In this document: positions 1 to 37,445 of the stretch, piece by piece
Layout of the letters: each line of letters opens with the position of its first letter
How positions within the stretch are numbered: the first letter of the stretch is position 1
Origin: Loktanella sp.
Lineage (GTDB): Bacteria > Pseudomonadota > Alphaproteobacteria > Rhodobacterales > Rhodobacteraceae
Length of the DNA: 37,445 nucleotides
Assembly (NCBI GenBank): GCA_017390475.1
Contig: JAFPBO010000003.1
Coordinates: 1 to 37,445, forward strand
Reading direction: 5' to 3'
Translations under genes and position numbers: made by a program
Notes under the pieces: generated by a model
Seen by the model: the letters and a program-made list of their open reading frames with translations, nothing else
The model's database searches: none
What the model was told of the DNA's origin: nothing

Positions 1-61
1 AAGCTCCATGAACCTGGAAAACATTCTTTGCCAGATCGACCCCAATCATCATATCCTTCAT
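1..61 (-). CDS. IS110-family transposase, N-terminus only (runs off left edge)
   Basis: Read on the minus strand from the ATG at 59-61, the first 20 codons give a start typical of IS110-family DEDD transposases: MKDMMIGVDLAKNVFQ, with Asp9 in the position of the first catalytic acidic residue of the RuvC-like domain. A strong ribosome binding site (AGAGGAGGACGG) lies just upstream on the same strand. The rest of the gene lies outside the window, so whether it is intact cannot be judged. Its N-terminus differs from the second IS110 transposase at 1978-3018, so these are two different elements. Confidence 0.8.
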   Translation of the reverse strand, partial: MKDMMIGVDLAKNVFQVHGA

Positions 62-273
62 CTCGCCGTCCTCCTCTTTGCGTGGCGTTGAACACCACGA
101 CTTTGGCACATTGCGATGCCGTCTGGGGAGGGCGGCAACCATTCCATCTCGCATAAGTGCCCAAGCTGAAAACCCAACAAAACATGGGGAAAATGCAGCA
201 TCTCGCGACATATGGCTTCCATCATGCAAGGTTTATTGGTATTATTACGCAATAACCTCGCAAGGATTTGCCC
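62..273. other. Non-coding flank between IS110 fragment and recombinase gene
   Basis: About 210 bp with no convincing gene. It should contain the outer non-coding end of the left-edge IS110 element, where IS110-group elements encode their guide (bridge) RNA, followed by the 5' region of the recombinase gene. The element boundary is not visible from sequence alone. Confidence 0.4.
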
Positions 274-903
274 GTGAGAGCAGCGACCGAGACCACTTGG
301 AACAAAGGCCGTGTCGTGGGCAAAAAACCACCCCTGACGCCCGACCAGGTATCGCTGATCCGGATGATCCTGCGCCAGGAAAAAGCCTTGCGTGATCTGG
401 CGCTGTTCAACACCGCCCTCGATACCAGCTTCCGGGGATCGGATCTGGTGCGGTTGCGGGTCTCAGATGTGGCCACACCGGCAGGTGTGCGCGAGATCGT
501 GGAAATCCGACAGAAGAAAACTGAGGCCCGCAATGCGCGGCCGGTTCAGGCGCGATTGTCTTCGGGGACGCGCGACAGCCTACGCGCCTATCTCGCCGCC
601 TCTGAAAAGCCGCTGCACGGCTGGCTCTTCACGGGGCAGGGGGCACGGTGGTCCCACACCCATCTCAGCGAAAGCCAGCTCTGGCGGCTGTTCCGCTCTT
701 GGCTGGAAAAGGCCCGCCTCGATCCCAGCCTCTACGGCCTGCATTCGCTGCGCCGGACCTTCCCGACCCATATCTACCAGCAGACCGGCAACCTGCGCGC
801 GGCCCAGCTGCTGCTCGGCCATGCCAGCATTGAAAGCACCAAGGAATACATCGGCACCGAACAAGCCGAAGCGCTGGAAATCGCGCGCAAATATCATCTG
901 TGA
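274..903 (+). CDS. Short tyrosine recombinase (integrase)
   Basis: A compact tyrosine recombinase of about 209 residues that lacks a long N-terminal arm-binding domain, a form common on proteobacterial islands. The catalytic set is visible: Arg in FRGSDL (about residue 54), Lys in QKKTE (about 81-82), His-x-x-Arg in HSLRR (157/160), His in LGHAS (183) and the nucleophile Tyr in KEYIG (192). I prefer GTG at 274 because AAGGA lies 7 nt upstream; a TTG at 268 is in frame but too close to that site. It overlaps the next gene by one base (TGATG), so the two are probably translated together. It presumably catalyses DNA strand exchange for the element it sits in. Confidence 0.85.
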   Translation: MRAATETTWNKGRVVGKKPPLTPDQVSLIRMILRQEKALRDLALFNTALDTSFRGSDLVRLRVSDVATPAGVREIVEIRQKKTEARNARPVQARLSSGTRDSLRAYLAASEKPLHGWLFTGQGARWSHTHLSESQLWRLFRSWLEKARLDPSLYGLHSLRRTFPTHIYQQTGNLRAAQLLLGHASIESTKEYIGTEQAEALEIARKYHL

Positions 904-1157
904 TGCCTATGCAAACATATCTTGAGAAACGCCAACCTGCGCAGAAGATGGCCCGGTTCTACCGGATGGCTGTCATGCCCAACCTGTTTGGTGAATGGAC
1001 GCTGTACCGCGAATGGGGCCGCATCGGGCAGGGCGGGCAGGTCCGGATGGATTGGTTCGAGGACGAGAACCAGGCCGTCGCGGCTCTGGTCACACTGGAA
1101 GCGTCCAAACGTCAGCGAGGTTACTGGATCGAGCCGCAGCAGCTAGCGCTGCTATAA
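903..1157 (+). CDS. WGR-domain protein
   Basis: An 84-residue protein made almost entirely of a WGR domain. The signature REWGRIGQGGQ lies near residues 37-47, after a Tyr/Trp-rich strand (GEWTLYREWG) and before an acidic segment followed by AVAALVTLEASK. WGR domains occur in PARP proteins and in small bacterial proteins and are thought to bind nucleic acid; the role of the stand-alone form is not settled. The start shares a base with the stop of the recombinase gene (TGATG). This coupling to an integrase suggests the protein travels with the element and may act on DNA ends, but that is inference. A GTG at 900 would add one residue. Confidence 0.8.
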   Translation: MPMQTYLEKRQPAQKMARFYRMAVMPNLFGEWTLYREWGRIGQGGQVRMDWFEDENQAVAALVTLEASKRQRGYWIEPQQLALL

Positions 1158-1169
1158 GTATTGCATCGA

Positions 1170-1186
1170 ATACCAAAAATTGGTAT
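1170..1186. promoter_or_regulatory. Palindromic operator before the first parDE pair
   Basis: A perfect 7-bp inverted repeat, ATACCAA and TTGGTAT, with a 3-bp spacer lies 22 bp before the antitoxin start. Ribbon-helix-helix antitoxins usually repress their own operon at such sites. A good ribosome binding site (AAAAGGAG) follows at about 1194-1201. Confidence 0.6.
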
Positions 1187-1208
1187 ATTTTCGAAAAGGA
1201 GATACGCC

Positions 1209-1457
1209 ATGCCTCGCAATACCTCAGTTTCACTGGGCGACCATTTTGCCAGCTTCATTGACACACAAGTCGGCGAAGGTCGCTATGGATCGGCAAGTGA
1301 CGTTGTTCGCGCCGGTCTGCGTCTTCTTGAAGAACACGAAGCCAAGGTAAGAGCCTTGCAAGACGCGCTGATCGTGGGCGAGCGCTCTGGCACACCCAAA
1401 CCGTTTGATTTTGACGGCTTCATTGCGCGCAAGACTACGGAAGCTCAGTCAAATTGA
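1209..1457 (+). CDS. parD: ParD-type antitoxin (ribbon-helix-helix)
   Basis: An 82-residue protein. Its N-terminal half has the ParD/CopG ribbon-helix-helix pattern: strand NTSVSLGDHF, then GRYGSASDVVRAGLRLLEEHE. The C-terminal half is polar and would be the toxin-binding tail. The ATG at 1209 is chosen because AAAAGGAG lies at the right distance; a longer in-frame reading from 1161 would start inside the operator. The stop overlaps the start of the downstream toxin by 4 nt (TTGA), the tight coupling usual for such pairs. The protein should neutralise the toxin and repress the operon through the palindrome just upstream. Confidence 0.88.
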   Translation: MPRNTSVSLGDHFASFIDTQVGEGRYGSASDVVRAGLRLLEEHEAKVRALQDALIVGERSGTPKPFDFDGFIARKTTEAQSN

Positions 1458-1750
1458 AAGGATACGTCCTCTCACCTGCCGCTGAGTCCGACGTCAACGA
1501 AATTTGGGACTACACCGTCGCAAAGTGGGGATCACGGCAAGCTGTCAGCTATATCGGCGACATCAGAGACGCTTGTGATGCTCTTGCCCAAGGAAAACAA
1601 CAGCGCAGACCTGTGTCTGTCCGCGATGACTATTTCAAGACGATGGCGGGGCTGCACATGATCTATTTCCGTGAGACCGATGACGGTCTGATCGTCGTTA
1701 TGCGCATCTTGCATCAAAGTATGGATGTTGGCCGACACCTTCCCGAATGA
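1454..1750 (+). CDS. parE: ParE/RelE-superfamily toxin
   Basis: A 98-residue protein with a TTG start overlapping the antitoxin stop. It follows the ParE pattern: LSPAAESDVNEIWDYT at the N-terminus, a Trp/Gln-rich second helix, a central RRPVSVRDDYFK strand and the ending VVMRILHQSMDVGRHL, where ParE toxins keep a conserved (I)LH(Q/R)-(R/S)MD element. ParE toxins usually poison DNA gyrase. The family is diverse and some members act differently, so the target is inferred. The gene looks full length and in frame. The IS110 element begins somewhere in the 227 bp downstream. Confidence 0.87.
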   Translation: MKGYVLSPAAESDVNEIWDYTVAKWGSRQAVSYIGDIRDACDALAQGKQQRRPVSVRDDYFKTMAGLHMIYFRETDDGLIVVMRILHQSMDVGRHLPE

Positions 1751-1789
1751 CACATCAGGTCAAACTGGACAGATTTCACACGCGTTTGC

Positions 1790-1977
1790 GCGGCCAAAAA
1801 CCTGCCAAAAGTGCAGAGGTTTTGCCGGTGGTTTTTGTCCGGCCTAAGTGACTGATCTATCAGGAAGCAGGGCGGGGCGGCCAAAACCACATGGTGTGAT
1901 TGCGGCGGTCGCTCTCCAGTGGCGAACGAGGTCCGGTATGTTGGCCTCATGGATATAAGCCGTGAGGAGAACGACCT
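1790..1977 (+). ncRNA. Candidate IS110 guide (bridge) RNA region
   Basis: In IS110-group elements the non-coding end before the transposase gene encodes a structured RNA that pairs with target and donor DNA. Here the left flank contains a large imperfect hairpin: GGCC 1792-1795 pairs with 1841-1844, AAAAACC 1796-1802 with GGTTTTT 1830-1836, and CAAAA 1806-1810 with TTTTG 1820-1824. The position and length of the flank fit. Transcript ends and guide loops cannot be fixed from a single copy, and IS1111-type relatives carry the RNA on the other side. Confidence 0.3.
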
Positions 1978-3018
1978 ATGGAACATTATGCTGGTTTGGA
2001 TGTGTCACTGAAAGAAATTTCGATCTGCGTTGTCGATCATGATGGCAAGACCATCGCGCGCGGGACGTGCCCTGCGGACCCGGAGGGCGTGGCAGGTTGG
2101 TTTCGCAACCGATCGCTCACGCCACGCCGGATCGTACATGAGAGCGGGATGCTTTCGATCTGGCTGCAGCGCGGGATGATGAGGCTTGGTCTTCCAGCGA
2201 CATGCATTGATGCCCGGAAGGCGCACAAGGCTCTGTCGGCCCGGCTCAACAAGTCCGATGCCGCTGATGCTGAAGGACTGGCGCAGCTCGCGCGGACCGG
2301 CTGGTTTACACCGGTCCACATCCGCAGCGAAGATGCTGACAGACTGCGAGGTCTGGTCGGTGCGCGAGAACGGATGATCCGGTTGCGCAAAGACCTCGAA
2401 GGTCACATCCGGGGCGTGCTGAAAACCTTCGGCATCCGAATGACCGGCATCGGCCAAGGTCGGCAGCGCCAGAATTTTCGCGACCAACTGGCCGCAGCGG
2501 GGGAAACCGATCCGGTGCTGCGCGCCATCGCCGATGGGTTTATCACGGCCCACTCCACGCTGTGCCAAGCGGCGGACGATCTCGATAAGGCTGTGAAGAA
2601 AAAGGCAAAGGTGCAGCCCGTTGCATGTCGCCTGATGACCATTCCTGGCGTCGGGCCAGTGAATGCGCTCAGCTTCATTGCCCTGGTCGATAATCCAGAC
2701 CGGTTCAGCCGGGTGACTGATGTCGGCGCATTCCTCGGGCTCACACCAAAGCGGCACCAGTCTGGCGAAATGGATTGGTCGGGACGGGTGTCGAAGTGCG
2801 GAGACGGGACGATGCGCGGACTGCTGTTCGAGGCAGCGTCCTGCTTGATCCGCCAGGTGAAGCGTTTCTCGCCACTGAAGAGCTGGGCTGTGCGACTGGC
2901 CGGACGACGCGGGTTCCGAAAGGCCGCAGTCGCAACAGCGCGCAGAATCGCAGTCCTGATGCTGACGATCTGGAAATCTGGCGCGGACTATCACTGGACA
3001 AAGGAGGCCACTACCTGA
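1978..3018 (+). CDS. IS110-family transposase
   Basis: A 346-residue DEDD transposase, normal length for the family. The N-terminal RuvC-like domain shows Asp8 (GLDVS), Glu55 (VHESG) and Asp94/Asp97 (NKSDAADAEG). The C-terminal transposase_20 domain begins near residue 221 with IPGVGPVNALSF and continues through KRHQSGEMDWSGRVSK and CGDGTMRGLLFEAAS. There is no frameshift or internal stop, so it is probably functional. A ribosome binding site (GAGGAG) lies about 10 nt before the ATG. It should catalyse RNA-guided recombination of its own element through a circular intermediate, as known for this family. Confidence 0.92.
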   Translation: MEHYAGLDVSLKEISICVVDHDGKTIARGTCPADPEGVAGWFRNRSLTPRRIVHESGMLSIWLQRGMMRLGLPATCIDARKAHKALSARLNKSDAADAEGLAQLARTGWFTPVHIRSEDADRLRGLVGARERMIRLRKDLEGHIRGVLKTFGIRMTGIGQGRQRQNFRDQLAAAGETDPVLRAIADGFITAHSTLCQAADDLDKAVKKKAKVQPVACRLMTIPGVGPVNALSFIALVDNPDRFSRVTDVGAFLGLTPKRHQSGEMDWSGRVSKCGDGTMRGLLFEAASCLIRQVKRFSPLKSWAVRLAGRRGFRKAAVATARRIAVLMLTIWKSGADYHWTKEATT

Positions 3019-3334
3019 TCTGAATTTCCGCCGCTGAGAAGGCGGGAAGCGAAGTCCCGACGGGACGGAGGTAGATCGATCTCGTAAAAACGGTTGGGGC
3101 GCAGGCTCGCTTGCCCACCCCGCAAACGACATTGGAGACGATCCACCAGCGAAAACCATCATGAGGCGCAATGCGCGACCTCGGAGAGAACCATGACCCC
3201 GAACGGACAGATCGCTAACCCACTTGACATAGCCGCAATCAGAGAACTGTTTGCTGCCGCAAGCGAGCTTCGGTTTCTCGTGATCGGCCTATAGGCATTG
3301 AACTGAAATTTCGCTATGTGCATTCAACGCGAGC
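3019..3334 (+). other. Non-coding region between IS110 transposase and SNF2 gene
   Basis: About 316 bp without a gene. It holds the right end of the IS110 element, an imperfect hairpin around 3163-3182, a TTGACA box at 3224-3229, and the leader of the helicase gene. Where the element ends and host sequence resumes cannot be seen. Confidence 0.4.
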
Positions 3335-6300
3335 TTGAAGATATTACCAAAGCGCGATCACCGTTTAGGGGCGGAGCCAGAGCACTTGAGATTAAGCGAT
3401 TATTTCGATCAGGGCACACTTCTTCGCGGGCAAGACTATGCGCTTAAGGGTCTTGTTCGGAGCGTCGAGGAACTATCGGATGGCGCCTTGCGGGGGCGTG
3501 TCTCGAACGGGCGCGGCGAGAGTTATCAGCAACGCATCTCTTTGGCACCCGGGATTGTTGACGGTATCTGTTCCTGTCCCGTGGGTTATAATTGCAAGCA
3601 CGTTGTCGCGGTTTTGTTGAACTGGTCGGATCGCTCGGGCAAGGGGCCACAACTGACGCAGCCGGTGCGGGGCTGGCTGGATCGTGTGCGGCAGCATGCC
3701 ATCGCACCCGAGGCCCCAGTGACGCGCCCCACAGACTACCCCGACACGGTAAAGGATCGTTTGCTGTATGTCTTGATGCCGAACGAGACGAAAGTCCGGG
3801 TCGATATCTACAAGGGGCGGGTCAATGCGGCAGGCACCGGGCTGAACAAGGCGATCCGGCGCTATGATGCGCTTCATGCGCTGCGCGGCAATGAACCGGC
3901 AAAATTCATCAGACCGCTTGACCTGGGGCTTTTGTCCGCTCTGGCGCAGACGCGGCTGTGGGAGACGCATTACGGCTATGGCCTGCCGGAGGTGTTCAGG
4001 CCCATGGGGCGCGACGCCTTGGATCTGATCCGACGGCTTTGTGACACGGACCGATTTCTTCACGACAACGCACCCGACGCGCATTTGCGCTGGTCTGACG
4101 CGCAGCCCGAGGCGCAACTGACCTGGCAAATGGCTGCCGACGGCAGCCAGAAGCTGGAATTCGCCGGCACGGACGGCGCGGCGCTCGATCTGCGCGCCCT
4201 GGAGGGGGCGACGCTTTGGGTGGCGCCTGCGCAGGGCCAGATCGGCGCCATGGCCAAGCCGGTCCCGCTCGAGGTTTTGCGCCTTGTGCAAAGCGCGCCC
4301 GAGGTTGCGCCCGCGCAAGCGGCGGCGCTGGCGACAGAGATGCCCGGCATGCTTGGGGGAATGACTCTGCCGCCGCCGCATGTGGCCCGACAGCGCAAGC
4401 GCGCCGCCCAAAGGCGTTTTGCGCGCCTTACGCTTGGGGCCGAGACCGCGCGCGACGGCTATAGCCGCTGGAACAGTTATTCGGTCACTCTGCCCACGCT
4501 GACGCTGCGCTTTCTCTATGATGGGCAAGAGGTTTTGGAGGGTGACGTCGATCCGCGGGTCATCGAAAACAACGATATCGTGACTCTGACGCGCGATCGC
4601 GTCTGGGAGGCGCGCTGCATCGAGCGGTTGCGCGAAGCCGGGGCGATCGCTGTCGATGAGATGGATTTTCTGTGGCCGGGTGAGCGGATGCTGCGGTGCG
4701 ATTTCGTGTTTGCCGAGGACGAAATCGACGCCGCGTCCATGCCCACTTGCGATGTTCTGGAGTTTGCCTTTCGGACGATGCCATGCTTGCGGGACGAGGG
4801 ATGGGAGATCGTTGAGACAGCAAAATGGCCCTACCGCCTGAGCCAAGAGGCTGCCGCCCTTAGCGTCACGACGCAAACCGAGGGGGGCGAGGGGTTTCAG
4901 GGCAACGATTGGTTCTCTCTTGGGTTTCAGGCCGAGATTGGCGGAAAGGCCGTGGACATCGCGCCGTTGATCGCCGCGTTCCTCAGCCAGCAGCGCGCCG
5001 AATGGGAGGATGTGCCGGATCTGGATGCACTGGCCCGGCATCTGACGGACAGGCCGATCTATCTGGACCGGGGCAAGGCGGGCTATGTGCCGCTGGACCT
5101 GAGCCCGCTTGCGCCCCTTTTGCATCTGGTGCTGTCGCATTATGCCGAGATGGGGGCCCTGCACCCGACCGATGCCGATATCGCCCGACTGGCCCAAGAG
5201 GCGCTGGCCGGCAGCGGGGTGCAGTTCTCCGATCATGCCGGGATCCTGCCGCTGGCGCACAGCCTCCAAGCCTTGGCCACGGCTGAAAGTTTTGCGCCGC
5301 CATGCGGACTTCGCGCTGCGCTGCGCCCCTATCAGGCCTATGGCGCGGCCTGGATGGGCAGCCTGCTGGAGGCGGGGTTCGGTGGGGTTCTGGCCGACGA
5401 CATGGGTCTGGGCAAAACCGTTCAGGTGCTTGCCCTGCTGCAGGCTCAGCGCGAAGCGGGGGCACCGGGCCCCGCGCTTTTGATTGTGCCGACCTCGCTG
5501 GTCCATGGCTGGCAGATGCAGGCGGCGCAATTCACCCCGGATCTGCGACTGGTGATCCTGCATGGCGCGGGCCGGACGACACGGCGGGATGAGGTGCTTG
5601 AGGCCGATCTGGTGGTGACGACCTATCCGCTTCTTGCGCGCGATCAGGATTGGCTGCGGGCGAGTAACTGGCCGTTGGTGATCCTGGACGAAGCACAGAC
5701 ACTCAAGAACCCGGCCTCCAAGATGTCCAAAGCACTGCGTGAAATACCTGCGCGGGGGCGGCTGGCGCTGACCGGCACGCCGCTGGAAAATTCGTTGCAA
5801 GACCTCTGGACCCTGATTGACTGGGTCAATCCGGGCCTTTTGGGAGATCGCAAAGGGTTTCAAAAGGTGTTTCGCACGCCGATCGAAAAGCAGGGGGCCA
5901 CGGGTGCGCAAGCGCGCCTCAATCGCCGCCTGCGCCCCTTCATGCTGCGGCGCACCAAGGGCGAGGTGGCCGGAGAATTGCCGCCCAAAACCGAAATCCT
6001 GGAGCGTGTCGAACTGCCTAAATCGCAACAGGCGCTCTACGAGTCCGTGCGCAGCGCGATGGACCTGCGGGTCCGTGATGCGATCCGCGCCCGAGGTTTG
6101 AGCGCCGCGCGGATCACGGTGCTGGACGCGCTGCTGAAGCTGCGGCAGGTCTGTTGCGATCCCGGGCTGGTCAAGACAGATGCGGCCCGGGCCGTGACCG
6201 ACAGTGCCAAACGCGCGCGCCTGCGGGATTTGTTGGCTGAATTGGTGGCCGAGGGACGCCGCGTGCTGGTGTTTTCGCAATTCGTTGAAATGCTGCACCT

Positions 6301-6721
6301 GATCGAGGCGGACCTGACCGAGGCGGGCATCCCCTATCTGGTGCTGACAGGCCAGACGCAGAACCGCGCCGATGTGCTGGAGCGCTTCGCGAAAGATGCC
6401 GCGCCCGTCTTTCTGCTCAGCCTCAAGGCGGGCGGCGTCGGGCTGACCCTGACCGAGGCGGATACCGTGATCCTTTATGATCCGTGGTGGAACCCGGCGG
6501 TTGAGCGACAGGCCATGGATCGCACGCACCGGATCGGCCAGGACAAGCCGGTGTTTGTGCATCGCCTGGTCGCGGCGGGCACGGTCGAGGAAAAGATCCT
6601 GGACATGCAGTCTCGCAAACAAGCGCTGGCCGATGCGCTGTTCGAAACCGAGGGTGGCGAGACCGGGCCTTTGTTGGACGAGGCAACGCTGCAAGACCTC
6701 TTCGCCCCGCTTGCCCGGTGA
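3335..6721 (+). CDS. SWIM zinc-finger SNF2-family DNA helicase
   Basis: A 1128-residue Swi2/Snf2-type ATPase. A SWIM zinc finger with C-x-C-x5-C-x-H spacing (CSCPVGYNCKH, residues 79-89) opens the protein. After a long region of unknown fold come the SNF2 motor motifs: Walker A DDMGLGKT (about 688-695), DEAQ (about 785) and, in the second RecA lobe, VFSQF and DRTHRIGQ (about 1062-1069). Such proteins translocate on double-stranded DNA; bacterial members have been linked to transcription recycling and, in several phage-defence islands, to immunity. The TTG start at 3335 has no clear ribosome binding site, so the true N-terminus may differ slightly. It stands alone between the IS and the second TA pair. 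Confidence 0.9.
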   Translation: MKILPKRDHRLGAEPEHLRLSDYFDQGTLLRGQDYALKGLVRSVEELSDGALRGRVSNGRGESYQQRISLAPGIVDGICSCPVGYNCKHVVAVLLNWSDRSGKGPQLTQPVRGWLDRVRQHAIAPEAPVTRPTDYPDTVKDRLLYVLMPNETKVRVDIYKGRVNAAGTGLNKAIRRYDALHALRGNEPAKFIRPLDLGLLSALAQTRLWETHYGYGLPEVFRPMGRDALDLIRRLCDTDRFLHDNAPDAHLRWSDAQPEAQLTWQMAADGSQKLEFAGTDGAALDLRALEGATLWVAPAQGQIGAMAKPVPLEVLRLVQSAPEVAPAQAAALATEMPGMLGGMTLPPPHVARQRKRAAQRRFARLTLGAETARDGYSRWNSYSVTLPTLTLRFLYDGQEVLEGDVDPRVIENNDIVTLTRDRVWEARCIERLREAGAIAVDEMDFLWPGERMLRCDFVFAEDEIDAASMPTCDVLEFAFRTMPCLRDEGWEIVETAKWPYRLSQEAAALSVTTQTEGGEGFQGNDWFSLGFQAEIGGKAVDIAPLIAAFLSQQRAEWEDVPDLDALARHLTDRPIYLDRGKAGYVPLDLSPLAPLLHLVLSHYAEMGALHPTDADIARLAQEALAGSGVQFSDHAGILPLAHSLQALATAESFAPPCGLRAALRPYQAYGAAWMGSLLEAGFGGVLADDMGLGKTVQVLALLQAQREAGAPGPALLIVPTSLVHGWQMQAAQFTPDLRLVILHGAGRTTRRDEVLEADLVVTTYPLLARDQDWLRASNWPLVILDEAQTLKNPASKMSKALREIPARGRLALTGTPLENSLQDLWTLIDWVNPGLLGDRKGFQKVFRTPIEKQGATGAQARLNRRLRPFMLRRTKGEVAGELPPKTEILERVELPKSQQALYESVRSAMDLRVRDAIRARGLSAARITVLDALLKLRQVCCDPGLVKTDAARAVTDSAKRARLRDLLAELVAEGRRVLVFSQFVEMLHLIEADLTEAGIPYLVLTGQTQNRADVLERFAKDAAPVFLLSLKAGGVGLTLTEADTVILYDPWWNPAVERQAMDRTHRIGQDKPVFVHRLVAAGTVEEKILDMQSRKQALADALFETEGGETGPLLDEATLQDLFAPLAR

Positions 6722-6805
6722 TCATGCCACGCTTGCAATCCTGCGGCTTTTGTTAGGTTCACCCAGAGACGTTGCGCAGGACCATGACATTGACCTACAC
6801 CTCAC

Positions 6806-6824
6806 ATTGGCATATATTGCCAAT
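6806..6824. promoter_or_regulatory. Palindromic operator before the second parDE pair
   Basis: A perfect 7-bp inverted repeat, ATTGGCA and TGCCAAT, separated by TATAT, ends 15 bp before the antitoxin ATG and directly precedes AAGGAG (6825-6830). It differs in sequence from the operator of the first pair, so the two modules should not cross-regulate. Confidence 0.6.
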
Positions 6825-6839
6825 AAGGAGATTTGTTCC

Positions 6840-7097
6840 ATGGTTACACGCAACGTTGTTCTTACAGAAACCCAAGACCAGTTGGTCCAGGCATTGGTCG
6901 CATCCGGTCGATACCAGAACGTAAGCGAGGCCATGCGAGCGGGTTTGCGACTGCTTGAGCAGGAAGAGGCTCAGCTTGCCGGTATTCGGGGCAGCCTTTT
7001 GGAAGGTCTTCAGCAGGCAGAACATGGCGACTTGGCCGAAGGGAGTGGGGTGGATGCGGTTCGCCGGGCCTTTGCGAGGGCGCGGACCACATTATGA
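6840..7097 (+). CDS. parD: ParD-type antitoxin (second pair)
   Basis: An 85-residue ribbon-helix-helix antitoxin. VTRNVVLTETQD forms the DNA-contacting strand, followed by SGRYQNVSEAMRAGLRLLEQ, closely parallel in layout to the first antitoxin but clearly different in sequence. The ATG at 6840 follows AAGGAG with a 9-nt spacer. Its last 4 nt (ATGA) overlap the toxin start. It is expected to bind the palindrome immediately upstream and to sequester the toxin made from the next gene. Confidence 0.87.
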   Translation: MVTRNVVLTETQDQLVQALVASGRYQNVSEAMRAGLRLLEQEEAQLAGIRGSLLEGLQQAEHGDLAEGSGVDAVRRAFARARTTL

Positions 7098-7429
7098 GCC
7101 GAACATTCCGGCTCAGCCGCCGTGCGGAAGAAAGCCTCATCGAGATTGCGCGCTGGACCGTCGAGAAATTTGGGCTTCACCAGGCTAACATCTACGAAGC
7201 TGAACTTCTCTCCCGTTGCGAAGTAATCGTGAATGGCCACGCGCACAGCCGCAGCTGTTCCATCCTAGTCGATGACGTCGCAGACCTGAGATATCTTAGG
7301 GCAGGGGAACACTTTCTTGTATTTCTGGACCGGCCCGAGGAAGTTATCATCGTCGATATCTTGCATTCCCGGAGCAATCTGCCGCGTCATATTGCGGCGC
7401 TCTCGACGTTGAAAGGGAAGACGGACTAA
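7094..7429 (+). CDS. parE: ParE/RelE-superfamily toxin (second pair)
   Basis: A 111-residue toxin overlapping its antitoxin by ATGA. It begins FRLSRRAEESLIEIARWTVEKFG, matching the ParE N-terminal helices, and ends with VIIVDILHSRSNLPRHI, again the conserved ILH element. It is about 13 residues longer than the first toxin and distinct in sequence. The gene is intact. Immediately downstream the sequence turns into fossil integrase and IS21 fragments, so this pair may be stabilising the left part of the island. Confidence 0.87.
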   Translation: MSRTFRLSRRAEESLIEIARWTVEKFGLHQANIYEAELLSRCEVIVNGHAHSRSCSILVDDVADLRYLRAGEHFLVFLDRPEEVIIVDILHSRSNLPRHIAALSTLKGKTD

Positions 7430-7435
7430 CCGGAA

Positions 7436-7726
7436 TCAGAGACCTGCGGCCTTGGTCAGGTTGACACAGAACCGGTCGCGGCGGCGCTGGTAGCGGCGGG
7501 TCATCTCAGCTGAGGCGTGTCCCAAGTGCTTCTGAACGTAGCGTTCGTCGACCTCGGCGGAACTGGCCAGACCGGCGCGCAAGCTTCGACCGGAGAACAG
7601 CGCCAGGCGGTCTTTCTTGGGCAGGTCGGCCCGGATACCAGCGTCCAGGACCGTACGCTTGATGAGGCGCGCGACGTGCTTGTCGTTGAGACGCGCCTCT
7701 AGCGCGCGTTTGGACGCCCACGTCAA
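7436..7726 (-). pseudogene. Tyrosine integrase, C-terminal fragment
   Basis: The minus strand encodes only the last 96 residues or so of a phage-type tyrosine recombinase: RALEARLNDKHVARLI, then SLRAGLASSAEVDERYVQ, KHLGHASAEMTRRYQRRRD and the ending VNLTKAAGL. The catalytic Tyr (RRYQR) is present, but the motif normally read as H-x-x-R appears as SGRSLR, with Arg in place of His. The N-terminal half is missing: at about 7,725 the reading switches into an istB fragment. It is therefore a dead remnant of another integrated element. Confidence 0.8.
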
Positions 7727-8020
7727 GCATTTTCATGGGGCTCATTTTTCTGCGCATGCTGTCGCCGGTGAGCGTCAGGCGGTGTGCATTGTGGACCAGT
7801 CGGTCCAGGATGGCATCTGCGAGGGTGGGATCTCCGATCACCTCGAACCATTGATCGACAGGCAACTGGCTGGTCAAGATGGTCGAGCCACGAACTTGGC
7901 GGTCATCGAGGATTTCAAGCAGGTCGCGACGCTCGGTCGGTGTCAGAACTGACAGCCCCCAATCGTCGAGGATGAGCAATTCAGTGCGTTCGATCGCCTT
8001 AAGGACACGGGCATGCCGTC
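7727..8020 (-). pseudogene. istB: IS21-family istB (ATP-binding helper) fragment
   Basis: On the minus strand RHARVLKAIERTELLILDDWG carries the Walker B region of IstB-like AAA+ ATPases, followed by VLTPTERRDLLEILDDR, GSTILTSQLPVDQWFE, DPTLADAILDRLVHNA and LTGDSMRRK, which is the normal C-terminal part of IstB. The N-terminal part with Walker A is absent: the similarity fades to the right of about 8,020. On the left it is fused out of frame to the integrase remnant. No istA gene is seen, so this is a fossil. IS21-like terminal sequences near 10,224-10,333 may be from the same insertion. Confidence 0.75.
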
Positions 8021-8118
8021 CGGCCTGCGTTCCCGCACGCCTGGCCAGATCTGCACATCTTCATGCCGCCCCAGCGAGCTGGCATCGCGAGAGTGCGGGT
8101 CCTCGTGACGTTCCTGTA

Positions 8119-8541
8119 TCAGAAGCTGGACGGGGAGATGTGAGAGGGTTGCCCAACAGCCCATCCCTTTTCAAAATTGATGTACTGTAAATCGACGATT
8201 CCGAAAACGGGTTGGTAGTCTTGCAGACGCAATGGGAAGATAAAATTCAAATCTGGAAGTCGGTTCATGAGATCCGTCGCGATGCCGATCTCCTGAAGAA
8301 CACCCTTTCGTTTCAACCTTTCATTGCTGCAGCACAGCAACATCTTCACAGTTTCGTCTTGAAGAGTTGTTGTCAGTCTTGTTCGCCACGGATCGCCCGT
8401 ATCCAGTTCCAAAATGTCTGCGAACACCTCATAGCCTGCTGCTTCCAGGCGCGGAGCAATCCAGAGCGTGAACTGGTCGTCTCCGGGGGGCGCTTTCGAG
8501 ATGAACAGCTTCGTTCTTTTTGGTGATACGCCACTGTTCAT
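8119..8541 (-). pseudogene. TIR-domain protein, truncated after the TIR domain
   Basis: The first 130 residues form a recognisable bacterial TIR domain: KLFISKAPPGDDQFTLWIAP, GYEVFADILELDTGDPWR, KMLLCCSNERLKRKG and LQEIGIAT, where Glu84 is a candidate for the catalytic Glu. Similar proteins that I recognise continue for some 250 or more residues. Here the similarity stops near 8,150 and ten unrelated residues lead to a stop at 8119. TIR domains of this kind are often NAD+-cleaving effectors of anti-phage systems. The gene starts 28 bp after the Fic gene on the same strand, suggesting they once formed an operon. Residual activity of the short product is possible but unproven. Confidence 0.65.
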
Positions 8542-8569
8542 GCCGCTGGTGCTCTCACATATTTCGTTA

Positions 8570-10090
8570 TCATTGTGCTGCCCTCGTCTCGGCTAGAAAG
8601 GCTGCAAACGGACGAATGTCTCCCTTCACACTCGCATTCTCCAACGCGGCCATGTATGCGTTGCGCTGTTCAAACCTGATTACCGTCCAGGGTTGGCCTG
8701 CGGCGGCCATCATAACGTTCATCAGGAAGCGCGCTATGCGACCATTCCCGTCTAGGAACGGATGGATAAATACGAAGATGAAGTGTCCAAGGATGATCCG
8801 AACAGTCGGGTCATCTTCCGCTTTCAGCAGGTCGAAGAAGACTGGCATGCAGTCTCGAACTGCCTCAGGGCTCATTGGTACATGCTGGGATTGCCTAATG
8901 TAGACAGGAGACGATCGGTAGCCAGCCAATTGAGAGGCTTTGAGGATGCCCGCAGTGACTGATGGTGCGAATAGATTCCGATACCAATCGCTCAGATCGC
9001 GCTCGACAACCTCGCCCGCGTCAGCACCTTGCAGAACTGCCCTAATGCTCTCTTTCACTCTTTGAAATGCCTCCCAATATCCACGCGCTGCAAGAGCGTC
9101 TTTCAGCGCTCGGTCTTCCTCATCTTGTTCCGGGTTCCATGTCCCCGAACGCACCTTGTCAATTAGTTCCGGCGAGACGCGATAACCCTCAATGGAGAGC
9201 GAATGATACGCATCCATGACATAAATTTCGTCGATCTGTTGGAGATAGGCGTCTATGTCGTTGGTAATGGGTTGGGCCTTTGGAAAGATATCAATAAGAT
9301 CGTTGCGCATGCTCTCCCACTTCAAGCGGATGCGATGCACATGGGGTGAGGTGATCCGCCCCGCGTTTGGCACAAGAATTGAATGCTCAATGGCGTTGAC
9401 CTCGCGAACGTCATGCGAGGCAGCTTTCATCGCGGCAAGGATCTCGTCCGCGACCCTTTCGGATCCGATGCTTCTGAAAGCGCCGGCAAGCCTGCCCGCC
9501 GCTCGAGTGTGCCCGCCGTCTAACAGTTTGCCAAGAAGCCGTGAGGCATCCGGCAACATAGCAAGCACTGTTCTCGCCTCTGTCGGATGGTTTTGGAAGA
9601 AGACTTCGGGAACGAGAATTAGGGCATCCTCGATGGAGAAAAGGTGTAAGCCATCAACGATCTCGAGCGCCTCATTAGAAGCAATCGTGGCGCGCGTCTC
9701 AAAAAGCGACGTGTTGTGGGGCAGATCGGTTTTGGAGTTTCCGCCCTTGATCGCTCTTACCAAAAGCTGTGTGGGTACTGTTGTGTTTCCAGCGTGGATG
9801 ATGAGCGACTGTTCAGGAGACAGGGACCAGTCAGCACCAAACCGATCTGCCAGATATTGTGCGCAGAAGCCCCAGAACGATGTGTACCAAGCGGTGCTTT
9901 CACCGGCAGTTTCGTCGGGACGTGATGGGATGTACCAGCCTTTCATGACTTCCTTCAGGAAGCCCGCCTTCACAAGCCGTTCGCGGTGGGTGCGTGAGAC
10001 GTCTTTGGAGCGAATGGCAATCGCACCGTCAGACTCTAGGGTCTTGAGTTCTTCCAAAGAGCTTGCAAGCTTCTCTGCAGCACTCGACAT
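8570..10090 (-). CDS. Fic-family protein with N-terminal winged-helix-like domain
   Basis: A 506-residue protein. The Fic core motif HPFLDGNGRIAR lies at residues 443-454 and includes the catalytic His443 and the Asp447 and Asn449 region. An inhibitory-helix motif of the (S/T)xxxE(G/N) type is visible upstream as SLSIEG (297-302), which places it among Fic proteins inhibited by their own N-terminal part. Residues about 1-60 (SRTHRERLVKAGFLKEV and GWYIPSRP) resemble the winged-helix domain of AbiEi-type antitoxins, so the protein may bind DNA. Fic enzymes usually transfer AMP to target proteins. It is intact and transcribed away from the TetR gene; four 24-bp-spaced repeats lie before its start. 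Confidence 0.9.
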   Translation of the reverse strand: MSSAAEKLASSLEELKTLESDGAIAIRSKDVSRTHRERLVKAGFLKEVMKGWYIPSRPDETAGESTAWYTSFWGFCAQYLADRFGADWSLSPEQSLIIHAGNTTVPTQLLVRAIKGGNSKTDLPHNTSLFETRATIASNEALEIVDGLHLFSIEDALILVPEVFFQNHPTEARTVLAMLPDASRLLGKLLDGGHTRAAGRLAGAFRSIGSERVADEILAAMKAASHDVREVNAIEHSILVPNAGRITSPHVHRIRLKWESMRNDLIDIFPKAQPITNDIDAYLQQIDEIYVMDAYHSLSIEGYRVSPELIDKVRSGTWNPEQDEEDRALKDALAARGYWEAFQRVKESIRAVLQGADAGEVVERDLSDWYRNLFAPSVTAGILKASQLAGYRSSPVYIRQSQHVPMSPEAVRDCMPVFFDLLKAEDDPTVRIILGHFIFVFIHPFLDGNGRIARFLMNVMMAAAGQPWTVIRFEQRNAYMAALENASVKGDIRPFAAFLAETRAAQ

Positions 10091-10110
10091 GATGCGTGGC
10101 TCCGTTTGTA

Positions 10111-10196
10111 CTTTAGGTTATGACGTTGTACATCATTTAGGTTTATGTGTCGAGCGGTAGCTAGGTTTTTGTGATGTGCAGGCCTTAGGTTTTGCT
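10111..10196. repeat. Four direct repeats of TAGGTT at exact 24-bp period
   Basis: TAGGTT begins at 10114, 10138, 10162 and 10186, exactly 24 bp apart each time. The sequence around it is also partly conserved, roughly TTTAGGTTTTG. The array lies 24 to about 100 bp upstream of the Fic start, where operator or promoter elements belong. It ends sharply on both sides. The regular array suggests cooperative binding of a regulator, perhaps the Fic protein's own winged-helix-like N-terminus. Confidence 0.7.
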
Positions 10197-10223
10197 GATC
10201 TCGGTGTTGATTGCCGTCTCGGA

Positions 10224-10333
10224 TTGACCCATTTTTCCATTTGGCGCTGTCCCTCTGAAATATGATAAACTCATGAAAAGTCAGCGGAATTTTTGATACC
10301 AGTGGGTCAGGGCATTTTGGAACTATGGGTCAA
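10224..10333. repeat. TTGACCCAT / ATGGGTCAA inverted repeats, IS21-like end
   Basis: TTGACCCAT at 10224-10232 is repeated inverted at 10325-10333, with a further TGGGTCA at 10303-10309. Multiple TGGGTCA-type boxes are typical of the ends of IS21-family elements, and an istB fragment lies nearby at 7727-8020. No gene is present between 10,091 and 10,480. Confidence 0.4.
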
Positions 10334-10461
10334 TGCCTCGTGGAGTTCAACACTTGATGCTTCGTCAGCGATACCGATCTCGTCGAACGCCTCAGAGGAA
10401 AGTCAACGCGGTAACAATGGGGTGGTTACCTGACGTCGGACACATATGCCTTTTAAACACC

Positions 10462-10487
10462 TTGACAGAATATACATAAAATGTCAA
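10462..10487. promoter_or_regulatory. TTGACA...TGTCAA inverted repeat over the tetR start
   Basis: TTGACA (10462-10467) and TGTCAA (10482-10487) form a 6-bp inverted repeat with a 14-bp spacer that overlaps the first possible start codon of the TetR gene. The placement is what one expects of an autoregulatory operator; TTGACA could also serve as a -35 box. Confidence 0.45.
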
Positions 10488-11062
10488 AGTGTGTCATGAA
10501 CATAAGCCTCACCGACCACGATGCCGCCCTGCGCCGCGAGAAAATCTTGATCGCCGCTCGCTGGTGCTTTCTGAACTTCGGGTATACAAAGACGACATTT
10601 GAAGACATTGCCCGCCGGGCCGAACTCTCGCGAACGCTGCTCTACCGATCGTTCAAGGACAAGGCGGCGATCCACCGAGCTGTCTTCGCTGACTGGCTCG
10701 CTTCCCGTTATCCCGCCGCGAGGCAGGCGATGAAAGGGCCCGGCTCGCCCTATGATCGACTGTTCAGAGTATGCACTCTGATGGTTCTCGAGCCCTGGGC
10801 CGAAATGGCCGGCACGCTGATGGGATGTGAGCTTCATGAGGTATGCAAACGGATCGACCCCGAGAGCGCGGCACTCTATCGGCAGACCATGCACGAATGT
10901 GTCGCCGCAATCCTAGGGGATGAATCGGATGCCGAGGTCTTCCTTCTTGCCCTGGACGGCTTGCTCGCAGATCGGCCCTCGGCTGAAACGCTTGAGCGTC
11001 GGACTGAACGTCTCGCCGCTCGCTTCGCCCCATTCTTCCCAGCAGAAGGGAAAACCTCATGA
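10481..11062 (+). CDS. TetR/AcrR-family transcriptional regulator
   Basis: A 193-residue repressor. The N-terminal HTH (about residues 20-66) reads ILIAARWCFLNFGYTKTTFE, DIARRAELSRTLLYRSF and KDKAAIHRAVF, the usual TetR signature. The C-terminal ligand-binding domain is not assignable to a substrate. The ATG at 10481 lies inside the inverted repeat; a second in-frame ATG at 10496 (Met6) would place the start downstream of it and is a fair alternative. The stop overlaps the following SDR gene by ATGA, so the regulator and a dehydrogenase once formed an operon. Confidence 0.85.
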   Translation: MSKCVMNISLTDHDAALRREKILIAARWCFLNFGYTKTTFEDIARRAELSRTLLYRSFKDKAAIHRAVFADWLASRYPAARQAMKGPGSPYDRLFRVCTLMVLEPWAEMAGTLMGCELHEVCKRIDPESAALYRQTMHECVAAILGDESDAEVFLLALDGLLADRPSAETLERRTERLAARFAPFFPAEGKTS

Positions 11063-11190
11063 ATACGTCGCCTAAATTACAGGAGCTCGTGGTGGTGACC
11101 GGTGCGTCCACCGGTGTCGGCGCTGCCACCGCACGCAACCTTGCTGGCAAGGGATTCCATGTCCTTGCAGGTGTCAGGCGGGAGCAGGAG
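11059..11190 (+). pseudogene. Short-chain dehydrogenase, N-terminal fragment
   Basis: About 43 residues match the start of a classical SDR: LVVVTGASTGVGAATARNLA with the TGxxxGxG nucleotide-binding motif, then GFHVLAGVRRE. After about 11,188 the similarity ends abruptly and the reading frame runs on to 11,331 through unrelated sequence. The catalytic Ser-Tyr-Lys part is missing, so the gene is dead. The break marks the right limit of the accessory island. Confidence 0.75.
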
Positions 11191-11208
11191 TGCGGCAAGC
11201 ACATGAGA

Positions 11209-11253
11209 TTATGCACGAACCGACTTCAATTTCATCAGCGTCGTCATATTCAT
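11209..11253 (-). pseudogene. 5' remnant (14 codons) of a lost general-stress gene
   Basis: On the minus strand an ATG at 11251-11253 follows GAAAGGA with a 7-nt spacer and lies 45 bp downstream of a well-formed GGAAC-N16-TGTT promoter. Only 14 codons (MNMTTLMKLKSVRA) follow before a stop, next to the point where the SDR fragment from the other side ends. This looks like the promoter, ribosome binding site and first codons of a gene whose body was lost at the island junction. A genuine short peptide cannot be excluded. Confidence 0.45.
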
Positions 11254-11298
11254 AGCTTTATCCTTTCAAATTGTGATAACTACGGATTGTGCCCCAAC

Positions 11299-11323
11299 CA
11301 ACAGGGCCCTTTTCCGAATGTTC
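11299..11323 (-). promoter_or_regulatory. EcfG-type promoter, orphaned
   Basis: Minus strand: GGAAC (11319-11323), 16-bp spacer, TGTT (11299-11302). It points at the 14-codon remnant at 11209-11253; no intact gene lies downstream. Confidence 0.6.
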
Positions 11324-11456
11324 CAGAATAAATCTGACAGCAGGTCAGCGACCCGACCCATTACAACGCCAACGGGCGGGATCAGGGGGGAAAACTCCTC
11401 TCTCGGATCGGATAGTCTGCGATGCTGAACGTCAGACAGCGGCTGAGGGGCGAGTG

Positions 11457-12077
11457 ATGTGCAACCTCTATAACCATACGACTGCCTTGGAGGCGATGCG
11501 CCAGATTTTCAAAGATCTGAACAACAAGGCCGGCAATATCGAGGCTGGCGATGTCTATCCTGATCGTCTGGCCCCGATCATCACCCGAGATGGCGCGCAG
11601 CACCACCTGCGGCGTGCGCGATGGGGGTTGCCGTCCCCGCCGCCGTACCACAGCAAGAGCGGGATCGACAGGGGTGTGACGAATGTCCGCAACACAGCCT
11701 CGGCGCACTGGCGGCGCTTGCTGGTGCCGCAGAACCGGTGTCTGGTCCCGCTTGATCGTTTCGCAGAGCCGCGTGCGGGCAAGGGCGCAGGCAATGCATG
11801 GTTCAAGGTGACAACAGGTCAGCCCACCTTTTTTGCAGGGATCTGGGTGCCTGAATGGCGCAGTATGCGAAAGCTGAAAGACGGGACAACCACCGATGAT
11901 CTGTTCGCCTTTCTGACTTGCGAACCAAATGGCGTCGTCGCGCCGATCCACCCCAAGGCGATGCCGGTTATCCTGACCGATGAATCCGATTTCAATGCGT
12001 GGCTGTCGCAGGACTGGTCTGCGGCCAGGGCCTTGCAGCGGCCACTTGCGGATGCGCTTCTAAGTCTGGAGCCGTAG
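11457..12077 (+). CDS. SRAP (YedK/HMCES-type) abasic-site processing protein
   Basis: A 206-residue SOS-response-associated peptidase. The start Met is followed directly by Cys2, the residue that crosslinks to abasic sites in single-stranded DNA; this fixes the ATG at 11457. Other signature positions are visible: TNVRNTAS (Asn76), LDRFAEP (Glu104) and HPKAMPVIL (His165). These correspond to the Cys, Asn, Glu and His active-site set of the family. It protects single-stranded DNA with abasic lesions. No general-stress promoter was found directly in front of it. It is the first intact gene to the right of the island junction. Confidence 0.9.
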   Translation: MCNLYNHTTALEAMRQIFKDLNNKAGNIEAGDVYPDRLAPIITRDGAQHHLRRARWGLPSPPPYHSKSGIDRGVTNVRNTASAHWRRLLVPQNRCLVPLDRFAEPRAGKGAGNAWFKVTTGQPTFFAGIWVPEWRSMRKLKDGTTTDDLFAFLTCEPNGVVAPIHPKAMPVILTDESDFNAWLSQDWSAARALQRPLADALLSLEP

Positions 12078-12164
12078 CCACGACCACTGGCGGCAGGCAA
12101 TAACGGGAACGAAAATCGCGTTGAACTGCTTGGTATGACCGAGTCCAGCCGATGGAGAACGCCG

Positions 12165-12680
12165 ATGACCCGTAGTGACGATACCGACAAGACGACATTC
12201 CTTGATCCGGTGAACGAAAAACGGTCTTTGCACCTGACGGAATCCAAGATTGCATTTGCCGGACACCCGATCCACGCGATGCTTGTCGCCTTTCCCATCG
12301 CATTGACGATGTGTGTGCTGGGGGCTGATCTGTTCTATTGGTGGACAGGTGATAACTTTTGGGTGACTGCCGCTGGCTGGGCGAGTTTTGGTGCCTTTGC
12401 GATGGCGGTGATGGCGGCGATTACTGGTACGGTTGAATTGCTGATGGTGTCGGGTATCCGGAACCGTGCGGTAAGCTGGACACATTTCATTCTGGCGATG
12501 ACACTTCTATCGATCCTGGGGCTGAACTGGCTGATCCGCATTGACGCCGCGGAAGAGGCGATCCTGCCACTAGGGTTGGCGATATCGTTTCTGGCGGCGG
12601 GTATGACGGCAATTACGGGCTGGCATGGCGGTAAACTGGTCTTTGACTATCAGATTGGCACGAAGGACGATGGAAGTTGA
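12165..12680 (+). CDS. DUF2231 family integral membrane protein
   Basis: A 171-residue protein with four hydrophobic segments and the family hallmark FAGHPIHAMLVAFPIAL near residues 31-47. Function is unknown; members often sit near heme or stress genes. The ATG at 12165 has GGAG about 9 nt upstream, whereas the in-frame ATG at 12135 has none. A GGAAC at 12106 lacks a good -10 box, so stress control is uncertain here. The 3' end overlaps the end of the convergent CopD-like gene by 31 bp. Confidence 0.8.
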   Translation: MTRSDDTDKTTFLDPVNEKRSLHLTESKIAFAGHPIHAMLVAFPIALTMCVLGADLFYWWTGDNFWVTAAGWASFGAFAMAVMAAITGTVELLMVSGIRNRAVSWTHFILAMTLLSILGLNWLIRIDAAEEAILPLGLAISFLAAGMTAITGWHGGKLVFDYQIGTKDDGS

Positions 12681-13156
12681 CGGTCAAGTGGCTCAAGCAG
12701 CCAGTCCGGTAGCAAAGTGACAAGCGGGATCAAGTCAGGTTTCGCCAGGACCAGCCACAGAACCATCCCGATAAGCCCCGGCACAATTATCAGGACGGGG
12801 ACAGGCGTCGATGGCCGGTAGGCACCTTTTTTGTCGCCGGTCGTTGCGACCACAAACCCGATCCATGCGTGGCACAGCGCCATGCCTGCGACGGCTGCGA
12901 GTTTGGCCATCATCCACGGGTCACGGACCTCTTCGAGGAAAAGCAAAAGCGTTCCCGCGCCGACCGCGATCACTGCGGCTGGTGTGGCGAATTCCACGTA
13001 GCAGCGATGGGTCAGCAGCCGGAATTCGGTATATCCGGCGCGGGTTTGCGCATCCTTGCCGCGCCCGTAGATTAGGATGATGATTGGCAGGGCAAGCAGG
13101 CCTGCGCACCACACTGCCAGCCCGATGATATGCAGCCCTTTGACCAGCGCGATCAT
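12650..13156 (-). CDS. CopD/HemJ-like membrane protein
   Basis: A 168-residue polytopic protein. It begins IALVKGLHIIGLAVWCAGLL, with His and Trp residues placed as in CopD-domain and HemJ-like proteins, and contains four hydrophobic stretches (about 5-27, 55-75, 85-105 and 120-140). Such proteins are linked to copper resistance or to heme b-containing oxidases; which applies here is not clear. Its start overlaps by ATGA the stop of a 36-codon frame that has its own ribosome binding site. It would be transcribed from the stress promoter at 13338-13362. Confidence 0.75.
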   Translation of the reverse strand: MIALVKGLHIIGLAVWCAGLLALPIIILIYGRGKDAQTRAGYTEFRLLTHRCYVEFATPAAVIAVGAGTLLLFLEEVRDPWMMAKLAAVAGMALCHAWIGFVVATTGDKKGAYRPSTPVPVLIIVPGLIGMVLWLVLAKPDLIPLVTLLPDWLLEPLDRQLPSSFVPI

Positions 13157-13263
13157 GTGTCAGCCTCTTGGTGATTGGTGGTGGTGGCAATCGCCATCCA
13201 GCGCAGCATTGGTTTTGGCGCGAAAGCGCCGGACGCTAAGGCGGTTTGTGTCGACAGGGTCAT
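13153..13263 (-). CDS. Possible 36-residue small protein coupled to copD-like gene
   Basis: ATG at 13261-13263 is preceded by GAGGGACAG with good spacing, and the stop overlaps the CopD-like start (ATGA). The product would be MTLSTQTALASGAFA followed by KPMLRWMAIATTTNHQEADT. It lies between the stress promoter and copD, so the first ribosome binding site on that transcript belongs to it. It may be a small protein or a translational leader. The ending faintly recalls the STNHKDIG of cytochrome oxidase subunit I, which is too little to assign a function. Confidence 0.4.
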   Translation of the reverse strand: MTLSTQTALASGAFAPKPMLRWMAIATTTNHQEADT

Positions 13264-13337
13264 TTTCTGTCCCTCATTATCGTACCCGCGTGCGCCACGG
13301 CGTTCAAATGTCATTGGGTCTTTCAGCATTGTCCCTG

Positions 13338-13362
13338 AACAGGGCGGCATCGGAAATGTTCC
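13338..13362 (-). promoter_or_regulatory. EcfG-type promoter for the copD unit
   Basis: Minus strand: GGAAC (13358-13362), 16-bp spacer, TGTT (13338-13341), ending 75 bp before the 36-codon frame. Confidence 0.7.
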
Positions 13363-13394
13363 CGTTTCAGCGACATGGGTGCGGTCTTGTCGGG

Positions 13395-13419
13395 GGAACA
13401 TCCTTTGCGCTGGGTTGTT
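13395..13419 (+). promoter_or_regulatory. EcfG-type promoter for gene 13462
   Basis: GGAAC (13395-13399), 16-bp spacer, TGTT (13416-13419). It lies 33 bp from the oppositely directed copD promoter and 42 bp before the next start codon. Confidence 0.7.
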
Positions 13420-13461
13420 GGCCACCTGAATTGATAACCCAACAAGCAACGATCTAAGCAC

Positions 13462-14091
13462 ATGCTCCAGTTTCTTACGCAGAATGTCGAATTGCTGAAC
13501 CTCTTGGTGAACGTGCTGCTTGTGGTGATCTGGGCAGTCTATTTGCAGATATTTCTTGTCAGCCATCTGAGGCAGACCCGCAGCGTGATCCATATCGACA
13601 TTGGTGCTGCTGATGGTGAACGGTCCCGATGTCTTGTCACCAACCTGAGTTCGAACCCCCTTTATATTCAGGGGATGGTTGCAGAGCTGTTCGAGGGTGA
13701 CCAATCCGCGCGTGTCGTCGTTACCGAGCGTGAAGAGATGGATCAAAATGATCTGCAAGACCCCTTAAAGCGCACCAATCGCGGCACCCTGCACCCCGGA
13801 CAAACGGTCGATATCGGATCACTTGCTGATGTGGTTAAACGGGCATGGATCAGGCTGGGGCGGGAATGGTCTGTCGACAAGCTGAGCCAAGTGAAAGTGA
13901 CAGTGGTCGCAATTTCCGGACAGGCAGAGCGGGTGGTCGGCGCCAGCAAGACCTTTGATGCCCAATACAAGCAGAACCGGAGCCATTTCGTGCCGCAAAA
14001 CCTGCTGACCCATCAGATCAGGCCGCGCCGCGCGCGCGCCGAGTTCAGAGATATACTGCGTGATGCTTCGGATGACGGTTCAGTTGCGTAA
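13462..14091 (+). CDS. Membrane-anchored protein of unknown function
   Basis: A 209-residue protein with one N-terminal membrane helix (about residues 11-34, NLLVNVLLVVIWAVYLQIFL) and a soluble domain of mainly beta character (SVIHIDIGAADGERSRCLVT, then NLSSNPLYIQGM). It is rich in charged residues towards the C-terminus. I do not recognise the family. No strong ribosome binding site precedes the ATG, but the stress promoter at 13395-13419 ends 42 bp upstream and supports this gene as a real, stress-controlled unit. Confidence 0.7.
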   Translation: MLQFLTQNVELLNLLVNVLLVVIWAVYLQIFLVSHLRQTRSVIHIDIGAADGERSRCLVTNLSSNPLYIQGMVAELFEGDQSARVVVTEREEMDQNDLQDPLKRTNRGTLHPGQTVDIGSLADVVKRAWIRLGREWSVDKLSQVKVTVVAISGQAERVVGASKTFDAQYKQNRSHFVPQNLLTHQIRPRRARAEFRDILRDASDDGSVA

Positions 14092-14177
14092 CTGGGTTAG
14101 GGAGGCCCGAGGGCCTATGGTGTCAGACCGGCACGGCCCGTTTGAAGCCCAAGACGGCGTGTGTGCGGGTGGCTGAC

Positions 14178-14202
14178 AGGAACATTTCAGGACCGGCATG
14201 GT
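14178..14202 (+). promoter_or_regulatory. EcfG-type promoter for the superoxide dismutase gene
   Basis: GGAAC (14178-14182), 16-bp spacer, GGTT (14199-14202), 28 bp before the start codon at 14231. The -10 deviates in its first base from the TGTT used elsewhere. Confidence 0.6.
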
Positions 14203-14230
14203 TGGTAGGTTTGAAACAAAGGAGAATCCT

Positions 14231-14917
14231 ATGAAACAGCCCCTTGCTATCTTCGCATTGATGACATTGCCGATTGCCGCATTCGCGCAGGACGACGGTG
14301 CGTTCACGCTGCCGGACCTTCCCTATGCAACCGATGCGCTGGAGCCGATGATCAGTCAGGAGATCATGGAACTGCATCATGGTGAGCATCATCAATCCTA
14401 TGTCGATAATCTGAATGATGCGATCAGTGCCGGTGATGCACCATCCGGCCTTTTGATCGAAGAACTGGTTGCCAATGCCGGATCCTATCCCGACAGCATC
14501 CGCAACAATGCGGGCGGGCATTGGAACCATACGTTTTTCTGGGCAACGATGGCACCCGCCGATGAAGCGGGCGAAATGTCGGATGAATTCGCAACAGCGA
14601 TCACCGCCGTCTATGGATCAGAAGAAGACTTCCGCACCGCCTTTGAAGAGGCGGGGGCCGACCAATTTGGGTCTGGCTGGGTGTGGTTGATCGTCAATGA
14701 ACAAAACGAGCTGGAAATCACGACGACGCCCAATCAGGACAACCCGCTGATGGATATCGCCGAGGTGAACGGAACGCCAGTTCTCGGCAATGACGTTTGG
14801 GAGCATGCCTATTATCTGGCCTACGAGAACCGCCGAGGCGAATATCTGGAAAGCTGGTGGGATGTGGTCAACTGGGACGAAGTATCAAAACGCTATCTTG
14901 CTGCCTTGACCGACTAG
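14231..14917 (+). CDS. Exported Fe/Mn superoxide dismutase
   Basis: 228 residues with a clear signal peptide (MKQPLAIFALMTLPIAAFAQ, cleavage near residue 20) and a complete SOD fold. Metal ligands are visible: His49 (ELHHGEHH), His100 (WNHTFFW), Asp188 and His192 (NDVWEHAYYLAY). GGHWNH in place of the iron-type AAQVWNH and the Gln in PNQDNPL (about residue 169) favour a manganese-type or cambialistic enzyme. It should dismutate superoxide in the periplasm, where alphaproteobacteria more often use Cu/Zn enzymes. Start at 14231: AAAGGAGAA lies just upstream. It is driven by its own stress promoter. Confidence 0.92.
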   Translation: MKQPLAIFALMTLPIAAFAQDDGAFTLPDLPYATDALEPMISQEIMELHHGEHHQSYVDNLNDAISAGDAPSGLLIEELVANAGSYPDSIRNNAGGHWNHTFFWATMAPADEAGEMSDEFATAITAVYGSEEDFRTAFEEAGADQFGSGWVWLIVNEQNELEITTTPNQDNPLMDIAEVNGTPVLGNDVWEHAYYLAYENRRGEYLESWWDVVNWDEVSKRYLAALTD

Positions 14918-14990
14918 CGCGTTTGAAACCCGCGGCTGGCAACCCGATTGCCAGCCGCATTGCCGACTTTTGCGGAACTGGAAAAACTCA

Positions 14991-15015
14991 GGAACATCCG
15001 CAGCCGCCGCCTGTT
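14991..15015 (+). promoter_or_regulatory. EcfG-type promoter for the PRC-barrel gene
   Basis: GGAAC (14991-14995), 16-bp spacer, TGTT (15012-15015), 31 bp before the start. Another GGAAC at 14973-14977 has no -10 box at the right distance. Confidence 0.65.
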
Positions 15016-15046
15016 GATCCGATATGTCAACAAATGGAGAAGTATG

Positions 15047-15448
15047 ATGGCTGACAACATGCACAAACCCGCGGGGACCGTGGCCGATGATCCGGATTCG
15101 TTCAATCAATCGCATGACCTGATCGCGTCCAACAAGGTCGAAGGCACCAATGTCTACAGCCCTAATGACGAAAAGATCGGAAGCATCTACAACTTCATGG
15201 TCGACAAGAAAAGCGGCAAGGTAAGCTATGCCGTGATGTCGTTTGGTGGGTTTCTTGGCCTTGGCGAACGGTATCATCCGCTGCCGTGGGATAACTTGAC
15301 CTACGACACAAATGTTGGCGGCTACGTCGTGAACGTCACGCGCGAACAACTGGATGATGCGCCAAGCTATGCGATGGACGAAGATCCGTGGAACGATCCT
15401 GCATACGGCCGCAGGGTCCATGAGTATTACGGCACCCCGTACATTTGA
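15047..15448 (+). CDS. PRC-barrel domain protein
   Basis: 133 residues. The central part DLIASNKVEGTNVYSPNDEK followed by IGSIYNFMVDKKSGK is a typical PRC-barrel opening, and GGFLGLGERYHPLPW continues it. PRC-barrel proteins of this type are common small soluble stress proteins; their partner is mostly unknown. GGAG lies 7 nt before the ATG at 15047; an ATG directly before it (15044) is equally possible. The stress promoter lies upstream. Trehalose genes follow 45 bp downstream on the same strand, with a hairpin between, so read-through into otsBA is likely. Confidence 0.85.
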   Translation: MADNMHKPAGTVADDPDSFNQSHDLIASNKVEGTNVYSPNDEKIGSIYNFMVDKKSGKVSYAVMSFGGFLGLGERYHPLPWDNLTYDTNVGGYVVNVTREQLDDAPSYAMDEDPWNDPAYGRRVHEYYGTPYI

Positions 15449-15460
15449 CCGATAAGACAG

Positions 15461-15480
15461 GCGGGCGCGAAAGCGTCCGC
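15461..15480 (+). terminator. Hairpin between PRC-barrel gene and otsB
   Basis: An 8-bp stem (one G-U pair) with a GAAA tetraloop. No run of T follows, so it is more likely an mRNA processing or partial attenuation structure than a full terminator. Confidence 0.4.
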
Positions 15481-15493
15481 CATTGGGTGTCCC

Positions 15494-16228
15494 ATGCCAG
15501 ACTTTCCCCCGCACAGATTATCGCCTGCCGAAACGGCTTTCTTTCTGGATGTCGACGGCACCCTTGCAGAGATTGTGCCGGCCCCGCAAAGCGCCCGCGT
15601 TGCCCCGCCTGTTTTGGACGTCCTCGATCAGCTTTGGGTGTTGTCGGGCGGTGCGCTGGCGCTGGTGTCGGGCCGTTCCATCGACCAGATTGACCAGATT
15701 TTATCTCCCTTGCGCCTGCCTGCGGTGGGGGTTCACGGGCTTGAACGTCGCTTGGCGGACGGGCAGGTCAGGCGGGCTGATTACAGCGAAATCAGCTATG
15801 ACGCATTGGTGGCTTTGGTGACGGATTTTGCGCAGCGCCATACCGGGTTGCAGGCGGAACCCAAGCCCGGCGCGGTTGCGCTGCATTATCGCAAACGCCC
15901 TGATCTGGCAGAAATTTGCCTAACGTTCATGCAAGAACAGGCGGCCGCAGACCAACAGTTGGCCCTGATGAAAGGAAAGATGGTCCTTGAACTGATCCTT
16001 GGGCGGCAGACCAAAGGCGTTGCGGTCGGAAATCTGATGCAAGTGCCGCCCTATGCCCGTCGGCAACCTTTCTTTGCCGGTGATGATGTCACCGACGAGG
16101 CGGCGTTCGACTATGTGAACCAGCATGGGGGAATATCCGTCAAGATCGGGCATGGTACCACCTGTGCGCGCTATCATCTGCACAATCCCGAGGCACTAAG
16201 ACGCTATCTGAAGACGATTTTGGATTGA
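15494..16228 (+). CDS. otsB: Trehalose-6-phosphate phosphatase
   Basis: A 244-residue HAD-superfamily phosphatase that removes the phosphate from trehalose 6-phosphate. Motif I FLDVDGTLAEI (about residues 16-26) carries the nucleophilic Asp and the acid/base Asp; SGRSIDQID is typical of OtsB; VLELILGRQTKGVAV and the acidic motif FAGDDVTDEAAF (about 194-205) close the active site. Full length and in frame. It precedes otsA, with which it makes the compatible solute trehalose. No promoter of its own was seen, so it probably depends on the unit starting at 14991. Confidence 0.92.
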   Translation: MPDFPPHRLSPAETAFFLDVDGTLAEIVPAPQSARVAPPVLDVLDQLWVLSGGALALVSGRSIDQIDQILSPLRLPAVGVHGLERRLADGQVRRADYSEISYDALVALVTDFAQRHTGLQAEPKPGAVALHYRKRPDLAEICLTFMQEQAAADQQLALMKGKMVLELILGRQTKGVAVGNLMQVPPYARRQPFFAGDDVTDEAAFDYVNQHGGISVKIGHGTTCARYHLHNPEALRRYLKTILD

Positions 16229-16302
16229 TCGTCAGCGGGTTGGAACATCTGCAACCTTTGCAGGTTCGAACAGGTCGTAACCCAACAACAGGCCCCATCC
16301 AC

Positions 16303-17766
16303 ATGACAATCCGACCCACACCCCCGCGTATTCCCATCGGCACCGACGCATGGCCTGACGAAGAAGGCCTGCCATCATTATCGTCCGGCACGGGTCAGAA
16401 CCGGCTTGTCGTTGTTTCAAACCGTGTGGCGGATCTCAGCGCCTCTAGCCAATCGGGGGGGCTGGCGGTTGGGTTGTTGGATGCTATCCAAGAAAAAGGC
16501 GGCATATGGTTCGGATGGGATGGCAACCGCGACGGCAAGAACGGCGGGCCGATGCAGATACGTGACCACGGGTCTGTCACGACTGTGGGGATCCCGATTT
16601 CGCCTCAGGATTTCACGGAATATTATTCCGACTATGCCAACGGGCTGTTGTGGCCGCTGTTTCACTACCGGCTGGACCTTGTCCATATCAGTGCGACCGC
16701 CTTTGACGGCTATATGCGCGTGAACGAGGCTTTTGCCCGCCAGTTGCTGCCGCTGCTGAAACCGGATGATGTGATCTGGATACATGATTATCATCTGATC
16801 CCGCTTGCAGGCATCCTGCGCCGGTTGGGGTGCCGCCAGAAGATCGGGTTTTTTCTGCATATCCCGTTCCCGCCACCAGAGCTGTTGTCGGCAACGCCGG
16901 ATCACGAGGCGCTGGTGAACGGCCTGCTGGATTATGATCTGCTGGGGTTTCAGACCCATACCGATGTGAACAACCTCAAATCCTATCTTGCGGCGCATAA
17001 AGCGGATGTCGTGGTCAAAGGGGGTTACGTCACATCCGGTGAACGGCGGCTGCGGATTGGGCGCTTTCCCATCGGCATCGACGCCACTGATTTTGCACGG
17101 CTGGCGCGCACAAATAGCCCTGATGCGGTGCTGGCGCAAACGCAGGTCGGATCGCCTGCCTTGCAGCGTATCATCGGGGTTGACCGGCTGGATTATTCCA
17201 AGGGCCTGCCGGAACGGTTCAAAGCCTTTGACGAACTTTTGCTGGCGCATCCCGAGCTTGCCAAGCAGGTCAATTTTGTGCAGATCGCTCCGCCAACGCG
17301 TGGCGAGGTGGATGCCTATGCCGAAATCCGTGCCGAGCTTGAACAGCTGGCCGGTGCGATCAATGGACGTTTGGCCGATATCGACTGGACGCCGCTGCAA
17401 TATATCTGCCGGCCCCTGCCGCGTGACGTGATTGCGCCGTTGATGCGGCACAGCAATATCGGTTTTGTGACGCCGCTGCGAGACGGCATGAACCTTGTTG
17501 CCAAAGAGTATGTCGCGGCACAGGACCCTGATGATCCGGGTGTGCTGATCCTGTCGCAATTCGCTGGTGCCGCTGAGGAAATGCAAGAGGCGCTGATCGT
17601 CAACCCATATGACGTGGATGATATGGCAAAGCAGCTTTATCGCGGGCTGACAATGCCGCTGGAAGAACGGCGCACCCGTCATGCCGCATTGCTGTCGCAT
17701 GTCGTTTTGCACAGCGCAAAGTATTGGGCTGCGGCTTTCCTGTCGGACCTGAACGGCAGGGACTGA
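16303..17766 (+). CDS. otsA: Trehalose-6-phosphate synthase
   Basis: A family 20 glycosyltransferase joining UDP-glucose and glucose 6-phosphate. Recognisable motifs: RLVVVSNRVADL and SGGLAVGLLDAI at the N-terminus, WIHDYHLIPLAGILRR, GVDRLDYSKGLPERFKAF with the phosphate-binding Arg and Lys, and TPLRDGMNLVAKEYVA near the C-terminus. With the ATG at 16303 the product has 487 residues, close to the usual 460-490. An in-frame TTG at 16225 that overlaps the otsB stop would add 26 residues and is possible, since neither start has a good ribosome binding site. Confidence 0.93.
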   Translation: MTIRPTPPRIPIGTDAWPDEEGLPSLSSGTGQNRLVVVSNRVADLSASSQSGGLAVGLLDAIQEKGGIWFGWDGNRDGKNGGPMQIRDHGSVTTVGIPISPQDFTEYYSDYANGLLWPLFHYRLDLVHISATAFDGYMRVNEAFARQLLPLLKPDDVIWIHDYHLIPLAGILRRLGCRQKIGFFLHIPFPPPELLSATPDHEALVNGLLDYDLLGFQTHTDVNNLKSYLAAHKADVVVKGGYVTSGERRLRIGRFPIGIDATDFARLARTNSPDAVLAQTQVGSPALQRIIGVDRLDYSKGLPERFKAFDELLLAHPELAKQVNFVQIAPPTRGEVDAYAEIRAELEQLAGAINGRLADIDWTPLQYICRPLPRDVIAPLMRHSNIGFVTPLRDGMNLVAKEYVAAQDPDDPGVLILSQFAGAAEEMQEALIVNPYDVDDMAKQLYRGLTMPLEERRTRHAALLSHVVLHSAKYWAAAFLSDLNGRD

Positions 17767-17797
17767 CCGCTGCTGGCAAGGCAATGCTCCGTGGTCT

Positions 17798-17823
17798 GGA
17801 ACAACGGGGCCCGGGCCAATGTT
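17798..17823 (+). promoter_or_regulatory. EcfG-type promoter for the SDR gene (17-bp spacer)
   Basis: GGAAC (17798-17802), 17-bp spacer, TGTT (17820-17823). It is the only copy in the window whose best fit needs 17 rather than 16 bp. Confidence 0.55.
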
Positions 17824-17861
17824 GACCACTTATCATTCACTTAAAACAGGATAGAAATCTT

Positions 17862-18953
17862 ATGACCGATACTCCGAAAAACAACGAAGACGTGCCACCG
17901 ACCATCTCGGAAGGGAACAAACACTTGCGGCATGAAGACGATGACGCAATTGACCAGCGCCAACAACAGACCGATCCGGAAGGCAAGCCCCTTGCCGATC
18001 CGAACCCCGAAGGGGGTAGCGCGATGAAACAGTCGGGCGCTTCTGGGGACAACCAGCAAGGGCAGGGCGATACGCCTGCCAGGCTTGGGTCGCGGGCGAA
18101 ATCCTATCCCCGTCCGCCATTCCCCGAACAGACACAGGAACTGCCCGGAAGCTTTGCGCAGATGGAACCGCGGCCTGATCATGGTGAACATTCGTGGAAG
18201 GGGGCAGGGCGGCTAAAGGGCCATGTTGCGCTGATCACTGGCGGTGACAGCGGCATTGGGCGTGCCGTCGCGATTGCCTATGCCCGCGAAGGCGCCCATG
18301 TCGCGATCAGCTATCTGGATGAAAGTGCCGATGCCAAGGACACCGAAAGCGTGATCCTTGAATGTGGCCAGCAATGCCTGCTTTTGCCCGGTGACATCTC
18401 GGACGCCGCGCATTGCCGCGCGATCGTTGCCGCTGTTGTCGAAGAATTCGGGCGGATCGACATTCTGGTGAACAATGCCGCGCATCAGCAGCTGTTCAAC
18501 GATATCGATGAAATCACCGACAAGGAATGGGAACGGACTTTTGCGATCAATATTCACGCGATGTTCTATCTGAGCAAAGCCGCAGTTCCGCATATGAAAG
18601 ACGGCGGGTCCATCATCAACTCGGCGTCAATCAATTCTGACCAGCCGAACCCTTCGCTTTTGGCTTATGCGACGACGAAAGGCGCGATTCAGAACTTTAC
18701 CGCAGGTTTGGCGCAGATGCTGGCGGAAGACGGCATCAGGGTGAATTGCGTGGCACCGGGCCCGGTCTGGACACCGCTGATCCCGGGGAGCTTTTCGGGC
18801 GAAAAAGTCTCTGAATTCGGGGCGAATTACCCGATGAAGCGGCCCGCCCAGCCGGTCGAGCTTGCCTCGAGCTATGTGATGCTGGCCGAGCCTATGTCCA
18901 GCTATGTATCAGGGGCGACAATCGCGGTGACGGGTGGCAAGCCGATGATCTGA
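17862..18953 (+). CDS. Stress-type short-chain dehydrogenase with disordered N-terminus
   Basis: 363 residues. The first 110 or so are polar, low in hydrophobic residues and probably unstructured (NEDVPPTISEGNKH, QRQQQTDPEGKPLADPNPEG). An SDR domain follows: LITGGDSGIGRAVA (about 124-137), LVNNAAHQ, a Ser in INSASINSD, and the catalytic YATTK (about 268). This matches the YhdF/YghA-type oxidoreductases found in general stress regulons; the substrate is unknown. Its stress promoter ends 38 bp upstream. A strong hairpin follows the stop. Confidence 0.88.
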   Translation: MTDTPKNNEDVPPTISEGNKHLRHEDDDAIDQRQQQTDPEGKPLADPNPEGGSAMKQSGASGDNQQGQGDTPARLGSRAKSYPRPPFPEQTQELPGSFAQMEPRPDHGEHSWKGAGRLKGHVALITGGDSGIGRAVAIAYAREGAHVAISYLDESADAKDTESVILECGQQCLLLPGDISDAAHCRAIVAAVVEEFGRIDILVNNAAHQQLFNDIDEITDKEWERTFAINIHAMFYLSKAAVPHMKDGGSIINSASINSDQPNPSLLAYATTKGAIQNFTAGLAQMLAEDGIRVNCVAPGPVWTPLIPGSFSGEKVSEFGANYPMKRPAQPVELASSYVMLAEPMSSYVSGATIAVTGGKPMI

Positions 18954-18963
18954 CGCCAAAAAA

Positions 18964-18994
18964 CAATATCCGCCCCGTTAAAGGGCGGATATTG
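18964..18994. terminator. Bidirectional terminator between SDR gene and gene 19005
   Basis: A perfect 12-bp stem (CAATATCCGCCC / GGGCGGATATTG) with a 7-nt loop. Six A's precede it, giving a T-tract for transcripts coming from the minus-strand gene; the two genes converge here. Confidence 0.8.
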
Positions 18995-19004
18995 TGCCGG
19001 TCAA

Positions 19005-19370
19005 TCAAGGGTAGGTTGCGATCAACACCACCAGCGCGACGAACGCAAGAATTGCCACTGTTACCAGCCCGGACCGCCCCGGCCCGGACGGGCCAATTTT
19101 CGGGTCTGTCGCAGTATGCGGCTTGGCGCTGTCAACGCCGGGCACCCTGACGGGGCCGCGCTGGTCGGTCGTGGTCGGAGTATCGGGATCAATGACATCA
19201 GCATCGCGGATCCCGTAGCTGGGCACCTCGCGCAGATGGGTCCGGTCGCCCGGGGTCTTGTCGGTGCTTTGTTCGGCTGTCACCTGCGTGGCGTCATCAC
19301 GCCCTTTGCCGGCGTCCAGATCGGCGCGCAGGCGCGCGGCGGATTGTGCTTTTTGGGTGGGGTCGGACAT
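19005..19370 (-). CDS. Tail-anchored protein of unknown function
   Basis: 121 residues: a long charged, Pro/Thr/Asp-rich soluble part (MSDPTQKAQSAARLRADLDA at the start) and a single hydrophobic helix at the very C-terminus (SGLVTVAILAFVALVVLIAT, about 98-118). The layout suggests a membrane-anchored disordered protein. No family recognised. GGAGGAACC before the ATG is a strong ribosome binding site, and a stress promoter lies at 19399-19423. The terminator at 18964-18994 ends the transcript. Confidence 0.75.
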   Translation of the reverse strand: MSDPTQKAQSAARLRADLDAGKGRDDATQVTAEQSTDKTPGDRTHLREVPSYGIRDADVIDPDTPTTTDQRGPVRVPGVDSAKPHTATDPKIGPSGPGRSGLVTVAILAFVALVVLIATYP

Positions 19371-19398
19371 ATCGGTTCCTCCTGTATATGAAGGCTCA

Positions 19399-19423
19399 AA
19401 CAGGCTGGACTTGTGATTGTTCC
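19399..19423 (-). promoter_or_regulatory. EcfG-type promoter for gene 19005-19370
   Basis: Minus strand: GGAAC (19419-19423), 16-bp spacer, TGTT (19399-19402), 28 bp before the start codon. Confidence 0.7.
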
Positions 19424-19468
19424 CACAAAGCGCGCCTTTGGCACCCGCCCGACATGTCCGGCTGGACG

Positions 19469-19957
19469 TCAGTCAAATTTGACGTGTTTGCGTGTGTGCA
19501 CGTCCTGCGCGGACTTGGCTTTAATATGCATGCTGTGATGCGACACGTCTTCGGACAGCGCCCAGATCGCTGCATCTTTCAGGTCCAATGCGATCATCAT
19601 CAGCGACGGATCGTTTTTATCGTCGGCAAACATCTGGGCGAGGGTTGTGTTCCACAGCGCGTCGAGGATCGCCGTGTCATGTTGCTGGCTGATGGGGCCG
19701 GACATACAGGCGTAAAAGTCATGGTCTTTCGAGATGATGACAAAATGCGCCGTGCTGTCGGGCTGAAGCGCTTTTGCCAGATCGGTATCATCCTTGGTCA
19801 GAAACCAAAGCCGTTTGCCTGCGGCATCCACTTGCTACGCCATCGGCTGCATATGTTGCCCGCTGCCTTCGATGCCGAGCATCCCCGCCTCGAGGGATTC
19901 AAGCTGTGTCCAGAGAAGGTCTTTGGGGTTGCTGCGGGCGTGTTCAAGGTCGGTCAT
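19469..19957 (-). pseudogene. PNPOx-like general stress protein with in-frame TAG
   Basis: Minus strand, ATG at 19955-19957 behind AGGAG. The first 40 codons (MTDLEHARSNPKDLLWTQLE, then GMLGIEGSGQHMQPMA) are followed by TAG at 19835-19837, and the same frame continues with DAAGKRLWFLTKDDTDLAKA, VIISKDHDFYACMSG and TLAQMFADDK to the stop at 19469. The whole matches FMN-binding split-barrel stress proteins of about 160 residues. The N-terminal piece holds strands of the flavin site, so both parts are needed. One nonsense change, a sequencing error, or read-through would explain it. A GTG at 19829-19831 could start a 120-residue remnant. Confidence 0.75.
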
Positions 19958-19996
19958 TATTCGCTCCTGTTTGTTTGTGTGATTGTTGGCAACGTG

Positions 19997-20248
19997 TCAT
20001 ACTGGGTCGTCGCCGAGGTTGATTATGGCGACCGACACGAAAAGTGTTCCGAAAAGCAGCATACCTTGCCCGAGAAAGATCGCGGTCGGTGCGCCTGTTG
20101 CGGCCCCTTCCAGAAGGCTGCCAAGGCCAGCGGTATCAAGCCGTATCAAAAGCTTGCCGAATATTGCGCCGCAGATTGCCCCGTTGATGAATTGTGAAAT
20201 CATGAAACCCGCACAGCGCGGCAGGTGTTGCCTTGTCTGTTTGGGCAT
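19997..20248 (-). CDS. Small membrane protein of unknown function
   Basis: About 83 residues from the ATG at 20246-20248 (MPKQTRQHLPRCAGFMISQF), which has AGAGGA 9 nt upstream; two further in-frame starts lie up to 13 codons earlier. Two hydrophobic segments (FINGAICGAIFGKLLI and LGQGMLLFGTLFVSVAII) suggest a two-helix inner membrane protein. It lies 39 bp upstream of the PNPOx-like pseudogene on the same strand and probably shares its transcript, started at the promoter 20286-20310. Confidence 0.65.
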   Translation of the reverse strand: MPKQTRQHLPRCAGFMISQFINGAICGAIFGKLLIRLDTAGLGSLLEGAATGAPTAIFLGQGMLLFGTLFVSVAIINLGDDPV

Positions 20249-20285
20249 TGCATCCATTCCTCTTGCTTTCGCAATGTATCTGATC

Positions 20286-20310
20286 AACTTGTGGAAGGCT
20301 GGGATGTTCC
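20286..20310 (-). promoter_or_regulatory. EcfG-type promoter for gene 19997-20248
   Basis: Minus strand: GGAAC (20306-20310), 16-bp spacer, AGTT (20286-20289). If used, it excludes a start at 20287 and supports the start at 20248. Confidence 0.55.
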
Positions 20311-20385
20311 TGCGGCAGAAACGAAGTGTCCCCGCCGGAGCGGGAACACAGGTGCTTTAACTGTAAGATGGTAACCGCGTAGAGG

Positions 20386-21030
20386 TTACAGATCAGCTTC
20401 GCCTTCGGCTTCCGCGTCAACATCTGTTTCGAATTCCAGTTCGTCGCCATTGTCTTCATCTTCGACAATCAGCGTGACTTCTGCCTCGGCGCCCGCAGTG
20501 ACCACGGCGGCAACGACGTCATCGGCGCTGTAGCCTTCATCATCAAGCGCGGTGGTCAGCGTTTCGTTATCTTCGATGGCTGAACGCAGGTTATCCTGAT
20601 CGTCCTCAAGATCTGCCATCAGCTGGTCAAGCATCGGATCGCCGGTGCCCTCTAGCTCTGACACTGTGACGATGCGCACTTCGGCATCAGATGACATGTC
20701 GCTGAACTGGGTATCCCCGTCCGGCATTCCCGCCACGCCCAACCTAAGATCACTGATGATCTGGCTGTGGTCATCTGTACCACCGTCCATGTCGATACCT
20801 GTGGCATCATCGCCCGGCAGTGGCTCTGCTTGATCACCGGGCAATGGTGCCGGCTCGGTGCCATCTTGTGCATCATCACCCGGCAGTGGCGCGGAGTCGG
20901 TGCCCATCGGGGTTTCTTCGCCCGGCGTCGGTACGGGTTCGGTAACCGGATCGGTTGTCTGGCCAATTGCCATGGGTGACGTGGATGCCATCAGAAAGGC
21001 GGCGAGTACGAATCCATTTGTCTTGGTCAT
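20386..21030 (-). CDS. Exported acidic repeat protein of unknown function
   Basis: 214 residues. A signal peptide (MTKTNGFVLAAFLMASTSPM, cleavage near 24) precedes a Pro/Gly/Asp-rich segment with repeated PLPGDDA or PLPGDQA units, a middle part (LRLGVAGMPDGDTQFSDMSS) and an extremely acidic C-terminus (VEDEDNGDELEFETDVDAEA). It should be periplasmic or secreted; the acidity suggests metal or cation binding, which is only inference. AGGAG precedes the ATG, and a stress promoter lies at 21080-21104. It is divergent from the YciF-like gene. Confidence 0.8.
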   Translation of the reverse strand: MTKTNGFVLAAFLMASTSPMAIGQTTDPVTEPVPTPGEETPMGTDSAPLPGDDAQDGTEPAPLPGDQAEPLPGDDATGIDMDGGTDDHSQIISDLRLGVAGMPDGDTQFSDMSSDAEVRIVTVSELEGTGDPMLDQLMADLEDDQDNLRSAIEDNETLTTALDDEGYSADDVVAAVVTAGAEAEVTLIVEDEDNGDELEFETDVDAEAEGEADL

Positions 21031-21079
21031 GTTAGTCTCCTTTGGTTCACGATCGGACCGTGTGGTCCTTGCGCCTACC

Positions 21080-21104
21080 AACAGGCGTTTATCTACAATG
21101 TTCC
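21080..21104 (-). promoter_or_regulatory. EcfG-type promoter for gene 20386-21030
   Basis: Minus strand: GGAAC (21100-21104), 16-bp spacer, TGTT (21080-21083), 49 bp before the start codon. Confidence 0.7.
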
Positions 21105-21225
21105 AGAAGCCCCGGTGGGGCCGCGGCATAAGAGAGATATTGCCGGTTTTGCCCTCTCGGACGGCTTTGGTTCGCGCATCCGAACGTTTTGGATGCACGG
21201 CCGCGCGACTTGTGGCCTGCGGGCA

Positions 21226-21250
21226 GGAACATTACGTCGGGCCTGCTGTT
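21226..21250 (+). promoter_or_regulatory. EcfG-type promoter for the yciF-like gene
   Basis: GGAAC (21226-21230), 16-bp spacer, TGTT (21247-21250), 55 bp before the start codon. Confidence 0.7.
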
Positions 21251-21305
21251 TGTGGTGTCGATGCGCAGGCAATACCGCAGGCGCAAATTCACATGGAGCA
21301 AAGCA

Positions 21306-21803
21306 ATGGGTTTGTTTTCGAAAGACATCCAGACGATGGACGATCTGTACCTGCATACGTTGGAGGACATCTATTACGCCGAACAACAGATCGAGAAAGA
21401 ATTGCCCAAGATGATCGACAAAGCATCATCCAGCGCGCTGAAGGAAGCGTTCAAACATCATCTGGAGGAGACCAAAGGTCACCTGGAGCGTCTCGAAAAG
21501 GTGTTCGAACTGCTGGATGAAAAACCGCAGGGTGCGCAGTGCCCGGCAATTGACGGGATCATCAAGGAAAGCGAGCAGATTTCGAAAGAAATTGGCGATG
21601 AAAATGTGCTGGATGCTGCTTTGGCCGCCGCAGCGCAGGCGGTCGAGCATTACGAGATGACCCGCTATGGCACGCTGATCGCTTGGTCACAGGAAATGGG
21701 CCGCACGGAATGTGCCGATATCCTCAAGCAGACTTTGGCCGAAGAAGAGGCCGCTGACAAAAAGCTGACGCAGATTGCAGAAAAGCGGCTTAACGCAGCC
21801 TAG
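21306..21803 (+). CDS. YciF-like (DUF892) ferritin-fold stress protein
   Basis: 165 residues forming a four-helix ferritin-like protein: TMDDLYLHTLEDIYYAEQQI with the acidic ligands of helix A, FKHHLEETKGHLERLEKVFE, AAAQAVEHYEMTRYGTLIAW and ADILKQTLAEEEAADKKLTQ. This is the YciF/DUF892 pattern, seen in many bacterial stress regulons; a di-metal role is assumed from the fold. The start at 21306 has GGAG 9 nt upstream. It ends at a strong bidirectional terminator shared with mscS. Confidence 0.9.
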   Translation: MGLFSKDIQTMDDLYLHTLEDIYYAEQQIEKELPKMIDKASSSALKEAFKHHLEETKGHLERLEKVFELLDEKPQGAQCPAIDGIIKESEQISKEIGDENVLDAALAAAAQAVEHYEMTRYGTLIAWSQEMGRTECADILKQTLAEEEAADKKLTQIAEKRLNAA

Positions 21804-21815
21804 GTTTCGCGAACG

Positions 21816-21847
21816 TCAGCCGGGCGTGCAGGGACACGCCCGGCTGA
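21816..21847. terminator. Bidirectional terminator between yciF-like gene and mscS
   Basis: A perfect 12-bp stem (CAGCCGGGCGTG / CACGCCCGGCTG), extended by one T-A pair, with a 6-nt loop, followed by the T-rich ATATTTATTT on the plus strand. It separates two convergent genes. Confidence 0.85.
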
Positions 21848-21850
21848 TAT

Positions 21851-22945
21851 TTATTTGTCGGGCATTGGCTGTCTGGCGCTTTGTGCGGATAGAAACCGCA
21901 TGCGCGGCAATGCGTCAGGATATTCGGCCTGTAGCCAGTCAATCAGCTTTTCACGAATTTCGCATCGCAGGTCCCATGCAATCGGCGAGGTGCGCGCGCT
22001 CATCAATCCGCGCAGTTTTATGGTTTCCTTGTCCGCTTCGGTGACCTGGAGATTGACAACCTTGCCATCCCAATGCGGCGAGTCCTTGACCAGCTGTTCC
22101 AGCTTTTCGCGGACCTTTTTCACAGGCACAGTATAGTCGAGGTGCCAGTTCACTTCACCGATGATCGACGCGGTTTCGCGTGTCCAGTTCTGGAACGGTT
22201 GTTCGATGAAATAGGAGAGCGGCACCACCATGCGCCGCCAGTCCCAGATACGTATTACGACATAGGTGGCGGAAATTTCTTCGACCCAACCCCATTCACC
22301 TTCGACGATGACCACATCTTCCAGCCGGATCGGTTGCGTGACTGCGATCTGGATGCCGGCAATCAGATTGGCCAATACCGGCCTTGCAGCAAGGCCAAGC
22401 ACCAGACCGGCAGCACCAGCGGACGCGAACAGGCTGACGCCGTAGCGTTGCACTCCTTCGAATGTCAGCAAAACTGCTGCAACGGTCATAATCACGACGA
22501 TGATGTTGAAGGCGCGGCGCAGCACACGGACTTGGGTCACATATTTTCGCGCGGCAAGGTTGTCATCGGTATCAAAACGGTGACGCAAGACAGAGCGTGC
22601 GGCGTAGAAATTGATCAAAAGCAGGATCGTCCAGCCGATCAACACGATGATCAGGATCAGCGCGGTATGCTGAAATCTTGCCTCCCATGCTGTTGGCAAC
22701 GACACGCGCGGCAGAACGATGGTCAGACCAACAAGAACGAAGGCCAGACGCATCGGCGCTTTAGTGTGACGGAACACTGCGTCCGGATCGCCCCCCCATG
22801 TAGCGATACCCCGACGCAAAAGCCGAAAGGCCATCCAATGCGCAAAAATCGCAACGATAATGGCAATGACAAGCACCAGAAGGGCGTAGACAAACCCCGG
22901 CAGGTTTTCTGCTGCCCTGATCGCGGTATTCAGATATTCCATCAT
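21851..22945 (-). CDS. mscS: Small-conductance mechanosensitive channel (MscS family)
   Basis: About 364 residues. Four hydrophobic segments lie in the N-terminal half. The pore-lining helix and beta domain are clear: SLFASAGAAGLVLGLAARPV, LANLIAGIQIAVTQPIRLED and VVIVEGEWGWVEEISATYVV. The C-terminal domain contains NWTRETASIIGEV. The channel releases solutes on osmotic down-shock, which fits with trehalose synthesis nearby. The ATG at 22943-22945 is preferred over a GTG three codons earlier. No GGAAC-type promoter was found upstream, so its control may differ from its neighbours. Confidence 0.9.
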   Translation of the reverse strand: MMEYLNTAIRAAENLPGFVYALLVLVIAIIVAIFAHWMAFRLLRRGIATWGGDPDAVFRHTKAPMRLAFVLVGLTIVLPRVSLPTAWEARFQHTALILIIVLIGWTILLLINFYAARSVLRHRFDTDDNLAARKYVTQVRVLRRAFNIIVVIMTVAAVLLTFEGVQRYGVSLFASAGAAGLVLGLAARPVLANLIAGIQIAVTQPIRLEDVVIVEGEWGWVEEISATYVVIRIWDWRRMVVPLSYFIEQPFQNWTRETASIIGEVNWHLDYTVPVKKVREKLEQLVKDSPHWDGKVVNLQVTEADKETIKLRGLMSARTSPIAWDLRCEIREKLIDWLQAEYPDALPRMRFLSAQSARQPMPDK

Positions 22946-23475
22946 CAACGCCACCCCGATTTGGCGTGGCTGATTTGTGATGACGGTGGCGTGATTTTGG
23001 CCAGGTATGTTCGCTCATCCATCCGGTGGTCGCTACTGTTCATCGCCCATGCTCCTATTCTTGAACGATTGCCATCGACCTGCCGTGCGCAGTCTTCAGA
23101 AAGTCTTTTGGCCCGTTGGTGCAGGTTTTGTTTTTCACACCACAAACCGGCAACTGGCGATGATGTTTCTGCCAATGCCAAAACAACTGCCAATCAAGGA
23201 CTGACGGATCGCTAGTCAAAGCAACCGGAAGCGGCGACGCCAGAGTGCGGGAGGTACCCTTTTTGCGTCGCTGGTAATCTCGGTGATGTCGATTGGAAGA
23301 ACACCACCGGGGAAACTGGCGTTATGGGGTCAGTTTCACGTTGATGAACAGATTGCAGGACTTCTTGTTCCCGAAAAAAACACGCGACATTGGTGTGCTG
23401 ATGTTGCTTGCTGTTTTGCGACCACCGATAAGGGCGGTGGGTCAACGCATGTTTAATAATGCAACTAAAACGGAG
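22946..23475. other. About 530 bp without a convincing gene
   Basis: Open frames here have no ribosome binding site and no recognisable protein pattern. A hairpin (CCACCG 23422-23427 with CGGTGG 23435-23440) may end transcription of the NepR-like gene. No stress promoter was found in this stretch. Confidence 0.5.
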
Positions 23476-23637
23476 TCAGACGTCGTCTTTCGCAGCGTCG
23501 CGGCTGTTATCAACAAGTTTTTGCAGCTTCTTGGCAAGTTCGCGGATTTCATCGGAAACCGGTTCGTCTTCCAAGCGAGCCAAAAGCTGCTTCATATCGT
23601 GTTCCAGGCTATCATTTACGGTGTACTCGTCTGGCAC
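23476..23637 (-). CDS. NepR-like anti-sigma factor (53 residues)
   Basis: Minus strand, GTG at 23635-23637 with AAGGAA 9 nt upstream; the codon before it is a stop. The central part DMKQLLARLEDEPVSDEIRE followed by LAKKLQKLV aligns without gaps to the NepR pattern: a first amphipathic helix ending in xLxxEP(V/I)PD and a second helix of the DxxxxLLxxL type. NepR sequesters the general stress sigma factor EcfG until phosphorylated PhyR binds it. The length and two-helix layout fit; Ser replaces the usual Pro in EPVPD. An ECF sigma gene of the right type lies 7.6 kb to the right. An unrelated small helical protein remains possible. Confidence 0.55.
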   Translation of the reverse strand: MPDEYTVNDSLEHDMKQLLARLEDEPVSDEIRELAKKLQKLVDNSRDAAKDDV

Positions 23638-23812
23638 TTAAAATTATTCCTTTTTGACTGCGCGGGCTTAATACGTGGCATTGATCCGACTGGATTACAG
23701 TACCATTACGATACTTCGGCGCATTTGCCACATCACACAAAAGATCTTCTGGGACTTTTAAGCGGCAGTTCCGTCTAACGATGGGGCGAACAGCGCGGCG
23801 CGCATCCTTTCT

Positions 23813-23837
23813 GGAACAAATTTCACACCCACTTGTT
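23813..23837 (+). promoter_or_regulatory. EcfG-type promoter for the dehydrogenase unit
   Basis: GGAAC (23813-23817), 16-bp spacer, TGTT (23834-23837), 38 bp before the start at 23876. Because the -10 box covers 23837, translation cannot begin at the in-frame start there. Confidence 0.7.
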
Positions 23838-23875
23838 TGAAGCCACTCTACGCAGATTATCATTCGGAGAGGTTC

Positions 23876-24616
23876 ATGCAGCAGGGGCATTTGGGACGGC
23901 GGAGTTTCTTACGCGGAAATTTGTTGGGGTTCACGGCGCTCGTCCTGCCATCGGCTCTGCGTGCCCTAGAATTTGGCGGCGCCAACATGCCTTGGTCTGC
24001 AGGCGCGGCTAGCCCTCCCTATGCCGGTATAACGGACGCGCGTTATTTTGCTGCTTCCGAATATGCGATGGTCGATGCGATCACCGCAAGGATCATCCCG
24101 TCCGACGACACCGGCCCCGGCGCAAAAGAGGCCAGTGTTGCAGATTTTATCGACCATCAGCTGGCTGGGTTTTACGGACGCGGACAGCGTTGGTACATGC
24201 AGGGGCCGTTCCCCGAACCGCTGGAAACCCAAGGCTATCAGGCGCCCCATCCCCCTGCCGAACTATGGCGAACGGGCCTTGCTGCGCTTGAACAGCATTG
24301 TCGCGACAGCCACGGCGCAGGCTTTGCCGCGCTTGATGATGACACGCAGGATGACATTCTCAAGGCGATGGAAGACGGTGAAATTGACCTTGTCAGTACC
24401 AATGCGGCGCAATTTTTTGACTTCATGCGCGAAATGACAATTGAAGGGTTCTTTTGTGACCCGGTCTATGATGGCAACCGCAACATGGTGGGCTGGCGCA
24501 TGGTTGGGTTTCCAGGCGCGCGCTACGACTACCGGGATTTTCTGCATCACAACGGAGCAGCGATCAGTATGCCACCGGTTGGCCTGATGGGGCGACCCGC
24601 CTGGACCAGACAATAG
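23876..24616 (+). CDS. Gluconate 2-dehydrogenase subunit 3-type protein
   Basis: 246 residues. A twin-arginine-like signal (HLGRRSFLRGNLLGFTALVL, residues 5-24) directs export, followed by the subunit-3 fold: MVDAITARIIPSDDTGPGAK, ASVADFIDHQLAGFY and FMREMTIEGFFCDPVYDGN. Such small subunits escort a flavin-containing GMC large subunit and a cytochrome c in membrane-bound sugar, polyol or gluconate dehydrogenases. This one is intact and first in its operon, 11 bp before the large-subunit gene, whereas both partners are interrupted. The start at 23876 has GGAGAGG 6 nt upstream. Confidence 0.85.
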   Translation: MQQGHLGRRSFLRGNLLGFTALVLPSALRALEFGGANMPWSAGAASPPYAGITDARYFAASEYAMVDAITARIIPSDDTGPGAKEASVADFIDHQLAGFYGRGQRWYMQGPFPEPLETQGYQAPHPPAELWRTGLAALEQHCRDSHGAGFAALDDDTQDDILKAMEDGEIDLVSTNAAQFFDFMREMTIEGFFCDPVYDGNRNMVGWRMVGFPGARYDYRDFLHHNGAAISMPPVGLMGRPAWTRQ

Positions 24617-24627
24617 GGGAGCGAACA

Positions 24628-26387
24628 ATGACGCAATTGCACCGTGAGGTAGATGTCGTGCTGGCGGGTTTCGGCTGGACGGCTGCCATTCTGGCCCATG
24701 AACTGACGCAGGACGGACTGGAGGTTGTCGCACTGGAACGCGGTGGCTGGCGCGACACGCCGACAGACTTTCCGACGACGCATGCGCCCGACGAATTACG
24801 TTATTATTGGCGCCACGAGATGTTTCAGGAAACCGCACAGGAAACCCAGACCTTTCGCAACCGGCGCGGCCAGACAGCTTTGCCGATCCGGCGCTGGGGT
24901 TCGTATCTGCCCGGTGTCGGCGTTGGCGGTGGCGGGGTCCATTAGAACGGGCAGACCTTTCGGTTCATGCCGTCGGACTTTCTGGCTCGCAGCCATAACG
25001 AAGATCGCTATGGTCCGTTGCCCGATAATATGACCGTGCAGGATTACCCTGTCACTTATGACGAGCTGGAACCTTATTTTGACCAGTTTGAAAAGCTTTG
25101 CCGTATTTCCGGTCAGGCGGGCAACCTGCGTGGCGATATCCGTGCGGGGGGCAATCCGTTCGAAGGCTGGCGTAGCGACGAATACCCCAATCCACCGATG
25201 GAAATGACATTTTCACAGCACCGTTTTGCGGAAGGGGCGCATGACATGGGGTTGCACCCCTATCCCGGACCTTCCGCGAATATGAGCAGGGCTACACCAA
25301 CCCTTTGGGCGTCAGGCTTGCACCTTGCACATATTGCGGCTTTTGCGAAAAATTCGGCTGCGGAAACTATTCCAAGGCAAGCCCGCAGACCACGATCCTG
25401 CCGGTTGTCATGCAGCGGCCCAATTTTCGCCTGCGCACGTATTGCGACGTGCTGCATGTCAACAAAGACCGTGACAACACACGTGCGACTGGCGTGACCT
25501 ATGTCGATGCCCATGGTGACTTGCATGAGCAGCCCGCCCAAATTGTCATTCTATGCGGTTATCAGCTGTCCAACACGCGGTTGATGATGCTGTCCGGCAT
25601 TGGCGAGATTTATAATCCGGCAACCGGCGAAGGTCAGGTCGGGCGCAACTATACCTATCAGGTGATGTCAGACGTCGATGTGTTCTACGACGATGCCTAT
25701 ACCAATGAATATATCGGGGCAGGGGCGCTTGGGATGGTGGTCGACGACTATAACGGCGATAATTTCGACCATTCCGGGCTTGGGTTTATCGGGGGCGCCT
25801 ATATCGCCTGCTGGACGACCAATGCTCGCCCGATTGAAAACCAGCCCGTTCCTGAAGGTGTGCCGGAATGGGGGGCGGAGTGGAAAAGCGCGTTGCAAAA
25901 GAATTTCCTGCGCCATACGTCGCTGTCGGTACATGGCGCGTCGATGGCCCATCGCGAGAATTATCTTGATCTGGATCCGGTCTACAAGGACCGTTACGGG
26001 CGGCCTTTAATGCGGATGACCTACGATTTTACCGTGAACGACCGCCGCCTTAGCGAACATATCACGCCGATTGCCGCTGATATTGCCCGCGGCATGGGCG
26101 GGCGCGAAATCAAGGTAAATTCGCTGGATGCGTCGTATGACATCTGGCCCTATCAAACCACGCATAACACTGGCGGAACCATCATGGGGGCCAGCCCTGA
26201 CGATAGCGTCGTGAACCGCTATTTGCAAAGCTGGGATCTGCACAATCTGTTCGTTATGGGGGCAGGGGCCTTTCCGCAGAATGCGGGCTATAATCCGACT
26301 GGCACCGTTGCAGCACTGACTTATTTTTCGGCCCGCGCGATCCGCTACCAATATCTGCGCGACTCCGGCCCGCTGGTGCAGGCATGA
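24628..26387 (+). pseudogene. GMC oxidoreductase (dehydrogenase large subunit), doubly broken
   Basis: Begins normally behind GGGGAGCG with the FAD site VDVVLAGFGWTAAILAHEL. At GVH-stop-NGQTFRFMPSDF the conserved Trp of VHWNGQT is replaced by TAG (24943-24945). A second lesion lies at about 25,291: after NMSRA the frame slips by a missing base, and the family sequence resumes as YTNPLGVRLAPCTYCGFCEK in another frame. The rest is well conserved to the end (THNTGGTIMGAS, then GAFPQNAGYNPTGTVAAL). Intact, it would be a 580-590 residue periplasmic flavoprotein passing electrons to the cytochrome encoded next. Its stop overlaps that gene by ATGA. Confidence 0.85.
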
Positions 26388-27610
26388 TCTGCGCGCGCGC
26401 GATAGTGGCCTTGGGCCTGGGGGGTATCATGCAAACCGCAGCGGCGCAGGATCTGTCATGGTCCGAAATCGAGCGTGGTCGCTATCTGGCGATTGCGTCG
26501 AATTGCGTCAGTTGCCATACCGATCTGGATCATGACGGCACGCCCTGGGCCGGCGGGCGCGAGATGGAGACGCCTTTTGGCGTGATCGTTACGCCAAATA
26601 TCACCTCAGACGACGCCACCGGCATCGGCCGCTGGACGCGCGATGATTTCTGGCGCGCCCTTCACGAAGGCCGCCGGCGTGACGGATCGTATATGTATCC
26701 GGCCTTTCCCTATACACATTTCACGCGGATGCCGCGGCAGGATGTCGATGCGATCTATGAATATCTGCGCACCATTCCCCCCGTCGAGGCCCATCACGTC
26801 CCTGAAGAGGAGCTGTTATTACCGCTAAGGGAGCGCACTACGATTAGTGCCTGAAACGCGCTGCATTTCGATCAAGGTGTGTTTGTGCCTGATCTGGATA
26901 AATCGGACGAATGGAACCGGGGCGCCTATCTGGTCACGGGGCCGGGTCATTGCGGGGCTTGCCACACCGACCGCAACATATTGGGCGGCGAGCAGGAGGA
27001 TGAATTCCTGCGTGGCGCGACGCAGGAAAATTGGCATGCGCCCAATATCCGCGGTGGCGAACACGGCGGCATCGCGCATTGGTCGCACGACGATATCGTG
27101 GCCTATCTGGGCAGTGGACGGAACGAACATACTGCGTCCATGACGCGGATGGGCGAGGTGGTGGAATTCTCTACCCAGCATCTGACAGAAGGCGACCTGG
27201 GTGCCATAGCTACCTATCTCAAATCGCTTGAAGACACGCGGCGCGATGCCAGCGATCCCCCCGAAGAAGCTGTGTTGCAAGCGGGACAGGCAACCTATTT
27301 CGATAATTGCGCCGCCTGTCATCACGCGGACGGCAGTGGCGAGGCATATATGTTTGCCCGCCTAGCGGGGTCCAACAAGGTGCAGTCGGATGACCCGACC
27401 ACGCTGATCCGCATCATTCTTGAAGGGGCGCAAGCCATACCAACCAACGACCATCCCGGCCCGCTGGCTATGCCTGCCTTTGATTGGAAACTGGACGACG
27501 ACCAGATCGCCGATCTCATCACCTATATGCGTAACGCTTGGGGCAACAACGGACCGGCCGTCAGCGCTTCTGAGGTTGCCGACTTGCGCGAAACGCTGGG
27601 CGAGGATTAA
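26384..27610 (+). pseudogene. Triheme cytochrome c dehydrogenase subunit with in-frame TGA
   Basis: A signal-like N-terminus is followed by three heme motifs: NCVSCH (residues 40-45), HCGACH and NCAACH. This is the layout of the cytochrome subunit of membrane-bound alcohol, gluconate and sorbitol dehydrogenases, about 410 residues. After the first heme domain the frame is closed by TGA at 26852-26854, exactly where relatives have the Trp of VWNALxFDxGVF; the same frame then continues with NALHFDQGVFVPDLDKSDEW to 27610. A single G-to-A change explains it. The second piece alone would lack a signal peptide. Confidence 0.85.
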
Positions 27611-27632
27611 GCGCTGTCATGTGTATCGAAAG

Positions 27633-27657
27633 GGAACTTTCCCCGACGTTTAATGTT
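27633..27657 (+). promoter_or_regulatory. EcfG-type promoter for the exoD-like gene
   Basis: GGAAC (27633-27637), 16-bp spacer, TGTT (27654-27657). The leader to the start at 27773 would be about 110 nt, longer than in the other units. Confidence 0.55.
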
Positions 27658-27772
27658 CACTCATCGTCAGTTCACAAAACGCGGAGCAGTCGATGATTAG
27701 TCGTCAGGGCTATGTTTGTGCAAACCGGCCGCGGGTAGCGGGTGCATCGTGCAAACTGCGGGACAGATGCAA

Positions 27773-28396
27773 ATGACTGACGCAGGAAGCGGGGACAATT
27801 CCCATCAAGAGATCGGCGAGATTGTCGAAACCCTGCGCGAGGTCGGTGAGGACAAGTCACCAACGGTGCGCGACATCGTGGAACAATTGGGCAGTGCATC
27901 CTTTGGGGCGATGCTGCTGGTTCCGGCTATGGTTATCGCCTCTCCAGCCAGTGGCATTCCGGTTTTGCCGACGATCTGTGGGCTGATTATCGCGCTGATT
28001 TCGATCCAGATGGTTTTCGGGCGCGATCATATCTGGCTTCCGGATTGGCTGATGACCCGCAAGCTGGATCAGGACCGGTTCGACCGGATGCTGCATTTTG
28101 TGCGCAAGCCGGTGCGTTGGGTTGATCGTGTCACGCGACCCCGGTTGACTTGGTTGCTGCGCTGGCCTGCGGTTTTGCCGCTGCAGGTCTTGTGCGTTCT
28201 GTGCGGTCTGGCGATGCCGGTGATGGAACTGGTGCCGCTGACATCCTCGATTGCGGCCTTTGCGGTCTGCCTAGTGGCCGTGTCGCTAATGTCTGATGAC
28301 GGGTTTTTCGCGCTTGCAGGCGTCGTCGTTGCGATCGGGGGCGCGGTGGTGTTCAGTAGCCTTGCGCGTGGTGTCATTTCCTCGGTTTTCGGCTGA
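27773..28396 (+). CDS. ExoD-family membrane protein
   Basis: About 207 residues. EIVETLREVGEDKSPTVRDI and VEQLGSASFGAMLLVPAMVI followed by SPASGIPVLPTICGLII match the ExoD family, with several membrane segments behind it (PLQVLCVLCGLAMPVME, then the hydrophobic C-terminus). ExoD was named for an exopolysaccharide and alkaline-stress phenotype in Sinorhizobium; the molecular function is unknown. The ATG at 27773 is chosen because conserved sequence starts soon after it; in-frame starts exist at 27767 and 27716. Confidence 0.85.
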   Translation: MTDAGSGDNSHQEIGEIVETLREVGEDKSPTVRDIVEQLGSASFGAMLLVPAMVIASPASGIPVLPTICGLIIALISIQMVFGRDHIWLPDWLMTRKLDQDRFDRMLHFVRKPVRWVDRVTRPRLTWLLRWPAVLPLQVLCVLCGLAMPVMELVPLTSSIAAFAVCLVAVSLMSDDGFFALAGVVVAIGGAVVFSSLARGVISSVFG

Positions 28397-28415
28397 TTGC
28401 CTGTCTGGGTACAGA

Positions 28416-28787
28416 TTACTCATCCTCATGCCGGTTGCGTTTGCGTTGCCACGGCCATCGGCCTTCAATCTCGACCTCCAGAGTGAAGCTGAGGAAGGTA
28501 CGGATCAGAACGATGATCGCAAGAATACTGAGGCTTTCTGCGCTCGGATCAATAATCACCGTGCCCACGATATCTGCCGCAATCAGAAATTCGACGCCGA
28601 TCAGGATACTTTTGGCCAGCCGGGTGCGGAACAGGTCATAGATACTTTTCCCGCTTGCTCCCCGGATCAGATTTCGCACGCCTTCGCACACAGCAAATAC
28701 AGCGCCCGCGGCGATCGCCAGAACGCCCATCAGTTCCAGCAACTGGGCAATCGCATTCAGGTAATCGTGTCGGAGGGCGGCTGTCAT
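28416..28787 (-). CDS. DUF1622 family membrane protein
   Basis: 123 residues from the ATG at 28785-28787 behind AGGAG. Three hydrophobic segments are visible (LMGVLAIAAGAVFAVCEGV, SILIGVEFLIAADIVGTVI, LSILAIIVLIRTFLSFTLEV). The last helix with IRTFLSFTLEVEIEGRWPW is characteristic of DUF1622. Function unknown. A stress promoter lies at 28830-28854, and the gene converges with exoD, whose stop is 19 bp away. Confidence 0.85.
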   Translation of the reverse strand: MTAALRHDYLNAIAQLLELMGVLAIAAGAVFAVCEGVRNLIRGASGKSIYDLFRTRLAKSILIGVEFLIAADIVGTVIIDPSAESLSILAIIVLIRTFLSFTLEVEIEGRWPWQRKRNRHEDE

Positions 28788-28829
28788 GCATCTCCTGTTG
28801 CGGTCATGATTGGTCAATCTGTGCTGATG

Positions 28830-28854
28830 AACAGGGGCCCCGGCAGAATGTTCC
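28830..28854 (-). promoter_or_regulatory. EcfG-type promoter for the DUF1622 gene
   Basis: Minus strand: GGAAC (28850-28854), 16-bp spacer, TGTT (28830-28833), 42 bp before the start codon. Confidence 0.7.
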
Positions 28855-28899
28855 AGAAGTGATGTTCTGCTGGCCTTGTCGAATTTTTCTCACGTTTCG

Positions 28900-28924
28900 G
28901 GAACAAGGTCGTGATCCGGCTGTT
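28900..28924 (+). promoter_or_regulatory. EcfG-type promoter for the symporter gene
   Basis: GGAAC (28900-28904), 16-bp spacer, TGTT (28921-28924), 31 bp before the start at 28956 and divergent from the DUF1622 promoter. Confidence 0.7.
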
Positions 28925-28955
28925 TGATGGATTTCCAGAACGTCGGAGAAACAGC

Positions 28956-30534
28956 ATGCCAGAATTTACCGTCACCACCCCGGATTTCACGATCGCTGTA
29001 GTTTACATCGTTGTCGTTATGGGGATCGGGCTGTGGGTCAGCCGGTCCCAGAAGGACAGCAAAAGCTATCTGGGCGGCGGCGGCGTTCTCTGGCCGGTTA
29101 TCGCCATTTCGATGATGTCCGGCCAATCTGTCCGGCACGTCCTTTGTTGGTCTGGCAGGGGCGGGCTATGAACACGGCATCGCGGTCTGGAACTACGAAT
29201 GGACCGCAACGCTGGTGCTGATCTTTTTCTCGCTGTTCGTGCTGCCGTTCTATTTGCGATCCAAGGTCAGCACGATGCCGGAATTTCTGGAACGGCGCTA
29301 TGACACGCGATCGCGCAAGGTTTTTGCGGCGTTTTCTGTGTTTACGGCCATTGTGATCGACAGCGCGGGCGCGTTGTTTGCGGGGTCGCTGACCCTGAAA
29401 CTGTTGTTCCCCGAAGTGCCGCTGTGGATATTGATCGCCAGCATCGCCTTTCTTGGTGGAGTTTACGTCATCTTTGGCGGCCTCAAGGCGGTGATGGTGA
29501 CGGATACGATCCAAGGCGTGCTGCTGATTATTGTGGGTGCCGTGATCTTTTATCTGACCTTCACACAGATCGGATCGTGGGAAGGCGTGCGCGAAGCCGC
29601 GCCCGAAGGTGGCTTTACCATCACCCCGCCTGCCGATGACGATTTTTTCCCGTGGCCTGGCATATTTACCGGCGCGATCTGGCTTAGCTTTTACTATTGG
29701 ACCACAAATCAGGTGGTGGTTCAAAAGGTGCTGGCCGCCAAAAACCTTGACCACGGGCGCTGGGGTTTGCTGCTGGCGGGTGGGATGCAACTGCCGTTTC
29801 TGTTCATTCTGGTGCTGCCCGGCGTCATGGGGCGGGATATCTTTCCCGAGATCGGTGATGCTGACCAGATCTGGCCCGCGCTTGTCTTTGGGCTGCTGCC
29901 CGAAGGGTTGCGTGGCCTTGCGCTGGTGGCGTTGGTCGCGGCCTTGATGTCCACGGTGGATTCCGTCCTGAACGGCAGTGCTTCGCTGGTCGTCAATGAT
30001 TTCGTCAAACCGCGTAAAAAGGAAATGAGCGAGGAAAAAATGCTGCTGCTAAGCCGGGTGCTGGTCGGCATCTTTATGGTGCTGGCGGCGATCTGGGCGC
30101 CCATTATCGGGTCGTTCGGTGGTATCGTGGAATATTTCCAATCGTTTGTGGGCTACATCACGATGCCGGTCGCGGTTGTCTTTCTGGGCGGCCTGTTCTG
30201 GGCCCGCCCGCCGCGACATGCCGCGTTCTGGACATTGTCCATCGGTATCCCGATCGGCATCGCCTGTTTCACAGCCTTCGAGGCGCTGGAACTGATCGAC
30301 CTGCAATTCCTTTACGGGACCGGTCTGATGCTGCTGATGAACCTTGCGATCTTTGTCACGATCACCTTCCGGCCCGAAGCGCCTGATCTGAAAAAAGGCG
30401 AAGACGTCTGGAGCCGCTAAAGCTGGCGCAAGGATCGCGAAGCGCTGGCTGACACGCCGCTGTGGAAATCGCATCATATGTGGTCGGTCTTGCTGATCGT
30501 TGTCACGCTGGCGATGGTTGTGTTTTTCATCTGA
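28956..30534 (+). pseudogene. Sodium:solute symporter (SSS family), broken twice
   Basis: Starts at 28956 behind CGGAGAAA with FTIAVVYIVVVMGIGLWVSR and the family segment SYLGGGGVLWPVIAISMMS. At about 29,120 one extra base (GGCC where GCC is expected) breaks the frame; the family sequence goes on as ANLSGTSFVGLAGAGYEHGI in the next frame, through STMPEFLERRYDTRSRK. A TAA at 30418-30420 then interrupts the end, yet the same frame continues with SWRKDREALADTPLWKSHHM and a last membrane helix to TGA at 30532-30534. Unbroken, it would be a transporter of about 525 residues for a sugar or similar solute. The adjacent decayed dehydrogenase suggests one abandoned carbohydrate function. Confidence 0.85.
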
Positions 30535-30547
30535 TAGATACGAAAAA

Positions 30548-30576
30548 TGCGGGCCGTTACCATGTGACGGCCCGCA
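30548..30576 (+). terminator. Terminator after the symporter gene
   Basis: A perfect 10-bp stem (TGCGGGCCGT / ACGGCCCGCA) with a 9-nt loop, preceded by a short A-run, 13 bp after the true end of the symporter frame. This supports the view that the gene once ended at 30534. Confidence 0.7.
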
Positions 30577-30612
30577 ATCATGATGTTGAACTTTGTGGCA
30601 ACGAATGCGGGG

Positions 30613-30840
30613 TCAAGTACGCGTAATAACTTCTTGGGTTTTCGTCAGAAGAAACCGGTTTTCATCCAGCGGTTTTACCTTGGTCCCGTTGCCCAGAACG
30701 AAACGGTGTGACTTTGGTTTGAAAGAAACGTGAGACCCTTTTTGCCTGTGTTGGTCTTTTTTCCACTGCTCGATGACTGACAAATGTGCGCCAGAACGAT
30801 CAGCGCACAAAATGACAGAGACATTTGTCCATTCATCCAT
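30613..30840 (-). CDS. Small protein of unknown function
   Basis: 75 residues, basic in the middle (WKKDQHRQKGSHVSFKPKSH), without membrane helix or signal peptide. AAAGGAA lies 6 nt before the ATG, which supports expression. No family recognised. It lies at the end of the AT-richer stretch that separates the symporter remnant from the sigma factor gene, and has no GGAAC-type promoter upstream. Confidence 0.5.
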   Translation of the reverse strand: MDEWTNVSVILCADRSGAHLSVIEQWKKDQHRQKGSHVSFKPKSHRFVLGNGTKVKPLDENRFLLTKTQEVITRT

Positions 30841-31210
30841 CGTAGATTCCTTTCGAGAATAAGTGATTTTAAGGCATCACAGAAAAATGATTCGCAAAAC
30901 TTATTCTTAGTTGGTTAGAAAACTGGCAATAAATTGCTTAGTTCATACTTTGGTTAGAAAATATGAGGGTTTGAGATATTGGCAGAAGTAGGATTGAATT
31001 TTGAATCCAAGATGTTGTGAGTATTATGTTTCGCCTTTGCCGACCTGAAGCTGTACCAATTGATACCGACACAATATATTTCATCTTTCTGATTGTCAGT
31101 AATCAGCGGAAATTGGCTTTTTAGTTGGTTGGTTACGGCTGGAGATGCCTGCCAGAGCTTAAACGCAAGGCAGCGCATTCGCCTGTGGTAAGGATATTGT
31201 CGGTCTTTGT
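30841..31210. other. AT-rich non-coding stretch with direct repeats
   Basis: About 370 bp with base composition unlike its surroundings and no convincing gene. The 12-mer TTGGTTAGAAAA occurs at 30911-30922 and 30950-30961, and a related TTAGTTGGTTGGTTA lies near 31,121. It could hold regulatory sites, a small RNA or foreign sequence; I cannot decide. Confidence 0.4.
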
Positions 31211-31235
31211 GGAACGGGTCAGGTGAAATCGCGTT
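31211..31235 (+). promoter_or_regulatory. EcfG-type promoter for the sigma factor gene (best match)
   Basis: GGAAC (31211-31215), 16-bp spacer, CGTT (31232-31235). This matches the published alphaproteobacterial general-stress consensus in all positions and lies 30 bp before the sigma start, implying autoregulation. Confidence 0.75.
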
Positions 31236-31265
31236 TACTAGGTGACCTGCGAAAGGGTTCTTAGA

Positions 31266-31802
31266 ATGCAAGAGACGACTGACCCAGAGAAAATCGCCCA
31301 TAAGGATACAAGCGACGTACTGCAGTTCCTTCCTGCGTTGCACGCCTATGCCCGCAGTTTGACTAGGCAGTATGGCGAGGCAGATGATCTGGTCCAAACC
31401 ACCCTGATGAAAGCGATTGCGAATTATGCGCAGTTTCGGAAAGGGACGAATCTGCGTGCGTGGCTGTTCACGATCATGCGCAACACGTTCCTAAACGAGA
31501 TAAAAAAGCGCACACGCGAAATGCCTGCTGCCAAGGATTGCGCATCGTCGATGAGCACCTGCGCGCCTGCCCATGATTATCACATAGAAGGCCAACGACT
31601 GATACGGGCCATTGCACGATTACCCCAGCACTACCGGGAAATTCTAGTTCTAGTTCTTGTGATTGGTGAGACGTACGAAAACGCATCGGCGATCTGTGGT
31701 TGCGAAATGGGGACAGTGAAAAGTCGATTGAACCGCGCCCGCGCCATGTTGATCGAGGATCTGGGTTCGTCTGACCTGGATGATTTTCTAGCCACCCAGT
31801 GA
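31266..31802 (+). CDS. ECF sigma factor, EcfG (general stress) type
   Basis: 178 residues. Region 2: FLPALHAYARSLTRQYGEAD with DLVQTTLMKAIANYAQFRKG, then TNLRAWLFTIMRNTFLNEIK. Region 4: LPQHYREILVLVLVIGETYE with SAICGCEMGTVKSRLNRAR. The GTNLRAWLFTI(M/L)RN and CGC(E/A)xGTVKSR(L/V)NRAR blocks are those of the EcfG-like group that directs RNA polymerase to GGAAC-N16-CGTT promoters. The start at 31266 follows GAAAGGG; an in-frame GTG at 31242 is less likely. A promoter of its own type lies directly upstream. Other ECF groups also use GGAAC -35 boxes, so assignment to EcfG rests on the protein and its setting. Confidence 0.85.
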   Translation: MQETTDPEKIAHKDTSDVLQFLPALHAYARSLTRQYGEADDLVQTTLMKAIANYAQFRKGTNLRAWLFTIMRNTFLNEIKKRTREMPAAKDCASSMSTCAPAHDYHIEGQRLIRAIARLPQHYREILVLVLVIGETYENASAICGCEMGTVKSRLNRARAMLIEDLGSSDLDDFLATQ

Positions 31803-31809
31803 TGTTCTG

Positions 31810-31823
31810 TCACCGGTGTGACG
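31810..31823 (+). terminator. Short hairpin after the sigma factor gene
   Basis: GTCAC / GTGAC stem with a CGGT loop, 7 bp after the stop codon. Without a T-run it is a weak terminator candidate. A 12-bp palindrome, TGACAGCTGTCA, lies a little further on at 31865-31876. Confidence 0.3.
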
Positions 31824-31951
31824 GATTGCGATAGCTTTGCGCAGGCCCTAAATCCAAGGAATGCTGACAGCTGTCATGCTGAAACAACAAAAGTCGTGAT
31901 GGTCTGCCGGAACGATGGCGCGTGAAAGCGACCTGCAGATGCCGGATTCGG

Positions 31952-31976
31952 GGAACGGCCGGAAGCCCTGCGTGTT
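31952..31976 (+). promoter_or_regulatory. EcfG-type promoter for the DUF421 gene
   Basis: GGAAC (31952-31956), 16-bp spacer, TGTT (31973-31976), with about 107 bp of leader before the start at 32084. Confidence 0.55.
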
Positions 31977-32083
31977 GTTGGCGATATCACATGAAACAAA
32001 AGGGCAGGTGCTGCGAAGTCGTGATCCGCTGTGTTTTTGGCAGTGGCGGAAAATCTCATACCGCACCGAGGTTAAACAACGAT

Positions 32084-32623
32084 ATGCGCGAGACAGCAGT
32101 GACCGTAGCAAGTGAAATCTGGATCACACTGAACTGGTTGCTGGGGCTGGATGAGGACGTTTTGTCCGTACATCACATGGTGCTTCGCGCCATGGTTGTT
32201 TTTCTGTTTGCGTTGCTGATTGTCAGGCTTGCCAGCAAGCGGTTCATCGGCGGCAACACCGCTTTCGACATGGTGCTTGGTGTCATGATCGGATCGGTCA
32301 TCAGCCGGGCGATCACTGGGCAGTCGCCTTTTTTCGCGACGCTTTGCGCATCGTTCACATTGGTCGTGCTGCATGCGCTTCTGGGCAAGGCCGCGTTCCG
32401 CTTTGGCTATTTGGGCACGGTTATCAAAAGCCAGACGCGTGTCCTTATCCGCGACGGAAAGGTTGACTGGGACGCCATGAAGCAAAGTGATCTTAGTCAG
32501 AACGATCTTCTGGAGGCCCTACGCCTGCGCTCGGGAGTTGCGGATTGGGAAGACGTCAACGAGGCACGACTTGAACGCAATGGCGAAATCAGCGTTATCC
32601 ACAAACGCAGCAACGAAACATGA
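32084..32623 (+). CDS. DUF421 (YetF/YcaP-like) membrane protein
   Basis: 179 residues. Three hydrophobic segments in the first half (MVLRAMVVFLFALLIVRLAS; FDMVLGVMIGSVISRAITG; SFTLVVLHALLG) lead into the soluble DUF421 domain with KSQTRVLIRDGKVDWDAMKQ and LSQNDLLEALRLRSGV. This family is widespread in stress regulons; the biochemical role is unknown. The ribosome binding site is weak. The next, truncated gene lies 18 bp downstream in the same frame. Confidence 0.85.
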   Translation: MRETAVTVASEIWITLNWLLGLDEDVLSVHHMVLRAMVVFLFALLIVRLASKRFIGGNTAFDMVLGVMIGSVISRAITGQSPFFATLCASFTLVVLHALLGKAAFRFGYLGTVIKSQTRVLIRDGKVDWDAMKQSDLSQNDLLEALRLRSGVADWEDVNEARLERNGEISVIHKRSNET

Positions 32624-32641
32624 CATCGCACCTAGGCAAGG

Positions 32642-33394
32642 GTGCAACACCCACAAACCGGGCAACCGGTGACGCTGCACCTGTCGGGGCAGAAACGGTT
32701 TGCGTCCGGTCTTGGGCTGGTATCGCTGGCGGTAATCAGCGGGGAAACGGCCGATGGCGCCACGCGGCTGGTCATGGCCCCTGCCGATGATACGCGCCGC
32801 GCCCACCCGACGCCGTGGCAGGTCAGCGGCATGCGCGCAACGCTGTCGGGCAATTTTGATGCCGGCGGACTGCGTCTTTCGCGCCATGCGTTTCTGGGCG
32901 GGCCGGATGATTATCACCGAGAGCCGCATTTCCACGGCGGCGTCTGGCGCTATGCCGCCGCGCAACTAGGCGGGATCGAGGCGTTGGTTGAGGCGATGCG
33001 CAGTGATCTTGCTGCGCAAGACCGTTTGTCCGACCCGCATCAGGCCGTGCGTTTTGCACATGGCGTGATGGCGTGTGAAACGGCCCGATTGTGGATCGAA
33101 AAGGCTGCATTCGCTGTGGAAATGCGTGACGCAGACCCGACGACGGCAACGCAATCTGTCATGGCGCGGCTGATTGTCGAACGCGCAGCGACCACGACCA
33201 TATCTGATGTTGATCGCGCGCTGGGGTCGGCGTCTTTTTTCAGCGGCCACGCCGTCGAACGCATCCGCCGCGATTTGTCTTTCTATCTGCGGCAGGCGGC
33301 ACCAGACGCAGCATTGCAGCGCGTCGCGGCTGCCTTGGCGGAAACTGCCGGACCTGTCGGCGACTTCTGGACAGCATCGTCATGTTGCGGCTGA
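32642..33394 (+). pseudogene. Acyl-CoA dehydrogenase-like protein lacking its N-terminus
   Basis: 250 residues from a GTG at 32642. LSGQKRFASGLGLVSLAVIS corresponds to the middle beta domain of acyl-CoA dehydrogenase-like proteins, and EPHFHGGVWRYAAAQLGGIE with ACETARLWIEKAAFAVE to the C-terminal helical domain. About 100 residues that should form the N-terminal helical domain are missing, and an in-frame TAG lies two codons before the GTG. An internal start with shortened product cannot be excluded, but loss of the 5' end next to the DUF421 gene is simpler. It overlaps the deacetylase gene that follows. Confidence 0.65.
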
Positions 33395-34101
33395 GCGAGA
33401 TGATGATCCGTGCCGCAACCGCGCCTTTTGCCGCGATGGACGACATCTTGGGATCATGGGGGCTTGTCGTGCTCGCGCCGCATCCGGATGACGAAAGCCT
33501 TGGCTGTGGCGGATTGTTGCGCGAGGCAGCGATGGCGGGACGGTGTGTTGCGGTCATCGTCGTCACGGATGGCCGGTTGTCGCATCCAAATTCGCCCAGC
33601 ATTGATGGCGATATGCTTGCGCAGATGCGGGCAGCGGAACTGCGGGCGGCGGTCCATGCGTTGCATACGGAGATCACGGTCCATGATCTTGGCTTTCGCG
33701 ATTGTCACATCGCGGACACATCACCTGCGGCAGTCGCGGCGATCGTGTCGGTCATGGATGCGGTCGCAGCAACGGCTTTGGTGATGGCGTGGCAAGGCGA
33801 TCCCCACAAGGATCACGTCGCCACCGCCGCCCTTGCCCGGCAGGCGGCTGCCCGCCATGGGCAAGCAAAACTCTGGAGCTATCCGATCTGGGGCCGGTTT
33901 TCGGAATACGACGGTGCCGTGCCTGCGGGGATTGACCGCTTTGATACCGAAGCGCATCAGGCCGCGAAAACAGCAGCTATTGCCTGCCATCGCAGCCAGA
34001 TGACCGACCTGATCACGGACGATCCACAGGGGTTCGTGATGGCTCCCGCCATGCAGATGCATTTCATCCATCACCCAGAGGTGTTCCTTGCCGACACTTG
34101 A
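33382..34101 (+). CDS. PIG-L family deacetylase
   Basis: 239 residues. The zinc-binding signature APHPDDESLGCGGLL (about 32-46) and the second His region WQGDPHKDHVATAALAR (about 138-154) are both present, as in LmbE/PIG-L N-acetyl hydrolases acting on sugars or glycolipids. Length and motifs are intact. It overlaps the upstream acyl-CoA dehydrogenase fragment by 13 bp and the downstream methyltransferase by 14 bp, so the three formed one operon. Related roseobacter operons, as I recall them, also contain a glycosyltransferase, which is absent here. Confidence 0.88.
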   Translation: MLRLSEMMIRAATAPFAAMDDILGSWGLVVLAPHPDDESLGCGGLLREAAMAGRCVAVIVVTDGRLSHPNSPSIDGDMLAQMRAAELRAAVHALHTEITVHDLGFRDCHIADTSPAAVAAIVSVMDAVAATALVMAWQGDPHKDHVATAALARQAAARHGQAKLWSYPIWGRFSEYDGAVPAGIDRFDTEAHQAAKTAAIACHRSQMTDLITDDPQGFVMAPAMQMHFIHHPEVFLADT

Positions 34102-34699
34102 TATTCATACGCATCTGGCCAATCTATATGCGGCAGCGGATGATCCATGGAACACCCATGCCAGCCCTTATGAGCAAGGCAAATTTGCCAAGACCGTGCA
34201 AAGCCTGCCGCGTACGCAGTATCGCTGCGCGCTGGAGGTTGGCTGTGGCGCGGGGGCATTGACGGCACATTTGGCGCCGCGTTGTGATTATCTGATCGCG
34301 ACGGATTGCACCGAACGCGCACTGTCGGTGGCACGGTCTCGTGTGACTCATCCGCATGTCACTTTCACCCACGGTTCAGTTCCCGCCGACTGGCCGAATG
34401 CCGTGCCTGATCTGATCGTGTTGTCAGAGGTGCTGTATTTCTTGACCGATGCAGAAAGCGTCGGATTGGCCGCACGTATCTGTCAGGACACCGCCGCTGA
34501 TACCGATATCGTTATGGTGAATTGGTCGGGCGACACCGGCGGGCTTATCAGTGGCAGGCAGGCCGCTGACCGGCTGGTCACGGACCTTGGCCATAGCTGT
34601 GAGTGTACCTTTTCGCAAGTCTGCAGCGGGTTCAGCATCGAGGTTTTGCGCAAAGGCAGCTTTCCGCGCATCGGTCAGATGTTTTCCGGAACAACATAA
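34088..34699 (+). CDS. SAM-dependent methyltransferase (NodS-like)
   Basis: 203 residues with a TTG start inside the end of the deacetylase gene. LYAAADDPWNTHASPYEQGK and ALEVGCGAGALTAHLAP (motif I, about 48-64) with DLIVLSEVLYFL mark a class I methyltransferase of the NodS type, which methylates amino sugars or similar acceptors after deacetylation. This agrees with the PIG-L enzyme upstream. The gene looks complete. The stress promoter of the following unit begins inside its last 12 bp. Confidence 0.85.
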   Translation: MPTLDIHTHLANLYAAADDPWNTHASPYEQGKFAKTVQSLPRTQYRCALEVGCGAGALTAHLAPRCDYLIATDCTERALSVARSRVTHPHVTFTHGSVPADWPNAVPDLIVLSEVLYFLTDAESVGLAARICQDTAADTDIVMVNWSGDTGGLISGRQAADRLVTDLGHSCECTFSQVCSGFSIEVLRKGSFPRIGQMFSGTT

Positions 34700-34712
34700 C
34701 CGTCGGCATGTT
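34688..34712 (+). promoter_or_regulatory. EcfG-type promoter for the yqjD/yqjE-like unit
   Basis: GGAAC (34688-34692), 16-bp spacer, TGTT (34709-34712). It lies partly within the end of the methyltransferase gene, 88 bp before the start at 34801. Confidence 0.65.
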
Positions 34713-34800
34713 GATCAAGGCAGAGCGTATCAGCGCCGAAAGTAGAAATCCGCGACCGGGTAACACCCGTTGCGCCTGCACTGCCAGAAAGGCAATTCAA

Positions 34801-35325
34801 ATGACAAATGATCACACAAAAGACCCGTCATTCGACAAAGAAGATGTAAAGGCCGCCGCTGGAAGCGTTGCGGCCGATATCAAGAATGCCGCACTGAACA
34901 AGTATGAAGAGGCCGTGACCGAGGTCCGTGCTTCCGCAGATGACGCCAAAGCCGGCGTCGCGGACGAGGTCAAAGATGTAGCCGCCGCATTGCGCCGTGC
35001 CTCTGAAGAAATGCGCGGCGGTTCCCCGCAGGAACGCACGCTGGGGCAGATTTCCAGCAGCCTTGCCGATGCCGCCGACAAACTGCACGACAAGGATCTT
35101 GGTGAAATGGTCGAAATGGCCAGCAAAGTCGCGCGCAACAATCCGATGCTGTTTCTGGGCGGTGCGGCCTTGCTGGGCTTTGCCGCCAGCCGCTTTGCCA
35201 AGGCGTCGCGCGATCACAACGACCAATCCGCCGACAAAAGCTATGGTGGTCAGCAGACCGGTTTGAACACGTCCCGTAACGAAGGGAACCCCACTGGCCA
35301 GCCAACGGCGGCTGTCCCGTCATGA
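34801..35325 (+). CDS. YqjD/ElaB-like membrane-anchored helical protein
   Basis: 174 residues. Long charged, Ala-rich helices (EDVKAAAGSVAADIKNAALN; AKAGVADEVKDVAAALRRAS) precede one short membrane segment NPMLFLGGAALLGFAASRFA and a polar tail (DKSYGGQQTGLNTSRN). This matches stress-induced envelope proteins of the ElaB/YqjD kind in layout. AAAGG lies before the ATG. The stop overlaps the next gene by ATGA. It opens a three-gene unit whose members all carry one or two membrane helices and long amphipathic helices. Confidence 0.75.
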   Translation: MTNDHTKDPSFDKEDVKAAAGSVAADIKNAALNKYEEAVTEVRASADDAKAGVADEVKDVAAALRRASEEMRGGSPQERTLGQISSSLADAADKLHDKDLGEMVEMASKVARNNPMLFLGGAALLGFAASRFAKASRDHNDQSADKSYGGQQTGLNTSRNEGNPTGQPTAAVPS

Positions 35326-35720
35326 CACCCAACACCCCGAAATCCACAAGCGAGATGATGAAAGCCATCCTTGGCAATGTCAGCAATCTCGTGCGCGACG
35401 AGGCTGACCTTGCCCGCACTGAGATTGCCGAAAGCGCCAACAAAGCAGGTGCATCAATCGCGGCTATGGGCATTGCACTTGTGCTGGCGATCACGGGCCT
35501 GAACGTCTTTGCCGCGACGCTGGTCGCGCTTGTCGTTCAGGCCGGGGTGCCTGCGCAATGGGCCCCTGCCGTGGTCGGTGCAGGCTTTCTTGTGATCGCG
35601 CTGATCATCTTCATCACTGCCAAATCATCTTTGAAAAACATAGGCTTCGTGCCGACACGGGCCGCTCGCAACGTAAAACGCGATGCCGCCGCCATAAAGG
35701 AACCTTTCCATGACAAGTAA
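35322..35720 (+). CDS. Phage-holin-family (YqjE-like) membrane protein
   Basis: 132 residues. ILGNVSNLVRDEADLARTEI is a typical start of the family annotated as phage holin superfamily III/YqjE, followed by two hydrophobic helices (SIAAMGIALVLAITGLNVFA; WAPAVVGAGFLVIALIIFIT). Despite the name these are host envelope proteins, not phage lysis proteins. It overlaps the preceding gene by 4 nt and the next by 11 nt, so translation of the three is tightly coupled. Confidence 0.85.
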   Translation: MTPNTPKSTSEMMKAILGNVSNLVRDEADLARTEIAESANKAGASIAAMGIALVLAITGLNVFAATLVALVVQAGVPAQWAPAVVGAGFLVIALIIFITAKSSLKNIGFVPTRAARNVKRDAAAIKEPFHDK

Positions 35721-36627
35721 TACCCGCACAGCAGACCAGATCGAGCGTGACATCAGCAAGGAACGTTCCGCACTGAGCGATACATTGCATGATTTGCAGG
35801 ACAAATTCTCGGTCAAGACGATTGTCAACGACATCGGTGACATGGTACGCGACCAAGGTGGTGATCTTGGCCGCGCGGTCAGCGACACTGTTGCCCGTAA
35901 CCCCGCTGCCGTCGTGCTGACCACGGTCGGTCTGGCATGGCTGTTTCTGGGGCAGGGCAACAAGCCCAGGCGTGCGCGCACGCCTGCGTCTGATTATGAC
36001 TGGTCCGATCAGGGGCGCGGTCATCGCGCTGCAAAATCCGTAGATATCGATGACGACACGATGTGGCAAATGATCAGCCACAGTGCCGCGACAGTCAGTG
36101 ACAAGGCGTCAGAACTGAAAGAACGGCTGACACACGGCCTTGAGGATCTGTCCGAAGAGGCGAAAGCCCGCGTTCTGGCAGCACGCGAAGCCGCACATGA
36201 TGCGCGTCAGGCGTCACAAGAGGCGATGCAGAAAAACACACGCAGGGCGTCGGATTTCTTTGATGAGCAACCCTTGGTTGCAGGCGCATTGGCCGTTGCG
36301 GTGGGTGCTGCGATTGGTGGTCTTATCCCGCATACACGGCTTGAGGATGACACATTGGGTGCGACCAGTGACAAGCTTTATGCCGATGCGCAGGCGCTCT
36401 ACCGTGAAGAGCGTGACAAGGTCAGGGCCGCAGCTAAGGTTGCGGTCGCTGATGTGAAAGACGAAGTCCGCAAGGCCGGTGACGACCTGCAAGACATGCT
36501 GTCCGAGGGCAAGAATGTCGGCGACGTAATCGCTGATCGCACAGCCGATGCGGCCAAGCGTGTCATCGACCATGCGACCGACGCCACAGAGGGCAAGCCT
36601 GTAGGAAATGGCAATACGCAAGCCTGA
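35710..36627 (+). CDS. DUF3618 domain protein
   Basis: 305 residues. The N-terminus [20 protein letters not shown] with LHDLQDKF is the DUF3618 signature, followed by a hydrophobic stretch ([18 protein letters not shown]). A long helical, charged middle part ([20 protein letters not shown]) leads to a second membrane-like segment ([18 protein letters not shown]) and another helical tail. It may link membrane and nucleoid or ribosomes, as suggested for YqjD-like proteins; no function is shown here. Last gene of the unit; a strong terminator follows. Confidence 0.85.
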
Positions 36628-36634
36628 CGTCTTG

Positions 36635-36658
36635 GGGGCGGGCAATATTGCCTGCCCC
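36635..36658 (+). terminator. Rho-independent terminator after the DUF3618 gene
   Basis: An 11-bp stem (GGGGCGGGCAA with TTGCCTGCCCC, one G-U pair) and the T-rich ATTTTCT directly behind it. Only 37 bp separate it from the catalase start, and no GGAAC-type promoter lies in that gap, so catalase expression must rely on read-through or an unseen promoter. Confidence 0.8.
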
Positions 36659-36695
36659 ATTTTCTATGCCTGCCACTTCTAAAAAGGATAAAGCC

Positions 36696-37445
36696 ATGGC
36701 CGATACGCCACGCCAGCCAAACACGCTCGACCCATTGATCTCGGACCGCGGAGAGGGCGGTGAAGTGCATCAGCACGCCGCCGACGGTGCAGAACGCCTG
36801 ACCACAGCACAAGGTGTCGTCATTTCCGACAATCAGAATTCGCTTCGCGCAGGTGCGCCGGGGCCGACGCTGCTTGAAGATTTTGCGATGCGCGAAAAGA
36901 TCTTTCATTTCGATCATGAACGTATTCCCGAACGAGTCGTCCATGCGCGTGGCTATGGTGCGCATGGCACGTTCACCTGCACCCGCGCGATGGGCGATGT
37001 CACGCAAGCCGCCCCGTTTACCGAAGAAGGCAAACAGACAGAGGTCTTTGTGCGCTTTTCGACCGTTGCGGGCAGCAAAGGTTCGCCTGATTTGCCACGC
37101 GACGTGCGCGGTTTTGCTGTCAAGTTCTATACTGATCGCGGCAACTGGGATCTGGTTGGCAACAATATTCCGGTGTTTTTCATTCAGGATGCAATCAAGT
37201 TTCCCGACCTTGTACATGCCTTGAAACCTGCCCCTGATCGCGGGTTCCCGCAGGCGCAATCCGCGCATGACAATTTCTGGGATTACATCACCCTGACACC
37301 AGAGGCGATGCATATGGTCATGTGGCAGATGTCCGACCGGACAATCCCGCGATCCTTTACCACGATGGAAGGGTTCGGCGTGCATACGTTCCGTTTCGTC
37401 ACGGCGGATGGCAAATCCACCTTTGTCAAATTCCATTGGAAACCG
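36696..37445 (+). CDS. Catalase, N-terminal 250 residues (runs off right edge)
   Basis: Heme catalase that splits hydrogen peroxide. [12 protein letters not shown] carries the distal His (residue 83), [15 protein letters not shown] and [20 protein letters not shown] are conserved blocks, and [20 protein letters not shown] contains the distal Asn. The N-terminal extension ([20 protein letters not shown]) suggests the large-subunit, HPII/KatE-like clade. AAAAAGGA lies about 9 nt before the ATG. No defect is seen in the visible part; the proximal Tyr region and the C-terminal domain are outside the window. Confidence 0.93.

Follow-up and report, generated by a model that had tools for sequence, protein, structure and literature searches.

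The general stress response governed by EcfG (ECF15), NepR and PhyR is among the known systems that the locus analysed here most resembles. Extra EcfG factors are found in about half of completed alphaproteobacterial genomes, an occurrence described in 2013 as not satisfactorily explained (PMC3892343). Paralogous EcfG factors within one genome include Caulobacter SigU, Sphingopyxis EcfG1/EcfG2 and Methylobacterium EcfG1-6, several of them in a cascade; these are reported mainly to share targets, and for Sphingopyxis a CGTT motif is reported (PMC7083833). In Sinorhizobium meliloti, RpoE5 (ECF15) is activated by the main stress sigma factor RpoE2 from a GGAACC promoter, and has an unannotated NepR-like ORF downstream on the opposite strand; unlike the island described below, it gave one putative target on overexpression (PMC6180224). 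Rhizobium etli EcfG2 (PF00052, on plasmid p42f) is a plasmid-borne extra EcfG with no adjacent PhyR or NepR and with targets of its own; it also activates a CGTT-type promoter in Escherichia coli (PMC3892343).

The DNA studied is a stretch of 37,445 nucleotides from Loktanella sp. (the window). It shares with the EcfG/NepR/PhyR system the domain architecture of its sigma factor, the GGAAC -35 element, an N16/17 spacer, the GTT of the -10 element and stress-protection genes; it differs in that the sigma factor belongs to a separate clade, GGAAC is mostly followed by A, the -10 is biased to T or G, PhyR is absent from the window, and a NepR-like protein is divergent and 7.6 kb from the sigma gene. 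We consider it likely that the interval from 11.3 to 34.7 kb (about 23 kb) constitutes a self-contained accessory stress regulon, in which an EcfG-type sigma factor, a probable anti-sigma factor resembling NepR and some 16-18 promoters ahead of genes for stress protection come together, and which would be run from host EcfG through accessory EcfG to the island.

Sites and genes of the island

The motif GGAAC-N16/17-NGTT occurs 20 times in the window, against a mean of 1.95 and a maximum of 6 in 100 dinucleotide shuffles; together with reversed controls and control spacers, the shuffles rule out chance or base composition as the source of the excess. Off-length spacers N14, N15, N18 and N19 gave 1, 1, 2 and 1 matches. 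The first-pass annotation had counted about seventeen such sites, and all 17 are present (its 11299 and 14178 being 11300 and 14179), but three had been missed, at 16242(+), 19629(-) and 23347(-). Its other observations on the motif hold: the first 11 kb are free of sites (no match before 11300), N17 occurs once (at 17798, the other 19 sites being N16), TGTT prevails as the -10 (first base T 16, G 2, A 1, C 1), and the base after GGAAC is usually A (A 17, G 2, T 1). The sites, each predicted from the motif, are:

11300..11324, minus strand: GGAACA-N15-TGTT at the left edge, followed only by an ORF of 14 codons
13338..13362, minus strand: GGAACA-N15-TGTT, 181 nt before CopD-like gene
13395..13419, plus strand: GGAACA-N15-TGTT before hypothetical gene 13462
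14179..14203, plus strand: GGAACA-N15-GGTT before Fe/Mn superoxide dismutase (SOD)
14991..15015, plus strand: GGAACA-N15-TGTT before PRC-barrel gene
16242..16266, plus strand: GGAACA-N15-GGTT before otsA
17798..17823, plus strand: GGAACA-N16-TGTT (the N17 form) before SDR gene
19399..19423, minus strand: GGAACA-N15-TGTT before hypothetical 19005-19370
19629..19653, minus strand: match within PNPOx-like gene, probably chance
20286..20310, minus strand: GGAACA-N15-AGTT at start of hypothetical 19997-20287
21080..21104, minus strand: GGAACA-N15-TGTT before hypothetical 20386-21030
21226..21250, plus strand: GGAACA-N15-TGTT before DUF892 gene (ATG 21306)
23347..23371, minus strand: GGAACA-N15-TGTT, 392 nt before MscS gene
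23813..23837, plus strand: GGAACA-N15-TGTT before gluconate-2-dehydrogenase-type genes
27633..27657, plus strand: GGAACT-N15-TGTT before exoD-like gene
28830..28854, minus strand: GGAACA-N15-TGTT before DUF1622 gene
28900..28924, plus strand: GGAACA-N15-TGTT before SSF symporter (frame changes within gene)
31211..31235, plus strand: CGTT, only canonical-type site of the island; predicted promoter of the sigma gene, ending 30 nt before ATG 31266
31952..31976, plus strand: GGAACG-N15-TGTT, 107 nt before DUF421 (YetF) gene
34688..34712, plus strand: GGAACA-N15-TGTT before genes 34801-36627 (short coiled-coil-like protein, Holin-X/YqjE-like, DUF3618)

The principal genes are:

14231..17766, plus strand: SOD, PRC-barrel, OtsB and OtsA stress genes
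17862..18953, plus strand: SDR oxidoreductase
19469..19831, minus strand: PNPOx-like gene
21851..22954, minus strand: MscS-type mechanosensitive channel
23476..23637, minus strand: divergent NepR-like ORF of 53 aa, candidate anti-sigma factor; GTG start preceded by AAGGA
23876..27610, plus strand: gluconate 2-dehydrogenase subunit 3, GMC oxidoreductase (broken frame) and cytochrome c pieces
31266..31802, plus strand: EcfG-like accessory sigma factor (ECF); reading frame open from GTG 31242, start probably ATG 31266

Placement before genes, as first proposed, is borne out: 15 of the 20 sites finish no more than 100 nt ahead of a start codon on their own strand and a sixteenth at 107 nt, counts that are partly circular because the start codons were picked among in-frame candidates. 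Sites 11300, 13338, 19629 and 23347 have no near same-strand start downstream. Although 84% of the 11.3-34.7 kb interval is coding in the checked gene models, 17/20 sites overlap no coding sequence; two others (20286 and 34688) touch only the first or last bases of a gene, and 19629 lies inside one.

The genome-wide count that had been suggested as a check gave a divided answer, in that 20 of 211 matches fall in this 0.9% of 4.13 Mb (binomial P 1e-14), but the genome-wide total lies below the 375 of the reversed pattern. The strict form GGAACA-N15-(G/T)GTT occurs 39 times, 15 in the window and 24 elsewhere, against 15 for the reversed control; since the 24 exceed that control, a few real strict sites may exist outside the window. 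Stress-protection genes do lie downstream of the window sites (SOD, OtsA/OtsB, PRC-barrel, DUF892, SDR, ExoD and others), and the proposal of EcfG-type promoters concentrated in one region stands to that extent. A single, uniform EcfG regulon with a variant -10 is nevertheless rejected as the full story, given a second EcfG of a separate clade in the window, the host's canonical EcfG with CGTT sites on another contig, and promoter differences that follow the clades.

The accessory sigma factor and its clade

The product of 31266-31802 matches Pfam Sigma70_r2 (PF04542), PhyR_sigma2 (PF22029) and Sigma70_r4_2 (PF08281), all over cut-off, and is 45% identical to the host's own canonical EcfG, which is encoded on contig C3 together with PhyR and NepR, with CGTT sites around. 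The two PhyR proteins of the host are encoded on C3 and C9 and none in the window. In the phylogenetic tree the accessory EcfG factors form a clade of their own, apart from canonical EcfG, of 40/103 rows (support 98/93); in a reduced tree it comprises 36/88 rows (support 86/98), and 84% of 200 bootstrap trees contain it. Rows that were non-alpha, partial or on long branches were omitted, 7/110 from the full tree and 22/110 from the reduced one. The canonical set comprises 39 of the 51 rows on the canonical side; the remaining 12 are poor in sites, with 8 N16 matches in 231 kb vs 4.7 per control spacer. Of 80 loci, 23 (L143-L165) served solely as negative control.

The region 2.4 loop reads the -10 element. 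Here the accessory clade has C100 in 32/40 members and G96 in 38/40, but A at position 96 in the window sigma factor, while canonical EcfG has D96 in 38/39. Searched against the PDB, the clade profile matches 5uxx_A best, and chain B of the same entry is NepR. PhyR lies within about 10 kb of the sigma gene in 35/39 canonical loci vs 0/39 accessory ones (L006 being outside the test).

A close homologue of the window sigma factor was found in one of 35 same-genus genomes (G029, 67% identity, on a 3.84 Mb contig), the next best being 47%. Seven clade members were taken from a plasmid collection, so the plasmid location of the clade is partly a search effect; DNA similarity of the island to plasmids was considered and rejected, seven records matching over at most 15% of the query. 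The cassette may have spread horizontally. Gene content differs among the accessory loci compared. R. etli EcfG2 (L085) branches next to the 40-member clade rather than within it, a placement of low support, its own fork having 84/68.

Two apparent promoter codes

Accessory loci contain 229 N16 matches, against 19.5 per control spacer. GGAACA predominates among them, and their -10 favours G or T, whereas canonical loci have GGAAC(C/G/T), mostly with CGTT (40 vs 39 loci). GGAAC is followed by A in 125/229 accessory vs 17/208 canonical N16 sites (Fisher 7e-27, the sites not being independent), and in 118/217 accessory sites without the window and its near-copy L086; the first -10 base is C in 57/229 vs 109/208 (4e-9, with the same lack of independence). 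Within the host genome, the -10 begins with C in 1/20 window sites vs 13/17 on stretches of C3 and C9 that were chosen for their clusters (P 1.4e-5). The T of the window sites is atypical for the clade, where G is commonest, and some accessory loci are poor in sites (L107 none, L082 and L096 one each).

Could the two codes merely reflect the base composition or lineage of acquired DNA in which some ordinary EcfG promoters happen to lie? The variable gene content of accessory loci would fit, as would the origin of many sites from related loci, and hence their non-independence; control spacers at the same loci, however, show no preference for A after GGAAC (A 4.6, C 5.1, G 5.6, T 4.2 per spacer), and we regard this explanation as very improbable.

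The strict motif is concentrated near the sigma gene in several genera, over ranges set after the matches were seen: 15/17 in 32 of 613 kb of a Roseinatronobacter plasmid, 8/9 in 39 of 593 kb in Martelella, 5/7 in 19 of 512 kb in Roseivivax, and 7/26, 7/28 and 6/28 in G029, G060 and G061, respectively. The genome-wide strict count of G029 (26) is barely above its control (20). On the 642-kb R. etli plasmid, 10 of 28 matches to GGAAC-N16-(A/G/T)GTT lie within 12.5 kb around ecfG2, two of them forming one palindrome (reversed control 13); these sites differ from those of the island in having A or C after GGAAC. The named EcfG2 target katG was considered as a user of the new motif and rejected, having no such site upstream.

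The site within 150 nt of the sigma gene is CGTT in 16/21 loci (10/14 with near-copies merged) vs 71/307 for other sites, which suggests that canonical EcfG would transcribe the accessory gene. It might be argued further that canonical EcfG serves the island sites in the main, TGTT and GGTT tuning strength only, and that the accessory factor is a minor, SigU-like amplifier. Besides that CGTT site, precedents are Sphingopyxis EcfG, which uses TGTT at lower output (PMC7083833), and Caulobacter SigU, described as without a separate regulon (PMC4814048). Tuning of the -10, however, leaves unexplained why the base after GGAAC changes too, and in several genera the strict motif gathers around the accessory sigma gene; we judge this account unlikely. 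The reading preferred here is that the accessory sigma factor would recognise the GGAACA sites, although the codes may overlap, because Sphingopyxis EcfG uses TGTT, if more weakly, and a CGTT-type promoter responds to R. etli EcfG2.

Clustering as such, which the first-pass annotation had called unusual, is not: canonical loci are equally dense, with 208 N16 sites in 734 kb (39 loci) vs 229 in 769 kb (40 accessory loci). What does set the island apart is an apparently separate promoter code, the crowding of the strict motif within its bounds and an anti-sigma candidate to match.

A NepR-like candidate anti-sigma factor

A NepR-like ORF is found at E<=1e-3 in 27/40 accessory loci, the window included (its ORF contributed to the family profile), and in 0/39 canonical loci, 0/23 non-alpha ECF loci and no reversed DNA; 13/40 accessory loci have none in the stretch searched, nor has the R. 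etli EcfG2 locus L085. A profile of four sequences had picked up the ORF, with E below 1e-4, in another 22 accessory loci. There are exceptions: L142, outside the clade, has such an ORF, the first-round profile matched canonical-side L122 at 9e-5, and L138 carries a canonical-type NepR in addition. The ORF directly adjoins the sigma gene in several loci (L082, L038, L060), and these three share the arrangement reported for S. meliloti RpoE5.

These ORFs might instead encode small stress proteins, or be spurious, and similarity searches speak on both sides. The window protein has no match to Pfam NepR (PF18557) at E<=1, nor did that profile find a NepR on contig C1, the ORF having come from reading frames and the new profile; small ORFs next to the sigma gene in L035, L036 and L079 also lack a Pfam NepR match. 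In a PDB search with the family all matches were weak, p47 chains ranking first and second (E 0.09, 0.14) ahead of NepR chains at third and seventh (E 0.24, 0.5). Pfam NepR does match 3/12 family members (best E 1.8e-4). The L038 ORF scores 20.5 bits, below the cut-off of 25.7. Against these alternatives stand one hhalign comparison of the family profile with canonical NepR, bearing on a possible remote homology of the EPVPD core (probability 90.4%, E 1.4e-6), the recovery of four of the ORFs at E<=0.01 by a canonical NepR profile, the adjacency to sigma genes, and the spread over accessory loci with empty controls. We judge these alternatives unlikely, and the product of 23476-23637 is probably an anti-sigma factor.

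Proposed circuit and its implications

The probable circuit would begin with activation by stress of the host's chromosomal PhyR-NepR-EcfG switch, whereupon canonical EcfG would transcribe the accessory sigma gene from the CGTT promoter at 31211. The accessory sigma factor would then transcribe the island via GGAACA sites with a TGTT -10 (G or T in the clade), and the NepR-like protein would restrain it until released, perhaps by a host PhyR (from C3 or C9).

Judged from sequence, the novelty lies in a putative second promoter code, in the family of NepR-like proteins and in a layout that is self-contained; no published account of the accessory motif or of this family was found in the open-access literature. 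We see about even chances that the island represents a widespread alphaproteobacterial class of self-contained stress cassettes, with an accessory EcfG clade, its own code GGAACA-N15/16-(G/T)GTT, an anti-sigma family of NepR-like proteins that has been overlooked, and targets crowded about the sigma gene, plugged into the host via the promoter of that gene, which would be of canonical EcfG type. If so, because of that plug-in a new stress regulon could be gained in one transfer, with the host's own left unrewired. The concrete motif, the candidate anti-sigma family and the layout rule are testable, and the locus offers a candidate sigma/promoter pair partly insulated from that of the host. It also points to a way in which a stress regulon might pass as a whole from one bacterium to another.

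Promoter-like sites in the window and the genome

The first-pass annotation had proposed about seventeen EcfG-type promoters between 11.3 and 34.7 kb. All 17 of the sites that it listed are present, two with coordinates off by one base, and three more lie at 16242 (plus strand), 19629 and 23347 (both minus strand). The resulting 20 matches to GGAAC-N16/17-NGTT compare with 1.95 expected from shuffled sequence, and other spacings gave one or two matches apiece. As had been claimed, the first 11 kb contain none, the first base of the -10 element is usually T (16/20, with C in 1/20), and the base after GGAAC is usually A (17/20). The reported placement before transcription units holds for most: 17 of the 20 are free of coding overlap, while the site at 19629 lies within a gene and two touch no more than the first or last bases of a gene. 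In checked gene models a start on the same strand follows within 100 nt of the site end in 15 of 20 cases, and at 107 nt in a sixteenth, although this measure is partly circular since we selected the start codons among those in frame.

The window, which is the whole of contig C1, makes up 0.9% of the genome (4.13 Mb in 56 contigs) but holds 20 of its 211 matches; the reversed pattern has 375. Genome-wide, GGAAC-N16-TGTT occurs 50 times, 15 of them in the window (reversed, 47); of the 39 copies of the strict motif GGAACA-N15-(G/T)GTT, the window has 15 and the rest of the genome 24 (15 for the reversed form). The window sites are very likely promoters of a regulon belonging to the accessory EcfG-like sigma factor encoded there (31266-31802, plus strand).

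Gene content

Pfam identifies in the window superoxide dismutase, OtsB, OtsA, SDR, PNPOx-like, PIG-L and methyltransferase proteins, cytochromes c, a GMC oxidoreductase and gluconate dehydrogenase subunit 3, and PRC-barrel, DUF892, MscS, ExoD, DUF1622, sodium:solute symporter, ECF sigma factor, DUF421, Holin-X (YqjE-like) and DUF3618 proteins. The first 11 kb encode an integrase, an IS110 transposase, an SNF2 helicase, ParDE, a TIR-domain protein, a Fic protein and a TetR regulator. Individual features are as follows.

8119-10090, minus strand: TIR-domain protein adjoining Fic protein, with ParDE alongside; possibly a defence or toxin-antitoxin cluster
11059-11331: beginning of an SDR gene, cut off at the island's left edge; Pfam adh_short covers residues 10-48 only
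24628-26387: GMC oxidoreductase frame with an in-frame stop near 24945 and a frame shift near 25300; either a decayed gene or an assembly error
28956-30420: SSF symporter, frame changes near 29.17 kb; ATG at 28956 out of frame with the main part, 29215-30420
30613-30840, minus strand: 75-residue protein with homologues in two of the compared sigma loci, L060 (44%) and L035 (37%); no convincing Pfam family

A recombination junction is likely near 11.2 kb, in the region of this cut-off SDR gene.

The accessory sigma clade and other EcfG-type systems of the host

Homologues were taken from the genomes of relatives, from plasmids (11 regions, one record each) and from a scan of GTDB genomes, in which 80 loci were retained of at least 538. 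A tree of 103 proteins places the window sigma factor in a group of 40 (support 98/93). In a second tree, of 88 proteins and free of long branches, the 36 members still represented form an exclusive group (86/98; 84% of bootstrap trees). Members of the group come from Roseobacteraceae, Paracoccaceae, Rhizobiaceae, Phyllobacteriaceae, Stappiaceae, Chelatococcaceae, Brucellaceae and Pleomorphomonadaceae, which we take to belong to the orders Rhodobacterales and Hyphomicrobiales. The nearest relative is in a Loktanella MAG (about 95%), and a close homologue was found in one of 35 genomes of the same genus, some of them incomplete (67%; the next, 47%). Some of the residues that distinguish the two groups are in the region 2.4 loop, which reads the -10 element: C100 is present in 32 of 40 accessory proteins. 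Position 96 is G in 38/40 of these (A in the window sigma factor) but D in 38/39 canonical EcfG.

The canonical EcfG of the host, on contig C3, is 45% identical to the window sigma factor. Its gene neighbours encode PhyR, NepR and a HisKA_2 histidine kinase, and CGTT sites surround it. A second PhyR, NepR and HisKA_2 kinase set with divergent CGTT sites lies on contig C9 (locus L001, 10446-13432); the stretch examined contains no EcfG-like sigma gene, and the set might pair with the accessory sigma factor. The first -10 base is C in 1/20 window sites versus 13/17 in the C3 and C9 stretches (P = 1.4e-5), which were picked for their site clusters and some of whose sites are overlapping pairs. 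Inside the C9 CGTT cluster are paralogues of the window DUF2231 gene (71%; L001 9953-10468, minus strand) and CopD-like gene (51%; L001 3847-4350, minus strand), so that similar stress genes stand under both codes. Two further EcfG-like sigma genes, C24:91677 (41%) and C11:22294 (34%, the match containing an in-frame TGA), have no GGAAC-N16/17-NGTT site in the stretches examined.

Two promoter codes

Within about 10 kb of the sigma genes, the 40 accessory loci (769 kb) contain 229 N16 and 88 N17 sites, with control spacers averaging 19.5 each, and the 39 canonical loci (734 kb) contain 208 and 73, with control spacers averaging 24.8. Clustering of the regulon, which had been thought unusual, is thus common to both, and what differs is the promoter code. 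The base after GGAAC in accessory N16 sites is A in 125, C in 46, T in 39 and G in 19, and the first -10 base is G in 92, C in 57, T in 54 and A in 26; the canonical figures are C 100, T 48, G 43, A 17 and C 109, T 45, G 34, A 20, respectively. These leave out 12 other canonical-side rows with 8 N16 sites in 231 kb, inclusion of which gives 216 N16 sites, 18 with A after GGAAC and 112 with C at the -10. A PhyR-like protein is encoded within about 10 kb in 35/39 canonical versus 0/39 accessory loci (one accessory locus, L006, left out).

The strict motif is concentrated at the sigma gene in single records (Roseinatronobacter plasmid, 15/17; Martelella, 8/9; Roseivivax, 5/7). The whole genomes G029, G060 and G061 give 7/26, 7/28 and 6/28; the ranges on whole records were set post hoc, and the G029 total of 26 barely exceeds its control of 20.

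A NepR-like family

The window contains a candidate anti-sigma gene.

23476-23637, minus strand: NepR-like ORF, 53 residues, core DEPVSDEIRELAKKLQ, by reading frame

Four ORFs of this type served to build a profile, which detected others like them in 22 more accessory loci (E < 1e-4) and also matched L142, outside the clade, and the canonical-side L122 (9e-5). After two profile rounds, at E <= 1e-3, the ORF is present in 27/40 accessory loci, in 1/10 other loci (L142), in 0/39 canonical and 0/23 non-alpha ECF loci, and nowhere in reversed DNA; as accessory loci supplied the training sequences, the weight rests on these controls and not on the E-values. The host's own NepR is the profile's top canonical match, lying just past the threshold, and profile-profile comparison with seven canonical NepR gave 90.4%. 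The profile of those seven detects NepR in 35/39 canonical loci and has matches in five accessory loci, four being NepR-like ORFs themselves and the fifth, in L138, a separate canonical-type NepR. In that locus (Cereibacter changlensis) the canonical-type ORF, at 8496-8927 on the plus strand, occurs besides the NepR-like one. Pfam NepR matches 3/12 members weakly, and in a PDB search NepR chains ranked third and seventh, not significantly. We term the family NepR-like, not NepR; judged from sequence, it is probably an anti-sigma family.

Comparison with known systems

Rhizobium etli EcfG2 falls outside the 40-member clade, with weak support in the tree. The portions of PMC3892343 consulted place it on a plasmid with targets of its own, and there report no motif and the CGTT consensus in only 1/19 downregulated units. 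On that plasmid, p42f, 10 of 28 GGAAC-N16-(A/G/T)GTT matches lie within 12.5 kb around the EcfG2 gene (reversed control, 13 plasmid-wide); katG has no such match. A 2021 review states, in the part available, that the pattern of non-canonical EcfG was not yet determined (PMC8103513). Sphingopyxis EcfG, in the excerpt of PMC7083833, uses TGTT with lower output, which counts against exclusive promoter codes.

A proposed cascade

In 21/40 accessory loci a site lies no more than 150 nt upstream of the sigma match, with a CGTT -10 in 16 of the 21 (10/14 with near-copies merged) versus 71/307 other sites; in the window it is the sole CGTT site. Most of the 27 NepR-like ORF entries examined lack a site in the 600 nt upstream. 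The CGTT element at the sigma gene and the site-poor regions upstream of the NepR-like ORFs fit a cascade with a separate brake, in which the host EcfG would turn on the accessory sigma gene, the accessory sigma factor would recognise the island's sites and transcribe it, and a separately expressed NepR-like protein would restrain that sigma factor. The wiring of Sinorhizobium meliloti rpoE5, as far as the accessible text of PMC6180224 describes it, resembles this proposal: the GGAACC promoter of rpoE5 is activated by RpoE2, and a NepR-like ORF lies downstream on the opposite strand.
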